From the NCBI RefSeq assembly GCF_010365055.1, contig NZ_JAAFHA010000002.1:1-64000 (forward strand): 64,000 nucleotides of DNA. The letters are read 5' to 3'. Below, in pieces: positions 1 through 64,000 of this stretch; position 1 is the stretch's first letter, and every line of letters begins with the position of its first letter. This DNA is from Rhodoferax sp. (GTDB taxonomy: Bacteria > Pseudomonadota > Gammaproteobacteria > Burkholderiales > Burkholderiaceae_C). A program made the position numbers and the translations under genes. The notes below the pieces were generated by a model, which did not search any database, was not told the origin of the DNA, and saw only the letters and a list, made by a program, of their open reading frames with translations.

Positions 1-108
1 TTTCGTTTACATCAATGCAATGAATACCGCCTATCAAAAAATAAATCCAATACCTCTTGATTTGGTGGGAAGTCCCTGTAGAGGGCTACAGCCTTATTTG
101 TTATAAAT
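1..108. other. left-edge non-coding stretch downstream of yacG
   Basis: I see no convincing gene here. A small hairpin (CTGTAG, short loop, CTACAG, about 76-91) lies just past the yacG stop on the minus strand. It has no T-run, so it is at best a weak transcript end. The short reading frames overlapping this stretch have no recognisable content. Confidence 0.4.
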
Positions 109-327
109 TCACTGCAATGGTTCAGCACCACCCGGTTGATCTGTTGGCAGGTCGTTGGCTGGCACGCGAAAGCTTTCACTGGCCCAGGCACCAAAATCAG
201 TATTCTTGCAGCGCTCGCTGCAAAAAGGCCGGAATGGGTTCGAGGGTGCGTAAACACTCTCGCCGCCGCAACTTGGGCACAGCACAATTTTTGGCCGCGG
301 TGGCGGCGTTTTGTCAGTGGACTTCAT
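109..327 (-). CDS. yacG: DNA gyrase inhibitor YacG (zinc-binding)
   Basis: A 72-residue protein with the YacG zinc pattern: C17-x2-C20 and C36-x3-C40 around a short basic and aromatic stretch, then an acidic tail. YacG of Escherichia coli binds GyrB and inhibits gyrase. I chose the ATG at 327 because it overlaps the zapD stop as ATGA, the usual sign of translational coupling. An in-frame start three codons upstream (336) also exists. It is the last gene of the pilB-pilC-pilD-coaE-zapD-yacG run, a common betaproteobacterial arrangement. Confidence 0.9.
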   Translation of the reverse strand: MKSTDKTPPPRPKIVLCPSCGGESVYAPSNPFRPFCSERCKNTDFGAWASESFRVPANDLPTDQPGGAEPLQ

Positions 328-1082
328 GACGAGCACAAGGCCACTTCAAAAGTGGCATCTTCGCTGCAGGCGTGCAGTCGGTCATCGTCACCCTGGCGCA
401 TCAGTCGGATCGACACCATGAGACGATTGCCGCTGATCTCCGGAATCGAATCCAGCGTCTCATCCAGCGCCAGTCGCAGCAGTTGAAAAGTGCGTCCCTG
501 GGGCAAGTTCTGCTGAAACTGCCCGCCATTGGCCGCCACTTTTTGTGGCGTCCCCGAGTCGCGCAGTAGCTTGAGCAACAATTGAATCGAGTCGGCCAGC
601 GGCGTTAACGTGGTGATCCACCGCGCCAGATCCTGCTGACGCTGGGCCGCCGGCTTGTGTTGCCAGGCATAGTAGGCTGGCAGGTCGAACTCGCAGGTGC
701 CGCCAGGAATATTGATGCGGCTGCGGATGCTCATGAGCCAGTCGTTGTCGTTCAGCGATTGCCCAGGTTTGCCGGGCAGGCTATTCATGGCCTGAAATCT
801 GTTGTCCAACTGCGTGACAATTTCGTTGAGAACATCTTCGGCAATGGCAGGATTGCCCCGAAACCCATCCAGAATGTGTTTCTGCTTGTCCAGGTCTTTG
901 AGTACATCGGACTTGAGGTCCGCACGGGCGCCAACATCCATGATCTCGAACAGGGTAGAGAGCGCAAAGTGATGATCCAGCGCTGACTCGCGCGAGACCA
1001 GCTCGCGCAGCCTAAGGAACAGATGTTCGAGCCGTAAATAGGTGCGGATGCGCTCGTTAAAAGGGTATTCGTAAAGGATCAC
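324..1082 (-). CDS. zapD: cell division protein ZapD (YacF)
   Basis: A 252-residue protein matching ZapD: the N-terminus MILYEYPFNERIR, a helix-rich first half, and a beta-rich second half with the stretch PGGTCEFDLPAYYAW. ZapD binds the C-terminal tail of FtsZ and cross-links FtsZ filaments, acting in the cytoplasm at the division site. It begins 5 bp after the coaE stop and ends in an ATGA overlap with yacG, so it is almost certainly cotranscribed with both. The length is normal for the family and no anomaly is seen. Confidence 0.93.
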   Translation of the reverse strand: MILYEYPFNERIRTYLRLEHLFLRLRELVSRESALDHHFALSTLFEIMDVGARADLKSDVLKDLDKQKHILDGFRGNPAIAEDVLNEIVTQLDNRFQAMNSLPGKPGQSLNDNDWLMSIRSRINIPGGTCEFDLPAYYAWQHKPAAQRQQDLARWITTLTPLADSIQLLLKLLRDSGTPQKVAANGGQFQQNLPQGRTFQLLRLALDETLDSIPEISGNRLMVSIRLMRQGDDDRLHACSEDATFEVALCSS

Positions 1083-1087
1083 GCTGA

Positions 1088-1726
1088 TTATTTTGGGTTA
1101 AGGCTTAACGGTTGGCATGATAGCCCGAAGTGACCTGCGACTTCATCGACCTCAGCGACCAAAGCCCCAAGTGACAGACTGTCATTGAAAATAACTGCAT
1201 CGGCAGCACCCAGGCGCTGCGCTCGGCTGGCTTGCGTGGCCATGATTTTCTCCACGTCGGCACGGGTCAAGGCACTGCGCGCCATGACGCGCCTGATCTG
1301 GGTGGCAGGGGTGCAATCCACCACCAGCACCCAATCGAGTTTTTCGCGCCAGGTCATGGATTCAACCAGCAGCGGAACATCAAACACGATGCAGGGGTGG
1401 CCCTGGCTTGCCGCCAGCAGCGCCTGTCGTTGTGTCTCCTGTCGAACCAGCGGGTGGATGATGGCTTCGAGGCGCTGTCGGGCGCTGGCATCAAAGAAAG
1501 CCAACGCACGCATTTTTTCCCGGTCCATGGCACCCGCTGAGGTGATGAAATCCAAGCCAAAATCTGCGGCAATCAGGGGAATCGCCGGGCCGCCCGGCGC
1601 CGTCAGTTCTCGGGCAATCGCATCGGCATCGACCACAGCGGCACCACGCTCAGCCAGCAGGTGCGCCACGGTGCTTTTGCCGCTGCCAATGCCGCCGGTG
1701 AGACCGAGCCGGACCGGAACAGGCAT
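1088..1726 (-). CDS. coaE: dephospho-CoA kinase
   Basis: Catalyses the last step of coenzyme A synthesis, phosphorylating dephospho-CoA with ATP. From the start at 1726 ([12 protein letters not shown]) the protein has 212 residues and a P-loop GGIGSGKS at residues 11-18. The conserved [19 protein letters not shown] stretch and the VFDVPLLVE and VVDC segments follow. The reading frame is open further upstream (to 1768), but that would overlap pilD. The 1726 start lies 4 bp after the pilD stop and places the P-loop at the usual distance from the N-terminus. Confidence 0.94.
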
Positions 1727-1730
1727 CGCC

Positions 1731-2576
1731 CTAGAACCCGAACGGGCGAAGAATTGCGCTGGGGCCAAAAATCATCGCCGTCAAGCCAGCGCCGACCAGA
1801 AAAGGCCCAAAGGGAATGTAGCCGCCTTCTCGCAGCCCGCTCGAGAACTTCATGGCGATGCCAATCACGGCGCCAATCACCGACGCCATCAGAATGATGG
1901 GCACCAGCGCCTGCCAGCCAAACCAGGCGCCCAGGGCCGCAAACAGCTTGAAGTCGCCAAAACCCATGCCTTCCTTGCCGGTCACGAGCTTGAAGGCCCA
2001 ATAGACCAGCCACAACGACATATAGCCCACCACGGCGCCCCACAGCGCGGCTGGCAGGGCCACGGGCGTCCATTGCAGCGCGGCGGCAATCAGGCCTGCC
2101 CACAGCAACGGCAAGGTGATGTCATCGGGCAGCAGCGTGGTATCCCAGTCGATGCAGCCCAAGGCCAGCAGGGTGGCGCCGAAACCGCACCACAGCAGGG
2201 CCGTGGGCGTGGCACCCCACGTCAAGCCGCAATAGAGAAACAACGCGCCGGTTGCCAGTTCTACCAAGGGGTAGCGCAAGCTGATGGCTACGGCGCAGTT
2301 GGAACACTTTCCCCGCAAAAAGAGGTAACTGAAAACCGGAATGTTCTCATACCAACGAATTTGATGGCCGCATTTGAGGCAGCGCGAACGCGGCACCGCC
2401 AGATTGAATTTCTCGGTGGTCGTGGCCTCTTTCCCAGCCTGTTCGGCGCACTCGGCTTTCCATTGCGCTTCCATCATGACCGGCAGCCGGTAGATCAGGA
2501 CATTGAGAAAGCTGCCGACCAACAAGCCCAGAATGCCCAGAACGGTGGCGTCGAACCACGTTGACACCATCATCAA
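1731..2576 (-). CDS. pilD: type IV prepilin peptidase / N-methyltransferase PilD
   Basis: A 281-residue polytopic membrane protein that cleaves the leader of type IV prepilins and methylates the new N-terminus. Visible are the N-terminal membrane segment with [12 protein letters not shown], the cytoplasmic zinc-binding tetracysteine (C66, C69, C91, C94), and the aspartyl-protease signatures: the aspartates around [13 protein letters not shown] and the GFGDFKL box (GxGD type). The start overlaps the pilC stop as ATGA. All catalytic elements are present, so the protein should be functional. Confidence 0.95.
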
Positions 2577-3790
2577 ACCACCTGACCCAGTTTGAAGATC
2601 GGCAGGTACATGGCCACCACAATGCCGCCAATCACGACACCCAGGATCACGATGATGATGGGTTCCATCAGGCTGGAGATGCCCGCCACCATGTCATCGA
2701 CCTCGGCTTCGTAAAAATCGGCTGCCTTGCCGAGCATGTGATCAATCGAACCCGATTCTTCACCAATGGAACACATCTGCAGGACCATGGACGGAAAGAG
2801 ATTGGTATTGGTCATGGCCACAGTGAGTGCCGTACCGGTTGAGACTTCTTGCTGGATTTTTTTGGTGGCAATCTCATACACCGAATTGCCGGCGGCACCT
2901 CCCACGGAATCGAGGGCTTCCACCAAGGGTACACCGGCCGCGAACATCGTTGACAAGGTCCGCGTCCAGCGGGCAATGCATGATTTGTCGACCAATACGC
3001 CAAAAATTGGCATCTTGAGCATGATGCGGTCCATCACGTGTTGCATCGTTTCGTTGCGACGCCAGGCCTGCATGAAGAAGTAGAAGCCACCAAACAGTCC
3101 GCCAAAAATCAGCCACCAGTAGCTGACGAATATCTCGCTGATGGCAATCACGGCCAGCGTGGGAGCGGGCAGATCAGCCCCAAAATTAGAGAACACCTCC
3201 TTGAAGGCGGGCACCACAAAAATCATGATCACGGCCGTGACCACAAAAGCGACGATCAGGACCGAAATCGGATACATCAAGGCTGACTTGATTTTTGACT
3301 TGATGGCTTCGGTTTTCTCCATGTAAACCGCCAATCGGTCCAGCAACTGGTCGAGGATGCCGGCTGATTCCCCGGCCTCGATCAAATTGCAGTAGAGGTT
3401 GTCGAAATACAGCGGGAACTTGCGAAAGGCCGTGCTCAACGATGTCCCGGTTTCAACATCGGTCCGAATATCGTTGAGCAGCTTGGTGACGCTGGGGTTG
3501 GGGTTGCCGCGCCCGACGATATCAAACGCTTGCAGAAGCGGTACGCCGGCCTTCATCATGGTGGCGAGTTGACGCGTGAAGATGGCGAGATCCTTCGGTT
3601 TGATGGATTTCCCGGCGCGCATCCGGCGCTTCTTGATTTTGGCTGGCAGGACGCCTTGGCGACGCAGCATCGCCTGAACCTGGTGCTCGCCGACTGCCCG
3701 GGTCTCCCCTCGAACCTGCTTGCCGTTGCGGTCTTTGCCTTCCCATTCAAAGACAAAATCTTTGATTTTCTTTGATTTTTCAGTTGCCAT
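2573..3790 (-). CDS. pilC: type IV pilus inner-membrane platform protein PilC
   Basis: A 405-residue GspF-family protein. It forms the inner-membrane platform that couples the PilB and PilT motors to pilin subunits. Two repeated T2SSF domains are visible: the first with FTRQLATMMKAGVPLLQAFDI, the second with WTRTLSTMFAAGVPLVEALD. Three hydrophobic segments are present, the last close to the C-terminus (IIIVILGVVIGGIVVAMYLPIF). It lies 20 bp downstream of pilB and overlaps pilD by 4 bp. Confidence 0.95.
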   Translation of the reverse strand: MATEKSKKIKDFVFEWEGKDRNGKQVRGETRAVGEHQVQAMLRRQGVLPAKIKKRRMRAGKSIKPKDLAIFTRQLATMMKAGVPLLQAFDIVGRGNPNPSVTKLLNDIRTDVETGTSLSTAFRKFPLYFDNLYCNLIEAGESAGILDQLLDRLAVYMEKTEAIKSKIKSALMYPISVLIVAFVVTAVIMIFVVPAFKEVFSNFGADLPAPTLAVIAISEIFVSYWWLIFGGLFGGFYFFMQAWRRNETMQHVMDRIMLKMPIFGVLVDKSCIARWTRTLSTMFAAGVPLVEALDSVGGAAGNSVYEIATKKIQQEVSTGTALTVAMTNTNLFPSMVLQMCSIGEESGSIDHMLGKAADFYEAEVDDMVAGISSLMEPIIIVILGVVIGGIVVAMYLPIFKLGQVV

Positions 3791-3810
3791 AGGTCGCTTT
3801 AATTAAGGGA

Positions 3811-5544
3811 TCATTCGTTGGTCACGGCGAGCACTTCTTCGAGCGAAGTCAGGCCCAATTTGGCTTTGTGCAGCCCGGCTTGCCGCAGCGACCGCACACC
3901 TTCGCGTTTGGATTGCTCGGCGATCTCCAGTGCGCTGCCATCACGCAGAATGATGCGTTGAATCTCTTCGGTGATGGGCATGACCTGGTAAAGACCGATG
4001 CGTCCTTTGTAACCGCTGTTGCACATGGAGCAACCCACTGCTCGGTAGCTGACCCAGGGTGTCCGGAACTCATCCTCCTGGTAGCCTGCGTCCAGCAAGG
4101 CCTTTTGGGGAATCTCAATCGGCGCTTTGCAATTGGGGCACAGGCGCCGCGCCAGCCGCTGCGCCGTGATGAGGATCACGCTGGACGCAATGTTGAACGG
4201 GGCGATGCCCATGTTGCGCATGCGCGTCAGTGTGGTGGGGGCATCGTTGGTATGCAGCGTGGAGAGTACCAAGTGACCGGTCTGGGCCGCCTTGATGGAG
4301 ATGTCTGCCGTTTCAAGATCGCGAATTTCGCCGACCATGATGATGTCAGGGTCCTGCCGCAGAAATGATTTGAGCGCGACCGCAAAAGTGAGCCCGGCCT
4401 TGTCGTTGACGTTGACCTGGTTGACGCCCGGCAGATTGATTTCGCATGGATCTTCAGCGGTGGCGATGTTGACGCCCGGCTTGTTCAACATGTTCAGGCA
4501 GGTATACAGGGACACCGTCTTGCCCGAACCGGTTGGCCCGGTGACCAAGATCATGCCGTATGGTCGCCCAATGGCTTGCACCAGTCTTTCTTTTTCTTCG
4601 GGCTCGTACCCCAGTGCTTCGATGCCCAGCTTGGCGCTGCTGGGGTCCAGGATTCGAATCACAATTTTCTCGCCGAACAGCGTGGGCAAGGTGCTGACCC
4701 GAAAGTCGATCACCCGGTCCGGCCCGATCTTGAGCTTCATCTTGCCGTCTTGCGGCACGCGTTTTTCGGAGATGTCCATTCTCGAAATCACCTTGATGCG
4801 CGAGGCCAGCTTGTCCTTGATGGCAATCGGGGGAGAGGCGATCTCTCTGAGCTCTCCATCGACGCGGAAACGGACACGGTAGTTATGCTCATACGGTTCA
4901 AAGTGCAGATCGGATGCCCGCATGCTGAAAGCGTCCAGCAGCATCTTGTGCAGAAACTTGACAACCGGCGCGTCGTCCACTTCGGAGCTGGACGTGTCCG
5001 CGCTTTCCGTCAAGGCTTCTGCCGAAGCCTCATCGAACTCGAACTCATCGCCAATGATATGGTCAATCGTTTCCGACGCGCTCGTTGCGTTGGCGGCGAC
5101 CAGCTGCAGCAGCTTGTCGTATTCGGCGACGACCCAATCAACGCCCAGTTGCGTGGCAAATTTTATTTTTTCGGCAGCCTGGCTGTCGGAGGGATCTGCG
5201 GTCGCAACGATCAGCCGGTTATTTCGTTTGCTCAAGACCACCACGCGGTAGTCATGGCAGATTTTCCCGTCCAGCAGGCCCTTGGGCAGACGTTGCCGGT
5301 CGATGGCCGCCATGTCCACCAGCGGTGCCGCATAGGCTGACGACATGGTGTGTGCCAGGTCCGAGGCCGACACGGCCCCCGAGCCGGTGAGCTCGGCGAT
5401 GAAGCTGGTGCGGCTGATCTGGGCTTTGCGGTAGATTTCTTCAGCTGACTTCTGCCCGAGCTTCCCCGCCAGGATGAGGGCACGGCCCAAGCCCGGAAGG
5501 GCCGTGGCGGGGGGGTCACGAGGCGAGGTGTCGGCGGCAGTCAT
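3811..5544 (-). CDS. pilB: type IV pilus extension ATPase PilB
   Basis: A 577-residue GspE/PilB-family ATPase that powers pilus extension. The N-terminal MshEN-type domain is followed by the catalytic domain with Walker A (GPTGSGKT), the Asp box, the Walker B/His box region (IIMVGEIRDLETADI ... TGHLVLSTLHTNDA) and a tetracysteine zinc site (CPNC and CSMC). It is the first gene of the pilBCD-coaE-zapD-yacG run. The ATG at 5544 is the most upstream ATG of the frame. Confidence 0.95.
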   Translation of the reverse strand: MTAADTSPRDPPATALPGLGRALILAGKLGQKSAEEIYRKAQISRTSFIAELTGSGAVSASDLAHTMSSAYAAPLVDMAAIDRQRLPKGLLDGKICHDYRVVVLSKRNNRLIVATADPSDSQAAEKIKFATQLGVDWVVAEYDKLLQLVAANATSASETIDHIIGDEFEFDEASAEALTESADTSSSEVDDAPVVKFLHKMLLDAFSMRASDLHFEPYEHNYRVRFRVDGELREIASPPIAIKDKLASRIKVISRMDISEKRVPQDGKMKLKIGPDRVIDFRVSTLPTLFGEKIVIRILDPSSAKLGIEALGYEPEEKERLVQAIGRPYGMILVTGPTGSGKTVSLYTCLNMLNKPGVNIATAEDPCEINLPGVNQVNVNDKAGLTFAVALKSFLRQDPDIIMVGEIRDLETADISIKAAQTGHLVLSTLHTNDAPTTLTRMRNMGIAPFNIASSVILITAQRLARRLCPNCKAPIEIPQKALLDAGYQEDEFRTPWVSYRAVGCSMCNSGYKGRIGLYQVMPITEEIQRIILRDGSALEIAEQSKREGVRSLRQAGLHKAKLGLTSLEEVLAVTNE

Positions 5545-5667
5545 AGATCAAGAATGTACTACGTCAGGATGCGATTCCTTGACCCGGCACTCAACGATAG
5601 TTCGATGCAAGTCGAAACGCAGGCAGCGCAGGCGGTGACGCGGGCTATTTTCAGGAATGACGGCTGA

Positions 5668-7383
5668 CTACAGAGCCGAGTCGACTTTGCGTCGGTAGAT
5701 GAGGACGTCTTCGTACCGGTCAGCTGGGTGGCGCATGGTGCTGTGCCGATACCAGTCGTTCAGGTTGACGACGCTGGACAGAGAACGTTCGGCATCCTTG
5801 TCCACGATCAGCCAGGGGCAACGGCTGTCCGGGCCGGTCGGTCGCAGCGCCAGGTGGCCATGAAATTGAAAAGCGGCGATCTGGCTGCGACTCAGTCCAT
5901 ATATTTCCACGCACGGTGGCTGATGCTGAAAGATGACAAGGGTGCGACGCACCAACGGGGCGTAGCTGCGGGCAAAATCGAGCAAGGGCAGCCACAAGGT
6001 CAGCAGCAGCAGCCAGCACAGCGCGGCGCCACCCGCTGGTAAAACCAGGCTCTTCCAGATGGCAGCGCGGTGTCGGCCGACTCGCCATTTCACCAGCCAG
6101 GCCCACGCCAATGTTGCGACAAGCGCTATGAGAAAATCGGCAAGAGAGAAGCTGTGTTCAAAACCGGGCACCAGTCGCGCGACGTTGGCGGCAGGTTGCC
6201 TTGGCACGCCAGTCTGCATGGCGATCCACACGACCCAGATGGTCAAAGCGCAGCCCGAAAAAAAGAGCAGGGTGAACCAGTCAATTAAAGACGCCACGCT
6301 GCGGCGCAGCGTGGGCAGGGCAAACGCCGCCAGTGCCGCCAGCGCGGGTAGGGCCAGCAACAAGGATCGGTCCGCCGAGCCGGTGGTCAGTGTGGCGCCA
6401 ATGGCAACGCCTGCGAACCACAGCGGCAGCGCCAAATGGCGGCTGGGCATGGCGCCACGAATCAGTTGATGGCGCCAGCGCCACACGGTCCACAAGGCCA
6501 GCGGCCACGCGGGCCAGGTGAACCACAACAGCAGGCGGCCCAGGCTTCGCCACGTCGTCCAGTTGGCCTGGGGCAACGCAATGCGCCAGGCCCACAGGTC
6601 CAGCCAGGCGGCGAGCAGGGCGACCAGCAGCGTGAGTAGCCCTATTGCCCCGGCCCAAATCGTTGTGCGCCGCGCAGCAATTTGTTCGTTGGAGCGATCC
6701 AGTAGTTGAATCAGGGCGGCACCGCCGCCCAGGAGCGCGGCCATGCTGGGCGCACCCGACAGGGCGAGTCCTGTCATTCCGAGCACGCCGGCGATGGCCG
6801 GCGCCAACGTGCGGTAGGGCAGGGCGGCCAAACCATAGAGGAAGAGAGCCGTGAAACATAGCTGCGCCAACGCAGGCGTGGTTTCGTGGGACAACTGGGC
6901 CAGGCCCAGACAGGCGATGAAAGCCAGCAAGCCGCCGTCGGCCATGGCCCTCGCATAATCGGTCGGCTTGGCCTCCCCGCCGAACGCAAAGGCCACCGGT
7001 TGCGCCTCGGGGTTGCGGGCCAGGTAATAAGTGCCATACCAGGTGGCGACCAGAGCCAGCGTCAGCAAGAAGCCAAATGGGATGCGCGCCGCAAGATCGG
7101 GCGTGATCCAGGCCGGCGCGAGTTGCATGGCCCAGGCGCCAAGCCAATATGGCAGCAGTGCATCGACCTCGGGTGGCAATCCCATCAGTTGCGGCGACAG
7201 CCATGCGGTGCCTCCACGCGCCAGTTCCGCCATGTAGCCAAAGGCGGATATGTCATCCGTCTTCCAGGGTCCGCGCCCGATCAATCCCGGCAAGACGTAG
7301 GCGACGCAAAACAAAAACAAAGCCATGCGCGGCAGGCGCTGGACAGCGCCTTGGGCGACGATGGCGGGGGTGGTTTGATTCAC
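5668..7383 (-). CDS. GT-C-like polytopic membrane protein (ArnT/PMT-type glycosyltransferase candidate)
   Basis: About 571 residues from a GTG at 7383; a TTG at 7398 is the alternative but falls in the rpmE terminator. There are a dozen or so hydrophobic segments. Shortly after the first membrane helix comes GRGPWKTDD, which resembles the acidic motif of the first periplasmic loop in ArnT and PMT-type glycosyltransferases. These enzymes move a sugar from a polyprenyl carrier onto lipid A or protein. The C-terminal soluble part ends in a region with YEDVLIYRR. The substrate cannot be told from sequence. Proximity to pil genes makes pilin glycosylation a possibility, but that is only inference. 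Confidence 0.6.
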   Translation of the reverse strand: MNQTTPAIVAQGAVQRLPRMALFLFCVAYVLPGLIGRGPWKTDDISAFGYMAELARGGTAWLSPQLMGLPPEVDALLPYWLGAWAMQLAPAWITPDLAARIPFGFLLTLALVATWYGTYYLARNPEAQPVAFAFGGEAKPTDYARAMADGGLLAFIACLGLAQLSHETTPALAQLCFTALFLYGLAALPYRTLAPAIAGVLGMTGLALSGAPSMAALLGGGAALIQLLDRSNEQIAARRTTIWAGAIGLLTLLVALLAAWLDLWAWRIALPQANWTTWRSLGRLLLWFTWPAWPLALWTVWRWRHQLIRGAMPSRHLALPLWFAGVAIGATLTTGSADRSLLLALPALAALAAFALPTLRRSVASLIDWFTLLFFSGCALTIWVVWIAMQTGVPRQPAANVARLVPGFEHSFSLADFLIALVATLAWAWLVKWRVGRHRAAIWKSLVLPAGGAALCWLLLLTLWLPLLDFARSYAPLVRRTLVIFQHQPPCVEIYGLSRSQIAAFQFHGHLALRPTGPDSRCPWLIVDKDAERSLSSVVNLNDWYRHSTMRHPADRYEDVLIYRRKVDSAL

Positions 7384-7396
7384 GCTGGTTTGACGC

Positions 7397-7433
7397 AAAA
7401 AAAAGCAGCGCGGGTGACCCGGGCTGCCTTTTT
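7397..7433 (-). terminator. Rho-independent terminator of rpmE2
   Basis: On the minus strand a GC-rich inverted repeat (GCAGC with an inner CCGGGT/ACCCG pairing, then GCTGC) is followed directly by a run of eight T. It starts about 19 bp past the rpmE2 stop. Confidence 0.75.
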
Positions 7434-7451
7434 GAAGGAGTGCTTGCCAGT

Positions 7452-7745
7452 TTATTCTGCTGCTGGGACTGCTGCGGCGACTTCGGCGCTGGCTGCTTTG
7501 GTTTTGCCAAAACGGTTGCGGAAGCGCTCGACACGGCCACCCATGTTGTCGACGGATTTTTGTGTGCCGGTGTAGAAAGGATGCGATTCGCTGGAGGTAT
7601 CAATCTTGTACAGCGGCAGCTCGCGGCCGTCTTCCATCTTGATCATCTCTTTGGCGTTGGCGCAGGAGCGGGTGACGAATTTGAAGCCATTGGACGTGTC
7701 CAGGAAACAAATTTCGCGGTAATTGGGGTGAATGTCTGCTTTCAT
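7452..7745 (-). CDS. rpmE2: 50S ribosomal protein L31 type B
   Basis: A 97-residue protein beginning [16 protein letters not shown]. It is the zinc-free (C-minus) form of L31: the CxxC zinc pairs of the standard form are absent and the type-B signatures [23 protein letters not shown] and [13 protein letters not shown] are present. A further 16 codons are open upstream, but the family start and the GGAGAAAAT just before it favour 7745. An alanine-rich C-terminal tail extends the usual type-B length. The gene has its own terminator. Confidence 0.94.
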
Positions 7746-7836
7746 ATTTTCTCCATCAGTTGCGTTAGCCGCGTCAGCCCTTGTGCAAACCATTGCGCAA
7801 TAAAAAGCTCGTCGTACTTGTCGCGTAAAACCGCAA

Positions 7837-7842
7837 ATTATA
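7837..7842 (-). promoter_or_regulatory. candidate -10 box for rpmE2
   Basis: A perfect TATAAT on the minus strand about 90 bp upstream of the rpmE2 start. No good -35 hexamer is seen at the expected distance, so this is weak evidence. Confidence 0.35.
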
Positions 7843-7933
7843 GCCTAGCCGCTGCGCTGGGCCACCCCAGGCAAGGCGGTGCCCATTGGGGGGTGCTCAG
7901 CACACGCAGTGGCCAAACGTGCGGGCTGTCTCC

Positions 7934-9196
7934 TTAGCCGCCCCGGCGCATCATGTCAAAGAATTCGCTGTTGTTTTTGGTGGCGCGCATTTGCTTGAGC
8001 ACCATTTCCATCGACTCGATTTCGTCCATGTTGTAGAGAAACTGACGCAAGATGCGGGTTTTTTGCAGAATCTCAGGAGCCAACAAGAGCTCTTCACGGC
8101 GGGTGCCGCTGCGGTTGAGCTGGATCGACGGGAACACGCGCTTTTCGTACAAACGGCGGTCCAGGTGAATTTCACTGTTGCCGGTGCCCTTGAATTCTTC
8201 AAAAATCACTTCGTCCATGCGGCTGCCGGTATCGATCAGGGCGGTGGCGATGATCGTCAGCGAACCGCCTTCCTCCACATTGCGCGCCGCGCCGAGGAAG
8301 CGCTTGGGCCGCTGCAGCGCGTTGGAGTCGACGCCACCGGTCAGCACCTTGCCAGAGGATGGCACCACATTGTTGTAGGCGCGCGCCAGCCGCGTGATCG
8401 AGTCCAGCAGGATCACCACGTCTTTTTTCAGTTCGACCAGGCGCTTGGCGCGCTCGATCACCATCTCGGCCACGTGCACGTGACGGGCGGCGGGCTCATC
8501 AAAGGTGGAGGCAATCACTTCGCCCTTGACGGTGCGCTGCATCTCGGTCACTTCTTCGGGCCGCTCATCGACCAGCAACACCATCATGTGAATTTCAGGG
8601 TAATTGGCAGAAATCGCATGGGCGATGTGCTGCATCATCACCGTTTTGCCGCTCTTGGGTGGCGCCACCAGCAGGGCGCGTTGGCCTTTGCCGATGGGGG
8701 CGATGATGTCGATGATGCGACCGGTGATGTTCTCGTCGGTCTTGATGTCTTGTTCGAGCCGCATCTGCTTGTTGGGAAACAGCGGCGTGAGGTTCTCAAA
8801 CATCACCTTGTGTTTGTTTTCTTCGGGCCCACCGCCGTTGACTTTTTCCAGCTTGTTCAGGGCAAAGTAGCGCTCGCCGTCTTTGGGCGTGCGCACCTCG
8901 CCTTCAATCATGTCACCGGTGTGCAGGTTGAAGCGGCGCACCTGGCTCGGGCTGATGTAAATGTCGTCCGTGCTGGCGGTGTAGCTGGTGTCGGGGCTGC
9001 GCAAAAAACCAAAACCATCGGGCAGGATTTCCAGTACGCCATCGGCAAAAATCTGCTCGCCGGCGCGGGCGCGCTTTTTGATTATGGCAAACATCAATTC
9101 TTGCTTGCGCATGCGTCCCGTGTTTTCAATCTCAAGATCTTCAGCTTGCTTGAGGACTTCTGACACGTGCAGTGCCTTGAGTTCGTTTAAATGCAT
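7934..9196 (-). CDS. rho: transcription termination factor Rho
   Basis: A 420-residue hexameric RNA helicase that ends untranslated transcripts. The N-terminal domain begins [20 protein letters not shown] cold-shock-like RNA-binding domain contains [13 protein letters not shown]. The RecA-type ATPase has Walker A (PPKSGKT), [14 protein letters not shown] and [10 protein letters not shown]. The frame is open 25 codons further upstream, but the 9196 ATG matches the conserved start. No insertion of the kind seen in high-GC Gram-positives is present. Confidence 0.96.
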
Positions 9197-9450
9197 GGAA
9201 TGGCCAGGTAGGGGAATGGAACGAAATACAAGGGGGGTTTGGGTGAGGTGGATGGCAATCCATAACCTCAATGTTCTAAACCGGGAACTCGAACTGACTC
9301 AGGGGTGCGAGTCAATGAACTGGGTGTAATTATGACAGGAATTAGACGCAGCCTAAAAGCGCTGCCAAGGCTGATCTGGAAAAGCTCAAACCGGTGGAGA
9401 TGGCGCTGACCCGCTTTGGGTGGCTGCGGTTTGTCTCGCAACACCAGTCA
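9197..9450. other. rho leader and rho-trxA intergenic region
   Basis: This stretch has no gene. A hairpin (GAGG..ATGG, loop CAAT, CCAT..CCTC; 9245-9269) lies about 50-75 bp upstream of the rho start and would be in the rho 5' leader. E. coli rho is controlled by attenuation in its leader, so a regulatory role is possible but unproven. A partial REP-like repeat (about 9419-9441) precedes the full copy next to trxA. Confidence 0.35.
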
Positions 9451-9510
9451 GTTGGAGACAGAGCTTGTGCCCACAGCAAGTGGTCGCGCTCTGCCCCGCA
9501 AAGCTTCAGG
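9451..9510. repeat. REP-like hairpin repeat at the trxA 3' end
   Basis: It resembles the two copies at 35239-35357: GTTGGAGACAGAGCTTGT, a central part, then a complementary GCTCTGCCCCGCAAAGCTTCA. The final TCA is the trxA stop codon on the minus strand. A half copy (TGGCTGCGGTTTGTCTCGCA) sits just upstream at about 9421-9440. Confidence 0.55.
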
Positions 9511-9838
9511 CGAGTTGCTGATTAATGAAAGCCGTCATCTGGGACTTGCTCATGGCGCCGACTTTGGTCGCGGCGAGCTGGCCATCCTTGAACAGCATGA
9601 GGGTGGGGATGCCGCGAATGCCGAATTTGGCCGGGATATCGCGGTTTTCATCGACGTTCATCTTGGCAATTTGCAACTTGCCTTCGTAACTGGTCGCTAT
9701 TTCTTCCAGAATGGGCGCGATCATCTTGCACGGGCCACACCACTCGGCCCAGTAGTCCACCAGCACGGGTTGTGTGGATTGCAGCACATCGGCTTCAAAA
9801 GACGCGTCGGACACATGTTTAATAAGTTCGCTGGCCAT
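9506..9838 (-). CDS. trxA: thioredoxin 1
   Basis: A 110-residue cytoplasmic disulfide reductase with the WCGPCK active site at residues 33-38 and the conserved cis-proline loop [12 protein letters not shown]. It reduces protein disulfides and serves ribonucleotide reductase and other reductases. It lies upstream of rho in the same orientation, a common proteobacterial order. The stop codon lies inside a REP-like repeat. The start codon faces the divergent addB gene 85 bp away. Confidence 0.96.
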
Positions 9839-9923
9839 GAGGGCTCCTTGTTAGATCGTGGCTAAGGGTAAAGTGGGGAAATTGTGACAGAAACCAAGAG
9901 CTGGCCTCGCCCGCCAAATCCCT

Positions 9924-12464
9924 ATGACCGAAATAGCAATAAACCATCCTGTTGACCAGGCATGGGACCGTGTCATGGGTCAAATCCGCGCCGAAATGGC
10001 GGCGCGCGGGGTGCATGCGTCACGCACGGTGGTGCTGTTGCCGTACGCCCAACTGATGCAGGAAGCGCGCAGCGCCTGGCTGCGCGGGTTGGAGTGCGCC
10101 CAGCCTGGCGTCAACGCGCCCGCACATTTTTTGCCCCGTTTCGAGACCAGTATGAACTGGACCCGCAGCCTGGGTGGCTTTGAGCCCGGCCCGGACGATC
10201 TGCAGCTCGATTGCGCCCGCGATGTGCTGACGGCGGCTTCTTTGCTGGCCCGGGCGGGCTTGGCCCCGTATCAAAACCTGTTGGCGGCGCGCCTGATGGA
10301 AGCTGCCTGGAGTCTGGCCCGGCTTGCCGCTTCTGTTGCGCCCGCGGCGCGCGCGCAGTGGGGCCTGCGCCTGGACAGTCTGTTGGCCAGCGGCCTGGAC
10401 GCGCCGGTGCTGGCCATGGAGGGTGCGCTGGCACGCGTCGCGCTGGCCTGGGTGGCCAGCTCAAGTTATCCGTCCGATCGGCTGTTCGCGGCGCGCCCTG
10501 ACTTGCTGGTGGTGCTGCAAGGTTTCCAGAGCGAACCGCTGGCGCTGGCCTTGCAGCACGGCTTGGGTGAGCGGGTCTTCGTGTTGGCGCTGCAGCAGGA
10601 AGGCGCCCCAACAGGCGCTACCGCAGACGCGGACACGGTGGCGCTGCACGCGGCCCAGGACGCCGAAGACGAAGCGCAGCGCGCGGCTGCCTGCGTGCTG
10701 GCGCATCTGGCGGCGGGGCGCTCGCCGGTGGCGCTGGTGGCGCAGGATCGGGTGCTGACGCGCCGGGTCCGCGCCATGCTGGGAGAGCGCGGCGTGGCCG
10801 TGCGCGACGAAACCGGCTGGACGCTGTCTACCACCCGCGCCGCCGCCGCACTGATGAGTCTGATGCGCGCCTGCGCCTGGGACGCCAGCACCGACGGGGT
10901 GCTTGACTGGCTGAAAAACGCGCCGGCGTTTGACCCGCAGCTGGTGATGCAGGCCGAGGCCGGTTGGCGCCGCGGCGCGGTGCGCGAGTGGCGCGCGGTG
11001 CCGCTCGGTGACGCCTTGCAGCGCCCGGTCCAGGCGCTGCGCGACAGTCTGCAATCCGGGCGGCCGCTGGTGCGCTGGCTGGTCGATCTGCGCGCCGTGT
11101 TGCAAAGCGCGGGCCAATGGACGGGCTTGACGCAAGACGCTGCCGGGCAAGCGGTGCTGCAGGCCCTGCGCTTGCATGAGGGCGCGCATACCGAGTTTGC
11201 GGATGTGGCCGTGTCCATGAGTCAGAGCGAGTTCACGGCGTGGGTCAGCCAGGCGTTGGAGGCGGCCAGTTTTTTGCCAGAACATCCGGAGAAATCAGCG
11301 CCGGGTCAGGTCGTGATCCTGCCCTTGAGCCAGCTACTGGGTCGCCCGCTGGCGGCGGTGGTGCTGCCTGGCTGCGACGACGTGCGCTTGCCGATGTCAC
11401 CCGAACCGACCGGCCCGTGGACCCCAACCCAACGCGCGCTGCTCGGTCTGCCCGCGCGCGCGCAACTGGCCGCCGCCAGCCGCGCGGCCTGGCAGTACGC
11501 CTTGCAGTTTCCCTATGTGGACGTGTTGTGGCGCCAGAGCGAAGGCGGCGAGCACCTGATGGCCAGCGGCTTTGTGCAGGAACTGCAGCTCAGCCAGATC
11601 GGTGTCATGGCGCCGGATCCGCGGCTGCTGCGGCCGCTCACAGCGAAGCCTGGCGCCATGCCGCGCCCGAAGGGCGATGCGCTGGCCTTGACCCGGCTCT
11701 CCAGCACGGCTTATGAAGACCTGCGCCGCTGCCCGTACCGGTTCTTTGCCTTGCGCCAACTCAAGCTGCAAGAGTCGGATGAACTCGACACCGAACTTGG
11801 CAAGCGCGACTTCGGCAACTGGCTGCACACCGTGCTCAAGCTCTTTCATGAAGCATTAAACGAGTCTCCAGCCCCCGATTTTGTTGGGCGAGTAGCTCTG
11901 ATTAACAGAGCGGCTGAACAGGCGACAGCGGCGCTGGGTTTGTCCAGCAGCGAATTTCTGCCGTTCGCCGCCGCCTGGCCGCGGGTGCGCGCGGGCTACC
12001 TGGAGTGGCTGGCCGGGCACGAGGCCAGCGGCGCCGCCTTTGTTGCCGCCGAGCGCTGGCGGGAAACCGCGCTCGGCCACCTGACCCTGGTGGGCAAGAT
12101 TGACCGTATCGATCGCCTGCAGGACGGCAGCGCCCTGGTGATCGACTACAAAACCGAGCCGCGTGCCAGCACCGCCCAGCGCATCAAGGACGCGCCGGAA
12201 GACACCCAACTCGCGTTTTATGCCGCGCTGCTGGGTGATGACACCCTGGCGGCGGCTTATGTGAATGTGGGTGAAAAAGACGGCACCAAAACGTACGAGC
12301 AGTCCGACGTGGTGGCCTTGCGCGACCTGCTGCTGGCGGGGATTGCCACGGACATGGCGCGGATTGCCGATGGTGCGCCGATGGCGGCGATGGGGGAGGG
12401 CAAGGCGTGCGAGTTTTGCGCTGCGCGGGGGATGTGTCGGAAAGATTTTTGGGATTTGGCGTGA
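9924..12464 (+). CDS. addB: AddB-like PD-(D/E)XK nuclease of a RecBCD/AddAB-type complex
   Basis: An 846-residue protein, shorter than Bacillus AddB. The N-terminal part looks like a degenerate helicase domain without a clear P-loop. The C-terminal nuclease carries the catalytic core VIDYKTE and the four cysteines of an AddB-type iron-sulfur fold: C603 (RRCPYRFF) and C829-x2-C832-x5-C838. With the downstream AddA-like protein it would resect double-strand DNA ends for recombination. A copy of the dispersed repeat is carried in frame at 11864-11906. The family name rests on architecture and on the neighbour. Confidence 0.8.
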   Translation: MTEIAINHPVDQAWDRVMGQIRAEMAARGVHASRTVVLLPYAQLMQEARSAWLRGLECAQPGVNAPAHFLPRFETSMNWTRSLGGFEPGPDDLQLDCARDVLTAASLLARAGLAPYQNLLAARLMEAAWSLARLAASVAPAARAQWGLRLDSLLASGLDAPVLAMEGALARVALAWVASSSYPSDRLFAARPDLLVVLQGFQSEPLALALQHGLGERVFVLALQQEGAPTGATADADTVALHAAQDAEDEAQRAAACVLAHLAAGRSPVALVAQDRVLTRRVRAMLGERGVAVRDETGWTLSTTRAAAALMSLMRACAWDASTDGVLDWLKNAPAFDPQLVMQAEAGWRRGAVREWRAVPLGDALQRPVQALRDSLQSGRPLVRWLVDLRAVLQSAGQWTGLTQDAAGQAVLQALRLHEGAHTEFADVAVSMSQSEFTAWVSQALEAASFLPEHPEKSAPGQVVILPLSQLLGRPLAAVVLPGCDDVRLPMSPEPTGPWTPTQRALLGLPARAQLAAASRAAWQYALQFPYVDVLWRQSEGGEHLMASGFVQELQLSQIGVMAPDPRLLRPLTAKPGAMPRPKGDALALTRLSSTAYEDLRRCPYRFFALRQLKLQESDELDTELGKRDFGNWLHTVLKLFHEALNESPAPDFVGRVALINRAAEQATAALGLSSSEFLPFAAAWPRVRAGYLEWLAGHEASGAAFVAAERWRETALGHLTLVGKIDRIDRLQDGSALVIDYKTEPRASTAQRIKDAPEDTQLAFYAALLGDDTLAAAYVNVGEKDGTKTYEQSDVVALRDLLLAGIATDMARIADGAPMAAMGEGKACEFCAARGMCRKDFWDLA
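11864..11906 (+). repeat. dispersed AGCTAT repeat, copy A (inside addB)
   Basis: GTCTCCAGCCCCCG, a spacer, GGGCGAGTAGCTCTGATTA: same order and spacing as the intergenic copies. It is read through in frame as SPAPDFVGRVAL and sits between the AddB cysteine and nuclease core regions. Confidence 0.6.
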
Positions 12465-12484
12465 CTGTATTTTTTTGTGATCTT

Positions 12485-12886
12485 TCCCCCACTCACTCCC
12501 CCGACCCCTCTCTCGCCCCGCCGGGCGAAAGAGGGGGGCTTCATGTGGCCGCGTTTTTTAAGGCGGGAACTTTACGCTTCACGGCGCGCTGGCCTCAAAG
12601 TGAAGGCAGAACAGCGACCGGTCGCTCTAGCCAAATTCGGCGTCGCAGCAGCTCGCCTGCCCTGGATTTCTCGGGGAACCACCCACCAGCCGCCCAATCA
12701 GAGCAAGCGCTGCCTCAACGCCAATTGGCCTCAAGCGGCTTGCAGCAAATCGAAAGCCCGCCCATTCAGTTTGATGGCAACGCGCCCCTGTGTACCTTTT
12801 TCCCACCTTCAAAGACGCGGCCACATGTGGCTGTTAGCTCCCTTTCCGCCCCGGCGGGGGTGGAGAGGGTTGGGGTGAGGGGGGGA
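12485..12886. repeat. 0.4-kb element bounded by long imperfect inverted repeats
   Basis: The left arm (12485-12561) and right arm (12808-12886) are imperfect reverse complements over about 75 bp. The pairing includes a perfect 13-bp block (CATGTGGCCGCGT at 12542 and its complement at 12815) and a CCCCACTCACTCC-like versus GGGGTGAGGGGG block at the outer edges. Each arm also holds a local GC hairpin. The interior (about 250 bp) has no recognisable reading frame. It fills the gap between addB and addA and looks like a MITE or a composite of REP units. Confidence 0.65.
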
Positions 12887-12986
12887 ATACAACGCATAAA
12901 AATCAAGAACGTCGTAAGTAACCGGGTCAATGGATCAAGCCATGCAGACCAAATTGCATCGGAACCATGCAAAGGCGACCCAAAAA

Positions 12987-15900
12987 ATGACTAGTCCTCA
13001 ACCCGCCCCTGCCTACGAGCACAACGGCCAGCTCATCAGCGCCGAGGCTTTCTACGCAATTGCCTGCGACCCGCGCCGCAGTGTCGCGGTGGAGGCTTGC
13101 GCCGGGGCCGGCAAGACCTGGATGCTGGTGTCGCGCATCGTGCGCGCTCTGCTCGACGGGGTGGATGCCCAGACGGGCGAGCTGCGGGTGCAGCCGCATG
13201 AGATTTTGGCCATCACCTTCACCAAGCGGGCGGCCAGCGAGATGCGCGAGCGGCTGTACCAATGGCTGGCGGAGTTTGCCGTGGCCGACCACGCCACCCT
13301 GCGCCAGGAACTCAAGCTGCGTGGCGTTTTAGATAAAAACGAGCTCCAGCCCCCGTCCCTATTGCCTGAGCAGCTATCAAAGTTGTATCAAAATATCTTG
13401 CGCAGCGGGCGCCAGGTGCAGGTGCGCACTTTCCATAGCTGGTTTGCCGCCTTGCTGCGCAGTGCGCCGCTGGCGGTTTTGCAACAGATGGAACTGCCGG
13501 CCAACTACCAGCTGCTCGAAGACGACGCGCCGGCCAAAGCCTTGGTCTGGCGGCGTTTTTATGCCGCGCTGTTGCGCCCGGCGCAAGCCCCGGTCGAGGG
13601 CGCCGAGTGGGGTGGTGGTGGGCCAGATGATTCATCCGGTGTGACGCTGCAGTTTGATTACGAGGCGGTGGTGTTTGACTACGGTCGCGCGCAGACCGAC
13701 AAAGCCCTGCAAACCGCGCTCGACAAGCGCACTGAATTTGCCCTGGCCGATGCGCAAGGGGTGGTACTGCGCTCCGTGTTGCCGTTTGGCAGGCAATTCC
13801 CCGAGTTTGCTGGCTTAGGCACGCCTGATGATTTTTTGCGCGACCAGCCGCAGCGCTGGCAAATCCTGCTGGCTGCGGCACGCGCCCTGGGCGGCGCCAG
13901 TGCCAAGACGTTTTCTGCCAAAGGAGTGGCGCTTGAGATGGCGCTCTCGACCGGTGATCTGTCGGCCGCGTTTGCCGCCTTGCTGACCGACAAGGACGCG
14001 CCGCGCAAGTTCAGCGAGAAGATTGCCGGTATTGAGGCCGTGCGTGAGGCCCAGGACCTGGTGCTGCGCCTGCTGGCGGCCCGCCTGCAGCACGCGGCTT
14101 GGGTCTACCAGCAACGCATGGCGCGCCTGACCCGGGCGCTTTTGATAGAGTTCGCGGCCCTCAAGCGTGAGCACGGCTGGGTCGACATGAACGACGTGGA
14201 GCGCGCCGCGCTGGTGATGCTCAGTGACCCGGTGCTTTGCGGCTGGGTGCAGGAGCGGCTCGACGCGCGCATCAAACACCTGCTGATCGACGAGTTTCAG
14301 GACACCAACCCGCTGCAGTGGCAGGCGCTCAAGTCGTGGCTCAGCGGCTACGCCGGCGCCGGCGGCGGTCCCAGCGGTGGCGCGGGCGCCACGGCGCCCC
14401 GTGTGTTCATCGTGGGGGACCCCAAGCAGAGCATTTACCGCTTTCGCCGCGCCGAGCCGCAAGTGTTCAAGGCGGCCAAAGCCTTTGTGCGCGACGGTTT
14501 GAACGGCGACCTGCTGAGTTGCGACCACACCCGGCGCAACGCCACCGGGGTCATCGCCGTCGTGAACACCGTCATGACGCAGGCGGCACGGGCCGATGGC
14601 TACGAGGGGTTCCGGGCGCATACCACCAGCGCCTCCGAGCTGGGACTGGTCTGCAAGCTGCCACCGATTGCTAGGCCAGAGCGTCTGGCGGGGGCCGCAT
14701 CCAGCGGCGATGAGACCGATGGGTGCGGGACGGCCAGAGCCCAGTGGCGCGACAGCCTGAGCACCCCGCGCGAACTGCCGGAGGAAGCCCTGCGCACCCT
14801 GGAGGCGCGTCAGGCGGCGCACTGGATCGCGCAGCAGTTGGCCAACGCCGAAACGCCGGGGCCAAGCCTGCAGGCCGCTGACGTGATTGTGCTGTCACGC
14901 AAGCGCGCGGGCTTGCTGCCCTTGCAGTTGGAGTTGCGCAAGTTGCACATCGCGGCCCAGATTGGCGAGAAAACCAATCTCATTGACTGCTGCGAAGTGC
15001 AGGACCTGGTGGCCCTGCTGGACGTGCTGGTGTCGCCCCGGCACGACCTGTCGCTGGCGCGGGTACTCAAGTCGCCCCTGTTTGACATGCCCGACGCGGC
15101 GCTGGTGCAACTGGCGCAAGGGGTGCGGGCGCAGTCGCCCGCCGATTTGTCCTGGTTTGATGTGCTGCAAAAATCAGAGCTATCTACGCAGGACGGACGG
15201 GGGCTGGCGGCTTGTTTGATGCGATGGAAAGGCTGGCTGGATCAATTGCCACCGCACGATGCGCTGCAGGCCATTTACTTTGACGGCGACGTGCTGGCCC
15301 GCTTTGCGGCGGCAGCACCGGCCAGTCAGCGCGACGCCGTGCTGGCCAACCTGACAGCCTTGCTGGGGATGTCGCTGCAGCTCGACGGCGGACGGTTTGC
15401 GACGCCTTATGCGTTTGTGCGCGCCCTTAAAAGTGGCGGCCTGCTGGCGCCCGCTGCCGTCAACCCGCAGGCCGTGCGCCTGCTCACCGTGCACGGCGCC
15501 AAAGGGCTGGAGGCGCAGGCGGTGCTCTTGCTTGACACCGACACGCCCGAGCGAAACGCCGACACCATGGGCGTGCTGATTGACTGGCCGGGGGAGGCCG
15601 CGTGGCCGAGCAAATTTGTGTTTCTGGCCAGTGAGAGCCAGCCGCCCGCCTGCGCCGTGCCCACGCTGGAGGCCGAGCGGCTGGAGCGCCAACGCGAAGA
15701 ACTCAATGCCCTGTACGTCGCGCTAACGCGGGCGCGCCGCACGCTGGCTATTTCCAGCATTGCGCCCTACCGCAGCGCCGAGCGCAGCTGGTGGCAGCGC
15801 CTGAGCGACTTGGCCCAGCCGGCGGCGCCCGCAGTTGCAGCCGACTTGGCGGCGGCGTCTCCCGATGCGGTGCCGGTGACCGTGGCGGATGCTGTGTTTT

Positions 15901-16484
15901 ATATAAAAGAACTGCCTGTAGCCCCCGTGGAATATACGCAAGAAGCTATAAAAAAAGAAGCATATTTCGGCGAGGTTCTTAGCGCCGATGACGTTGATGC
16001 TGACGCTGACGCGCTCAGCGCCCGCCTGGGCAAGGCCATGCACCGGCTGCTGGAATGGGGCGACGCGACGCTAGCCAATACGGCCGCCTGTGCGCGTGAA
16101 TTTGCGCTCACGCCCGAGCAGGGCGCGCAGGCCGCCGCCATGGCCGCGCGTATCCTGCAGGGCGAGGGTGCCTGGGCCTGGGACAATACAGGGCTGGCTT
16201 GGCAGGGCAATGAGATTGAGCTGCTGTACCAGGGCCAATGCCTGCGCCTGGATCGCCTGGTGCAGCGCACGCACGCACAGCACGCGGGCCACTGGTGGGT
16301 GCTGGACTACAAGTCGGCCCCGGCGCCCCATGAACAACCGGAACTGCTGGCGCAGCTGCGCGACTACCGGGCGGCCGTGCAGGCCATTTATCCGGATGCG
16401 GTGGTCAAGGCCGCATTTCTGACCGCGCACGGCGCGTTGATCGAAGTGAATGAAGTGAATGAAGTGAATTGGAACAGTGCATGA
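12987..16484 (+). CDS. addA: AddA-like UvrD-family helicase-nuclease
   Basis: About 1165 residues from the ATG at 12987; the frame opens at 12930. This is a superfamily 1 helicase with Walker A AGAGKT (residues about 39-44), motif II LLIDEFQDTNPLQW, motif III VGDPKQSIYRFRRAEP, motif V LTVHGAKGLEA and motif VI ALYVALTRARRTL. A C-terminal PD-(D/E)XK nuclease has WVLDYKSAP. This is the AddA architecture, acting with AddB in double-strand break repair. Three dispersed-repeat copies lie in the frame. The stop overlaps the next start as ATGA. Confidence 0.86.
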   Translation: MTSPQPAPAYEHNGQLISAEAFYAIACDPRRSVAVEACAGAGKTWMLVSRIVRALLDGVDAQTGELRVQPHEILAITFTKRAASEMRERLYQWLAEFAVADHATLRQELKLRGVLDKNELQPPSLLPEQLSKLYQNILRSGRQVQVRTFHSWFAALLRSAPLAVLQQMELPANYQLLEDDAPAKALVWRRFYAALLRPAQAPVEGAEWGGGGPDDSSGVTLQFDYEAVVFDYGRAQTDKALQTALDKRTEFALADAQGVVLRSVLPFGRQFPEFAGLGTPDDFLRDQPQRWQILLAAARALGGASAKTFSAKGVALEMALSTGDLSAAFAALLTDKDAPRKFSEKIAGIEAVREAQDLVLRLLAARLQHAAWVYQQRMARLTRALLIEFAALKREHGWVDMNDVERAALVMLSDPVLCGWVQERLDARIKHLLIDEFQDTNPLQWQALKSWLSGYAGAGGGPSGGAGATAPRVFIVGDPKQSIYRFRRAEPQVFKAAKAFVRDGLNGDLLSCDHTRRNATGVIAVVNTVMTQAARADGYEGFRAHTTSASELGLVCKLPPIARPERLAGAASSGDETDGCGTARAQWRDSLSTPRELPEEALRTLEARQAAHWIAQQLANAETPGPSLQAADVIVLSRKRAGLLPLQLELRKLHIAAQIGEKTNLIDCCEVQDLVALLDVLVSPRHDLSLARVLKSPLFDMPDAALVQLAQGVRAQSPADLSWFDVLQKSELSTQDGRGLAACLMRWKGWLDQLPPHDALQAIYFDGDVLARFAAAAPASQRDAVLANLTALLGMSLQLDGGRFATPYAFVRALKSGGLLAPAAVNPQAVRLLTVHGAKGLEAQAVLLLDTDTPERNADTMGVLIDWPGEAAWPSKFVFLASESQPPACAVPTLEAERLERQREELNALYVALTRARRTLAISSIAPYRSAERSWWQRLSDLAQPAAPAVAADLAAASPDAVPVTVADAVFYIKELPVAPVEYTQEAIKKEAYFGEVLSADDVDADADALSARLGKAMHRLLEWGDATLANTAACAREFALTPEQGAQAAAMAARILQGEGAWAWDNTGLAWQGNEIELLYQGQCLRLDRLVQRTHAQHAGHWWVLDYKSAPAPHEQPELLAQLRDYRAAVQAIYPDAVVKAAFLTAHGALIEVNEVNEVNWNSA
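13330..13385 (+). repeat. dispersed AGCTAT repeat, copy B (inside addA)
   Basis: GCTCCAGCCCCCGTCCCTAT, then GCCTGAGCAGCTATCAAAG. It is translated in frame as ELQPPSLLPEQLSKL, shifted by one base relative to copies A, D and L. Confidence 0.65.
15168..15210 (-). repeat. dispersed AGCTAT repeat, copy C (inside addA, inverted)
   Basis: Read on the minus strand: CGCCAGCCCCCGTCCGTCC, then GCGTAGATAGCTCTGATTTTT. On the coding strand it gives KSELSTQDGRGLAA, which resembles the peptide KKELLTHSARGLEA from copy E in trmJ. Confidence 0.65.
15912..15958 (+). repeat. dispersed AGCTAT repeat, copy D (inside addA)
   Basis: GCCTGTAGCCCCCGTGGAAT, then ACGCAAGAAGCTATAAAAAA, very close to intergenic copy J. 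Encodes LPVAPVEYTQEAIKKE in an AT-richer patch between the helicase and the nuclease domains. Confidence 0.75.
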
Positions 16485-17839
16485 AAAAAGTGATTGTGGT
16501 CGGGGGCGGCCCCGCCGGTTTGATGGCCGCTGACGTGTTGTCGGCGGCCGGGGTTGAGGTGCATGTGTATGACGCCATGCCTTCGGTGGGGCGCAAGTTT
16601 TTGCTCGCAGGCAAGGGTGGTTTGAACCTGACGCACGCCGAGCCGGCCACTATTTTTGCCTCCCGCTATGGCGCGCGGCGCACGCAGATTGAGGCCTTGT
16701 TGCGGGGTTTTGACGCCACGCAGGTGCGCGCCTGGGCCAAAGGCTTGGGCGTGGATACCTTTGTCGGCAGCTCGGGGATGGTGTTTCCGGTGGACATGAA
16801 GGCCGCCCCGCTGCTGCGCGCCTGGTTGCACCGCCTGCGCCATCCGGTAGCCGGGCCGGCCGTGCAGTTTCACATGCGCCAGCGCTGGACCGGTTGGGCC
16901 AATGACCAGGTAAGCACCACGCTCACCTTTGACGGCCCGAACGGATCGAGCCAGGTCGCCGCCGATGCCGTGGTGCTGGCCCTGGGCGGCGGCAGTTGGG
17001 CCCGCTTGGGCTCCAACGGCGCTTGGGTGCCGTGGCTGCAGGCCCGTGGCGTGGCGGTGGCGCCGCTGCTGCCCGCCAATTGCGGCTTTGACGTGGCCGC
17101 CAGCCCGGCCCGTCAAGCGCAGCCAGCCGCTGCGGATGTCACGACGCCGGGTGAAACCCGCCGCGCATTTCTGCAGGAACTGATCGGCCAAAGCCCAGCA
17201 GCGCCACCCGGCTGGAGCGCGCATTTCGCCAGCCGATTCGCCGGGCAACCGTTCAAGTCGGTGGCGATTCACTTCACCAATTCACAGGGTGTCAGCTTTG
17301 GGCGCAAGGGTGAATTTGTCGCCACCGCCACCGGGGTCGAGGGCAGCCTGATCTACGCGGCGTCCAGCCTGCTGCGCGACGAGATCATCAAGCAGGGCCA
17401 CGCAACGTTCTATCTTGATTTGCTGCCCGACCGGACGCCCGAGCAGGTGCTGGCCGAGGTCACACACCCGCGCGGCTCGCGCTCGCTTTCGAGTCACCTG
17501 AAGAGCCGCTTGCACCTTGACGGCATCAAGGCCGCCTTGCTGCACGAACTGCTGAGCAAAGAGCAGGTGAATGACCCCGCCGCGCTGGCCAGCGCCATCA
17601 AGGCTTTGCCGATCACGCTGGTGGCGGCGCGCCCGCTCGATGAAGCCATCAGTTCGGCCGGTGGCGTGTTGTTTGAGGTGATGGATGACCACCTGATGCT
17701 GGAGCAGCTGCCCGGCGTGTTTTGCGCCGGGGAGATGCTGGACTGGGAGGCGCCGACGGGGGGCTATTTGTTGACGGCATGTCTGGCCAGCGGGCACCAG
17801 GCGGGCGCCGGGGTGTTGTCGTACCTTGGGGTCAAATAG
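16481..17839 (+). CDS. HI0933-like FAD-dependent oxidoreductase (TIGR03862-type)
   Basis: A 452-residue flavoprotein with an N-terminal Rossmann motif (VVGGGPAGLMAADVLSAAG), the FLLAGKGGLNLTHAE stretch and a C-terminal FAD-contact region (GVFCAGEMLDWEAPTGGYLL). The substrate is unknown. The family includes BaiN-like proteins and is often annotated only as an NAD(P)/FAD-dependent oxidoreductase. The ATG at 16481 overlaps the addA stop (ATGA), so it is likely coupled to it. A second, more canonical paralogue lies at 29804-31048. Confidence 0.82.
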   Translation: MKKVIVVGGGPAGLMAADVLSAAGVEVHVYDAMPSVGRKFLLAGKGGLNLTHAEPATIFASRYGARRTQIEALLRGFDATQVRAWAKGLGVDTFVGSSGMVFPVDMKAAPLLRAWLHRLRHPVAGPAVQFHMRQRWTGWANDQVSTTLTFDGPNGSSQVAADAVVLALGGGSWARLGSNGAWVPWLQARGVAVAPLLPANCGFDVAASPARQAQPAAADVTTPGETRRAFLQELIGQSPAAPPGWSAHFASRFAGQPFKSVAIHFTNSQGVSFGRKGEFVATATGVEGSLIYAASSLLRDEIIKQGHATFYLDLLPDRTPEQVLAEVTHPRGSRSLSSHLKSRLHLDGIKAALLHELLSKEQVNDPAALASAIKALPITLVAARPLDEAISSAGGVLFEVMDDHLMLEQLPGVFCAGEMLDWEAPTGGYLLTACLASGHQAGAGVLSYLGVK

Positions 17840-17840
17840 C

Positions 17841-20800
17841 ATGTCAACGCTGATTAGTCTGTCGCAGGACGTCCAGCGCCTGCAAGCGGCGCTGCAGGAT
17901 GCGCAGCGCCAGTTGCAGGCAGTGGCCGATGCCGCCGGGGGGCTGGTGGGCAAGCTTGAGTTCGAGCTGGGTCAGGACGACAGCCTGGTGCTGGTCAGCT
18001 TTGATGCCATGGCCGACCAGCTGCTGGGCAGAACCTGTGCGCCTTTCTTGGGTCAGCCCTTGTTGACGCTGTTGCCGGGCTTGTCCGTCACGGAGCTACC
18101 GGCCGCCTTGTTGGAGGTGGCGCTGCGCGGCGGCGTGATCGAGCCGCGCAGCCTGCTCGGCGAGGGTTTGTTGTCAGGTAAATCTTTCACGTCTTTTGCG
18201 TTCCGACCGGCTCCGGCGCGGGCGGTGGTGAAGTTCTGGGACAGCGCGGGTGCGCTGGAAACCCAGGCACTGCGCATGCGCGCGCAGCAGCAACTGGCCG
18301 CCGTGTTCAGCCAGAGTCCGGTGGCCATTTCACTCAGCCGTGAAATGGATGGCGTCTATGTGGACGTGAATGAACAATGGACGCTGCTGACCGGTCTGTC
18401 CTTGCAGGATGTGCTGGGCCGGACCTCGGTCGATATCGGTATTTGGGCCGACTCCCATCAGCGTGAGGCAGCGCTGGCTTCGGCGTGCGCATCCGGGCGT
18501 CTGCGCAATCTGGATGTGCCGTTCATGCGCCGGGATGGGCAACGGCTCACCCTGCAACTCAATGCCGCCCGCATCGAGATCGGCCATACCGCCTATTTTT
18601 TGAGCTATCTCAAAGACGTCAGCGCCGAGCGTGCCATGCAAGCCGAGTTGCTGGCCAGCGAGCAGCTTTTGACAGCCACCAATCGTCGGCTCAATCAGCA
18701 GATTCGTCTGTTTGAGTCGATGGAGAGTCTGGCCTCGGTGGGCTACTGGACCTCTGGCGCTGACCCGGCCAGCCTGCGCTGGTCCAATGGCTTGTACCGT
18801 TTGGCCGGGTTGGCACCCGGCACATTGATGGATCGGGTGACCGGACGCAGTTGTATCCATGTCGACGATCTGCCGCAGTTTGAAGAGGCGCGGGCCAGCA
18901 TAGATGGCAGGACGGTCGAGTACCGATGGCAGCACCTGGACGGTCGGGTGCGCTGGTTGCGTTCGCGCATGCAGCGTTGGGCAGGCGAGGATGCGGACGC
19001 GATCGACTTCGGGGTGGTGCAGGACATCACGGACGAGCGCACCGCGACCCTGGCGCTGCAGGAGAGACTCGGCTTCATTCAAAAGATCACCAGCCGGGTG
19101 CCCGGTATGGTGTTTCAGCTACGGCTCAAGAATGATGGCCAGTTTCAGTTTGCCTATGTCAGCGAGCTGGTGCGTGTGATTTACCGGGTCTCGCCCGAAC
19201 AAATCATGCAGGATGCGGCTGGCACCCTCAAGCTGCACCATCCCGAGGACGTGCACGGCTTTGTCGCCTCCATCAAGGCTTCTGCGCGGGACATCAGCCC
19301 TTGGCGTCACGAATACCGTCTGCGCTTTGACGATGGCGAGGTGCGTTGGCTGCTGGGACAGGCCATGCCGGAGCGCGAGCTTGACGGCACCGTGCTGTGG
19401 AACGGCTTGATCAGCGACATCACCGCGCGCAAGCAGTCTGAGGAGCGCCTGCGTGAAAGCGAAGCCCGTTTTCGGGCCCTGACCGAACTCTCGTCGGACT
19501 GGTATTGGGAGCAGGACGCGCAGTTTCGATTTATCCGAGTGGATAGCAGAGCACAGCCCGCCCTCCTCATGCCCGTGGAAAGTTATTTGGGCCTCACACG
19601 CTGGGACACCCCTGTGCAAGGCGTCAGTCAGGCGCAATGGGCGGCGCACCGGGCGGCGCTGCAGGCGCATGAAACCTTTCACGATTTCGAGATGCAGCGT
19701 ATCGACGCGGCCGGACGCCTGACCTGGGCGGCCATCAGTGGCACGCCGATTTTTGATGGGCAGGGTCAGTTCACAGGTTACCGGGGCATTGGGCGTGACA
19801 TTTCTGAACGCAAGCGCGCGGAGGAAAAAATCGAACGGCTGGCGTTTTATGACGTGCTGACCGATCTGCCCAATCGCCGTTTGCTGATGGACCGGCTGCA
19901 GCAGGCGCTGGTGAGCAGTGCACGCGAACACGGCACCGGTGCCCTGCTGTTCATTGATCTGGATAACTTCAAGGACCTCAACGACACGCAGGGCCACGAC
20001 GTGGGCGACGCGCTCTTGCAGCAGGTGGCCAAGCGCCTGTTGGCCAGTGTGCGCGAGACCGACACGGTGGCGCGCCTGGGTGGCGACGAGTTTGTGGTGA
20101 TGCTGCATGGCCTCGATCGCGACCTGGCGCAAGCCACCGCGCAGGTGGAGCAGGTGGGCAAGAAAATCATGGAGCAGCTCAATCAGGCCTATCGCCTGGG
20201 CAGCGCGGAGCACCACAGCACGCCCAGTATCGGCGCCACGCTGTTTGGCAACCAGCAGCAGCGGCTGGAGGAATTGCTCAAGCAGGCCGATCTGGCGATG
20301 TACGAGGCCAAGGCCGCCGGGCGCAACACCCTGCGCTTTTTCGACCCGACCATGCAGGCGCTGGTGACCCAGCGCACGGCCCTGGAGCAGGAGTTGCGCC
20401 AGGGCCTGGCGCGTGACGAGCTGGTGTTGTATTACCAACCGGTGGTGGATCAGGACGCGCGCATCGTCGGGGTCGAGGCGCTGGTGCGCTGGCAGCACCC
20501 GCAGCGCGGCTTGGTGCCACCACTCGAATTCATCCCGATGGCCGAGCAGACCGGGCTGATTCTGCCGCTGGGCCAGTGGGTATTACAGATGGCCTGCGTG
20601 CAACTGGCGCGCTGGGCGGCACAGGCGGGCACCGAGGCCTTGACCATTGCCGTCAATGTGAGTGCGCGCCAGTTCCGTCAGCCGGAGTTTGTGCGGCAGG
20701 TACTGGCCCTGTTGCAGCAGAGCGGCGCCAACCCGCAACGCCTCAAACTGGAGCTGACCGAGAGCTTGCTGCTGACCGACACCCAGGACGCCATCGCCAA

Positions 20801-21131
20801 GATGACCGAACTGCGCGACGCCGGTGTGCGCTTTTCGCTCGATGACTTTGGCACCGGCTATTCCTCGCTGTCGTACCTCAAGCTGCTGCCGCTGCAGCAG
20901 CTCAAGATTGACCAGTCCTTTGTGCGTGACGTGTTGACTGACCCGAACGACGCCGCCATTGCGCGCACCGTGCTGGCGCTGGGGCAAAGCCTGGGGCTGG
21001 GCGTGGTGGCCGAGGGGGTGGAGACGGTGGGCCAGCGTGATTTCTTGCTGCAGCACGGCTGCATCCGGTTTCAGGGCTATCTGTTTGGCAAGCCGGTGCC
21101 GGTTGAGCAGTTGCGGCTGCCGGGCCCTTAG
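17841..21131 (+). CDS. multi-PAS GGDEF/EAL cyclic-di-GMP protein
   Basis: A 1096-residue soluble-looking signalling protein with no clear membrane segment. Several PAS/PAC modules fill the N-terminal two thirds. A GGDEF domain follows with an intact RLGGDEF active site. The C-terminal EAL domain has VEALVRW, KLELTESLLL, DDFGTGYSSLSYLK and IDQSFV, the residues expected for phosphodiesterase activity. Both halves look catalytically competent, so the net effect on c-di-GMP cannot be predicted. The ATG at 17841 is 1 bp after the preceding stop and it may be cotranscribed with the flavoprotein. Confidence 0.88.
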   Translation: MSTLISLSQDVQRLQAALQDAQRQLQAVADAAGGLVGKLEFELGQDDSLVLVSFDAMADQLLGRTCAPFLGQPLLTLLPGLSVTELPAALLEVALRGGVIEPRSLLGEGLLSGKSFTSFAFRPAPARAVVKFWDSAGALETQALRMRAQQQLAAVFSQSPVAISLSREMDGVYVDVNEQWTLLTGLSLQDVLGRTSVDIGIWADSHQREAALASACASGRLRNLDVPFMRRDGQRLTLQLNAARIEIGHTAYFLSYLKDVSAERAMQAELLASEQLLTATNRRLNQQIRLFESMESLASVGYWTSGADPASLRWSNGLYRLAGLAPGTLMDRVTGRSCIHVDDLPQFEEARASIDGRTVEYRWQHLDGRVRWLRSRMQRWAGEDADAIDFGVVQDITDERTATLALQERLGFIQKITSRVPGMVFQLRLKNDGQFQFAYVSELVRVIYRVSPEQIMQDAAGTLKLHHPEDVHGFVASIKASARDISPWRHEYRLRFDDGEVRWLLGQAMPERELDGTVLWNGLISDITARKQSEERLRESEARFRALTELSSDWYWEQDAQFRFIRVDSRAQPALLMPVESYLGLTRWDTPVQGVSQAQWAAHRAALQAHETFHDFEMQRIDAAGRLTWAAISGTPIFDGQGQFTGYRGIGRDISERKRAEEKIERLAFYDVLTDLPNRRLLMDRLQQALVSSAREHGTGALLFIDLDNFKDLNDTQGHDVGDALLQQVAKRLLASVRETDTVARLGGDEFVVMLHGLDRDLAQATAQVEQVGKKIMEQLNQAYRLGSAEHHSTPSIGATLFGNQQQRLEELLKQADLAMYEAKAAGRNTLRFFDPTMQALVTQRTALEQELRQGLARDELVLYYQPVVDQDARIVGVEALVRWQHPQRGLVPPLEFIPMAEQTGLILPLGQWVLQMACVQLARWAAQAGTEALTIAVNVSARQFRQPEFVRQVLALLQQSGANPQRLKLELTESLLLTDTQDAIAKMTELRDAGVRFSLDDFGTGYSSLSYLKLLPLQQLKIDQSFVRDVLTDPNDAAIARTVLALGQSLGLGVVAEGVETVGQRDFLLQHGCIRFQGYLFGKPVPVEQLRLPGP

Positions 21132-21138
21132 CGCTAGG

Positions 21139-21664
21139 GCGCAGGGGGTGCGATTCAAAGTGAGTGATGTGGGCTTCAGATCAAGGGTTCATTTCCGAAG
21201 CACTCAGGTGCGTCTATTGGATCGGGGCAGACATTACGTTGGTGGGTGAATCAGCCGGGCGATACGCTTTGCTACGTGTCCCCCGCCCGCTTCGCGTTCT
21301 CCTCCTTTACCTCCGCAAAGCGTATCACCCGACTGAGTCTGCGAGCGTTTTGGTACGCTGGCAAGGGGAAGTCACAAGCTGCCTGCGTTGAAGATGGCGC
21401 GTATTGGTGTGAGCCTTTCACTGCAGAAATTCTGACTTCGACGGCGTCAGGCACGGTGATTGGGCTATGCGACCGGGCTTTGGGGTGAAAGGCGCGCGAC
21501 GACAAGCGCTTGCATACCCCAGCTTCAATTTCGCGTGTGTTTTCACCCCAAAACCGCATGCGCATGGCCCAGTCGCCGGGCCGGGTTTAATACGCAAAGC
21601 CGGGTTTGACGTGAGGCCTTGATTTCTTCAGCGTGCCACATCACTTTGAATCGCACCCGGGCGC
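21139..21664. repeat. 526-bp element with terminal inverted repeats and nested stem-loops (MITE-like)
   Basis: Terminal inverted repeats: the left end (21139-21172) and right end (21636-21664) share GGGTGCGATTCAAAGTGA and TGATGTGG, the left end having an extra GTGA. Inside are a 22-nt stem with two mismatches (21251-21272 with 21315-21336, core GATACGCTTTGC) and a 15-bp inverted repeat (21476-21490 with 21541-21555, core TTTGGGGTGAAA). No transposase frame is seen. It fills the whole gap between the GGDEF/EAL gene and suhB. Confidence 0.7.
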
Positions 21665-21668
21665 AGGT

Positions 21669-22598
21669 TTAAAACGGTGCGTCAGTTGATGCCGACGGAG
21701 TGTCGTTCGCATCCCCTGCATCTGGGGTCTCTGGGGCGCTGGGAGCACTCGCATTGCTTTGGCGCAGCGCCGCTTTTTCGCCAGCGCTGGCAAATTTGCT
21801 GTACTTGCCCAGGATGCCCACGAGCTGGCCGTAGACCTTCGGGTTGCCCGCCATGCATTCGCTGTGCTCCAGAAAGTCGGGCTCACCGGTGAAATTGCCG
21901 ACCAGGCCGCCGGCCTCGGTCACCATCAAGGAGCCCGCTGCCACGTCCCAGGGCTGCAAGCCGGACTCGAAAAAACCGTCGGTGTAACCGGCCGCCACAT
22001 AGGCCAGGTCCAGCGCCGCCGCACCGGGGCGGCGCAGGCCGGCGCAGCGCGGCATGAGGTCAGTCATCATGCGCAGGTAGCTCGGAAAATCATCACCGGG
22101 GCGAAACGGAAAGCCGGTGGAGATCAGGCATTCCTGCAGGCGGATGCGTTTGGAAACACGCAGGCGCCGGTCGTTCAGGTAGGCGCCGCGTCCCTTGGTG
22201 GCCGTAAAGAGGTCGTTGCGGCTGGGGTCGTAAATGACGGCCTGCTCGACCTTGCCCTTAACCGCCAACGCGATGCTGACGCAATAGACCGGAAAGCCGT
22301 GGATGAAATTGGTGGTGCCGTCCAACGGGTCGATGATCCAGACGAATTCGGAATCTTTGGCGCCGTGCTCGCGGCCTGATTCTTCGGCCCAGATGCCGTG
22401 GCCCGGGTAGGCGGTGAGCAGGATTTCAATAATGGCCGCCTCCGCTGCCTGATCCACGTCGGTGACGAAGTCGTTCACCTGTTTTTGCGAGATGCGAAGG
22501 GCTTCGACGTCAAGCGCCGCGCGGTTGATGATGGAGCCGGCGGCGCGGGCGGCCTTGACGGCCACATTGATCATGGGATGCAGATTGGGGGAGGCCAT
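21669..22598 (-). CDS. suhB: inositol-1-monophosphatase SuhB family
   Basis: A 309-residue magnesium-dependent phosphatase. The family signature [12 protein letters not shown] carries the metal-binding aspartates. The acidic site before it is [10 protein letters not shown], and the second family motif is [16 protein letters not shown]. In E. coli SuhB also joins rRNA antitermination complexes. The C-terminal 40 or so residues form an Ala, Ser, Asp-rich tail beyond the usual end of the fold, probably disordered. The gene is divergent from trmJ with about 135 bp between the starts. Confidence 0.92.
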
Positions 22599-22734
22599 AT
22601 AGATTGTTTGATGTTTGTGGGACAGAGCTCAAGCGCTGCCCGCATGACTTAAGAACGGGCGCGCTGCCCGGCGATGCGGGCGGCGACAATAGTGCGATTT
22701 TAGCCGTCCCAGTCCATTGCTTTCCTTCGAGTCC

Positions 22735-23598
22735 ATGCAAACACGTTTCATCCTGATCAACACCAGTCACGCCGGCAATGTCGGGGCTGCTGCCCGCGCC
22801 ATGAAAACCATGGGTTTTTCTGACATGGTGCTGGTGGCCCCGCGCTGGGCCAATGTGCTCAACCGTGAAGAAACCATTCAACGCGCCAGTGGCGCCCTGG
22901 ATGTATTGAAAAACGCCCGCATCGTGGCCACGCTCGATGAGGCACTGGACGGCATGACGCATTTGTGTGCCACGGCCATGACCCCACGTGACTTTGGCCC
23001 GCCCACGGTGACGCCGCGCGAGCATTTTGAATCACTCATAAAAAAAGAGCTGCTCACGCATAGTGCACGCGGGCTAGAGGCTGATTTAGCTTGTAAGAAT
23101 AAAATTCTGCCGGCCACGGCTGAAACTGATCAAGCATCCGCTGGCGCGCCGCCACAGCGTGGCATGGGCTTCCTGTTTGGCTGCGAGCGCTTTGGCATGC
23201 GCAATGAAGATGTCTACCGCTGCCACGTGGCACTGAGCATTCCGAGCGACCCCCAATTTGGTTCGCTCAATCTGGGGGCGGCGGTGCAGGTGATTGCCTA
23301 CGAATGGCGGCTGGCTTTGGGTGCATTTGCGGTTCAAGCGGCGACCCTTGAGCCGGTGCTGGCCGACGCGGCCCAAGTGGCGGGCATGCTCGGGCATCTG
23401 GAGCAGTCGCTGCAGGCCATTGGCTTTCTGGACCCGCAAGCGCCCAAAAAATTGATGCCGCGGCTCAATCAGTTGTTCAACCGGGCCGGTGTCACGCAGG
23501 AAGAGGTTCACATTCTGCGCGGCATTGCCAAAGCGATATTGCAGAACGCGGCGCGGCCCGACGCCCTGGCGCCTGCGACGGCTTGCGTCCAAGGCTAG
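22735..23598 (+). CDS. trmJ: tRNA (cytidine/uridine-32 2'-O)-methyltransferase TrmJ
   Basis: A 287-residue SPOUT-family methyltransferase that modifies position 32 of tRNA using S-adenosylmethionine. Visible are the N-terminal RFILINTSHAGNVGAAARAMKTMGF, the central LFGCERFGMRNEDVYRCH and SLNLGAAVQVIAYEWR, which together form the trefoil-knot cofactor site. I start at the ATG at 22735 because homologues begin MQTRF. A dispersed repeat (copy E) is inserted in frame in the variable loop before the knot. Confidence 0.88.
   Translation: MQTRFILINTSHAGNVGAAARAMKTMGFSDMVLVAPRWANVLNREETIQRASGALDVLKNARIVATLDEALDGMTHLCATAMTPRDFGPPTVTPREHFESLIKKELLTHSARGLEADLACKNKILPATAETDQASAGAPPQRGMGFLFGCERFGMRNEDVYRCHVALSIPSDPQFGSLNLGAAVQVIAYEWRLALGAFAVQAATLEPVLADAAQVAGMLGHLEQSLQAIGFLDPQAPKKLMPRLNQLFNRAGVTQEEVHILRGIAKAILQNAARPDALAPATACVQG
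23038..23090 (-). repeat. dispersed AGCTAT repeat, copy E (inside trmJ, inverted)
   Basis: Minus-strand reading: AATCAGCCTCTAGCCCGCGT, then TATGCGTGAGCAGCTC and a T-run. It is a near-complete match to the intergenic copies. In trmJ it is translated as KKELLTHSARGLEAD, about residues 103-117, in a region predicted to be a loop. Confidence 0.8.
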
Positions 23599-23607
23599 AC
23601 TTGAGGC

Positions 23608-24381
23608 ATGTTTTCCCGACTTCGCTCCGACATTCAATGCATTCTTGAACGCGACCCGGCCGCGCGCACCGCTTGGGAGGTGCTCACCTGCTACCCGGGC
23701 TTGCACGCCGTGGTTTTGCATCGGCTGGCGCACTGGTGCTGGCAACACGGACTCAAGTGGCTGGGTCGCTTCACCTCCCACATCGCGCGCTTTTTGACCG
23801 GCATTGAAATCCACCCCGGCGCCAAGATTGGCGAGCGCGTGTTTTTTGACCACGCGATGGGCGTGGTGGTGGGCGAGACCGCCGAGATCGGCGACGGTTG
23901 CACCATCTACCAGGGCGTCACGCTGGGCGGCACCTCGCTTTACAAGGGCGTCAAGCGCCATCCTACGCTGGGGCGCAATGTGGTGGTCGGCGCGGGTGCG
24001 CAAGTGCTGGGCGGCTTCACGGTCGGCGATGGCGCCAAAGTGGGGTCGAACGCGGTGGTGACCAAGCCGGTGCCGGCGGGTGCGACGGCTGTGGGCAACC
24101 CGGCGCGCATCATTCAGGCCGAGCTCGACGTCAAGCGTGAAGAGATCGCCTCCAAGATGGGTTTTTCAGCTTACGGTGTCACGCAAAATGACGATCCCTT
24201 GAGCCAGGCCATGCGCGGCCTGATCGACAACGCGTCCACGCAGGAGCATCAAATTTCAATGCTGTGGAAGGCGATCGAGCAACTGAGCGCGCAGCGCCAT
24301 GACGCCAGTGTGGTGCCGGGCGACGCTGCGGTCAGCGAACATTTTGAGGCGGAAAAACTCAATCAGCTGGTCGGCAAGTAG
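23608..24381 (+). CDS. cysE: serine O-acetyltransferase
   Basis: A 257-residue enzyme making O-acetylserine from serine and acetyl-CoA, the first step of cysteine synthesis. It has the N-terminal helical domain and the left-handed hexapeptide-repeat C-terminal domain: [34 protein letters not shown] and GVTLGGT, including the active-site His and Asp region. It lies 9 bp downstream of trmJ in the same direction, so the two are probably cotranscribed. A dispersed repeat follows the stop codon. Confidence 0.92.
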
Positions 24382-24389
24382 ACTCTATC

Positions 24390-24445
24390 TGCTATTTATT
24401 AAATAGCTATCTGCGCAATATATACGGGGGCTAGAAGGCTTTTTT
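24390..24445 (-). repeat. dispersed AGCTAT repeat, copy F (intergenic, cysE-mogA)
   Basis: Read on the minus strand: GCCTTCTAGCCCCCGTATAT, then TTGCGCAGATAGCTATTTAA. The end carries an extra local palindrome (GCTATTTA/TAAATAGC). It occupies almost the whole gap between the convergent cysE and mogA genes and could act as a bidirectional transcript end. Confidence 0.8.
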
Positions 24446-24446
24446 A

Positions 24447-25052
24447 TCAAGAAAATGTGCGAATCGCTGCCTTGGGCCTAAAGGCCTGGCACACGGCTGC
24501 ATCGGTCTCCAGGTACGGCCCGCCAATCAGGTCGATGCAATAGGGCACAGCCGCAAAAATGCCGGCCATCAAAAGCGCGCCATCGCTGCCGCGCAGACCT
24601 TCGAGTGTTTCCGCAATTGCCTTGGGTTGACCCGGCAGGTTGATGATCAGGGTTTGCTTGCGAATCACCGCCACTTGCCGCGACAAAATGGCCGTTGGCA
24701 CAAAACGCAGGCTGATTTGGCGCATTTGTTCGCCAAAGCCCGGCATTTCTTTGTGCGCCACGGCCAGCGTTGCCTCGGGCGTGACGTCGCGCAGTGCCGG
24801 GCCGGTGCCGCCGGTGGTCAATACCAAGGCGCAGCCGGCATCCACCAATTCAATCAGCGTGGCGCTGATGGTGGCTTCTTCATCAGGAATCAGGCGCGGC
24901 TCAAATTGCAGCGGGTTCTTCAAGGCGCGGGTCAACCAGTCTTGCAGTGCGGGCAGGCCTTTGTCGACATAAACACCGCCGCTGGCGCGGTCGCTGATGG
25001 AGACGATGCCGATCTTGATGACGTCATAGGGCGAAGAAGCTGCCGCGTTCAT
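24447..25052 (-). CDS. mogA: molybdopterin adenylyltransferase MogA
   Basis: A 201-residue enzyme that activates molybdopterin with AMP before insertion of molybdate or tungstate. The family motifs are visible: IGIVSISDRASGGVYVDKG at the start, the central TTGGTGPALRDVTPEAT and the late LPGQPKAIAETLEGL. It is relevant here because the same window carries tup, mod and AOR genes. The start overlaps the darP stop by 4 bp (ATGA). Confidence 0.9.
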   Translation of the reverse strand: MNAAASSPYDVIKIGIVSISDRASGGVYVDKGLPALQDWLTRALKNPLQFEPRLIPDEEATISATLIELVDAGCALVLTTGGTGPALRDVTPEATLAVAHKEMPGFGEQMRQISLRFVPTAILSRQVAVIRKQTLIINLPGQPKAIAETLEGLRGSDGALLMAGIFAAVPYCIDLIGGPYLETDAAVCQAFRPKAAIRTFS

Positions 25053-25663
25053 GCCGATTCCTGGGGCCGGCCGAGCTGCTCGCGCACGATCAGAAAAATA
25101 TCGCGGTAGGCGCGGCCGTGGCGCAGGGCCTCACCGGGCTTCTCGGGTTTGGCGTCCTTGCGCGCCTGGCGGGCGAGGGCGCGCAGTTGCTGGCTGTCGG
25201 TGCCGGGGTATTGGTTGATCCACTCGCCAAAGGCGTCCTCGTCGGCCACCAGCCGGTCGCGCCAGGTCTCGGCCAGGTGCAGCACGAGATTGTCCTGGGC
25301 AGAACCGTTGTCTTGCTCATGCAAGGTGGTGCGCACCGTCTCCAGCGTGGCTGGGTCGAGCCGGCGCATCATCTTGCCGATGTACTGCATCTGGCGGCGC
25401 TTGCCCTCAAAGTTGGTGATGCGTTTGGCCTCGACCACCGCGTCCTTGAGCTTTTCGGACAAATCGAGCCGCGCCATCAGGTCCGCACGCAACGTCAGCA
25501 GGTCTTCACCGACTTTTTGCAGTTCAAGGCTTTCGCGTTTGAGGTCGGTGCGGCTCTGATCGTCGGTGCCCTTGAGTTCGCGCTTGAGTTCGAGGTCGCG
25601 TTCGCTGCCTTCGGCGACAAACTCACCGCGAACGAAATAGCCTTTTTTTAGTTTACGTGACAT
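25049..25663 (-). CDS. darP: ribosome-associated protein DarP (YjgA family)
   Basis: A 204-residue basic, helical protein of the DUF615/YjgA family. In E. coli, DarP joins late 50S subunit assembly. The family signature appears as LKRESLELQKVGEDLL, and the RQMQYIGKMMRRLDP stretch is characteristic. A second in-frame start lies two codons upstream (25669). The gene is divergent from pmbA with 23 bp between the starts, a typical proteobacterial pair. Confidence 0.9.
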   Translation of the reverse strand: MSRKLKKGYFVRGEFVAEGSERDLELKRELKGTDDQSRTDLKRESLELQKVGEDLLTLRADLMARLDLSEKLKDAVVEAKRITNFEGKRRQMQYIGKMMRRLDPATLETVRTTLHEQDNGSAQDNLVLHLAETWRDRLVADEDAFGEWINQYPGTDSQQLRALARQARKDAKPEKPGEALRHGRAYRDIFLIVREQLGRPQESA

Positions 25664-25686
25664 AGCCAAGTATCATAGCCGTCCGT

Positions 25687-27093
25687 ATGAAGAAACCCAA
25701 CACCACCCAGACAGCCGCCCCCGCTCAACTCAATCCTGACAGGGGATTCAGCTACAGCCGTCCTTTTTTTGAAGGCCTGGTCGACAGCGCCCTGGCACAC
25801 GCCAAGAAGCTCGGCGCCACTGACGCAGGCGCCGAAGCGTCGGAAGGCTGCGGCCTGAGCGTGTCGGTGCGCAAAGGCGAGCTTGAAAACGTGGAGCGCA
25901 ACCGCGACAAATCGCTTGGCGTCACGGTCTATGCGGGGCAGCGCCGGGGCAACGCCAGCACCTCTGACTTCTCGCAAGCCGCGATCGAACAAACCGTGCA
26001 GGCCGCGTACGACATTGCGCGTTTCACGGCCGAAGACCCGTTTGCCGCCTTGCCCGATGCGCAAGACATTGCCGAGCCTTCGGAGCAGCGCACCGACCTG
26101 GATTTGTTCTTCCCTTGGGTGATCAGCAGTGAGCAGGCAGCCGCAATCGCCATGGCCTGCGAGGCGCAAGCGCTAAAGACCGACAGGCGCATCACCAACA
26201 GCGAGGGCGCCGCGGTGTCGGCGCAGCAATCGCATTTTTTCAGCGCGCACACCCACGGTTTTCGAGGCGGCTATGCCAGTTCGCGCCACTCGCTGTCGGT
26301 GTCGCCGATAGCGGGCAAGGGCAGCGGCATGCAGCGCGATGCCTGGTACAGCTCGCAGCGCGATGCCGACGAGCTGGCCTCGCCCGAGGACGTGGGTCGC
26401 TACGCCGCCGAGCGGGCTTTGAGTCGTTTGAATTCACGCAAGATTGCCACCACCGAGTGCCCGGTCCTGTTCGAGTCACCGCTGGCCGCCGGCCTGCTGG
26501 GCAGCTTTGTCCAGGCCATCAGCGGCGGCGCGCTTTACCGCAAGAGTTCTTATTTGCTCGACTCGCTGGGCAAGCAGGTGCTGCCCAAACACATTGACAT
26601 CATGGAAGACCCGTTTGTCAAACGTGGCAAAGGCAGCTCGCCCTTTGATGACGAGGGCGTACGCGTCAAGGCGCGCCAAGTGGTGGAAGCCGGGCGGGTG
26701 CAGGGTTATTTTCTGGGCAGCTATTCGGCCCGTAAGCTCGGCATGAAGACCACCGGCAATGCAGGCGGCTCGCACAACCTGAGCTTGACCTCGCGCCTGA
26801 CCCGCCCCGGGGATGATCTGGAGGCGATGCTTGAAAAGCTCGGCACCGGCTTGTTTGTGACCGAGTTGATGGGCAGTGGCGTGAACTATGTGACCGGTGA
26901 CTATTCCCGCGGCGCCAGTGGCTTCTGGGTCGAAAAAGGCCGCATTGCCTATCCGGTGCACGAGATCACCATCGCGGGCAACATGAAAACCATGCTCAAA
27001 GGCATCACTGCCGTGGGCGCGGACACCTACAACTACGGCGCCAAAACCATCGGTTCCGTGCTGGTGAACCGGATGAAGCTGGCAGGAAGCTGA
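25687..27093 (+). CDS. pmbA: metalloprotease PmbA/TldE
   Basis: A 468-residue subunit of the TldD/TldE protease, which in enterobacteria degrades unfolded peptides and matures microcin B17 and CcdA. The N-terminal domain has the LSVSVRKGELENVERNRDKSLGVTVY stretch. The C-terminal domain has the conserved LFVTELMGSGVNYVTGDYSRGASGFWVE block. The catalytic zinc site is in TldD, which is not in this window. The length is normal and no anomaly is seen. Confidence 0.93.
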   Translation: MKKPNTTQTAAPAQLNPDRGFSYSRPFFEGLVDSALAHAKKLGATDAGAEASEGCGLSVSVRKGELENVERNRDKSLGVTVYAGQRRGNASTSDFSQAAIEQTVQAAYDIARFTAEDPFAALPDAQDIAEPSEQRTDLDLFFPWVISSEQAAAIAMACEAQALKTDRRITNSEGAAVSAQQSHFFSAHTHGFRGGYASSRHSLSVSPIAGKGSGMQRDAWYSSQRDADELASPEDVGRYAAERALSRLNSRKIATTECPVLFESPLAAGLLGSFVQAISGGALYRKSSYLLDSLGKQVLPKHIDIMEDPFVKRGKGSSPFDDEGVRVKARQVVEAGRVQGYFLGSYSARKLGMKTTGNAGGSHNLSLTSRLTRPGDDLEAMLEKLGTGLFVTELMGSGVNYVTGDYSRGASGFWVEKGRIAYPVHEITIAGNMKTMLKGITAVGADTYNYGAKTIGSVLVNRMKLAGS

Positions 27094-27110
27094 AGTGCCA
27101 GCCCGGGCAA

Positions 27111-27557
27111 TTAGCCGGCCAGCGCGGCTTTGACAGCCGTAGACACTTGTCCCATGTCGGCCTTGCCGGCCAGTTGCGCTTTGACAGCACCCATGACCTT
27201 GCCCATGTCGCCGGGGCCGGTGGCACCCAACTGGGCGACGATCGCCTGCACTGCAGCCGTCACTTCCTCAAGCGAAAGACGCTGGGGCAGGTAGGCTTGC
27301 AGCACCTTGATCTCGGCCGCTTCCTTGTCAGCCAGGTCCATGCGCTTGGCCTGAGTAAAGGCAGTCACCGAATCGTTGCGCTGCTTGATCAGCTTGTCGA
27401 CGATGGCAATGACGGCGGCGTCATCGAGCACGATGCGTTCATCGACTTCCTTTTGCTTGCAGGCTGCGAGCAGCAGACGGATGGTGCCCAAGCGTTCGCT
27501 GTCATGCGCGCGCATGGCGTTTTTCATGTCTTCGGTGATTTGGTCTTTGAGTGTCAT
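27111..27557 (-). CDS. yqeY: GatB/YqeY domain protein
   Basis: A 148-residue protein with the YqeY fold related to the tail of the amidotransferase subunit GatB: MTLKDQITEDMKNAMRAHD, LAACKQKEVDERI and LPQRLSLEEVTAAVQAI. Its exact role is unsettled; a tRNA-linked function is commonly inferred. It lies downstream of rpsU in the same direction, the classic rpsU-yqeY pair that in many bacteria leads to dnaG and rpoD. The ribosome binding site GGAGA lies in one arm of a long inverted repeat in the leader. Confidence 0.9.
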   Translation of the reverse strand: MTLKDQITEDMKNAMRAHDSERLGTIRLLLAACKQKEVDERIVLDDAAVIAIVDKLIKQRNDSVTAFTQAKRMDLADKEAAEIKVLQAYLPQRLSLEEVTAAVQAIVAQLGATGPGDMGKVMGAVKAQLAGKADMGQVSTAVKAALAG

Positions 27558-27558
27558 G

Positions 27559-27661
27559 GTTTCGTCTCCAATTCGATTCGATACGTTGTTGCCCCATCTT
27601 GCCGTGCTAAAGCACTGTCTGCGATGGTCCGCCTAGTCTCGCACCGAATTGGAAACGAAAC
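27559..27661 (-). promoter_or_regulatory. yqeY leader stem that would hide the ribosome binding site
   Basis: Arms of 17 nt (27559-27575 and 27645-27661, core CGAATTGGAGACGAAAC against GTTTCGTTTCCAATTCG) pair with one mismatch. The arm next to the gene contains the GGAGA ribosome binding site, 9 nt before the ATG. The loop holds a smaller GTGCTAAAGCAC hairpin. Such a fold would block translation until opened. Confidence 0.55.
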
Positions 27662-27690
27662 AGGACTTTAATCAATGCCAAAAAAAACAC

Positions 27691-27727
27691 AAAAAAAAGC
27701 CCGCCTGAGCGTCCCCGGCGAGCCTTA
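27691..27727 (-). terminator. Rho-independent terminator after rpsU
   Basis: On the minus strand AAGGCTCGCC and GGCGGGCTT pair across an 11-nt loop, followed by a run of seven T and, after a short break, another T-run. It lies about 20 bp past the rpsU stop. Confidence 0.7.
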
Positions 27728-27744
27728 TTTGAAAATGTATTGGC

Positions 27745-27957
27745 TTAATACATCTTCTTGGGCAACTGCATGGCGCGAATGCGCTTGTAGTTGCGTTTGA
27801 CGGCGGCTGCCTTCTTGCGCTTGCGCTCGGCGGTGGGCTTTTCGTAGAACTCGCGAGCACGCAAGTCAGTCAAAAGGCCGAGTTTTTCAATGGTGCGCTT
27901 GAAGCGACGCAGCGCTACGTCAAAGGGTTCGTTCTCTTTTACACGGATGGTTGTCAT
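27745..27957 (-). CDS. rpsU: 30S ribosomal protein S21
   Basis: A 70-residue basic protein beginning [21 protein letters not shown] and ending in the Lys/Arg-rich [26 protein letters not shown]. This is typical S21, which helps mRNA docking on the small subunit. The frame is open to 28074, but the family start is the ATG at 27957. A terminator follows, so read-through into yqeY is probably partial. Confidence 0.95.
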
Positions 27958-28127
27958 TAAATGAAGTTGTCCAAAATATGCAGACGTGCGCCAAAGGAGA
28001 TCGGGCCATTTGACGGTTGTCGTGCGTTTGTTCCCCGCTTTAAAGTTGATCAGGCAGCGGGGGTTTGCCAGCAAAGCCTAGGATTATAGCGGGGTTGCGA
28101 GCGATTTCAAGCCCGGCGCAGCAGTCT

Positions 28128-29696
28128 TCAGCGCAAGCGGAAAACCCCGGCGGTGCGCACCAGGCCGCGGCCCTGCTCTTGCAGGCTGCGTGCCGAGGTT
28201 GCGGCGCTCTCAGCCATCGGCACGTTTTGCTGGGTGGCCTCGTCAATCTGCACGACCAACTGTGCCACCCGGTTGATGGCGATCCCTTGCTCGCCCGAGG
28301 CATTCAGGATATCAGCCATCAAGGCCGCCACCCGGTGCACCGCCTCAATCGACGAGTCGATGGTGTGGCGTGCGTCGGTCACCTGGGACAGACCGTTTTC
28401 GACCTGATGGACCGAGTCCTCGATCAGGCCTTTGATTTCCTTGGCCGCCGCCGCGCTGCGCCCGGCCAGCAAGCGCACCTCGCTGGCGACCACCGCAAAA
28501 CCGCGGCCCTGCTCACCGGCCCTTGCCGCCTCGACGGCCGCATTGAGCGCCAGAATATTGGTCTGGAACGCGATGCCGTCGATGACGCCAATGATGTCGG
28601 TGATCCGGCGCGAACTGCTGGCGATCGTGTCCATGGTGCCGACCACCTTGCCAATGGCGGTGCCGCCGTGGGAGACCACGGTGCCGGCGTCCTGCACCAG
28701 CTGGTTGGCGGTTCTGGCGTTGTCGACGCTATTCTTGACGGTGACTGACACTTCTTCCATGTTGGACGCTGTTTCCTGCAAGGAAGAAGCCTGCTGCTCG
28801 GTGCGCCCGGCCAGGGCTTCGTTGCTTTGGCTGATTTCCTGCGCTTCAGCGCTGACCGCCTGCGCGCTCACGAGAATGGTCTCGGCCATGGAGGCCAGCG
28901 CCTTTTGCATGGCGTACAGCGCGTTCATCAACTGACCGACTTCGTCGCTGCCCGCACGGTCGATCTTGTTGGCCAGGAAGCCGGCGGCAATTTGCTTGGC
29001 GATCGCCACAGCCTCGTTGATCGGGCCGGTGATGCCGCGCTGCAAGCGCCAACCGATCACCAGCATGGTTGTCGTGCCCGCCAACATCGCGAGCACAATT
29101 TGCAGGCTCTCGTCGGTCGTACGCACGTTCGCGATGCCAAGCGCGCCGACGACGCAAATGATGGTGACGGCCAGCAGCATCAGCAGCGTCAGGCGGCCCC
29201 GAATGCCGGGGTGCAGCAGACGGTCAATTTGACCCGGCCAGCTGCTGCGCACCACTTGCCCGTGCTCAATGCGCAAACCTTTGGCCTGGCCGTTGCGAAA
29301 ACGGCGGTAGATGGCATCGACCGGCGGCAGGCTCTCGCGCTCGGGCTTCATGCGCACCGAGGCGTAGCCGACAATCTGGCCGTTCTGCCACATCGGGGAC
29401 ACATTGGCCAGTACCCAGTAGAAATCGCCGTTCTTGCAGCGGTTTTTCACCAAACCGGTCCAGGTCTTGCCGGTGGGCAGGTCGCGCCACATGTCGGCAA
29501 AGGCTTCTTCGGGCATGTCGGGGTGGCGCACCAGGTTGTGCGCCTTTCCGATCAGCTCGTCTTCAGTGAAGCCACTGGCCTCGCAAAAGTCGGCATTGAC
29601 AAAGGTGATGCGGCCCTTGGCGTCGGTGCGTGAAATCGGCGACTGGTTGTCGCGCAGGATGTACTCGCGTTGCGTGACGGGTTGGTTGTTGCGCAT
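28128..29696 (-). CDS. Aer-like methyl-accepting chemotaxis protein with N-terminal PAS
   Basis: A 522-residue receptor. The cytoplasmic PAS domain (about residues 20-110, [25 protein letters not shown] and [12 protein letters not shown]) resembles the redox- or FAD-sensing domain of Aer. Two close membrane helices (about 165-215) with a very short outside loop follow. The C-terminal methyl-accepting domain has the signalling tip [19 protein letters not shown]. The layout suggests sensing of internal redox or energy state rather than an external ligand. No chemotaxis kinase genes are in the window. Confidence 0.87.
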
Positions 29697-29803
29697 CAGG
29701 TGTTCTGCCCAGGGGATGGATCGTTAAATTGTTACCGTTTGTTGCATAGTCTCAAAGAAAGAAGCATTTACCGTACTGCTTCAAGGAAGTTGGTTGATCT
29801 GTG

Positions 29804-31048
29804 TCAATGTTCCAGCAGCTTGGCGGCCAGACCTTGCGCGCAGGCAAAGGCGCTGGCCCAGGCCCACTGGAAGTTGTAGCCGCCCAGCCAGCCGGTCACG
29901 TCCACCACTTCGCCGATGAAATACAGGCCGGGTTGCTTCGACTCCATCGTTTGCGAGGACAAATCCCGGGTGTCCACGCCGCCTGCGGTGACCTCGGCCT
30001 TTTTATAGGCTTCGGTGCCGGTCGGGGTGAGTTCCCAGCGTGTGAGGCGCTCGGCCAGGGCTGCCAGCGCCTTGTCGCTGGCCTCGTTGATCGGACGTTG
30101 CCCGTCGTGGCCGGCGCTGGCGCCCGCTTGCACCCAGGCGTCGGCCAGACGCGAGGGCACCAGATGGGCCAGCTCATTGGCGATCAGTTTGCGCGAGCTG
30201 GCCTTGGCGTGCATGAGCGCCTGCAGCACCTCGGTGCCGGGTGCCAGGTTGATCCGGATCGGCATGCCAGTCTGCCAGTAGCTCGAAATCTGAAGCACGG
30301 CCGGACCGCTCAGGCCGCGGTGCGTGAACAACAGGTCTTCCAGGAAACTGATTTTTGTTTTCTTGCTGCCAGTTTCTATTTGTACCGGCAGCGACAGGCC
30401 GGACAGGGCGGCGTAGGGGGCCCAGGCTTCACCGTCAAAAGTCAGCGGCACCAGGGCGGGACGCGGCTCGATCAGGCGCAGACCAAACTGGCGGGCGATG
30501 CGGTAGCCCAGATCGGTGGCGCCAATTTTGGGAATCGACAGGCCGCCGGTGGCGATGACGACCGCAGCACACCGGATGGTGCCCCGGTCACTCTCTATTT
30601 CATAGCTACTTATGCTTGATGCATCAGGGCTAGAGGCTGAAAACACTATATTTTTTAAACTGCAGGGCTGCCAGCGCGTGACGTGACCGGCGTCGCACTC
30701 GGCCAGCAACATCTGGATGATGTCCTCGGACGACCGGTCGCAAAACAGCTGTCCCTTGTGCTTTTCATGGAAGGCGATGCCATGGCGCTGCAGCAAGTCG
30801 GTGAACTGGCGTGGCGTGTAGCTTGAGAGGGCCGAGCGGCAAAAATTCGGGTTGTTGCTCAGAAAGTTGGCTGGGGTGGTGTCGCGGTTGGTGAAGTTGC
30901 AGCGTCCACCGCCGGAGATGCGGATTTTTTCGGCGACTTTGTCACTGTGGTCGATCACCAGCACCTTGAGGCCCAGTTGGCCCGCCACGCCAGCACAGAA
31001 CAGGCCTGCGGCGCCAGCGCCCACCACCACGACGTCAAAATTTTGCAT
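29804..31048 (-). CDS. HI0933/BaiN-family NAD(P)/FAD-dependent oxidoreductase
   Basis: A 414-residue flavoprotein: VVVVGAGAAGLFCAGVAGQLG (FAD Rossmann), IRISGGGRCNFTNRD (family signature), VVIATGGLSIPKIGATDLGY and a C-terminal GLYFIGEVVDVTGWLGGYNFQWAWASAF. The physiological substrate is unknown; BaiN-like enzymes are proposed for steroid or other reductions in some bacteria, but this cannot be transferred safely. Copy G of the dispersed repeat is read in frame in the variable middle region. Confidence 0.85.
   Translation of the reverse strand: MQNFDVVVVGAGAAGLFCAGVAGQLGLKVLVIDHSDKVAEKIRISGGGRCNFTNRDTTPANFLSNNPNFCRSALSSYTPRQFTDLLQRHGIAFHEKHKGQLFCDRSSEDIIQMLLAECDAGHVTRWQPCSLKNIVFSASSPDASSISSYEIESDRGTIRCAAVVIATGGLSIPKIGATDLGYRIARQFGLRLIEPRPALVPLTFDGEAWAPYAALSGLSLPVQIETGSKKTKISFLEDLLFTHRGLSGPAVLQISSYWQTGMPIRINLAPGTEVLQALMHAKASSRKLIANELAHLVPSRLADAWVQAGASAGHDGQRPINEASDKALAALAERLTRWELTPTGTEAYKKAEVTAGGVDTRDLSSQTMESKQPGLYFIGEVVDVTGWLGGYNFQWAWASAFACAQGLAAKLLEH
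30596..30650 (-). repeat. dispersed AGCTAT repeat, copy G (inside the flavoprotein gene)
   Basis: In the coding direction: TCAGCCTCTAGCCCTGATGC, then AAGCATAAGTAGCTATGAAA. It is an excellent match to the core and is translated as SASSPDASSISSYEI, between two conserved blocks of the flavoprotein. Confidence 0.82.
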
Positions 31049-31111
31049 GGGCCGCAGTGTAGGCGCCGCCCAGGGTCGGGTGCGGTGAGCTGCCCGCCGT
31101 GGCTTCCCGGG

Positions 31112-31978
31112 TCAAGCCCGCAAAGACTGTTGTGACAGCGGCTGCTGCAGTGCCAGCAGCCCCTGCAGCACGTCGCCCACCACAATCACGCTGGGACTTG
31201 CCAGATCTTCCCGCTCAAGGGTGCACTGCAGTTCGCCCAGGGTGCAGACGGCTTGGCGCTGGCCGGGCAAACTGGCGTTCTGGATCACGGCCACGGGCGT
31301 TTGGGCGGGCAGGCCGCTGAGCAACTCGTCCTGAATGCGCCGGGCACCGCTGACGCCCATGTAAATGACCAGGGTCAGGCGGGCGCTGTGCGCCGTGGCG
31401 GCGAGCGCGCGCCAGTCGGTGCCGCTGTCACCCGGCTTGGCGTGCCCGGTGATGAACACCACGCCGTGTGCATGTTCGCGGTGGGTCAGCGGCACACCCA
31501 GCGAGGTCGCGGCGGCCAGACCGGCCGTGATGCCGTTGACGACGTCAACCCGGACGCCTGCGGCCTGCAGGTGCTCCATCTCTTCGCCGCCACGGCCAAA
31601 GACAAACGGGTCGCCGCCCTTGAGGCGCACCACGGTTTCGCCCTCGCGCACCGCCATGATCGTGAGTTTTTCAATAAAGGCCTGCGGCGTGGACTGGCAA
31701 CCCCCGCGTTTGCCGACGTGCACGACGCGGGCGCCCGGTGTGGCCAGCGCCACGATCGCGTCGCTCACCAGGTCATCCACCAGCAGCAAGGTGGCGGCCT
31801 GAATCGCTTTCAAAGCCTTGACGGTCAGCAACTCGGGATCGCCCGGGCCAGCGCCGACCAGCGTGCAGCGGCCCGCACCCGACAGGGCGCTGAAGTCGGT
31901 TGCCGACAGTTGATGGTCGCTGTGGGTTGGCAAGTCGGGCTTGCCAGGGCTGGGTGGCGGCGTTGGGGTGTGTGTCAT
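31112..31978 (-). CDS. cobA: uroporphyrinogen-III C-methyltransferase
   Basis: A 288-residue SUMT enzyme that methylates uroporphyrinogen III to precorrin-2, feeding siroheme and cobalamin. The motifs LVGAGPGDPELLTVKA, VVRLKGGDPFVFGRGGEE, GITAGLAAATSLGVPLTHR and VIYMGVSG are present. There is no fused CysG dehydrogenase/ferrochelatase part. A disordered N-terminal extension of some 35 residues precedes the catalytic domain. The start overlaps the ybiB stop by 4 bp, so the two form a transcription unit. Confidence 0.92.
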   Translation of the reverse strand: MTHTPTPPPSPGKPDLPTHSDHQLSATDFSALSGAGRCTLVGAGPGDPELLTVKALKAIQAATLLLVDDLVSDAIVALATPGARVVHVGKRGGCQSTPQAFIEKLTIMAVREGETVVRLKGGDPFVFGRGGEEMEHLQAAGVRVDVVNGITAGLAAATSLGVPLTHREHAHGVVFITGHAKPGDSGTDWRALAATAHSARLTLVIYMGVSGARRIQDELLSGLPAQTPVAVIQNASLPGQRQAVCTLGELQCTLEREDLASPSVIVVGDVLQGLLALQQPLSQQSLRA

Positions 31979-32889
31979 GCAGTCGTCCTCGTTGCTTCCA
32001 CTAGACGCACGATGTGTGCCACCTGCAGGGCGATCGGCGTTGGCACCGGTTGCTCACCGTCCAGCACCGCTTGTATCCATGCGGCAGTGCTGGCCACGTC
32101 AGGCGCTGGCAGGCCGGGAACGCTGGCCAGTGTGCCGCCTTGCGCCTCTTGCACCCGCGTGACCTGGCCGCGGGCGATGGCGTCCATGGCCGGTGTGCGC
32201 CGGGGGTCGGCGACCGGCTCGCCCTCGGTGCCGCGCAGCAGCAGGGCCTGGGCCTGCACCAGTTGAAACGTGGCTGTCATGGCCGCTGCGTACTCGGGAT
32301 GGGTGTAGCTGCTGACGATCAGCGCCGGGCCGTCGCAGGGGTTCATCAGCTTGACCAGACTGTGCGCCGGGTTGCGCAAGCCCACGACGCGGCGCACGTC
32401 CAGCAGGCGCTGCAGGCCGGGGCACAAGAGCGCGGTCGGGATAAACTGCAATTCGCCATCTGCTATTGAATCAATAGCTTCTTTTGTAGGCACCGCAAGG
32501 GCTGCGAGTACATTTTGTGCTGAAACCCGGGTGCTCTCGGTGCTGGCACCGTGCATCACCACGGGCAGGCCCTCGCGTGCCAGCAGCAGCGCCAGCAAGG
32601 GCGTGAGCACCGGCAGCTTGCGCGCACCGTTGTAGCTCGGCAGCACCACGACCGTGCGGCCGTGGCTGGGAATTGGCTGCAGCCGGGCGGCGGTGGCGTC
32701 CAGAAAGCCCGCCATCTCCTGCGGCGTTTCGCCCTTGATGCGCATGGCCAGGCAAAACGCGCCAATTTCCAGCTCGGTGACGGCTCCGTCGAGCACCTGG
32801 CCAAACAGATCTGCCGCCTGCTCACGCGTGAGTGCGCGCGCGCCGTCCTTGCCACGCCCAATGATCTTGATGAAGTTGCCAATGCCCAT
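31975..32889 (-). CDS. ybiB: TrpD2/YbiB-family DNA-binding protein
   Basis: A 304-residue relative of anthranilate phosphoribosyltransferase (TrpD). E. coli YbiB keeps the fold but binds nucleic acid and is linked to the SOS response. Visible are the N-terminal helical bundle (LTREQAADLFGQVLDGAVTELEIGAFCLAMRIKGET) and the modified nucleotide loop VVLPSYNGARKLPVLTPLLALLLA in place of the TrpD glycine-rich GTGGD loop. It carries a weaker copy (H) of the dispersed repeat in frame. Confidence 0.85.
   Translation of the reverse strand: MGIGNFIKIIGRGKDGARALTREQAADLFGQVLDGAVTELEIGAFCLAMRIKGETPQEMAGFLDATAARLQPIPSHGRTVVVLPSYNGARKLPVLTPLLALLLAREGLPVVMHGASTESTRVSAQNVLAALAVPTKEAIDSIADGELQFIPTALLCPGLQRLLDVRRVVGLRNPAHSLVKLMNPCDGPALIVSSYTHPEYAAAMTATFQLVQAQALLLRGTEGEPVADPRRTPAMDAIARGQVTRVQEAQGGTLASVPGLPAPDVASTAAWIQAVLDGEQPVPTPIALQVAHIVRLVEATRTTA
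32460..32508 (-). repeat. dispersed AGCTAT repeat, copy H (inside ybiB, diverged)
   Basis: In the coding direction: CTCGCAGCCCTTGCGGTGCC, then AAAGAAGCTATTGATTCAAT. It keeps the order of blocks but is more diverged. The peptide LAALAVPTKEAIDSI resembles that of copy D in addA (PVEYTQEAIKKE). Confidence 0.45.
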
Positions 32890-32942
32890 CGGCTGATTGT
32901 CTGTGAATCATGCCTACTTTGGGCTATGAGCTTATGCCGCTG

Positions 32943-34139
32943 TCAGCTCAAGGGGGATGGCCGGGTTCGAGGGGTATCCTTGTCGATCTCCCAGTCGGAC
33001 TGGCCGGCGACCTCAAAGTGCGCCCGTCCGCTGGACTTGGCACGGTACATGGCGGCGTCGGCGGCATTGACCAAGCTGGTGGGGTCGTCCAGCAGGGCGT
33101 TGGGCAGCGCGCATGCCACGCCAATGCTCAAGGTCAGTTGCGCCGCCGTGGGCGAGGCGGCATGCGCCACGGCCTCCTCGTGCATCAGGTCCAGGCACAT
33201 TTGGGCCACCTCGCACGCATGGGCCCTGTCGGCGCCGGGCAGCAACAGCACAAACTCCTCACCGCCATAGCGCGCGACCAGCTCGCCGGCGCGTCGCACG
33301 CACCGGCTCAGCACGCTGGCCACCCGCCGCAGGCATTCATCGCCGGCCAGGTGTCCATAGTTGTCGTTGTAATTCTTGAAGTGATCAATATCCACCATCA
33401 AGAGGCTCAATGGCAGCGCGCTGCGAGCGGCGCGCTGCCATTCGTTGGTCAGGGCCTGGTAAAAACGCCGGCGATTGGCCAGGCTGGTCAACTCATCCAT
33501 ATGGGTCTGCTGGGACAAGCGCTGGTTGCTGGCCTCCAGTACCTTTTCTCTGCGCACCAGTTCGGTGACATCGACCCACGCGGCCACCAAGTAGCCTTCG
33601 GGCGTGCGGGTTTCGCAGTAATCGACCCAGCGGTTGTCCCCCAGCTCTTTCAACTCGTGCGCCTGGTGCGTCCCACGCGATGCCAGGCGCTGCGCCAGCC
33701 ACGCTTGCTCACGCCCGATGGCCGCCGGTATCGCCTGTCGTTTCAGCTTGGCGCGGATCAGGGCCTCGAAGCTTTGTCCGATGTCTGCCGGCGTATGAAA
33801 TTTAGGGTAAATTTTGTTGATCTTCTTGTTGTACAGCACGATGCGATCACGCTCGTCCCAGATTTCCAGTCCGACGTCCAGCGTGTCCAGGCTGGAGGCC
33901 AGCAATTGGCTGACCTGTCGTGTTGCATGCCTGGCCCGCGCGAGGGCAAGCCACAGCCAGGCAGCGACGCCCAAGGCGAACAACCCGGCGACCAGCCCAA
34001 GCCAACTCAGGCCATGCGGGGACGTGGCGCCGCGAATTTGGCTGTCCCACCACCAGGCCGCTGTTTCAGACGTCAACACCAATATCAGGGCGAGCAAAGC
34101 CAGCCACAGGAGTTTTGAAGGGGCGGGAGAGGGTTTCAT
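32943..34139 (-). CDS. membrane-anchored PAS-GGDEF diguanylate cyclase
   Basis: A 398-residue protein. Two N-terminal membrane helices (about residues 10-28 and 42-65) bracket a short periplasmic loop. A cytoplasmic PAS-like domain follows (LDTLDVGLEIWDERDRIVLYNKKI), then a GGDEF domain with an active GGEEF site (ARYGGEEFVLLLPGAD) and the upstream LTSLANRRRFYQAL. No EAL part. It should make cyclic-di-GMP. A possible allosteric RxxD inhibitory site is not evident at the usual place. Confidence 0.88.
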   Translation of the reverse strand: MKPSPAPSKLLWLALLALILVLTSETAAWWWDSQIRGATSPHGLSWLGLVAGLFALGVAAWLWLALARARHATRQVSQLLASSLDTLDVGLEIWDERDRIVLYNKKINKIYPKFHTPADIGQSFEALIRAKLKRQAIPAAIGREQAWLAQRLASRGTHQAHELKELGDNRWVDYCETRTPEGYLVAAWVDVTELVRREKVLEASNQRLSQQTHMDELTSLANRRRFYQALTNEWQRAARSALPLSLLMVDIDHFKNYNDNYGHLAGDECLRRVASVLSRCVRRAGELVARYGGEEFVLLLPGADRAHACEVAQMCLDLMHEEAVAHAASPTAAQLTLSIGVACALPNALLDDPTSLVNAADAAMYRAKSSGRAHFEVAGQSDWEIDKDTPRTRPSPLS

Positions 34140-34352
34140 CGAGGGTCACAGCGACCGCCAGATTTTCCGACCGTTGCGTCACTGCGCCATGCGAAGTATC
34201 AAATGGAAATAAATTTAGTCTCCGATTCAGACATGGCGCGCACGCCGACCCCAGAGTTGCACGGTGCGTGCAAGGACCGCTCCCGGTGCTAGCGCGTCGG
34301 CGGTGCACTGTGCGTGCGGGCCGTCAGGCGCCGTGCAACGCGTGATCCTGGG

Positions 34353-35222
34353 TCAACCCTGGGCGCAAGGCCGCGCCGGGTCACTGCACCATTCGCTCCA
34401 GCTGCCCGCATAGAGCGCGCTGCGGCCCAGCCCCGCGACTTCCATCGCAAGGAGGTTGGGCACGGCGCTCACGCCGCTGCCACAGTGGTGCACCACCGTC
34501 GCCGGGTCGCGACCGGCGAGCAGGGCTTCAAACTCGGCACGCAGCTGATCTGCCCGCTTGAAGTGCCCGTTGGCGTCCAGGTTGAGGCTGAAGGGCCGGT
34601 TCAGGGCGCCGGGGATGTGGCCGGCCACCGGGTCGAGCGGCTCGACTTCACCGCGAAAGCGCGGTGCGCCGCGCGCATCGATGACGGTTTGCGTCGGTCG
34701 TCCCAATTGTTTTGCTACTGTTTCGGTAGTTACTAACGTGGTGTTGGCGGGGGCTGGGGCGTAATTTGATCTAAGTGTTTTGGCCTCGGACCGCTCGCAG
34801 GGGCCGCTCTGCGCGCCGCCGCCACTGGCTTGCCACGCCTGCCAGCCGCCATCGAGCACCGCCACGTTGTCCTGCCCTACCCATTTCAGCAGCCACCACA
34901 AGCGCCCGCAGTAATTGACGCCCTGGCGGTCGTAGACCACGGCCTGCATGCCGTTGTCAAAGCCGATGCTGCCGAGCCAGGCGGCAAAGCTTTCACGTGA
35001 GGGCAGCGGATGGCGCCCGCCCGAGGCCGCGTCCGCTGCGCCCTTGGCACTCAAGTGCCGGTCCAGGTCAGCGCGCACGGCACCCGGGATGTGCGCCTGG
35101 CTGTACTGGGCATCGCCCGCCTCAGGCTGCATCAGCTCAAAGCTGCAGTCAAACACCATCGCCGGCTGTCCGCTGGCCAGCAAGGTCTGCAGTTGGGGGA
35201 CGGAGATCAGGGTCTGGTACAT
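34353..35222 (-). CDS. sseA: 3-mercaptopyruvate/thiosulfate sulfurtransferase
   Basis: A 289-residue tandem rhodanese. The C-terminal domain carries the active-site loop CGSGVSA, close to the CGSGVTA loop typical of mercaptopyruvate sulfurtransferase rather than thiosulfate rhodanese. The linker holds DGGWQAW and VIDARGAPRFRGEVEPLDPVAGHIPGA. It transfers sulfane sulfur to acceptors such as cyanide or thiols. A diverged dispersed repeat (copy I) is read in frame in the interdomain region. A REP-like repeat lies just upstream of the start. Confidence 0.88.
   Translation of the reverse strand: MYQTLISVPQLQTLLASGQPAMVFDCSFELMQPEAGDAQYSQAHIPGAVRADLDRHLSAKGAADAASGGRHPLPSRESFAAWLGSIGFDNGMQAVVYDRQGVNYCGRLWWLLKWVGQDNVAVLDGGWQAWQASGGGAQSGPCERSEAKTLRSNYAPAPANTTLVTTETVAKQLGRPTQTVIDARGAPRFRGEVEPLDPVAGHIPGALNRPFSLNLDANGHFKRADQLRAEFEALLAGRDPATVVHHCGSGVSAVPNLLAMEVAGLGRSALYAGSWSEWCSDPARPCAQG
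34710..34762 (-). repeat. dispersed AGCTAT repeat, copy I (inside sseA, diverged)
   Basis: In the coding direction: GCCCCAGCCCCCGCC, then GTTAGTAACTACCGAAACAG and GTAGCAAAA. The best-kept part is the CCAGCCCCCG block. The peptide APAPANTTLVTTETVAK lies in the linker between the rhodanese domains, where insertions are tolerated. Confidence 0.45.
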
Positions 35223-35238
35223 GGGTCAATCCTAAATA

Positions 35239-35357
35239 GTTGGGGACAGAGCTTGTTCACTTCGTGTAACGGCGGTCTGTCCCACAAGATTTCAATTTGG
35301 TTGGGGACAGAGCTGGCCCACTTCGTGTGGCTGCGGTCTGTCCCGCAAGGTTTCAAT
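35239..35357. repeat. tandem REP-like hairpin repeat (two copies)
   Basis: Two near-identical units of about 58 bp (35239-35296 and 35300-35357): GTTGGGGACAGAGCT, a variable part with TTCACTTCGTGTAAC-like inner pairing, then GGTCTGTCCC and a CAAGRTTTCAAT end. GGGACAGA pairs with TCTGTCCC. The TCA of the second unit is the stop codon of the downstream-facing exporter gene. A third copy lies at 9451-9510. Confidence 0.85.
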
Positions 35358-36240
35358 GTTCTTCGGCCGGTGTGTTGGGCAGAGTCCGGGTACGCAGCAT
35401 GGTGGCGAGCAGGCCGCTGGCCACGATCACGCCCATGCCGGCCCAGCCCAACAACGGGATCTGGTCACCAAACAGCACCAGGCTGTAGAAGGCGCCGAAC
35501 ACAATGCCGGAATACTGCAAATTCGCCACCAGCAGCGTCGAGCCGCGGCTGTAAGCGCGTGTCATGCACCACTGGCCCAGGGCACCGAGCACGCCAATCG
35601 GGATCAGCCAGATGGTGCTTTGCCAACGCACCGCCGTCCAGGGGGTCAGTCCTGTGAAGGCGATGCCGACCAGGCCCACCAGGGCCGAGCCGAGGGAAAA
35701 ATAGAACACCGTGCGCCCCTCCGGTTCGCCGATTTTGCCGAGCGCCGTGACTTGCATGTAAGCCAGCGCAGCACCGAGCCCCGAGAGCAGGCCAATCAAG
35801 CCGGCAAACAACTGGTTTTGATCCAGCGTGGGCCTGAGCATCATCACGACGCCGACGAATCCCAACAGCACGGTCGCCATGAGAGACCCCTGGCGCTGCG
35901 CCTGGCCGTACAGCAGTGCGCCACCCACAATGAACGCCGCTACCCAGACCCCGCTCATGTAGTTGAGCGTCATGGCGGTGGCCAGCGGCAGGTGCGCGAT
36001 GGCATAAAACCAGGCGCCCAGCGACAACACCCCAATGAAGCTGCGCCAGGCGTGCATCATCGGTACCGGCGTGCGCAGTGGCGTGCCACGCGCCCGCATC
36101 ACCAGCGCCATGAAAACTACGCTCACGACGCCGCGGTAAAACACCAGTTCAAACAGGTTGAAGTCATTTGATGCGATCTTGATGCCCACCGCCATGGTGG
36201 CAAAAAAGAACGACCCCCAAATCATCCAGAGTGCTTGCAT
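35353..36240 (-). CDS. EamA/DMT-superfamily transporter
   Basis: A 295-residue inner-membrane protein with ten hydrophobic segments in two EamA repeats, the RhaT/YdcZ-like layout of drug/metabolite exporters. It begins MQALWMIWGSFFFATMAVGIK. Substrates of such proteins cannot be predicted from sequence. The C-terminal end is short and acidic, and the stop codon lies inside a REP-like repeat. Upstream is copy J of the dispersed repeat and then the Rieske oxygenase gene. Confidence 0.85.
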   Translation of the reverse strand: MQALWMIWGSFFFATMAVGIKIASNDFNLFELVFYRGVVSVVFMALVMRARGTPLRTPVPMMHAWRSFIGVLSLGAWFYAIAHLPLATAMTLNYMSGVWVAAFIVGGALLYGQAQRQGSLMATVLLGFVGVVMMLRPTLDQNQLFAGLIGLLSGLGAALAYMQVTALGKIGEPEGRTVFYFSLGSALVGLVGIAFTGLTPWTAVRWQSTIWLIPIGVLGALGQWCMTRAYSRGSTLLVANLQYSGIVFGAFYSLVLFGDQIPLLGWAGMGVIVASGLLATMLRTRTLPNTPAEEH

Positions 36241-36252
36241 AGCGTGATGTTT

Positions 36253-36315
36253 TAAAATAGGGCTCTAGCCCCCGTGTAATGGGCGCAAGTAGCTATAAAA
36301 ATAATAGTAACTATC
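36253..36315 (+). repeat. dispersed AGCTAT repeat, copy J (intergenic)
   Basis: GGGCTCTAGCCCCCGTGTAA, then TGGGCGCAAGTAGCTATAAA and a further ATAATAGTAACTAT end. It fills the 74-bp gap between the Rieske oxygenase stop and the exporter start, on the opposite strand to those genes. Confidence 0.85.
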
Positions 36316-37472
36316 TAATCAGGCTGAGCGCTCATGCGACGCCGGTACCAGTCGTGGAACTGCTGCATGCCGTCTTCCATCGGGCTCTGGTACGGACCAA
36401 CCTCGTTGTCGCCGCGCTGCATCAGGGCCCGCCGGCCAGCGTCCATGCGTTCGCCAATCTCGTCGTCTTCCAGGCAGGTTTCCATGTAGGCGGCCTGCTG
36501 CGCCTCGACAAACTCGCGCTCAAAGGCCTGGATTTCTTCCGGGTAATAGAACTCGACCTTGTTCAGGGTCTTGCCGACCCCCATCGGGTGCAGGGTCGAG
36601 ACCGTCAGCACATGCGGATACCACTCGACCATGATGTGCGGGTAGTAGGTGAGCCAGATCGCGCCTTGTTTGGGCAGCGCGCCGTTGCGGTAGGCGTTGA
36701 GGGCATCTTGCCAGCGCTGGTAGACCGGGCTGCCGGCCTTGCTGCGCGGGGTGGTCACGCCGGCGCCCAGGCCGACGGTCTGCACCGAGTAGTTTTCCTT
36801 GAACTCCCAGCGCAAGTCATCGCAGGTGACAAAACCACCCAGACCGGGGTGGAACGGGCCAACGTGGTAGTCCTCCAGATAGACCTCGATGAAGGTTTTC
36901 CAGTTGTAGTTGCACTCGTGCAACTCCACTTTGTCGAGCACAAAACCCGCGAAGTCCAGGTCGGCGCGCGGGCCCATGCCGGCCAGGTCGGCAGCAATGT
37001 CGCGGCCGTTGTCTTCAAACAGCAGACCGTTCCATTCTTTGAGCGGGTAGTTGTTCAGGTTCAGGCACGGGTCGTGCGGGAAGTGCGGCGCGCCCAGCAA
37101 CGTGCCGGCCGGTTGTGCGCCGCTGGCGCTGTAGGTCCAACGGTGCAAGGGACACACGATGTTGCCGGCGGCTGCACCCGGATGCGTCACGTCCACCGAA
37201 CCGCGCCCTTGCAGCATCACGGCCTGCCGATGTCGGCAGACGTTGGAAATGAGCTCAATGCCTTGCGGCGTGTGGATCAGGGCACGCCCCTGCCCCTCGT
37301 GCGCCAGCGTGGCATAGTCGCCCACCTCGGGCACACTCAGCCGGTGCCCGACATAGCGTGGGCCCGGCTGGAACAAGGTTTGCAGTTCGCGCTGGTACAG
37401 CGCTTCGTCAAAGTAGCTTGAAACTGGTAGTTGGCCGGTGGCCTGCTGCAGTTGAAGACTTAAATCAGACAT
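36315..37472 (-). CDS. Rieske non-heme iron oxygenase, alpha-subunit type
   Basis: A 385-residue protein. The N-terminal Rieske domain has C79-x-H81 and C107-x2-H110, ligands of a [2Fe-2S] cluster. The catalytic domain has the mononuclear iron region NWKTFIEVYLEDYHVGPFHPG with His203 and His208. The 25-residue spacing between the two Rieske ligand pairs is longer than the 15-17 usual in ring-hydroxylating oxygenases. No ferredoxin, reductase or beta subunit is nearby, so the substrate and electron donor are unknown. Confidence 0.82.
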   Translation of the reverse strand: MSDLSLQLQQATGQLPVSSYFDEALYQRELQTLFQPGPRYVGHRLSVPEVGDYATLAHEGQGRALIHTPQGIELISNVCRHRQAVMLQGRGSVDVTHPGAAAGNIVCPLHRWTYSASGAQPAGTLLGAPHFPHDPCLNLNNYPLKEWNGLLFEDNGRDIAADLAGMGPRADLDFAGFVLDKVELHECNYNWKTFIEVYLEDYHVGPFHPGLGGFVTCDDLRWEFKENYSVQTVGLGAGVTTPRSKAGSPVYQRWQDALNAYRNGALPKQGAIWLTYYPHIMVEWYPHVLTVSTLHPMGVGKTLNKVEFYYPEEIQAFEREFVEAQQAAYMETCLEDDEIGERMDAGRRALMQRGDNEVGPYQSPMEDGMQQFHDWYRRRMSAQPD

Positions 37473-37707
37473 CCGTCGGACCTAAAGACTCCCCACAGGG
37501 AGATGCGCCAAAGCGCGGTAAAAATAAACCGGCAAGGGCCGGTTGAGAATACAAATTGTACCTGCCGAGCAATTTTTGACCGGCCATGGCCGGACCGCTC
37601 AGCGCGGTTTTAGAGTCTTGTCTGAGCGGTTTTGTCGGCATGGGAAGCCCCCACAACGGCCAAACGCCTAAAATCGGTCGTTTTATCTACGAAATTACCC
37701 TGACCTC
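37473..37707. other. divergent control region with three hairpins (Rieske gene / xseB)
   Basis: It separates the Rieske gene from xseB. It contains AACCGGC/GCCGGTT (37527-37544), a perfect 14-bp palindrome CCGGCCATGGCCGG (37580-37593) and CCGCTCA/TGAGCGG (37595-37629). Promoters of both genes should be here. I cannot pick out convincing -35/-10 pairs. Confidence 0.45.
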
Positions 37708-37944
37708 ATGGCGTCGACTCCCAAACCCGTTTCAAGTGCCCCGGCCAGTTTTGAGGCCGCCCAGCAAGAACTGGAGCAGCTGGTGGCCCGGCTGGAGTCG
37801 GGCGAATTGCCGCTGGACCAGCTGTTGAGCCAGTACCAGCGCGGCGCCGAGTTGCTCAAGTTTTGCCGGGACCGGCTGGAAGCGGTTGAAAGCCAGATCA
37901 AGGTACTTGATCAAGGCACGCTTAAATCATGGACGCCCGAGTGA
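37708..37944 (+). CDS. xseB: exodeoxyribonuclease VII small subunit
   Basis: A 78-residue coiled-coil protein with the family pattern [40 protein letters not shown]. Together with XseA it degrades single-stranded DNA. It overlaps ispA by 16 bp, part of the conserved xseB-ispA-dxs arrangement. The large subunit gene xseA is not in the window. Confidence 0.92.
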
Positions 37945-38894
37945 GCGGCCGCGCCACCTTTGACCTGGGCGTCTGGAGCGCGGCGCATCTGCAGCGCGTT
38001 GAGCAGGCGCTGGAGCGCTGGGTCAGCGCCGATGCCGCCACTGATGCCGAAGGTGGCGCCCCGGCTGAGCTCATTGCCGCCATGCGCTACGCGGTGCTGG
38101 ACGGCGGCAAACGTCTGCGTCCCTTGCTGGTACTGGCGGCGGCGCAAGCGGCGCAGTCGGCCAGTGGCGAGCGATCGGACGCCACGAGCACGCCTGAAGT
38201 GGCACTGCGCGCCGCCTGTGCGGTGGAACTGATTCACGCCTATTCGCTGGTGCATGACGACCTGCCGTGCATGGACAACGATGTGTTGCGCCGGGGCAAA
38301 GCCACGGTGCACGTCAAATTTGGCGAGGCCAGCGCCCTGCTCGCCGGAGACGCCTTGCAGGCGATGGCCTTTGAGTTGTTGACGCCTGACGATGACGCCA
38401 TCCCGGACCGCCAGCAGGCCGCCCTGTGCCGTTTGCTGGCGCGCGCGGCAGGCAGCTCTGGCATGGCCGGTGGCCAGGCGATTGATCTGGCCAGCGTCGG
38501 CGTGGCACTCACGGAGCGCCAGTTGCGCCAGATGCACCGCCTCAAGACCGGTGCCTTGTTGCAGGCCAGCGTGATGATGGGCGCTGCGTGCGGCGATGTA
38601 TCAAGCCAGGCCAAGGACGCGCTGATGTCGTATGGCGCCGCGATCGGCCTGGCGTTTCAGGTGGTGGACGACATGCTCGATGTGACCGCCGACTCGGCAA
38701 CGCTGGGCAAAACGGCCGGCAAGGACGCCGATCAGGACAAGCCGACCTTTGTGTCACTGTTGGGCTTGGAGCGTGCTGGCGTTTATGCCCAGGAGTTGCT
38801 GGCCCAGGCGCTGGCGGCGCTGGCCCGCAGTGGCTTGCCTGAGACGCAGGCACTGCAGGGTCTGGCCCAGCGGCTGGTCAACCGATCGTGTTGA
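37929..38894 (+). CDS. ispA: farnesyl diphosphate synthase (polyprenyl synthetase)
   Basis: A 321-residue enzyme condensing isopentenyl and dimethylallyl units to C15. The first aspartate-rich motif ([12 protein letters not shown]) and the second ([10 protein letters not shown]) are intact, as are GGKRLRP and the KTGALL segment. The start overlaps xseB, the normal arrangement. The dispersed repeat copy K lies between its stop and dxs. It feeds ubiquinone, undecaprenyl phosphate and heme A synthesis. Confidence 0.94.
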
Positions 38895-38914
38895 TTATAA
38901 TAAATATTAGGTAA

Positions 38915-38962
38915 ATTAGCCCCTGGCCCTTATGTAATAAGCGCTAATAGCTATTAAAAACA
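38915..38962 (+). repeat. dispersed AGCTAT repeat, copy K (intergenic, ispA-dxs)
   Basis: TTAGCCCCTGGCCCTTATGTAATAAGCGC followed by TAATAGCTATTAAAAAC, ending 6 bp before the dxs start codon. It therefore forms the dxs leader and may contain or replace its ribosome binding site: no strong GGAGG-like sequence is seen in front of dxs. Confidence 0.8.
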
Positions 38963-38968
38963 GAGCAT

Positions 38969-40867
38969 ATGTCACATAATTCGTATCCCTTGCTGCACAC
39001 CATCAATGACCCCGCTGACCTGCGGCTCGTGCCGCGCGCACAGTTGGGCGCGCTGGCCGACGAGTTGCGGGCTTACTTGCTTGACAGCGTTGCCAAAACC
39101 GGGGGGCACCTGAGCTCCAACCTGGGCACGGTTGAGCTGACAGTGGCGTTGCACTATGTGTTCAACACGCCGCATGACCGGGTGGTGTGGGATGTGGGCC
39201 ACCAGACCTACCCCCACAAAATTTTGACCGGTCGGCGCGAGCGCATGGCCACGCTGCGTCAGTTCGGTGGTTTGAGTGGTTTCCCGCAGCGCGGTGAGAG
39301 TGAATACGACGACTTTGGCACCGCGCATTCCAGCACGTCGATATCAGCCGCTTTGGGCATGGCGCTGGCGGCCAAAATAAAGGGTGAAGATCGCCACGCC
39401 ATTGCCGTGATTGGCGACGGCGCGCTGACCGCCGGTATGGCGTTTGAAGCGCTCAACAACGCCGGGGTCGCCGACTGCAACTTGCTGGTCATCCTGAACG
39501 ACAACGACATGAGCATCAGCCCACCGGTGGGCGCGCTCAACAGGCACCTGGCCAAGCTCATGAGCGGCCAGTTTTATGCTGCCGCCAAAAATGTGGGCAA
39601 GACCGTACTCAAAGGGGCGCCGCCGCTGTTTGAGCTGGCCAAGCGCCTGGAAGAAAGCGCCAAAGGCATGGTGGTGCCAGCGACCCTGTTCGAGAAATTT
39701 GGCTTCAATTACATCGGCCCGATCGATGGCCATGACCTCGACGCCTTGGTCCCCACGCTGGAGAACATCAAGCACCTCAAAGGTCCGCAGTTTTTGCATG
39801 TGGTGACCAAAAAAGGGCAGGGCTACAAGCTGGCCGAAGCCGACCCGGTGGCCTACCACGGCCCCGGCAAGTTTGACCCGGCGGTTGGTCTGCAGGCGCC
39901 TGCTACCAGCCCGAAGCAAACCTTCACCCAGGTGTTTGGTCAGTGGCTGTGCGACATGGCGGCCTTTGATTCGCGGCTGGTGGGCATCACGCCCGCCATG
40001 CGCGAGGGTTCCGGTATGGTGGAGTTTGAGCAGCGATTTCCGCAGCGTTTCTTTGACGTGGGCATTGCCGAGCAGCATGCGGTGACCTTTGCCGCGGGAC
40101 TGGCCTGTGAGGGTTTGAAGCCGGTGGTGGCGATTTATTCCACCTTTTTGCAGCGCGGCTACGACCAGCTGATCCACGACGTGGCGATTCAAAACCTGCC
40201 AGTGGTCTTTGCGCTGGATCGCGCTGGCCTGGTGGGGGCCGATGGGGCCACCCATGCCGGCGCTTATGACATCCCATTTTTGCGCTGCATTCCCAACGTC
40301 AGCGTGGCCTGTCCGGCCGATGAGAACGAATGCCGGCAGTTGCTCAGCACTGCGTTTTCGCAGAATAGCCCGGTAGCCGTGCGTTATCCGCGCGGTGCCG
40401 GTGCCGGTACAGCCGTCCAGGCGGGCTTGGACCCCTTGCCGTTTGGCCAAGGTGAAATCCGGCGCATGGGCAGCGGTGTCGCTATTTTGGCCTTTGGCAC
40501 GCTCCTGTACCCGGCGTTGCAGGCGGCTGAAAAGCTCAACGCCACGGTGGTCAACATGCGCTGGGCCAAACCGCTGGATGTGGCGTTGCTGCTACAGGTG
40601 GCCGCCGGCCATGACGCGCTGGTGACAGTGGAAGAGGGCGCCATCATGGGTGGCGCTGGCAGTGCGGTGCTCGAAGCCCTGCACGCAGCGGGCGTTATCA
40701 AGCCTGTGCTGCAACTGGGCCTGCGCGATGAGTTCATTGAACATGGCGACCCGGCCAAACTGCTGGCGCTGCAGGGGCTCGACGCGGTCGGTATTCAGGC
40801 CTCTGTTGCCCAGCGTTTTGGGCCGCTGCTGCTGCCGGCGCGCCCGGCGCTCAAAGCCGTCGCCTGA
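38969..40867 (+). CDS. dxs: 1-deoxy-D-xylulose-5-phosphate synthase
   Basis: A 632-residue thiamine-diphosphate enzyme joining pyruvate and glyceraldehyde 3-phosphate, the entry step of the MEP isoprenoid pathway. Visible are [21 protein letters not shown], the cofactor loop [20 protein letters not shown], and [17 protein letters not shown] with the catalytic Glu region. It works with ispA upstream. Its leader consists of repeat copy K. Confidence 0.95.
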
Positions 40868-41048
40868 CCCGCTCGGCCGGCTGGCCGGCTGCGCGCCAAC
40901 GAGTCGCGTGTGAATTGATGCACGCAAGGGGAAACCCCTGCCATTTCTGGTCACGCATGTTCCTACAATAGCTGTTGACTGTAATGGGTCATTGCCATGC
41001 ATACCCGCATCGCGATAATTTCAATTCACAACTCTAGGAGTGAACCAA
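40868..41048 (+). promoter_or_regulatory. dctP1 leader and promoter region, duplicated before dctP2
   Basis: A candidate -10 TACAAT (40964-40969) lies 85 bp upstream of the dctP1 ATG. The same block (CGCAT..TTCCTACAAT, then TTGACT 5-6 bp on, ending CC/TAGGAGTGAACC) precedes dctP2 at nearly the same distance (84 bp). A GGGGAAACCCC hairpin at about 40927-40939 is also shared. The blocks are conserved, but the promoter assignment itself is inference. Confidence 0.5.
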
Positions 41049-42134
41049 ATGGATCGTCGTTCCGTAATCAAGCACGCAGGCATTGCCGGCGTGCTGGCCG
41101 TTGGTGCTGCGCCGGCCGTGCATGCACAAGGGGCCAATGTTCGCTGGCGTCTGGCTTCGAGCTTTCCGAAGTCGCTTGACACGATCTATGGCAGCGCAGA
41201 AATGTTTGCCAAGACCGTCAAGGCCCTGTCCGGCGGCAAGTTTGAAGTGTCCGTGCATGCGGCTGGCGAACTGATGCCGGCGTTTGGCGTCGTGGATGCC
41301 ATCCAGAATGGCACGGTCGAGATGGCTCAGACGGCCTCTTACTATTTCACCGGCAAAGACCCCATCTTTGCCTTTGGCTGTGCCGTTCCCTTTGGCCTGA
41401 CCGCGCGCCAGATGGATGCCTGGATGGAGCACGGCAATGGCCGCAAACTCATGGACGAGTTTTACGCCAAGTACAACATCAAGAGCCGCAGCGCGGGCAA
41501 CACCGGCACGCAGATGGGCGGCTGGTACCGCAAGGAAATCAAGACGGTCAAGGATCTGCAGGGTCTCAAAATGCGCTTGGGCGGCGGACTCTTCGGCGAG
41601 GCCATGCAAAAGCTGGGTGTGGTGCCGCAGAACATGCCTGGCGGTGACGTGTACCAGGCCCTTGAAAAAGGCACGCTGGACGCCACTGAATTCGTAGGCC
41701 CCTACGATGATCAGAAGCTCGGCTTCAACAAGGTCGCGCCTTACTATTACTATCCCGGTTGGTGGGAAGGTGGCGCCGAGCTGGAGTTCTTCATCAATAG
41801 CAAGGCCTTTGCGGCACTGTCGCCGGAAAATCAGGCGATCGTTGAAGCGGCAACTGCCGTGGCAGCCCGCGACATGACGGCCAAGTACGATGCATTCAAC
41901 CCGATTGCTTTGAAGAAGTTGGTTGCCGAAAAGACACAACTCAAGGCATTTTCGAAGGACATCATGGATGCCGGCTTCAAGGCGTCAATGGCAGTGTTTG
42001 CTGAGCACGAAGCCAAATCGCCCGAGTTCAAGAAGATTCACCAGGACATGCGTGCCTTCCAGCGTGACCAGCTGTTGTGGCTGCGTTTTTCTGAGTTCCG
42101 TTACGACAGCTACATGACCACGGTGAAGCTGTAA
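41049..42134 (+). CDS. TRAP transporter substrate-binding protein (DctP family), copy 1
   Basis: A 361-residue periplasmic protein. The signal MDRRSVIKHAGIAGVLA has a twin-arginine look (R3, R4), so Tat export is likely. The mature part starts near ANVRWRLASSFP. The DctP fold includes GELMPAFGVVDAIQNGTVEM and the late YYYPGWWEGGAELEF. It resembles the mannitol/chloroaromatic branch, where organic acids are captured. It has a close second copy just downstream and faces the dctMQ permease genes. A GTG nine bases upstream is a possible alternative start, but AGGAG is spaced for 41049. Confidence 0.9.
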   Translation: MDRRSVIKHAGIAGVLAVGAAPAVHAQGANVRWRLASSFPKSLDTIYGSAEMFAKTVKALSGGKFEVSVHAAGELMPAFGVVDAIQNGTVEMAQTASYYFTGKDPIFAFGCAVPFGLTARQMDAWMEHGNGRKLMDEFYAKYNIKSRSAGNTGTQMGGWYRKEIKTVKDLQGLKMRLGGGLFGEAMQKLGVVPQNMPGGDVYQALEKGTLDATEFVGPYDDQKLGFNKVAPYYYYPGWWEGGAELEFFINSKAFAALSPENQAIVEAATAVAARDMTAKYDAFNPIALKKLVAEKTQLKAFSKDIMDAGFKASMAVFAEHEAKSPEFKKIHQDMRAFQRDQLLWLRFSEFRYDSYMTTVKL

Positions 42135-42187
42135 GTCTGGACGACCAGGCCGCGCGCTTCGCGCACTGGTTGCTTTGATTCTTATTT

Positions 42188-42222
42188 TGTCCGATGACAT
42201 GTGCAATGCATGTCACCGGACA
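42188..42222 (+). terminator. probable terminator after dctP1
   Basis: TGTCCGATGACATG pairs with CATGTCACCGGACA across a short loop, followed by TTTCTGTTTTC. The stem is long and the tail T-rich, but the T-run is interrupted. Confidence 0.5.
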
Positions 42223-42285
42223 TTTCTGTTTTCGGACCATGACATCACAGCTGTGCTGACAACGGCACACAGTTGACGTCAAATA

Positions 42286-42339
42286 CCGTTCCTGGTGAGC
42301 TCGTCGAACCACCCCTTCGACAGGCTCAGGGCGAACGGG
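42286..42339. repeat. REP-type element (TTCGACAGGCTCAGGGCGAACGG family)
   Basis: CCGTTCCTGGTGAGCTCGTC, then GAACCACCCCTTCGACAGGC, then TCAGGGCGAACGG: a paired-arm intergenic repeat type that is widespread in proteobacterial genomes. Confidence 0.75.
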
Positions 42340-42522
42340 TTCATCAGTCGGGGCAGTCAGCCCCGGTGAGCTCCAAGTTGACAGCTTGTTGACAGCAAAA
42401 GGAGGGAAAACCCCCGCACCGCTTGTCGCGCATCTTTCTACAATTTTCATTGACTCTCATCGGTCGTCGCTGTGCTTACCGGCACGTCGGCATACTTTCT
42501 CAATACTCCAGGAGTGAACCTT

Positions 42523-43602
42523 ATGGATCGTCGTTCTCTAATTAAACACGCCGGCATCGCCGGTGTACTGGCCGCCGGTGTGGCGCCGGCTGTGCACGCA
42601 CAGGCCACCGTTCGCTGGCGTCTGGCTTCGAGCTTTCCGAAATCGCTGGACACTATTTATGGCTCGGCCGAAGTGTTTTCCAAGGCGGTCAGGGACATGT
42701 CTGGTGGCAAGTTCGAAGTGTCGGTGCATGCGGCTGGCGAGTTGATGCCGGCGTTTGGCGTGGTCGATGGCGTGCAAAACGGCACGGTGGAAATGTCGCA
42801 CACGGCGCCGTACTACTTCTTCGGCAAGAACGAGGCCTTTGCCATCGGCGGTGCCATTCCTTTCGGCATGAACTCGCGCCAGCTCACGGCATGGGTGGTC
42901 GACGGCAACGGCGGCAAGTTGATGCGCGAGTTCTACGCCAAGTACAACATTGTCAACTTCATGGGTGGCAACACGGGCGCGCAGATGGGGGGCTGGTTCC
43001 GTAAGGAGATCAAATCGCCGGCTGACATCAAGGGTCTGAAATTCCGTGTAGGTGGCTTTGCCGGCAAGGTGATCGAGCGCATGGGCGGTGTGCCACAGAA
43101 CATTCCTGGCGGAGAGATTTATCAGGCGCTGGAAAAGGGCACCATTGATGCGGCCGAATGGATCGGTCCGTACGATGACCAGAAGCTGGGCTTCAACAAG
43201 GTGGCGCCGTTCTACTATTACCCCGGCTGGTGGGAGGGGAGCCTGAACCTCGAGTTCTATGTGAATCAAAAAGCCTTCAATGCCTTGTCGAGCGAAAACA
43301 AGGCCATTGTGCAGGCAGCGACCTACGAGGCACATGTCACCACGCAGGCCCGCTACGACGCACGCAACCCCGGTGCGCTCAAACAGCTCGTCGCCGCCAA
43401 AACCAAGGTGCTGCCGTTCCCGCAAACCGTGCTGGATGCGTCGTTCAAGACAGCAATGGAACTGTACGCGGACCTGGAAAAGACCAACCCGGATTGGAAG
43501 AAAATTTACGACGATTACCGCAACTTCCAGCGTGACGAGATCCTCTGGTTCCGTTTTGCCGAGGGACGCTTCGACAGCTTCATGGCCTCCAAGAAGCTTT
43601 GA
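42523..43602 (+). CDS. TRAP transporter substrate-binding protein (DctP family), copy 2
   Basis: A 359-residue close paralogue of the preceding gene, with the same twin-arginine-type signal (MDRRSLIKHAGIAGVLAAG) and the same fold blocks (AGELMPAFGVVDGVQNGTVEM, YYYPGWWEGSLNLEF). The upstream leader is duplicated too. Differences cluster in the ligand region (for example FAFGCAVPFGLTAR against FAIGGAIPFGMNSR), suggesting a shifted ligand preference. The frame opens 17 codons earlier (42472), but CCAGGAG spaced for 42523 fixes the start. A strong terminator follows. Confidence 0.9.
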   Translation: MDRRSLIKHAGIAGVLAAGVAPAVHAQATVRWRLASSFPKSLDTIYGSAEVFSKAVRDMSGGKFEVSVHAAGELMPAFGVVDGVQNGTVEMSHTAPYYFFGKNEAFAIGGAIPFGMNSRQLTAWVVDGNGGKLMREFYAKYNIVNFMGGNTGAQMGGWFRKEIKSPADIKGLKFRVGGFAGKVIERMGGVPQNIPGGEIYQALEKGTIDAAEWIGPYDDQKLGFNKVAPFYYYPGWWEGSLNLEFYVNQKAFNALSSENKAIVQAATYEAHVTTQARYDARNPGALKQLVAAKTKVLPFPQTVLDASFKTAMELYADLEKTNPDWKKIYDDYRNFQRDEILWFRFAEGRFDSFMASKKL

Positions 43603-43640
43603 GCGGATGATGGCGCCACGCGCGCTGTCGATCTGATCGA

Positions 43641-43670
43641 CCCGCCAGGTTCGTCCGGCGGGTTTTTTTT
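43641..43670 (+). terminator. Rho-independent terminator after dctP2
   Basis: CCCGCC and GGCGGG pair across a 10-nt loop and are followed by eight T. It sits between the convergent dctP2 and dctM genes. Confidence 0.85.
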
Positions 43671-43689
43671 CGCTTGGGGCCCCGGCGTT

Positions 43690-45486
43690 TCAGTTTTTCT
43701 TCTCTGGCGTGTCGCCGAGCGAGTCCTGCAGCGCTTTCATCGGATCGTCGGCGGGTGCCGGATCGCTGCTTTCGGTCGGCGTCTCGCCACCGGTTGCGCC
43801 TGTCATGCCGGCGGTCGGGTCGAGCTGCTCCATTGCGTCCGGCATGCTTGCTTCCATTTGCAGGCGGATCTTGTCGAGGTCGTACACCACCTTCTTGTCG
43901 AGGCCGCTTGAGACGATGCCGGGGAAGGCAATGATGGTGCCGACCATGATGATCTGGATGATCACGAACGGAATGGCACCCCAGTAGATTTGCATGGTGG
44001 TGACCGGCTGGATCAGCTTCTTGGTGAGCTTGTCGGTGTATTCTTTGGCGGGCGCCACGCTGCGCAGGAAGAACAAGGCAAAGCCAAAGGGCGGATGCAT
44101 AAATGAGGTCTGCATGTTCACGGCCAGCAACACGCCGAACCAGATCAGGTCAATGCCCATCTTCTCGGCCACTGGAGCCAGCAAGGGCACGACGATGAAA
44201 GAGAGTTCAAAGAAATCCAAGAAAAACGCCAGAAAGAAAATCAGCAGGTTGACCACAATCAGAAAGCCTAACTGTCCACCGGGAACCGAGGTCAACAGGT
44301 GTTCCACCCATCTGGAGCCATCGACCCCTTGAAACACCAGGCTGAAGACGGTGGAGCCGACCAGGATGAACAGCACAAAGCTGGAGAGTTTGGTGGTGGC
44401 GCTCAGGGCTTGTTTGAGCAGTTTCATGCTCAGACGCCCCCGGCTCATGGCCATGAGCAATGCGCCCATCGCCCCCATGGCCCCGCCTTCGGTGGGGGTG
44501 GCCACGCCCAGAAAAATCGTGCCCAGCACCAGAAAAATCAGCAGCAGCGGGGGGATCAGCACAAAAGTCACGCGCTCCGCCATGCGTGAGAGCAGGCCCA
44601 TGCGGGTGACCTTGTTGATGATCGCGATCACAAATGCCAGCATCACGCCAGCGCAAAGCGACACCACAATGGTTTCGTCCGTCGCCACGTTCAGCGCGGT
44701 TTCGCCCTTGAACCAGCTTAAGACTTGCGCGTAGTGTTGCCCGAGGTACACCGCCACCGCTGTCGACACGATGGTCAGAATCAACAGAGAGCGCATGCCG
44801 CTGCCGCCATTGTCTTCGCGGATCGTGCGGGCCTCAAGCGGTAATGCGGGTACCCAGTTCGGTCGAATGAAGGTCAAAAGGACCACATAGCCGAAATAAA
44901 GGGCGGTGAGGGCAAAGCCGGGGATGAACGCACCTTTGTACATGTCACCAACGCTGCGACCGAGCTGGTCCGCCAGAATGATCAGCACCAGCGAGGGCGG
45001 GATGATCTGTGCCAGCGTGCCCGATGCCGCAATCGCGCCGGCGGCGACCCGGCGGTCATAGCCATAGCGCAACATGATCGGTAAGGAAATCAGGCCCATC
45101 GAAATCACGGAAGCGGCCACCACACCGGTGGTTGCGGCCAGCAGGGCACCGACAAAAATCACGGCAAAGGCCAAGCCACCGCGCAGCGGGCCAAACAACT
45201 GGCCAATGGTGTCGAGCAAGTCCTCGGCCATGCCACTTCGCTCCAGTATCAGCCCCATCAGCGTGAAGAACGGAATGGCCAGCAGCGTGTCGTTTTGCAT
45301 GATGCCGAAGATGCGTAGCGGCAGGGCCTGCAGTAGCGCCTCGGGCAGGAGGCCCAGTTCGATCCCCACAAAGCCAAAGAACAGACCACAGGCGCCCAGG
45401 CTGAACGCCACCGGAAAACCCAGCAGCAAGAAGACAATGAGCCCCCCGAACATGATGGGGGCAAAATTGTTGGTTAGAAATTCCAT
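43690..45486 (-). CDS. dctM: TRAP transporter large permease (DctM family)
   Basis: A 598-residue inner-membrane protein with twelve or more hydrophobic segments, including GALLAATTGVVAASVISMGLISLP and GTLAQIIPPSLVLIILADQ, the signature of the ion-coupled TRAP subunit. It is longer than the usual 430 or so residues because of an extra hydrophilic loop after the middle helices and a charged, Pro, Asp, Thr-rich C-terminal tail of about 70 residues. It faces dctP1 and dctP2 and should use one or both as binding proteins. Confidence 0.9.
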   Translation of the reverse strand: MEFLTNNFAPIMFGGLIVFLLLGFPVAFSLGACGLFFGFVGIELGLLPEALLQALPLRIFGIMQNDTLLAIPFFTLMGLILERSGMAEDLLDTIGQLFGPLRGGLAFAVIFVGALLAATTGVVAASVISMGLISLPIMLRYGYDRRVAAGAIAASGTLAQIIPPSLVLIILADQLGRSVGDMYKGAFIPGFALTALYFGYVVLLTFIRPNWVPALPLEARTIREDNGGSGMRSLLILTIVSTAVAVYLGQHYAQVLSWFKGETALNVATDETIVVSLCAGVMLAFVIAIINKVTRMGLLSRMAERVTFVLIPPLLLIFLVLGTIFLGVATPTEGGAMGAMGALLMAMSRGRLSMKLLKQALSATTKLSSFVLFILVGSTVFSLVFQGVDGSRWVEHLLTSVPGGQLGFLIVVNLLIFFLAFFLDFFELSFIVVPLLAPVAEKMGIDLIWFGVLLAVNMQTSFMHPPFGFALFFLRSVAPAKEYTDKLTKKLIQPVTTMQIYWGAIPFVIIQIIMVGTIIAFPGIVSSGLDKKVVYDLDKIRLQMEASMPDAMEQLDPTAGMTGATGGETPTESSDPAPADDPMKALQDSLGDTPEKKN

Positions 45487-45500
45487 GTGTCTCTCCGGGG

Positions 45501-46109
45501 TCAGGCCGCGTTGGCTTTGGCAGCTTTTTCTTCAGCCAGCTTTTGAATCGCCTCAGCCAACTCTTCTTCTGCGGTCTTTTCCACTTTTTTGTGCGTGGGA
45601 TCTTCAATCAGGCCCTGCAAGAAAGCCAGGCGCTTGATCAGCTCGGACCAGCCTTGCAGCAGCAGCAAACCAAAGCCAAGTGGAATCATGGCGTACACCG
45701 GCCAGCGAATCAGGCCACCGGCGTTGGAGGATATTTCGCCTGATTGATAGCCGTTGAGAAAGAAGGGAAAACCGAACCACAGAATGGCAACACAAAATGG
45801 CGTCAGGAAAAAAACCAGACCGAACACATCGATCCACATTTGCGTGCGCTTGGACCAGCGGCTATAGATGACGTCGATCTTGACGTGTTCGCCGCTGAGC
45901 AGTGTGTAGCCTGCGGCCAGCAGAAATGCCGCTGCAAACAAGTACCACTGCACTTCAAGATAGGCATTGGAGCTCATGTTGAACGCCTTGCGGACAATGG
46001 CGTTGATGGCGCTGATGACTGTGGCGGCGAAAATTAGCCAGATCACATTTCTGCCAATCAGGCCGTTCAGCCAGTCGACGGCTTTCGAGAGTTTTAGAAG
46101 CGCACGCAT
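45501..46109 (-). CDS. dctQ: TRAP transporter small permease (DctQ family)
   Basis: 202 residues from the ATG at 46109 (MRALLKLSKAVDWLNG); the frame opens at 46163. Four hydrophobic segments are typical of DctQ. The C-terminal tail is long, charged and Lys/Glu/Ala-rich, probably a coiled or disordered extension. It precedes dctM by 14 bp, so the two are a unit. A palindrome (46188-46204) lies just upstream of the start. Confidence 0.88.
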   Translation of the reverse strand: MRALLKLSKAVDWLNGLIGRNVIWLIFAATVISAINAIVRKAFNMSSNAYLEVQWYLFAAAFLLAAGYTLLSGEHVKIDVIYSRWSKRTQMWIDVFGLVFFLTPFCVAILWFGFPFFLNGYQSGEISSNAGGLIRWPVYAMIPLGFGLLLLQGWSELIKRLAFLQGLIEDPTHKKVEKTAEEELAEAIQKLAEEKAAKANAA

Positions 46110-46187
46110 GGGGTCCCCATCATTAGAAAAATAAAAAAGACAGCCTGCAGCCATGCAAAGCAAGGTCTTGCAGAATGATCAATTTCA

Positions 46188-46204
46188 ACGTTAGAGCGTA
46201 ACGT
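46188..46204. promoter_or_regulatory. palindromic operator candidate upstream of dctQ
   Basis: ACGTTA-GAGCG-TAACGT, a perfect 6-bp inverted repeat. It lies about 80 bp upstream of the dctQ start, between it and the 3' end of the tungstate regulator gene. The bound regulator is unknown. Confidence 0.4.
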
Positions 46205-46257
46205 GCTGAAACTGAAATAAACCTGACGATTTTGCCTATTTTTACATAGGGTAAACA

Positions 46258-47406
46258 CTAGCGATTTGGCTGGTCAGTCGGGTGAGACTTATCCTGGCGA
46301 TAGTCCCACCAGGGCAATACCCGGCGCATCGACAACACCTCGCCACTTTGCAGGGCCGCGTAGCCGGTAATCGTGGCCACCTCACTTTTCCAGGCGGGTG
46401 TTTGCAACAGATGCAATAAGGCCTGAATGCCGGGTTGTAACAGCGCGGACTTGAGGCACACCAGGTGGTAGCGTTCATCGGCCAGGGGAACAAAATCCAA
46501 GCCCGCTCGCTGCGCCGCTGCGGCGATGCCGAGCCCGGCATCACATTGACCGGCAGCCACGGCCTGCGCGACTGCTGCATGGGACGGCTCGGTGTGGTCA
46601 TTGCTGATGATGTCAACGGCCATCAGCCGGGCTTGGATGAGCAGTTCATCCAGCACCACGCGGGTGCCGCTGCCTAAACTGCGGGCGGCAAAGCGGGCGC
46701 GCTGGTCGGCCAGGTCTTGCAGCGAGCGCAGACCCAGCGGATTGCCCTTGGCGACCATCAACCCCTGGGTGCGCTGCGCAAAGCCGATGATTTTGTGTTG
46801 ACCCGGTTGCAGCAACGGCTTGTAGGTTCGCTCGGTCAATGTTTTTTTGCCGGTCCCCAGCAGGGTGTGAAAACCCGCCATCACGCAGCGGCCTTCGTTC
46901 AGGGCCCGGATCGCATCGACACTGCCGGTGAAGCGGATGTCCAGGTGCAGGCGGCGGGCATCAGGCCGTGCGCTGGCATCTGACGGGCCGCGCAGGGCAT
47001 GCTCGCGCAAGGCGGACAGCGCGTCATCATGGCTGGCGTAAAGCGTCACCACATGCACGCTGTCATCAAAGGCCAGCGCGTAGCTGCGCTCCAGCTCGGC
47101 GCGCAGGGCCTCGATCTGTGGTGCCAGCCGTGCCTGTGCCTGGCGCTCGGCCCACATCAGTTTGTTGCCAAAGTCGGTGAGGCGGGCTGATTGGCCTTTT
47201 TCCCAGACCACCAGTTCATTGCCCAGTTCGTTTTCCCAGCGCTTGAGTTCGCCCCAGACGTGGCGGTAACTCAAGCCCAGCGCGCGGGCGCCGCCAGAGA
47301 TCGAGCCTTGGTTGCTCACCGCTTGCAGCAAATCGATCAAAGGGTTGCGCACCAGTGCCGGGCTGCTGTCGCGTGACAGGGTGTAGTGGAATTGAAGCCT
47401 ATGCAC
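46258..47406 (-). CDS. ModE-type HTH regulator with periplasmic-binding-like domain (tungstate/molybdate regulator)
   Basis: 382 residues. The N-terminal winged helix resembles ModE/LysR-like HTH (LLQAVSNQGSISGGARALGLSYRHVWGELKRWENELG). The rest is a PBP-like ligand domain (about residues 100-340, with LLGTGKK, GTRVVLDELL and ADERYHLVCLKSALL). This composition is typical of regulators beside tup/mod transporters. It is divergent from tupB with 50 bp between the starts, so it probably controls it and senses tungstate or molybdate itself. Confidence 0.75.
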   Translation of the reverse strand: MHRLQFHYTLSRDSSPALVRNPLIDLLQAVSNQGSISGGARALGLSYRHVWGELKRWENELGNELVVWEKGQSARLTDFGNKLMWAERQAQARLAPQIEALRAELERSYALAFDDSVHVVTLYASHDDALSALREHALRGPSDASARPDARRLHLDIRFTGSVDAIRALNEGRCVMAGFHTLLGTGKKTLTERTYKPLLQPGQHKIIGFAQRTQGLMVAKGNPLGLRSLQDLADQRARFAARSLGSGTRVVLDELLIQARLMAVDIISNDHTEPSHAAVAQAVAAGQCDAGLGIAAAAQRAGLDFVPLADERYHLVCLKSALLQPGIQALLHLLQTPAWKSEVATITGYAALQSGEVLSMRRVLPWWDYRQDKSHPTDQPNR

Positions 47407-47415
47407 GGTGGTTCA

Positions 47416-47447
47416 TATCGTCAGTGAATGATTCGGTGGCTACGATA
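47416..47447. promoter_or_regulatory. dyad in the regulator-tupB divergent promoter
   Basis: TATCGT (47416-47421) and ACGATA (47442-47447) are perfect inverted half sites 20 bp apart, inside the 50-bp gap between the divergent regulator and tupB. It is a plausible autoregulatory site, but the arms are short. Confidence 0.35.
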
Positions 47448-47456
47448 CCGCAACTT

Positions 47457-48197
47457 ATGACCACCTTCACCGACAGCGCGGCGACGGCGCTGCAACTGAT
47501 CACTTCATTGGATTCGGAACTGCTCACTATTGTGGGCCGGTCCTTGTCCGTCAGTGCCACCGCTTGCGCCATTGCCTGCTGCTTTGGGTTGGTGTTGGGC
47601 GCCTGGCTGGGCGTCGCCCGCTTTGCCGGGCGGGGCGCGCTGCTGACGCTGCTGAACACTTTTTTGGCCGTGCCCTCCGTGGTGGTGGGCTTGGTGATTT
47701 ACCTGCTGTTGTCGCGCACCGGACCACTGGGCTACTTGGGCTGGCTGTTCAGTTTCAAGGCGATGGTGCTGGCGCAAGCCGTGTTGGTGCTGCCCATCGT
47801 GACGGCTCTGACGCGACAGGCGGTGGAAGATGCCCAGAGCTTGCATGGCGAGCAACTGCAGTCGCTGGGTGCGCGGCCCTTGATGCGCAGCCTGCTGCTG
47901 GCCTGGGACGAGCGCTATGCCTTGCTCACGGTGCTGATTGCGTCCTTTGGCCGGGCGGTCTCTGAAGTGGGCGCGGTGATGATTGTGGGCGGCAATATCG
48001 ATGGCTTTACCCGTGTCATGACGACCGCCATTGCCCTGGAAACCAGCAAGGGCGATCTGCCGCTGGCGCTGGGCCTGGGGCTGATTTTGATCAGCGTGGT
48101 GCTGCTGCTCAATGTGCTGATTGCGCTGCTGCGTCGGTGGCGCGAAGTGCAAGAGGCCGGCGCCGCACCGGTAGCGCCGCTGGGGGTGGCCGTTTGA
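47457..48197 (+). CDS. tupB: tungstate ABC transporter permease
   Basis: A 246-residue inner-membrane permease with about five hydrophobic segments and the EAA-like loop ALTRQAVEDAQSLHGEQLQSLGA. The family assignment rests on its partner TupA and on TVVLLL-type helices shared with WtpB/TupB permeases. The frame opens at 47355, but this overlaps the divergent regulator; the ATG at 47457 gives the normal length. It overlaps tupC by four bases. Confidence 0.85.
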   Translation: MTTFTDSAATALQLITSLDSELLTIVGRSLSVSATACAIACCFGLVLGAWLGVARFAGRGALLTLLNTFLAVPSVVVGLVIYLLLSRTGPLGYLGWLFSFKAMVLAQAVLVLPIVTALTRQAVEDAQSLHGEQLQSLGARPLMRSLLLAWDERYALLTVLIASFGRAVSEVGAVMIVGGNIDGFTRVMTTAIALETSKGDLPLALGLGLILISVVLLLNVLIALLRRWREVQEAGAAPVAPLGVAV

Positions 48198-49021
48198 AAT
48201 TGGATTTTCTATCGGTCAACGAAACGCCTGCCGCTGTCGGTCAGGCTTCTGGCCGACATGTCAAGCTGAAACCTGACCGACAAGTTGATCGGAAAGAACT
48301 GCTGCCCCCGGTGTTCGGTTTGGCCGCGGCCAGCGTGCATTTTGGCCGTCCCGCCAACGCAGTTCGGGCCCTGTCGGAGGTCACTTTGATGATCCACCCG
48401 GGTGAGCGTGTGGCGCTGGTGGGGGCCAACGGCTGCGGCAAAAGCACGCTGCTGCGTTTGCTGCATGGCTTGGCGACGCCGACAGCGGGCCAGGTGTTCT
48501 GTGGCGGCGACATGCGCCAAGCCATGCTGTTTCAAAAACCGCATCTGTTGCGCCTGTCAGTGCAAAGCAATGTTGCCCTGGGTCTGTGGCTGCGCGGCGC
48601 CTCGTGGCGCGAGGCCAAAGTGGCTGCCCTGGCGGCGCTGACGCGGGTCGGCTTGGCCGAGCTGGCGGGGCGCAACGCCCGCCAATTGTCAGGCGGCCAG
48701 CAGCAGCGTGTCGCCATGGCGCGGGCCTGGGCTTTGAGACCGCAGGTGTTGTTGCTTGATGAGCCTACCGCCAGCCTGGACCCGCACGCCAAGCGCGAAG
48801 TGGAGGCGCTGATTGAAGAGTTTGCCAGCGGGTCAGGTGCCATGACGCTCATTTTTGCCAGCCACAACCTGGGCCAGGTCAAGCGGCTGGCGAGCCGGGT
48901 GATTTACCTGGAGCAGGGCCGGGTGCTGGCTGATTTACCGGTGGAAGATTTTTTTAGCGGACCGTTGCTGCAACAGCAGTACCCGGCGGCCCATTTGTTT
49001 GTCAAAGGAGAATTGGTATGA
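48194..49021 (+). CDS. tupC: tungstate ABC transporter ATP-binding protein
   Basis: About 275 residues from a TTG that overlaps the tupB stop; a GTG at 48137 would lengthen it by 19 codons and overlap tupB by 61 bp. It has Walker A GANGCGKST, signature LSGGQQQRVAMARA, Walker B VLLLDEPTASLD and the switch His. The first 40 or so residues before the ABC domain are extra and lack homology to the fold. It energises uptake through TupB. Confidence 0.87.
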   Translation: MKLDFLSVNETPAAVGQASGRHVKLKPDRQVDRKELLPPVFGLAAASVHFGRPANAVRALSEVTLMIHPGERVALVGANGCGKSTLLRLLHGLATPTAGQVFCGGDMRQAMLFQKPHLLRLSVQSNVALGLWLRGASWREAKVAALAALTRVGLAELAGRNARQLSGGQQQRVAMARAWALRPQVLLLDEPTASLDPHAKREVEALIEEFASGSGAMTLIFASHNLGQVKRLASRVIYLEQGRVLADLPVEDFFSGPLLQQQYPAAHLFVKGELV

Positions 49022-49866
49022 AAACCGTAGAATATTTTAAGTCTTTTAGGCCTCTGGCCCTCGTGCATTATGCGCTTACAGCTACTATTTTCGTAGCGTC
49101 CGTGAGTTTGCCTGTGAGGGCTCAATCGCCATCGATTGTGGTGGCCTCCACCACCTCGACCGAGCAGTCGGGTCTGTTTGCGTACCTGCTGCCTGAGTTC
49201 AAAAGGGCCAGCGGCATCGACGTGAAAGTGGTGGCACTGGGCACTGGCCAGGCCATCGACCTGGGCCGCCGGGGTGATGCCGATGTGCTGTTTGTGCATG
49301 ACAAGGTGGCTGAAGAAAAAGCGGTGGCTGAGGGCTTTGCCGTCAAGCGCTTGGAAGTGATGTACAACGACTTTGTGCTGGTTGGACCCGCCAGCGATCC
49401 CATCAAAGTCAAAGGTAACGATGTGGTCGAAGCGCTCAAAAAGATCTCCGCCGCCAATGGCGCCTTCATCTCGCGCGGCGACAAGAGCGGCACCCACGCG
49501 GCTGAACTGCGCTTCTGGAAGATGGCCGATCTGGCCGACAAGCCAGGTAGCGGCTACCAGTCTTGCGGCTGCGGTATGGGCCCGGCGCTCAATATGGCCT
49601 CCAGCAGCAACGCCTATGCGCTGACCGACCGTGGCACCTGGCTCAATTTCAAGAACCGGGGTGACCTGAAAGTGCTGGTGGAGGGTGACAAGCGTTTGTT
49701 CAACCAATACGGCGTGATGCTGGTCAATCCGGCGAAACACCCGCACGTCAAGGCGGCTGACGGCCAGAAATTTGTCGACTGGCTGACATCACCCGCCGGG
49801 CAAGGCGTGATCGCCAGCTACAAGATTGGCGGCGAGCAACTGTTTTTCCCGAATGCGGTGAAGTGA
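49018..49866 (+). CDS. tupA: tungstate-binding protein TupA
   Basis: A 282-residue periplasmic protein. After the signal peptide the mature part begins with the anion-binding motif SIVVASTTSTEQSGLF, the TTST pattern specific to TupA. The late part has AYALTDRGTWL, also typical. A run SCGCGMGP with two cysteines lies before it. The signal peptide itself (residues 8-25) is encoded by a copy of the dispersed repeat. It overlaps tupC (ATGA). TupA binds tungstate very tightly and delivers it to TupBC. Confidence 0.92.
   Translation: MKTVEYFKSFRPLALVHYALTATIFVASVSLPVRAQSPSIVVASTTSTEQSGLFAYLLPEFKRASGIDVKVVALGTGQAIDLGRRGDADVLFVHDKVAEEKAVAEGFAVKRLEVMYNDFVLVGPASDPIKVKGNDVVEALKKISAANGAFISRGDKSGTHAAELRFWKMADLADKPGSGYQSCGCGMGPALNMASSSNAYALTDRGTWLNFKNRGDLKVLVEGDKRLFNQYGVMLVNPAKHPHVKAADGQKFVDWLTSPAGQGVIASYKIGGEQLFFPNAVK
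49040..49098 (+). repeat. dispersed AGCTAT repeat, copy L (in the tupA signal peptide)
   Basis: TTTTAGGCCTCTGGCCCTCG, then TTATGCGCTTACAGCTACTA and a TTTTCGTAG end, a close match to intergenic copy M. It encodes the hydrophobic stretch RPLALVHYALTATIFVA of the signal peptide. Confidence 0.82.
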
Positions 49867-49877
49867 GGGCAGTTTAA

Positions 49878-49898
49878 GCCCAGCTGACGGGCTGGGCG
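49878..49898. other. hairpin between convergent tupA and cyclodeaminase genes
   Basis: GCCCAGC and GCTGGGC pair across a short loop between two convergent stop codons. There is no T-run, so it may only roughly end transcription. Confidence 0.35.
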
Positions 49899-49907
49899 CG
49901 ATGCTGC

Positions 49908-50846
49908 TCAGGGCGACACAGCCAGCGCTGTCCTGGCAGCGGCCAGATCCCAGCCGGCCCAGCCGCAACTTTTGAACAGCACCGGGCCCTTGACCGCAAA
50001 GGCCTCAGATCGAATCACGTCAGCCAGATTGGCAAACCGGGCCACATCGAGCCCGGCCTGCAGCAGGTCGCCAGCCTCGTGTGCGGCATCCGTCGTGTCC
50101 ACCACCAGCGTGCCTTGCTCGGCCACATAGCGGCACAGCTCTGGCGCCAACTCCACCATCTTTGGCGTGAACGCGCCCACGGCGGCAATAAAGGCGTCGA
50201 TGCGCGGCAGGGCGCTGAGCACCACGCCGCTGGCCGGGGTGCAGGTGACAACCAGCGGGCACTCACTCAGCGCCGCATTGGCGTTCGTGACCACGCGCGC
50301 CTGCAGGCTCAGCGATTGCGCGTGCGTTGCCAGCGCGTGCGCACTGGCCGCGCTGCGTGAGGCAATCACGACCTCCTTGACGGCCAAGCCTTCGGCAAAG
50401 GCTTCCAGATGGGCCTTGCCTTGCACGCCTGCGCCCACGATCAGCAGGGGCCCGTGGGTGTTGGGCGCGAGCCGTTGGGCCGCCAGCAAGGACACGGCGG
50501 CGGTGCGCCGCGCGGTCACCGTTGGGCCATCCAGGATCAATTTGCGCTGGCCCGTTGCCACGTCAAACACCACCACGTCGCCCTGAATCGTCGCCAGGCC
50601 TCGCGCTGCGTTGGCCGGTGTGAAGGTGATGAGCTTGGTGATGGCGGTGCGGGCATCAATCGCGGGCATGACAAACAGGCAGCCGCCGCCGGGTAGGGGT
50701 TGCACCAAGCGCGGCGGCACCTGCACTGAAGGGTCGGCGAGAAGCAGAGCCAGTTCTCTGACCAGCTGCGGGTAGGGCAGACGGGCCGCCGTCTGGGCGG
50801 CGTCAAGCAGGGTCGTTGCGGTGGGTGTTGGGTAAGACGTTTGCAT
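49908..50846 (-). CDS. ornithine cyclodeaminase/mu-crystallin family (pyrroline/piperideine-2-carboxylate reductase-like)
   Basis: 312 residues from the ATG at 50846 (MQTSYPTPTATTLL); the frame is open upstream to 50948. A Rossmann site LLIVGAGVQGKAHLEAF and the family stretch VFDVATGQRKLILDGPTVTARRTAAVS are clear. Members are ornithine cyclodeaminase, alanine dehydrogenase or NAD(P)H-dependent reductases of Delta1-pyrroline/piperideine-2-carboxylate. Without lysine/proline catabolic neighbours the exact reaction is open. Confidence 0.82.
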   Translation of the reverse strand: MQTSYPTPTATTLLDAAQTAARLPYPQLVRELALLLADPSVQVPPRLVQPLPGGGCLFVMPAIDARTAITKLITFTPANAARGLATIQGDVVVFDVATGQRKLILDGPTVTARRTAAVSLLAAQRLAPNTHGPLLIVGAGVQGKAHLEAFAEGLAVKEVVIASRSAASAHALATHAQSLSLQARVVTNANAALSECPLVVTCTPASGVVLSALPRIDAFIAAVGAFTPKMVELAPELCRYVAEQGTLVVDTTDAAHEAGDLLQAGLDVARFANLADVIRSEAFAVKGPVLFKSCGWAGWDLAAARTALAVSP

Positions 50847-50863
50847 GGGTGAACTGTAGTGCT

Positions 50864-51196
50864 TCAGGCCACCAAGCCCGGATTGCGCAGCAGCACATAC
50901 AGCGCCGTGCCGGCCAAAATGCTCAAGAGCGCGTGCCGACGCCACCATTGCAGGGCCACCACGGTAGCGACTGCCGCCAGTTCAGCCCACGGGCCAGACG
51001 GGTTTTGGCGGGCGCTGCCGACCAGCGTGTGCAACAGCAGCAGCGTCATGATAGCCAGCGGCAAAAAACGACCCAGCTTTTGCACCACGGGGTGACTTTG
51101 CAGCCAGCGCGCCGCCAGAAACGGCAAGGCGCGCAGACCAAAGGTAACAACGGTCATGGCCGCCAGAACACCCAGCGCGTAAGTTGTGTCGATCAC
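50864..51196 (-). CDS. azlD: branched-chain amino acid exporter small subunit AzlD
   Basis: 110 residues from a GTG at 51196 that overlaps the azlC stop as GTGA. About four hydrophobic segments (VLAAMTVVTFGLRALPFLAARWL, FLPLAIMTLLLLHTLV) match the AzlD/BrnE family, which works with AzlC/BrnF to export branched-chain amino acids or their analogues. The same frame stays open far upstream within azlC, but that is a shadow. Confidence 0.85.
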   Translation of the reverse strand: MIDTTYALGVLAAMTVVTFGLRALPFLAARWLQSHPVVQKLGRFLPLAIMTLLLLHTLVGSARQNPSGPWAELAAVATVVALQWWRRHALLSILAGTALYVLLRNPGLVA

Positions 51197-51900
51197 GGTG
51201 CCACCTCTTTGGGTGCAGATGGGCGCCAGAACAGTCCGGCCAGCACGCTTAAGGCGATGGCAACCAGCAGCGCCTGTTGCGGGACCACGGCCTGGGCCAC
51301 AGCGTAGCTCAGCACCGCCACCCACAGTGGCGCGGGCGTGTCGGCGCTGCGCCATTGCTCCACCGCCAGTACGGCAAACAGAGCCGCCAGGGCAAAGTCC
51401 AGCCCCACCAGTGGCACTTGGGCTTGGGTGCCGATCAGCGCCCCCAGCAGCGTGCCCAGCACCCACCAGCCCTGGTTCAGCAACGCCACCGCAACCATCT
51501 GGCGCGTGCTGGTGCCGCTCGGCAAGGTGGTCAGTACCGAGTAGGTTTCGTCCGTCAGGGCAAACACCAGGTACCAGCGCGCCCAGGGTTGAGCGGGCAG
51601 TCTGTCCAGCAGCGACAGGCCGTAGAACACATGGCGCAGGTTCACCACCAAGGTGGCCAGCGCGATGCTCGCCACCGGCAGGCCTAGGCTAAGCATCGGG
51701 ATCATCATGAATTGCGCGGCACCGGCAAAGACGAAGATGCTGGCCAGCAGCGCCAGCCACCAGCTAGCCCCCGCTTGCACAAATAAGAACCCAAACACCA
51801 TGCCCAGTGGGACATAGCCCATGGCCACGGGGATGGAGAGCGACAGCACGGAGATGGGTGGCGGCTGGGGGGCTTGCGTATTGTCAGAAGCGGTGGGCAT
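51193..51900 (-). CDS. azlC: branched-chain amino acid exporter large subunit AzlC
   Basis: 235 residues from the ATG at 51900 (MPTASDNTQAPQ); the frame opens at 51963. Six to eight hydrophobic segments carry the family pattern (IPVAMGYVPLGMVFGFLFVQAGASWWLALLASIFVFAGAAQFMM, VVNLRHVFYGLSLL, FALTDETYSVL). With AzlD it exports branched-chain amino acids. The two overlap by 4 bp and are translated together. Confidence 0.88.
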   Translation of the reverse strand: MPTASDNTQAPQPPPISVLSLSIPVAMGYVPLGMVFGFLFVQAGASWWLALLASIFVFAGAAQFMMIPMLSLGLPVASIALATLVVNLRHVFYGLSLLDRLPAQPWARWYLVFALTDETYSVLTTLPSGTSTRQMVAVALLNQGWWVLGTLLGALIGTQAQVPLVGLDFALAALFAVLAVEQWRSADTPAPLWVAVLSYAVAQAVVPQQALLVAIALSVLAGLFWRPSAPKEVAP

Positions 51901-52037
51901 GAAACAGGAACAATTGAGTGGGGTGGCCAGGTTGGATATTGTGACTGCCTGCGTCTGGATCACCCTGGCTGCTAGCGCATCCCTTGTAGAGTCGATGTGG
52001 TGCGCAGGATAATCATTTCAAACTACTGGAGAACCTG

Positions 52038-52718
52038 ATGTCAAAGACCCCGAAAATCGCCGTTTTGCTCGCGGGCTGCGGCCACCTTGATGGCTCTGAG
52101 GTGCGCGAGGCGGTGCTGACCCTGCTGGCGCTGGATCAGCATGGCGCGGCGTTTCAGTGCATCGCGCCCAACGCGCCGCAATTCCATGTGATCAACCACA
52201 TCACCGGTGAGCCGGTGGCAGGTGCGCAGCGCAACATTCTGGAAGAGTCCAGCCGCATCGCCCGCTTGGGTCAGTGTCTGGATTTGGCCAAGGCCAAGGT
52301 GGCGGACTATGACGCGCTGGTGATGCCGGGTGGCTACGGTGTGGCCAAAAACCATTGCTCGTTTGCCTTCAAGGGCGCAGATGCCGAAGTACGCCCTGAC
52401 GTGGCGGCCTTTGTGCGTGGCTTTTTTGACGCCAAAAAACCGGTGGGGGCCATCTGTATTGCCCCTGCACTGGTGGCGCTGGCCTTGCGTCAAGCGGATG
52501 ACAGCGCGACGCTGACCCTGGGGAACGATGCGGGTGTCGCCGCCGCCATGCAGCAGTTGGGCCAGAAGCACCAGAACACGCCAAACGCGCGCGAGATTGT
52601 GATTGATGAGGCGCACAAGCTCATCACCACGCCCGCCTACATGTTTGACGACGCGCGCCTGAGCGACGTGTTTGTCGGTATCGAGCGCTGTGTGGCTGAG
52701 GTGCTCAAGCGCATCTGA
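52038..52718 (+). CDS. elbB: glyoxalase-like isoprenoid biosynthesis protein ElbB
   Basis: A 226-residue DJ-1/PfpI-family protein: IAVLLAGCGHLDGSEVREAVLTLLALDQHGA, ALVMPGGYGVAKNHCSFAFKGADAEV and the nucleophile elbow GAICIAPAL with its cysteine. ElbB of E. coli has weak glyoxalase activity and was linked to isoprenoid synthesis, but its physiological role is uncertain. It stands alone with its own ribosome binding site (GGAGAAC). Repeat copy M follows downstream. Confidence 0.88.
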   Translation: MSKTPKIAVLLAGCGHLDGSEVREAVLTLLALDQHGAAFQCIAPNAPQFHVINHITGEPVAGAQRNILEESSRIARLGQCLDLAKAKVADYDALVMPGGYGVAKNHCSFAFKGADAEVRPDVAAFVRGFFDAKKPVGAICIAPALVALALRQADDSATLTLGNDAGVAAAMQQLGQKHQNTPNAREIVIDEAHKLITTPAYMFDDARLSDVFVGIERCVAEVLKRI

Positions 52719-52789
52719 GGTCCAGTGCATCATGCTCCTGGCTCCAGAGCCTCCTGCATGAATGCGCGTTACTCGATTTATTTATAGTA

Positions 52790-52845
52790 AATCGGCCTCT
52801 AGCCCGCATGTAATAAGCGTTTGTAGCTATTAATTTGATATTTGT
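52790..52845 (+). repeat. dispersed AGCTAT repeat, copy M (intergenic, elbB-modC)
   Basis: ATCGGCCTCTAGCCCGCATG, then TAATAAGCGTTTGTAGCTAT and TAATTTGATA. It is one of the best-preserved copies. It lies between the convergent elbB and modC genes. Confidence 0.85.
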
Positions 52846-52871
52846 TTTCTGTCTGCCTGAAGCCGGCCGGG

Positions 52872-54023
52872 CTAACCCAGAATTGCCACACCCTTGATCT
52901 GCGCGTACACCGCCAGGCCGGGCACGAGCCCCAGCGTGTGCGCCGAACGAGCCGTGATGCGTGCCAGCAGGGCGCTGCCACCCACTTCCAGTGCGACCAT
53001 CACCTGGCCTGGGCCGTCAGCCGAAAGAGCAAGCACCGAGGCGGGCAGGATGTTCAAAATGCTGGTGTCGGTTTGGCGTTGCAAAGTCAGGCTGGCATCA
53101 CGCGCAGCGACCCGCACGCGCAAGGTTTGGCCGACGGCGGCGTTTTGACGCGGCACCACCAGATCAATACCGTCAAAACGGGTCAGTGTGAGGTGGTCGG
53201 CTTCATCATGGGAGACCACGCTGACGTGCAGCACGGCCCCGGCGCTGTCGCCGTGCGCCAATGACAAGTCCAGCCGCGTCAATAGCTCAGCCGTCGGCCC
53301 GTGCGCCGTGACCCGGCCCCTGTCCATCAGCGCCAGGTGGTCGGCCAGACGCGCTACTTCGTCAATCGCATGGGTGACGTAAATGACGGGGATATCCAGT
53401 GTGCGCTGCAGCCGCTCCAGGTAGGGCAGTATCTCGGCCTTGCGCGGCGCATCCAACGCGGCCATGGGCTCGTCCAGCAGCAGCAGGCGCGGGCTCGCAG
53501 CGAGCGCGCGGGCGATGGCCACACGTTGACGCTCTCCGCCCGAGAGTTCGTGCGGCCAGCGCTTGAGCAGGTGCGCAATGCCCAGCAGGTCCAGGGTGTG
53601 ATCCCAGCCTCTGAAGCGCTCTGACAGGGGCGTGCGCTTGAAGCCGTACTGCAGGTTGTGTTGCACTGTGAGGTGGTCAAAGAGGCTGGCTTCCTGAAAC
53701 ACATAGCCCAGGGCGCGCTGGTGGATGGGTTTGAAGAACCTTTGCGCGCTGTCTTGCCACACCTCGCCTTGCACGCAGACGCGGCCCTGCGCCATGGGCT
53801 CCAAGCCAGCGAGCACCCGCAAGGCGGTGGTTTTGCCTGCGCCGGAGGGGCCAAACAGGGCGGTGATGCCACGCCCGGGCAGCTCCAGGTCCATGTCCAG
53901 GCGAAAGTCCGGGCGCTGCAGTGCCACTTGCAGGGTCAATCCTGATGTGTCCACTGCGCGCGGAGTTTGATGGCTCCCGCTCGGTCTGGCCTGCGCCGTT
54001 TCAAGCCCTGGTCTGGCGTTCAT
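52872..54023 (-). CDS. modC: molybdate ABC transporter ATP-binding protein
   Basis: A 383-residue protein. ABC domain: Walker [10 protein letters not shown], signature [17 protein letters not shown], Walker [15 protein letters not shown]-terminal molybdate-binding TOBE/MOP region ([32 protein letters not shown] and [14 protein letters not shown]-like) gives feedback control by molybdate. The extra N-terminal 25 residues are disordered. It overlaps modB by 4 bp (ATGA). With ModA and ModB it imports molybdate. Confidence 0.92.
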
Positions 54024-54709
54024 GCACCCGCACCTTTGCGCCGCGCGCCGTTGTAAATGTGCAGCGCCAACAGTACGACAAAGCTAAAGCCCAGCATGAC
54101 TGCCGCCAGCCGGTGCGCGTCTGAATACTCCATGGCCTCGACGTGGTCGTAAATCTGCACCGACACCACGCGCGTCACGCCGGGAATGTTGCCGCCCACC
54201 ATCAGCACCACGCCAAACTCACCCACCGTGTGGGCAAAACACATGATGGCTCCGGTCACAAAGCCGGGTTTGCACAGCGGCATTACCACGCTAAAAAAAG
54301 CATCCAACGGTGAGGCCCGCAGGCTGGCCGCTACTTCCAGCGGGCGCGTGCCCATGGCTTCCATGGCGTTCTGGATCGGCTGCACCATGAACGGTAGTGA
54401 GTAAAAGCTCGATGCCACCACCAGCCCGGCGAAGCTGAATGGCAGCAGACCCAGGCCCAGCGCCTGCGTCCATTGCCCCACCGTCCCGTGTGGCCCCATG
54501 GCCACGAGCAGATAAAAGCCCAGCACCGACGGGGGTAGCACGATCGGCATGGCCACCAGGGCGCCTATGGGTTTTCTCAACCACGACCGGGTGCGCGCCA
54601 GCCACCAGGCCAGCGGCGTGCCCAGCAGCAGCAAGATGACGGTCGTGAGCGCAGCCACTTGCAGTGTCAAACCGATCGCTTGCAGGTCAGAGGGGGTGAG
54701 CAGGGCCAT
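54020..54709 (-). CDS. modB: molybdate ABC transporter permease
   Basis: 229 residues from the ATG at 54709 ([21 protein letters not shown]); upstream codons are in frame but fall in modA's 3' end. There are five hydrophobic segments. The EAA loop [31 protein letters not shown] is clear. It forms the channel for molybdate supplied by ModA. The gap to modA is 20 bp. Confidence 0.92.
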
Positions 54710-54729
54710 GAAAGTAGGTGCGTTAAATG

Positions 54730-55485
54730 TCAAATGTCGTAACCATAAGAGCGGATCAGGTCTTTGATGGTGGGGCTTTGCAGCATTTTGACCAGCGCTT
54801 GCGCTGCCAGGTTGTTGGCACCGCGTTGCAGCAGCACGGCATCTTGCCGAATCGGACTGTAGAGATTTTTCGGCACCACCCACATAGAGCCGCTCTTGAG
54901 CTTGCCGCCCTGCAAGACTTGCGACATGGCTACAAAGCCGATCTCGGCATTGCCGGTGTGCACAAAGTTGAAGGTCTGGCCAATGCTTTCGCCCTGCACC
55001 AGCTTGGGGGTCAGGGCAAGGGTCAGGCCCAGTTTGTCCATCGTCTGCAACGCCGCTGCGCCATACGGTGCCACTTTGGGCGCAGCGTAAGCCAACTTGC
55101 GAAAGTTGCCGTTCTTGAGTACGTCGCCCTTGGCATCCACCTTGGCGGCATCAGCCGACCACAGCACCAACTTGCCGGTGGCGTAGGTGAAGCGGCTCCC
55201 GGGCGTGGTCAGACCGTCGCTCTCCAGCGCAGCGGGGGTGGCGGTGTTGGACGCCAGCAGCACATCAAACGGCGCGCCGTTTTTGATCTGGGCATACAGC
55301 TTGCCGGTGGCACCGAGCGTGACCTGGATGGTGTGGCCAGTTGTTTTCTCCAGCACGGTGGCGATAGCCTTGATGGGCTCGGCAAAGTTGGCAGCTACCG
55401 CCACCTGCGCCTGGTCGGCCAGACTACTGGCTGAAAACACCAGTGCAACAGCGGCGAGTGTCAAATCGTTGACGCGAGATCTCAC
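54730..55485 (-). CDS. modA: periplasmic molybdate-binding protein
   Basis: 251 residues from a GTG at 55485 preceded by a well-spaced CTGGAG. The signal peptide ([16 protein letters not shown]) ends near ADQAQ. The mature part shows [19 protein letters not shown] and [25 protein letters not shown], and later [19 protein letters not shown], characteristic of ModA. The longer open frame to 56022 is not coding. It is the first gene of modABC. A ModE-like operator lies about 70 bp upstream. Confidence 0.93.
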
Positions 55486-55552
55486 TAAAAAACTCCAGCT
55501 GATAATTTGAAAAATGAGTTCTAAAAGACGAGACGAGTTGCCATTGGATGGC

Positions 55553-55579
55553 TTCGTTATTCTTTTTTGGAATAGCGAA
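55553..55579. promoter_or_regulatory. ModE-type operator in the modA-modE divergent region
   Basis: TTCGTTATTC and GAATAGCGAA form a nearly perfect inverted repeat (9 of 10) with a 7-bp spacer. Half sites of the form CGTTAT..ATAxCG are those of the ModE box. The site lies between the divergent modA and modE and would repress modABC when molybdate is plentiful. Confidence 0.75.
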
Positions 55580-55629
55580 AGTGTAATGGAAATGGGAGTC
55601 GTATCTCTAACCGGCTGTTGCCCGGCACA

Positions 55630-56400
55630 ATGCAGCTGATGAGTAAAGACGTTTTTTCTATCGAGGCTCTGGGCCACGAGCCGGCCGACAAACGCATGGA
55701 TATCCTTCGCTTGATCGGCAGCACCGGGTCCATCTCGGAGGCAGCCCGCCAGGGTGGGGTGAGTTACAAGGCTGCCTGGCAGGCGGTTCATACCTTGACC
55801 AATCTGGCCGGTGTGGCACTGGTGGACCGGGCGGTTGGTGGAGCGGGTGGCGGCGGGGCGAAATTGACGGCGGCAGGCGAGCAGTTGCTCGATGCTGCGA
55901 GGCAGATGGACGCGGCGCGGCGCGACGTGCTGGCGCGTTTTAGCGGCGGCGCTGCGCAAGCGCTTCCAGGCGCGGGGTTGCGCACCAGCATGCGCAACAA
56001 CCTGCCGTGCCGGGTGACGCAATTGATGACGTCAACACCCGGTGACCCGATGGTGCGCGTTGTTTTGGCTTTGTCGCGAGGCGGGCAAATCACCTCATCC
56101 ATCACCCGTGAAAGTGCCGAGTTGCTGGGCTTGCAGCCAGGGCTGGCGGTGTTGGCGCTGTGCAAGGCGACGGCAGTGCGAATCACGGCGGGTGCTGTGC
56201 CCGCGCGTGACCATGTCAACCTGATCGCAGGCAAAGTGACCCGTTTGTCGCGCGGCGGCGTGCGCGACGAAGTGGTGATGACCTTGCCGGGTGAACTGCA
56301 ACTACTGGTAGGCTTTGCGGACCACCCCAACCGCCTGCGCGCTGGCAGCGCGGTGACAGCCAGTGTGGAAGAAAACGCGGTGGTGCTGGCGCGGGTTTGA
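55630..56400 (+). CDS. modE: molybdate-responsive regulator ModE
   Basis: About 256 residues from the ATG at 55630; a TTG at 55618 and ATG at 55639 are alternatives. N-terminal winged helix (RLIGSTGSISEAARQGGVSYKAAWQAVHTL). Two MOP/TOBE molybdate-binding repeats form the C-terminal half (TSMRNNLPCRVTQLMTSTPGDPMVRVVLALS and VPARDHVNLIAGKVTRLSRGGVRDEVVMTL). It is divergent from modABC, with a ModE-type operator in between. Confidence 0.92.
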   Translation: MQLMSKDVFSIEALGHEPADKRMDILRLIGSTGSISEAARQGGVSYKAAWQAVHTLTNLAGVALVDRAVGGAGGGGAKLTAAGEQLLDAARQMDAARRDVLARFSGGAAQALPGAGLRTSMRNNLPCRVTQLMTSTPGDPMVRVVLALSRGGQITSSITRESAELLGLQPGLAVLALCKATAVRITAGAVPARDHVNLIAGKVTRLSRGGVRDEVVMTLPGELQLLVGFADHPNRLRAGSAVTASVEENAVVLARV

Positions 56401-56421
56401 GTGCTCGTCAAGCCCGCCCGG

Positions 56422-57564
56422 TCAGGTGGCTTTTTGTCCCAGCTTGCGGTACACCGTGGCGCGGCTAATGCCCAAAGCGCGGGCGGCCTGCCCGACGTTG
56501 CCGCGTGCGTCGACGAGCGCCTGGCGGATCATGGCGGCCTCTACCTCGCGCAACGCCAGCGTTGGCGCAGCGCTGGGGCTGGTTTGCAGCGGGTGTGCCT
56601 CGTCGGCCCGTGCGATGGCTTGCGCCTGCAGGCGCAGTCCGCTCCACAGCGGCAGTTCCACCGCGCTGCCAGGTCGTTTGGCCGCATCGAAAAGTTGCTC
56701 ATAGGGGATGCCAAACACCTCACTGACATGCACGGTGGCCATCCCGGCTATTGCCAAACAGGGCACCATCTGACGCGCCACCGGGTTGGCCCCGATCACC
56801 CAGCCGTCCGCGTCCAGGCTGAGGATGCCATCGGCATCCGTGCCCAAGGTGTTGCCCGGCCAGTTCAGCCGCAGCAGCAAGGCGTGGGCTTGAGCGCTGA
56901 CCAGCGCGTTTTCTATTTTGCGGGCTGATTGCACGACCAGGTGCTTGAGCTCGGGCCGCTCCTGTGCGTCAATGCCAGTCACATCCAGCATGCCAACGCA
57001 TGCGCCGTCTGGCCCAAAAAGCGGGGCGCCGGCACAACTGTAGACCGAGGTGGCCTCAAAAAAATGTTCACCCCGGTGCAACCAGACCGGCTGGAGTTCA
57101 GTCAAGGCCGTGCCAATGGCGGTGGTGCCAATGCTGCGTTCGGACAAATCGGTGCCCACCCGAGTGATCAGGTGGGCACGTGGGTCGGAGTGGTCAATAG
57201 CGCCGCTCGCATCGACCACCACGCCACAAGCGTTGGTCAGAATGGCGAAGTAGCGGGTATTGACAATGGCACGTGCGAGGTGTTCTAAAACCGGTTTGGC
57301 AGTCTGCACCAATCGCTGGTTGGCTTCCAGCGCCTGGCGCATCTGCGGCATGGACACCTGGCTGAATGTGACGGCCTCCTGGTGTTGCAGCCCGAGGCCG
57401 ATGCAGCGCTGCCAGGAGCGTTCAATCCAGGGTGCAATCGAGCCGGCGGGCAGCGCTGCGTGTTCCCGCAGCGCCGCGCGCCGCGCTTGCTCAATGCCCG
57501 CCAGGCGCAGGGCCTGACTGGTGTTGGGGGGGCTGGCGACCGCAGGACGGGATGAGTGATTCAT
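56422..57564 (-). CDS. AcoR/DhaR-like GAF-PAS-Fis regulator lacking the AAA+ domain
   Basis: 380 residues from the ATG at 57564 (MNHSSRPAVASPP). An AcoR-type GAF domain (ILTNACGVVVDASGAIDHSDPRAHLI, IGTTAIGTALTELQPVWLHRGEHFFEATSVYSCAGAPLFGPDG) is followed by a PAS-like part and a Fis-type helix-turn-helix at the very end. The AAA+ domain that lets AcoR activate sigma-54 is absent: no GAFTGA, no P-loop. It could act as a plain DNA-binding regulator of the adjacent locus. It is divergent from the histidine kinase with 89 bp between the starts. Confidence 0.78.
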   Translation of the reverse strand: MNHSSRPAVASPPNTSQALRLAGIEQARRAALREHAALPAGSIAPWIERSWQRCIGLGLQHQEAVTFSQVSMPQMRQALEANQRLVQTAKPVLEHLARAIVNTRYFAILTNACGVVVDASGAIDHSDPRAHLITRVGTDLSERSIGTTAIGTALTELQPVWLHRGEHFFEATSVYSCAGAPLFGPDGACVGMLDVTGIDAQERPELKHLVVQSARKIENALVSAQAHALLLRLNWPGNTLGTDADGILSLDADGWVIGANPVARQMVPCLAIAGMATVHVSEVFGIPYEQLFDAAKRPGSAVELPLWSGLRLQAQAIARADEAHPLQTSPSAAPTLALREVEAAMIRQALVDARGNVGQAARALGISRATVYRKLGQKAT

Positions 57565-57653
57565 GGTTTTCAGCAAGTGACCAAATTTATCGCATTTTTG
57601 GGTTCTTGCGGCGTTGTCCGGAAACCGATCCAGACTCGTGCACACTCTCTGCC

Positions 57654-59453
57654 GTGAAATCAATCGCCCTCAGCACAAAACCTCGGCGGGTCAAGGCCAC
57701 CTTCATCTGGCCGTTCGCGATCGTGCTCACCTTTATTTTGGCTGCGTTCGTGGCGACGGCCTATTACCTGCAGGTGCAGGTTCGCGACCGGGCGCTGGCT
57801 GCCCGCGTGGCGGCTGTGGCGAAACTGGTGGACCAAAAGCTCAGCAAGGATACAAGTTTGATGCAGGCGGTGCTGAGCACGATGATGGGCAATCGTGCCA
57901 TCGAGCTGGCCTTCGCCAGCCTTGACCGCGGCGCGCTGGTGCGCGAAGCGGGGCCTCTGTTTGAAACCTTGCGCGCTGACCATCGCATCACTCACCTTTA
58001 TTTCAATGGCCCTGATCTGGTCAACGCGCTGCGCCTGCATAGCCCCGGCCAATTTGGTGATTTGATTGACCGGGAAACCTCGATCAAGGCGCGGGACCAG
58101 GGCATTGCCGTGCATGGCATTGAGCTGGGGCCACTCGGGACGCTTACCCTGCGGCTGGTCGTGCCATGGCGGAGCCAAGACCGCCTGCTTGGTTACGTCG
58201 AGATTGGCGAAGAGGTTGGCTATCTGGTGGACGAAATCCGCGACAGCCTGTCGGTCGACTTGTTGGTGATGGTGGATAAAAATCTAATGCAGCCACAACA
58301 ATGGCAACATGGCTTGGCTCTGTTCAATCGCCAGGGAAACTGGGACCGGTTTGGCGCCCAAGTGCTGGTGGCGCAGACCGCGAGTCAAGTTCCTGCCGCC
58401 CTGAACGACAGTGTTCTTGCCAGCCTGCGAGCGGGGCGCACTGCAGTATTCGAAGATGGCAAGCGGATATTGCATCTGGCGATGTTGCCGATGGCGGACG
58501 CGCGTGGGCGCCGCATCAGCGACTTGGTGGTGATGCTCGACATTTCCGGGCTGCAGAAGACCTTTCAAATGTCGATCCTGGCGGCGACCATGCTGAGTTT
58601 GGTGGCCGGTGTTGGCGTGTTGGGATTGTTCTATTTCGCCCTGGACCGGGTCGAGCGTGATTACCAGCGCCAGCACGATCTGGAACACCAGCTGCTGCGC
58701 GTGGGCAGCGAACACCAGCGCATTCTGCAAATTGAAAAGCTGTCGGCCTTGGGCACGATGGTGGGCGAGATTGCGCACCAACTCAACAACCCGCTGGTGG
58801 GCGTGGTCAACTTGGCGCAGCTGGCCAAGCGAGAGGCGGATGACCCCCAGAGAACACGTGAGCTGCTCACCGAGATCCACCGCGCAGGTGCGGACTGCCA
58901 TGCCCTGATTCAGTCCATGTTGCGTTTTGCCAAGGTGTCGAGTTGTGTGAGTCGGCCCACGTCAATGGCGCAGGTGATTGAGGAAACGGTGCTGCTGTTT
59001 CGTCAGACCGAGCCTCGACAGTTGTCCGTGGAACTGCGCTTGCCCGCGCAGGCGGTGCTCCTCACGGTGGATCCGATCCTGATCCGGCACGCGCTGTTCA
59101 ATCTGCTGCTCAATGCTGCTCAGGCGACTGTCGGCGAAGGTGCGATTGTCATTGCGCTTGAGCGCGCCGTGCATCCGGACGGCGGCGCGCCAGGATGGCT
59201 GCTCTCGGTGACAGACCACGGCCAGGGTGTTGCCCCGGATATTCTGGAAAAGATATTCTTGCCTTTCTTCACGACCCGCCGTGACGGCACCGGCCTGGGG
59301 TTGCCGGTGGTGCAGCACGTGGCACTGCTGCACGGCGGGTATGTGCGTGCCAGCAGCCAGTCTGGTGGTGGCACGCAATTTGCGATCTGGTTGCCACAAG
59401 AGACTAAGTTATGGGAAGACACCAGATCGGATCAGTTTGAACATGCTGCCTAA
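57654..59453 (+). CDS. sensor histidine kinase with large periplasmic domain
   Basis: 599 residues from a GTG at 57654; the frame is open upstream, but in the divergent regulator. TM1 is at about 16-38. A Cache-like periplasmic domain (38-300) follows, then TM2 at about 306-328. The HisKA box has His375 (EIAHQLNNPLVGVVNLAQL). HATPase: N box NLLLNAAQAT, DHGQGVAPD, FFTTRRDGTGLGLPV. The downstream regulator overlaps by 11 bp, so the two are cotranscribed. The periplasmic ligand is unknown; aldehyde precursors are a guess. Confidence 0.88.
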   Translation: MKSIALSTKPRRVKATFIWPFAIVLTFILAAFVATAYYLQVQVRDRALAARVAAVAKLVDQKLSKDTSLMQAVLSTMMGNRAIELAFASLDRGALVREAGPLFETLRADHRITHLYFNGPDLVNALRLHSPGQFGDLIDRETSIKARDQGIAVHGIELGPLGTLTLRLVVPWRSQDRLLGYVEIGEEVGYLVDEIRDSLSVDLLVMVDKNLMQPQQWQHGLALFNRQGNWDRFGAQVLVAQTASQVPAALNDSVLASLRAGRTAVFEDGKRILHLAMLPMADARGRRISDLVVMLDISGLQKTFQMSILAATMLSLVAGVGVLGLFYFALDRVERDYQRQHDLEHQLLRVGSEHQRILQIEKLSALGTMVGEIAHQLNNPLVGVVNLAQLAKREADDPQRTRELLTEIHRAGADCHALIQSMLRFAKVSSCVSRPTSMAQVIEETVLLFRQTEPRQLSVELRLPAQAVLLTVDPILIRHALFNLLLNAAQATVGEGAIVIALERAVHPDGGAPGWLLSVTDHGQGVAPDILEKIFLPFFTTRRDGTGLGLPVVQHVALLHGGYVRASSQSGGGTQFAIWLPQETKLWEDTRSDQFEHAA

Positions 59454-60816
59454 AATTCTGGTCGTTGACGACGACCGCTACACCCGCACGCTGATTGAGC
59501 AACTGATGCGCCAAAGCGCTGAAGTGCATCTGGCTGAGAGCGGGCAGGCTGCGCGGCAATTATTCGCTGCGATTGACTTCAATCTGGTGCTGATGGATCA
59601 GCGCCTGCCCCAAGACAAAGGGCTTGACCTGCTGCGTGAATTGCGCTTGCAGCGCCCCAAGCTGGTGGCCATTCTGATCACGGGGTTTGCTGACGTGCGC
59701 GATGCGGTGGCGGCCGTGCGCGAAGGATTGTTTGATTACCTGACCAAACCGTTTGAGGACCTGGAGGCGCTGGAAGCGGTTATTGGGAAGGCGCTTGAGC
59801 TGGACCGTGCCTACCGTGAAATTGACAGCCTGCGTAGCCGCCTGGCGGTTGAATCGGGTGCGCCCCACATCATCGGCCAGTCGCCGACCATGGAGCGGCT
59901 GTTGGGGCAGATTCGTGAAGTGGCCGGGCTCGACACCACGGTGCTGCTGGAGGGCGAAAGCGGTACCGGCAAGGATGTCATTGCGAAACTCATCCACGCC
60001 TGGAGCCAGCGCGCATCCCAGCCCTACCTGGAGGTCAACTGCGGCGGCTTGCCGGAATCCTTGCTGGAGAGCCTGTTGTTTGGCTACGAGAAGGGCGCGT
60101 TTACCGGCGCCAGCCAGGCCACGCCCGGTTATTTTGAGAAGGCGCACAACGGCAACCTGTTCCTCGACGAGATTGCCGACATGAGCCCCAAGCTGCAAAG
60201 TAGCTTGCTACGTGTGTTGCAGGATCACAGCTTTTGCCGCATTGGCAGCACCCAGCCGCGCAGCACTGATTTCCGTCTGATCTGTGCCACCAACCGCGCG
60301 CTGGTTGGCGAGGTCAAGGCCGGCCGCTTTCGCGAGGACTTGTATTACCGCATCAACGTGGTGGCGCTCAGTCTGCCACCCCTGCGCGAACGAGCGGGCG
60401 ACATCATCCGGTTGGCGGTGCATTTTCTGGATCGCTACAACATCAAATTTGGCAAACAATGTGGCCCGTTCACGCCGCAAGCTGTGCGCGCTCTGGAGGC
60501 TTGCCCCTGGCCGGGCAACGTCCGCCAGCTTCAGCATTGCATCGAACGCGTGGTCGCCCTGGAGCCTGGCGGAATCATCGATGTCAATCACCTTGGGTCG
60601 ACCTGCGATTGCCGGTCGGAGCCTGACCTGACGAACAGCGGCACACCTTCGCAGACGCCGGCTTATCAGGAGGCCCGCGCCGAGTTCGAGCGGGATTATC
60701 TGCGCTGCGTGCTTGACGCGGCTAAGGGAAATATCTCCGAGGCGGCCCGCCTCAGCGGCATTCCGCGCCAAAACTTATACGTGCGGATGAAGCGCTGGGG
60801 TTTTGTCACCGATTAG
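59443..60816 (+). CDS. sigma-54-dependent response regulator (NtrC family)
   Basis: 457 residues. Receiver domain with phosphoacceptor D52 (LVLMDQRLP) and KPF loop. AAA+ with Walker A (EGESGTGKD), GAFTGA loop intact (GYEKGAFTGASQ), Walker B (GNLFLDEIADM) and arginine finger region. C-terminal Fis-type helix-turn-helix (NISEAARLSGIPRQNLYVRMKRWG). All parts needed to open sigma-54 promoters are present. The cognate kinase is just upstream, and a strong sigma-54 promoter follows 150 bp downstream. Confidence 0.93.
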   Translation: MLPKILVVDDDRYTRTLIEQLMRQSAEVHLAESGQAARQLFAAIDFNLVLMDQRLPQDKGLDLLRELRLQRPKLVAILITGFADVRDAVAAVREGLFDYLTKPFEDLEALEAVIGKALELDRAYREIDSLRSRLAVESGAPHIIGQSPTMERLLGQIREVAGLDTTVLLEGESGTGKDVIAKLIHAWSQRASQPYLEVNCGGLPESLLESLLFGYEKGAFTGASQATPGYFEKAHNGNLFLDEIADMSPKLQSSLLRVLQDHSFCRIGSTQPRSTDFRLICATNRALVGEVKAGRFREDLYYRINVVALSLPPLRERAGDIIRLAVHFLDRYNIKFGKQCGPFTPQAVRALEACPWPGNVRQLQHCIERVVALEPGGIIDVNHLGSTCDCRSEPDLTNSGTPSQTPAYQEARAEFERDYLRCVLDAAKGNISEAARLSGIPRQNLYVRMKRWGFVTD

Positions 60817-60843
60817 CGACGCATGTCATTCATTAGTGACAGT
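60804..60843 (+). promoter_or_regulatory. direct-repeat activator site candidate (period 20)
   Basis: TGTCACCGATTAGCGACGCA and TGTCATTCATTAGTGACAGT stand directly in tandem with a 20-bp period, sharing TGTCA, ATTAG and GAC. The first overlaps the end of the regulator gene. Two turns of helix apart, they could be the upstream activator sites of the response regulator. Confidence 0.4.
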
Positions 60844-60920
60844 TTCGTTTGATGATTCTTGCCAGGGCGCGGGGATCCAAGTTCAGTTTTCTCTGATTTA
60901 GGCAATGATCTTTTCCCACG

Positions 60921-60949
60921 GTGACTGCCTGCACCGCCATGGCAGTCAC
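60921..60949 (+). promoter_or_regulatory. palindromic activator site candidate
   Basis: GTGACTGCC and GGCAGTCAC form a perfect 9-bp inverted repeat with an 11-bp spacer (60930-60940). It lies 17 bp upstream of the sigma-54 promoter, closer than usual for an enhancer-binding protein. Confidence 0.5.
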
Positions 60950-60965
60950 GAAGGTTCCGCGTGTG

Positions 60966-60982
60966 TTGGCACGCCGCTTGCT
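60966..60982 (+). promoter_or_regulatory. sigma-54 promoter of the cytochrome gene
   Basis: TTGGCACGCCGCTTGCT. This fits the -24/-12 consensus (TGGCAC, 5 bp, TTGCW) exactly, with GG at 60968-60969 and GC at 60980-60981. The inferred start of transcription is near 60993, 20 bp before the ATG. Confidence 0.9.
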
Positions 60983-61012
60983 TAGTCTTAGTTATTTACA
61001 GAAAGTAGCATC

Positions 61013-62323
61013 ATGAAAAAAAGCGTATTGCTCCTGGCGATTGCCGCCCTGACTGCCGGTTATGCGGTGGCCGCCGATCCAGCCAAGATTGACTGGACCA
61101 AGATCAAAGCCACCAACATTCCATTGTTCTACCCAGGCCAATCTTCCTATGAATGGTTGCGCAGTGACGGCCACAAGGGGGGGAGCAAGGAAGTTGCGCG
61201 CGGTGATTCATGCGTGTCGTGCCATGACGAAGACACCGCTGAACAGGACCTTGGCAACAAGATTGTCAAAGGTGGAGCGCTGGAGCCGACGCCCATCAAG
61301 GGCAAGAGCGGCTACAAAGACCTGAGCGTTCAGGCCGCTTACGACGCAAAAAACATGTACCTGCGTTATGAATGGAAGACTGACAACCCCTATCCTGGCA
61401 CCGAGCACCAATACCTGCGTTTTGATGGCAAAGATTGGAAAGTCTGGGGTTTTCCGAAGCTTGACAAAGTGGTGCAGGACGGCAAACAGCCCGGCATCTA
61501 TGAAGACCGCATGTCCATCATCATCGACGACGGTAAAGTGGCTGATTTTGGCAAACAAGGCTGCTGGCTGACCTGCCACGACGGCCAGCGCGACATGCCC
61601 AAGCAGTTCACCAAAGAAGAAGTCGCTGCCAACCCGATGCTGACGGCGATCAAAAAGCGCGACGTGCGCAAATACCTGCCAGACAGTCGCACCGATCCAC
61701 TGGATTGGAAGACTGGCAAGAGCGTGGAAGAGCTCGCCAAGCTCAAAGCCGATGGCAAATTTGTTGATCTCGTCCAGTGGCGTGCCCACCGCAGCAACCC
61801 TGTGGCCATGGCCGATGACGCCTATGTACTGGAGTGGCGCCTGGGTGATGCTGGAAAGGACATGTTTGGCGGCAATTCTGACGCCCAAACCCATGCGCCC
61901 AAGTTCATGTTCGATGAAAAGAAGATGGGCTTCAAGTCGATCACGGCTGATAGCCAGGCCCGCAAGGGCAACCTGTTTCTGGTGCGTGAGCAAAACGCTG
62001 TGCCCTTTGCCCCGAACGCTGGCTGGAAAGAAGGAGACATGATTCCTGATTACATCGTCAGTCGTGAAGATGCCAAGGGCTCAGCAGCCGATAACAACGC
62101 CATGGCGTCATGGAACGACGGCAAGTGGACCGTGGTGCTGGTGCGTCCATTGGGCTTGACGAACGCAGACGACAAGACCTTGAAAGCGGGCGGTGTGTAC
62201 AACGTGGGTTTTGCCGTCCATGATGACAACATCACCACCCGTGGCCACCAGGTGTCGTTTGTGAAGACCCTGGGGTTGGGCTCCAAGCAAAAGGTTGATA
62301 TTCAGGCTGTCAAGCTGAAGTAA
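61013..62323 (+). CDS. periplasmic c-type cytochrome of the ethylbenzene-dehydrogenase (EB_dh) family
   Basis: A 436-residue protein with a Sec signal (MKKSVLLLAIAALTAGYAVA). A CxxCH heme-attachment site (C67, C70, H71) lies near the N-terminus and a CxxxCH sequence (C184, C188, H189). The rest resembles the heme-binding EB_dh fold seen in gamma subunits of DMSO-reductase-type enzymes (LQAAYDAKNMYLRYEWK-type strands, then VVLVRPLG near the end). No partner molybdenum enzyme of that class is in the window. It may carry electrons in the periplasm. A sigma-54 promoter precedes it and a strong terminator follows. Confidence 0.8.
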   Translation: MKKSVLLLAIAALTAGYAVAADPAKIDWTKIKATNIPLFYPGQSSYEWLRSDGHKGGSKEVARGDSCVSCHDEDTAEQDLGNKIVKGGALEPTPIKGKSGYKDLSVQAAYDAKNMYLRYEWKTDNPYPGTEHQYLRFDGKDWKVWGFPKLDKVVQDGKQPGIYEDRMSIIIDDGKVADFGKQGCWLTCHDGQRDMPKQFTKEEVAANPMLTAIKKRDVRKYLPDSRTDPLDWKTGKSVEELAKLKADGKFVDLVQWRAHRSNPVAMADDAYVLEWRLGDAGKDMFGGNSDAQTHAPKFMFDEKKMGFKSITADSQARKGNLFLVREQNAVPFAPNAGWKEGDMIPDYIVSREDAKGSAADNNAMASWNDGKWTVVLVRPLGLTNADDKTLKAGGVYNVGFAVHDDNITTRGHQVSFVKTLGLGSKQKVDIQAVKLK

Positions 62324-62345
62324 TACCTTCAGATAGCGCCTGAGC

Positions 62346-62382
62346 GCCGCCGCAGGGGATCTCCCTGCGGCGGCCTTTTTTT
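62346..62382 (+). terminator. Rho-independent terminator after the cytochrome gene
   Basis: GCCGCCGCAGGG pairs perfectly with CCCTGCGGCGGC across a 5-nt loop, followed by seven T. It should separate the cytochrome transcript from the AOR genes, although some read-through is possible. Confidence 0.9.
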
Positions 62383-62418
62383 GCCCTGAACTGTTTCAAT
62401 TTGAGAATTTTCAATATC

Positions 62419-62516
62419 CGGCACTTGTGATGAGGGTTATCCCTAGGCGAGAAGAGTCCTGAAGGTCGAACAATGGCTATGTATTTCAATTCATAGGCAA
62501 GGCACTTCACAAGTGC
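62419..62516 (+). promoter_or_regulatory. inverted repeat upstream of the ferredoxin gene
   Basis: GGCACTTGTGA (from about 62420) and TCACAAGTGCC (62506-62516) form a perfect 11-bp inverted repeat about 75 bp apart. The second copy also makes a local GGCACTT-CAC-AAGTGCC hairpin. They frame the presumed promoter of the AOR operon. No sigma-54 promoter is seen here. Confidence 0.4.
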
Positions 62517-62538
62517 CGCTACCCAAGGAGACACACAC

Positions 62539-63015
62539 ATGCAAAAGGTGTTGCACATCAACGCAGACAAGTGCACCGGTTGTCTGCAGTGCGAAATGGC
62601 CTGTTCTTTCGAGAACTACGGCATTTTCGCCACGGCCAAGTCACGCATCAAGGTATTTGACTTTCACCACACCGGCAAAAAAGTGCCCTACACCTGCACC
62701 CAGTGCGATGAAGCCTGGTGCCTGCATGCCTGCCCGGTGGAAGCCATCACGGTGGACAAACTCACCGGCGCGAAAGTCGTGAACGAAGCCACCTGCGTTG
62801 GCTGCAAGGTCTGCACCATTGCCTGCCCGTTTGGCACCATCAACTACGTGCAGGAGACCGGCAAAGTTCAAAAGTGCGACCTGTGCGGCGGCGAGCCGGC
62901 TTGCGCCGATGCCTGCCCCACCGGTGCCATCACCTTCATTGATGCCAACTGGACCGGCTTGGGCAAGATGGCGCAGTGGGCCGACAAGCTTGGCAATCAA
63001 CCTACAGTAGCCTAA
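62539..63015 (+). CDS. aorA: four-cluster ferredoxin-like subunit of aldehyde oxidoreductase (AorA-like)
   Basis: A 158-residue protein with 16 cysteines in four [4Fe-4S] motifs (C12-C15-C18-C22, C53-C56-C61-C65, C86-C89-C92-C96, C113-C116-C122-C126). This is the layout of the electron-transfer subunit AorA of the tungsten aldehyde oxidoreductase of Aromatoleum, which links the catalytic AorB to an FAD subunit AorC. It also resembles HycB/CooF-type subunits. It lies 11 bp upstream of the AOR gene, so it is its natural partner. The cofactor machinery is cytoplasmic. Confidence 0.85.
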   Translation: MQKVLHINADKCTGCLQCEMACSFENYGIFATAKSRIKVFDFHHTGKKVPYTCTQCDEAWCLHACPVEAITVDKLTGAKVVNEATCVGCKVCTIACPFGTINYVQETGKVQKCDLCGGEPACADACPTGAITFIDANWTGLGKMAQWADKLGNQPTVA

Positions 63016-63026
63016 GGAGAACGAAC

Positions 63027-64000
63027 ATGTCATGGGCAGGAAAAATCCTTCGCGTTAACTTGAGCGCCGGCACCGTCAAGTCAGAACCCCTTAATATGGA
63101 ATGGGCCAGAAGCTACATCGGCTCAAGGGGCTTGGGCTCCAAGTACCTGGTCGAAGAGGTCGACGCCACCGTTGAGCCCTTGTCACCCGCCAACAAGATC
63201 ATCTGGGCCACTGGCCCGCTGACTGGCACCATGGCCGCCACCGGTGGCCGTTACACCGTCATCACCAAGAGCCCGCTCACCGGTGCCATTGCCTGCTCCA
63301 ACTCGGGCGGCTACTGGGGCGCGGAGCTCAAGATGGCCGGTTGGGATATGGTCATTTTTGAAGGCAAGAGTGACAAGCCGGTTTATCTTTATGTCAACGA
63401 TGATTTTGCCGAGTTGCGCGATGCTGCTCACCTGTGGGGTAAGAGCGTGTGGCAGACCGAAGAGATGCTCAAGAAGAGCTTGCAGGATCCGCTGACGCGC
63501 GTGTCGAGCATTGGCAAGGCGGGCGAAAACGGTGTGCTGTACGCCGCCGTGGTCAATGACCTGCACCGCGCGGCGGGCCGCTCCGGCGTGGGCACGGTCA
63601 TGGGCAGCAAGAACCTCAAGGCGATTGCCGTGCGCGGCACGTTGGGCGTGGGCAATATCCACAACCCCAAGGCCTTCATGAAGGCGATTGCCGAGAAGAA
63701 AAAGATTTTGGCCGACAACGCCGTCACCGGTCAGGGCTTGCCCGCCTATGGCACGCAGGTGCTGATGAACGTTATCAACGAAATGGGGGCGCTGCCTACT
63801 CGCAACCACCGCGACAACCAGTTCGAAAGCGCCAAAGATATCTCGGCCGAAGCCATGGCGACGCCACGCAAGACCGACGGCAAAAAGCAACTGGTGACGA
63901 ATCAGGCTTGCTTTGGCTGCACCATCGCCTGCGGGCGGATCAGCAAGATGGACGAGAGCCACTTTACCGTGGCCAACAAACCCCAGTATTGGGGGGCATC
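63027..64000 (+). CDS. aorB: tungsten-type aldehyde:ferredoxin oxidoreductase, catalytic subunit (5' part)
   Basis: The window cuts it after about 324 residues of a family that is usually 600 or more. N-terminus MSWAGKILRVNLSAGTV. The pterin-binding domain has ATGPLTGTMAATGGRYTVITKSPLTGAIACSNSGGYWG and RAAGRSGVGTVMGSKNLKAIAV. The [4Fe-4S] ligands C295-x2-C298-x3-C302 are present; the fourth Cys is beyond the edge. It oxidises aldehydes to acids with a tungsten bis-pterin cofactor. AGGAGAACGAAC precedes the ATG. An FAD subunit (aorC) would be expected next. Confidence 0.9.
   Translation, partial: MSWAGKILRVNLSAGTVKSEPLNMEWARSYIGSRGLGSKYLVEEVDATVEPLSPANKIIWATGPLTGTMAATGGRYTVITKSPLTGAIACSNSGGYWGAELKMAGWDMVIFEGKSDKPVYLYVNDDFAELRDAAHLWGKSVWQTEEMLKKSLQDPLTRVSSIGKAGENGVLYAAVVNDLHRAAGRSGVGTVMGSKNLKAIAVRGTLGVGNIHNPKAFMKAIAEKKKILADNAVTGQGLPAYGTQVLMNVINEMGALPTRNHRDNQFESAKDISAEAMATPRKTDGKKQLVTNQACFGCTIACGRISKMDESHFTVANKPQYWGA

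Follow-up and report, generated by a model that had tools for sequence, protein, structure and literature searches.

Abundant uptake signals are, to our knowledge, known from two bacterial families, and we know of no uptake signal as long as about 60-70 bp. The USS of Pasteurellaceae has a 9-bp core with AT-rich segments alongside, about 30 bp in total, and the receptor for the DUS of Neisseriaceae is ComP. Molecular drive has been argued for both H. influenzae USS and Neisseria DUS. In H. influenzae, 65% of USS are reported to lie in coding sequence (PMC1626085), and USS are described as having a core with AT-rich segments and variants between subclades (PMC1626085; PMC7811141). Lineage dialects around an invariant part are reported for DUS, together with some Neisseriaceae that have no DUS (PMC3630211). 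Rickettsia palindromic elements (RPE) are described as repeats that form in-frame parts of unrelated genes (PMC10969869), and REPs, too, can reportedly lie in frame in ORFs (PMC6006769; PMC3733652). BRE are described as elements of 75-91 bp, with 69% GC in Bordetella, often in tandem and in at most 29 copies (PMC3110155).

The motif analyzed here was found in 64,000 nucleotides of a Rhodoferax genome (the window). Like USS, it is dispersed and abundant, has a core with AT-rich segments and subclade variants, and at most in-gene sites is not an insertion by the gap test, as applied earlier to USS (PMC1626085). Unlike USS, for which uptake bias is proven, the bias is proposed here, the bacteria belong to another class, the sequence is unrelated and some intergenic copies arrived with added DNA. 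The motif shares with DUS its abundance, its dialects around an invariant part and its absence from some family members; DUS, however, are 10-12 bp long with demonstrated uptake, whereas our motif is far longer and its uptake is proposed. The resemblance to RPE, put forward by the sequence-only reading as a parallel, lies in the in-frame repeats within unrelated genes. However, RPE enter genes as in-frame insertions some 150 bp long, whereas no such gap was found at 15 of 17 in-gene sites (one of the other two differs by 48 bases, the other by about 63), and a palindrome is not supported for the motif. REPs share the high copy number and the position of copies beside a RAYT gene, but the motif lacks the GTAG foot and hairpin, and RAYT is present in genomes without the motif. 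BRE are also dispersed, reported in Comamonadaceae and partly located inside coding sequences; they were set apart from the motif by description (length, GC content, tandem arrangement, copy number), not by sequence. No paper evidently about the motif was among those listed by searches of the open-access literature, where short motif strings were not specific as queries.

Motif length and copy number

The window was scanned on both strands with an iterative 56-column weight matrix, with 10 Markov shuffles as control. Thirteen sites scored above the best shuffle (36.5 to 65.1; next site 5.6). They are the same 13 that the sequence-only reading had listed, with no further ones in the window, and its length of about 42 bp should be extended to about 60-69 bp. 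In the whole genome (a 4.33 Mb draft in 188 contigs), 92 near-consensus matches with at most 3 mismatches were found (43 on the plus and 49 on the minus strand) versus 0 in the backwards control, so that copies are not fewer than expected by chance, an outcome that would have spoken against the repeat. The 92 near-consensus copies are a lower bound; the total is probably about 400-900. A 69-column matrix, applied to the window and further genome stretches, yielded 119 distinct copies (reversed-control maximum 11.6). Their alignment is gap-free, the copies having been picked by an ungapped matrix, and contains about 50 bits over 69 columns. The AT words occur as AAA or TTT, and copies are found in both orientations and several reading frames. 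Thus, the motif is strongly over-represented genome-wide in both orientations, as are USS and DUS.

Distribution and dialects

The motif was detected in at least 75 of 200 family genomes, in 60 of 141 genera, and is hardly present elsewhere in the order. It is specific to Comamonadaceae and differs between genera. In six other genera (4-23 copies per genus, from a search seeded with the matrix of our genome), the center differs and AGCTAT and an AAA tract are common, so that lineage dialects with a shared core exist as in USS and DUS. In some other dialects, the center is the inverted repeat GCGCttg..CAAGCGC, which is broken in our genome. Within the genus, 31 of 60 genomes had at least 70 scored matches and 27 were nearly devoid of the motif. 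A scan of IMG/VR viral contigs, performed without a matched denominator, gave one match.

Copies within genes

The division into nine copies in ORFs and four intergenic ones, made in the sequence-only reading, was upheld, with coding signal on both flanks for eight of the nine. The copies can indeed be read in both orientations and several frames without a stop, although an open frame across the copy is part of how the in-gene class is defined.

The length of each site was compared between genomes with and without the motif. Genomes scoring 8-20 at a site were set aside, and 3 of 27 sites were dropped as they had no motif-lacking genome. At 15 of 17 in-gene sites, motif-lacking relatives contained the same gene stretch without consistent shortfall. 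The motif was therefore written there by substitutions, and the extra 14-16 residues that an inserted element would leave were not seen at these sites. There were two exceptions, 15897 and L372:8974; the version with the motif is longer by 48 bases at one of them and by about 63 at the other.

Four copies lie in a nuclease-helicase gene pair. The one in the PD-(D/E)XK nuclease gene 9924-12464 (PF12705; presumably AddB-like) occupies 11847..11915 (+; PWM score 27.0), with a net length of 0 to -2 in 8 motif-poor genomes. The UvrD-type helicase gene 12930-16484, which we take to be AddA-like, contains copies at 13325..13393 (+; 56.9), 15160..15228 (-, in opposite orientation; 39.1) and 15897..15965 (+; 72.5). 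At 13325 the same residues are present in relatives and outgroups lacking the motif; at 15160 they are present in outgroups, and the net length is 0 to -2 in 8 motif-poor genomes. Thus, orthologues with the same residues and no repeat in their DNA, which the sequence-only reading had named as evidence against its element, do exist at helicase sites, outgroups included (in this comparison the G082 row was dropped, the frame read not being the gene). The 15897 copy is in a variable-length linker, and all 8 motif-poor genomes are 15-64 bases shorter; motif-poor G055 is just 9-12 bases shorter than motif-carrying G048, G052 and G053.

The remaining genes are of diverse kinds. A copy at 23030..23098 (-; 65.6) in the SpoU-type methylase gene 22717-23598 (+; PF00588) has coding signal on both flanks, is retained in G060 and G071, and is without a motif-poor comparison. 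The HI0933-like flavoprotein gene 29804-31048 (-; PF03486) carries one at 30586..30654 (-; 63.0; net length between +9 and -3 for 9 motif-poor genomes, but -27 for G007), and gene 31975-32889 (-), with a Glycos_trans_3N domain (PF02885), one at 32458..32526 (-; 33.9; 0 to +1 in 7). In the rhodanese-domain gene 34353-35222 (-; PF00581), the copy at 34710..34778 (-; 42.1) shows +7 to -14 in 7 motif-poor genomes. The ninth copy, 49033..49101 (+; 68.1), falls within the first 28 codons of the PBP-like ORF 49018-49866, in an N-terminal part that by eye is signal-peptide-like; the PF12849 match begins at residue 34.

Copies between genes

Of the 7 intergenic sites compared, 3 clearly gained DNA with the motif, 1 was collinear and 3 were mixed; gained copies brought about 50-140 bp. 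At 36244..36312 (+; 70.8), the copy fills a spacer; all 13 motif-lacking genomes, including 3 that are motif-rich, have a spacer 52-80 bases shorter. Here about 78 bp, nearly all motif, were gained in the lineage of our genome, G060 and G071. At L389:6051 and L389:9296, motif-lacking genomes were 54-137 bases shorter (7 of 7 each). The copy at 38902..38970 (+; 70.9) ends at the start codon of ORF 38969-40867, and motif-lacking genomes differ there by -47 to +74 with inconsistent sign. The copy at 24387..24455 (-; 68.2), between converging gene ends and overlapping the last bases of ORF 24447-25052, is retained in G060 and G071. The fourth, 52778..52846 (+), has the highest score of the window (80.7).

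Copy origin is therefore mixed, with substitutions in most genes and added DNA at some spacers, and a purely in-place origin of all copies, considered earlier, was withdrawn after DNA gain was seen at intergenic sites. Spread by insertion, as proposed from the sequence alone, holds for some spacers (3 of 7) and fails in most genes (15 of 17).

Conservation of sites

Among alignable window sites, 11 of 11 retain the motif in G060 and 10 of 10 in G071; motif-rich G053 and G019 lack it at 11847 and 15897, respectively. In four genomes, columns of at least 1 bit differed at 0.10, 0.13, 0.10 and 0.22, and free columns at 0.24, 0.30, 0.27 and 0.32. Sites thus persist across close species, with informative columns evolving more slowly than free ones; in G060 and G071, the informative columns are not more conserved than the flanks. 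Amino-acid identity among six motif-poor helicases was 0.54, 0.61 and 0.47 at three motif sites versus 0.75 elsewhere.

A proposed uptake signal

By analogy with USS and DUS, we propose, with a probability of roughly one half, that the motif is uptake-signal-like and spreads because uptake favors DNA that carries it, or through some comparable drive. A type IV pilus or competence receptor would prefer DNA carrying the motif, which, once recombined into the chromosome, would propagate both improved and additional copies by molecular drive. Lineages that have a different specificity, or lack one altogether, would be without the motif. The origin by substitution of in-gene copies (15 of 17 sites) is shared with USS and DUS, and the mixed origin fits this reading, since recombination is reported as a further origin of Neisseria DUS, along with their location in permissive regions (PMC2397512). 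Substitution origin, site retention, permissive positions, abundance, range, dialects and one viral match all favor uptake. On the other side stand the intergenic copies with added DNA, for which a mobile element would account equally, the informative columns in G060 and G071 that are no better kept than flanks, the rich genomes lacking the motif at shared sites (among them 3 of 11 at the site behind the RAYT gene), a borderline strand clustering in G010 (P 0.049) and the information content of about 50 bits, far above known uptake signals. The motif is not short like USS and DUS (69 columns), shortness being a trait of the cases known so far and not of the function itself.

The competence profile, tried as a marker, also stands on that side, as ComEC and ComP_DUS do not separate motif-rich from motif-poor genomes. 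ComEC was found in 28 of 31 motif-rich and 26 of 27 motif-poor genus genomes (56 of 60 overall) and ComP_DUS in 22 of 31 and 26 of 27 (50 of 60); ComEC was not found in our own draft genome.

Alternative explanations

A small MITE- or REP-like mobile element could insert between genes, with the RAYT transposase encoded on contig C119 as a possible mover and in-gene copies as a by-product. Such an element would account for the 78-bp gain at 36244 and for the shortfalls at both L389 sites, and copies do adjoin RAYT: two flank the gene, the longer of two Y1_Tnp genes in our genome, and in five other genomes a copy sits at the 3' end of the RAYT gene. We nevertheless consider it rather unlikely. 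Insertion does not explain the collinear in-gene sites with their conserved protein residues, and the RAYT 3' site is itself collinear in two comparisons (one with the outliers G014, 197 bp, and G009, 60 bp, and with G017 and G005 dropped for a pattern not found and a contig end; the other with -4 to +8 in 10 genomes). RAYT is present in 22 of 23 relatives, including motif-poor ones, and by eye has its own end sequence, which follows the gene at 19 of the 21 loci inspected and precedes it at 11-12. No covarying palindrome, and no GTAG- or GTGG-foot palindrome tied to RAYT presence, was found in 119 copies. RAYT mobilization was therefore discarded as the source of in-gene copies, but may account for gained intergenic ones.

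A site for a chromosome-organizing, segregation or nucleoid protein, selected at each position, is unlikely. In-place change and dialects would fit any recognizer co-evolving with its site, and the AAA/TTT alternatives are such as a minor-groove reader might allow. However, by our own arithmetic 13-14 bits would be enough to pick 400-900 sites, against the 50 present, and 27 of 60 genus genomes do nearly without the motif. FtsK-type polarity is absent in G052 (26+/27-, P 0.33) and borderline in G010 (28+/41-, P 0.049).

Another drive, in which the motif promotes recombination or repair of DNA carrying it with no role in uptake, appears improbable. It would explain the excess information and the spread, and the four copies in the nuclease-helicase pair would suit it, at one locus only. 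Known Chi sites, however, are short and polar, and no strong polarity was seen here.

Finally, many copies display a 3' hairpin, GCTAT/ATAGC, with two compensated pairs among 13 copies. Conserved structure by compensating changes, the test suggested in the sequence-only reading, was weak in that set; 40 copies gave no compensated pair and 119 no stem above composition, so the hairpin was dropped. An RNA-level element (terminator, processing site or sRNA target) is very improbable, given these results, copies on either strand inside genes and no Rfam match at gathering score.

Significance

That a repeat is read in frame within genes does not make it an inserted element. Whether it is one can be decided by comparing orthologues at each site, which here gave different answers for genes and for spacers. 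Beyond the general uptake-signal reading, we tentatively envisage a Comamonadaceae system of self-recognition or drive, with a target of about 60-70 bp and 50 bits, an undiscovered receptor and genus dialects, that would rewrite codons at hundreds of sites and seed spacers. If the uptake reading is true, Comamonadaceae would be a third family with abundant uptake signals, large and environmental, with a much longer motif. The motif would also provide a handle for finding the receptor, and motif-rich species beside motif-poor ones in a single genus may reveal how such signals arise, shift in dialect and disappear.

Copies of the motif in the window and in the genome

An iterative weight matrix, applied to both strands of the window, settled on precisely 13 sites that outscored every one of 10 Markov shuffles (36.5-65.1; best site below, 5.6). 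These are the 13 dispersed copies of the sequence-only reading. A pattern search of the genome itself (4.33 Mb, 188 contigs, up to 3 mismatches permitted) gave 92 copies, 43 forward and 49 reverse, against 0 matches for the backwards pattern used as control. The whole-genome total is uncertain: by our own arithmetic, window density extrapolates to ~880 copies and chance neighbours within the retrieved stretches to ~400.

Scanning the window and retrieved stretches yielded 119 distinct copies over 69 columns, with the consensus ataTTTanatcAAATngGCCTCTAGCCCcCGTgnAatatGCGtaAGtAGCTATtAAattaaTAGcaant in the dialect of this genome. Corrected for sample size, the motif holds 50 bits in the 13 window copies, 49 bits in 27 further copies, mostly not pattern-selected, and 58 bits in the full set of 119, the majority of which was pattern-selected. 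A test for conserved secondary structure had been suggested; no stem stood out in a search across the 119 copies, and Rfam gave no match to the motif at gathering score. AT words in columns 12-15 and 54-58 switch blockwise between AAAT/AAAA and ATTT/TTTT, neighbouring columns being strongly correlated. One copy (L026:1544-1630, in a retrieved stretch) continues into a GATTTA hexamer array close to a contig end.

Two other repeated regions were noted in the window. At 35239-35360, two tandem 61-bp units, GTTGGGGACAG...CTGTCCCACAA, are 84% alike; dispersed copies occur in many genomes of the genus, including motif-poor ones. This second repeat may be the beta-proteobacterial repeat element (BRE) of PMC3110155. 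At 41026-42902, the adjacent ORFs 41040-42134 and 42472-43602 are alike at 78-82% over the listed blocks and look like a tandem duplication.

Location and range of the motif

ORF placement bore out nine window copies as coding and four as intergenic. The host genes are ordinary: they encode a PD-(D/E)XK nuclease, a UvrD-type helicase, a SpoU methylase, an HI0933-like flavoprotein, a Glycos_trans_3N protein, a rhodanese and a PBP-like protein. In the pattern-selected sample of 119 copies, 35 were in genes (coding signal on both flanks), and two of the six frames accounted for 28 of these. A second sample consisted of position-chosen stretches from 13 motif-bearing family genomes, four of them orthologues of the window; here genes held 53 of 119 copies, and the frame order differed.

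Copies were also found in other Comamonadaceae: own-dialect matches occur in 75 of 200 family genomes and 60 of 141 genera. Holders among the matches listed include Rhodoferax, Polaromonas, Acidovorax, Simplicispira, Giesbergeria, Diaphorobacter, Hylemonella, Extensimonas and Comamonas kerstersii. Two family genomes picked as matchless had 0 copies in 20 kb each; outside the family, in an order sample of 250 genomes, four had one match each. The dialects of two other genera are AtTGCTCAAgCAGCTAt (12 copies) and GCGCttgcC.g.CAAGCGCaAGCAGCTAT (23 copies), the counterpart in this genome being AatatGCGtaAGtAGCTAT. The exact pattern was present in at least 116 stretches of genome contigs and in one of viral contigs, L354:1164-1197, which may be the host flank of a provirus.

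Among 60 genomes of the genus, 31 had at least 70 scored matches (motif-rich), 27 had at most 16 (motif-poor) and 2 fell between, these counts being lower bounds from an own-dialect model with strict filters and a ceiling of 84. In a helicase tree of 13 genomes, one branch parts rich from poor (support weak, 75/76).

Origin between genes

Seven intergenic sites were open to comparison, and copies in spacers were often gained together with DNA. At window site 36244, the spacer is 52-80 bases shorter in all 13 motif-lacking genomes, the gain of ~78 bp being almost entirely motif. Three of these genomes, G048, G052 and G053, are themselves motif-rich, which places the gain in the lineage of this genome and its two closest relatives, G060 and G071. 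Sites 6051 and 9296 of the retrieved stretch L389, the latter upstream of a RAYT gene, look similar (54-87 and 99-137 bases shorter, respectively, in 7/7 motif-lacking genomes each). Length comparison was mixed at L377:8438, L389:14945 and window 38902.

The gained spacers could also be the work of a small mobile element. A RAYT/Y1 transposase gene (L091:3416-4141, contig C119 of this genome) is flanked by motif copies, the first 50 bp upstream and the second spanning the stop codon; a copy at the RAYT 3' end is also seen in five other genomes. However, 22 of 23 relatives have a RAYT orthologue, including motif-poor genomes, and the 3' site (L389:10102) is collinear with motif-lacking genomes (length difference -4 to +8 in 10 genomes). 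Measured differently, it spans 80-86 bp in 9/10 poor and 84-86 in 10/11 rich genomes; the motif is present there in 8/11 rich and 0/10 poor genomes. Of 21 RAYT loci inspected by eye, 19 have a AATTGGGGTCAGATTCCAATTA-like end sequence downstream and 11-12 have one upstream.

Origin inside genes

Six rich and six poor relatives were used to compare the helicase. At copies 13325 and 15160, all 12 proteins have the residues concerned, with at most 2 missing; extra residues absent in relatives were not seen at these two sites. The codons used for these residues in poor genomes differ (matrix score -23 to -55), whereas those of rich genomes build the motif (26.7 to 65.5). Where this genome has 24 residues, helicases of eight other families have 18-24 (at 13325) and 24-30 (at 15160).

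At 11847, 13325, 15160, 30586, 32458 and 34710, net length was within 14 bases of that in motif-poor genomes (n = 8, 7, 8, 10, 7 and 7), except for -27 in G007 at 30586. Motif strength is a matter of degree: rich G053 (13.4) and poor G016 (13.0) have nearly equal scores at 30586. When the count was widened to the surroundings of the helicase gene, the ComEC gene and the RAYT gene, 17 in-gene sites had one or more motif-lacking relatives; at 15 of these sites the relatives were not consistently shorter (median difference at most 21 bases). Spread by insertion, as originally proposed, thus holds for some spacers, such as 36244, but not for most in-gene copies. At 15897, motif-lacking relatives are 36-64 bases shorter (6/6); this site is not decisive on gain, since linker length also differs between genomes that have the motif, and G055, a motif-poor genome, falls short of motif-bearing G048, G052 and G053 by only 9-12 bases. 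The best case for in-frame gain, of 16 codons, is L372:8974-9042, where motif-poor orthologues are 48 bases shorter (6/6).

Maintenance of the motif

G060 and G071 have the motif at every alignable window site (11/11 and 10/10). In G060, G071, G048 and G052, respectively, columns of at least 1 bit differ by 0.10, 0.13, 0.10 and 0.22, columns below 0.4 bit by 0.24, 0.30, 0.27 and 0.32, and motif flanks by 0.11, 0.13, 0.20 and 0.24. Informative positions therefore change less than free columns do, but scarcely less than the flanks. The helicase sites sit in weakly conserved stretches (identity 0.54, 0.61 and 0.47, against 0.75 for the rest of the protein, in six motif-poor orthologues).

The motif as a candidate uptake signal

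DNA uptake signals are abundant and occur in both orientations. Such signals arise in genes without gaps (PMC1626085), occupy permissive locations, with origin by recombination also reported (PMC2397512), form dialects (PMC3630211) and are scarcer than expected in newly acquired DNA (PMC7811141). The motif shares most of these traits.

Strand order in two closed genomes showed no strong polarity (26+/27-, P 0.33; 28+/41-, P 0.049). ComEC is present in 56 and ComP_DUS pilins in 50 of the 60 genus genomes, but neither tracks the motif (ComP_DUS in 22/31 rich and 26/27 poor genomes).

By our own arithmetic, marking 400-900 sites needs 13-14 bits; the information in the motif is far above this, which points to drive and not to site-by-site selection. 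Biased DNA uptake, the known drive of this kind, would then spread the motif. Altogether, the tested sites show in-place rewriting of coding sequence by a family-wide, dialect-forming motif, and serving as an uptake signal is the most likely role inferred for it.
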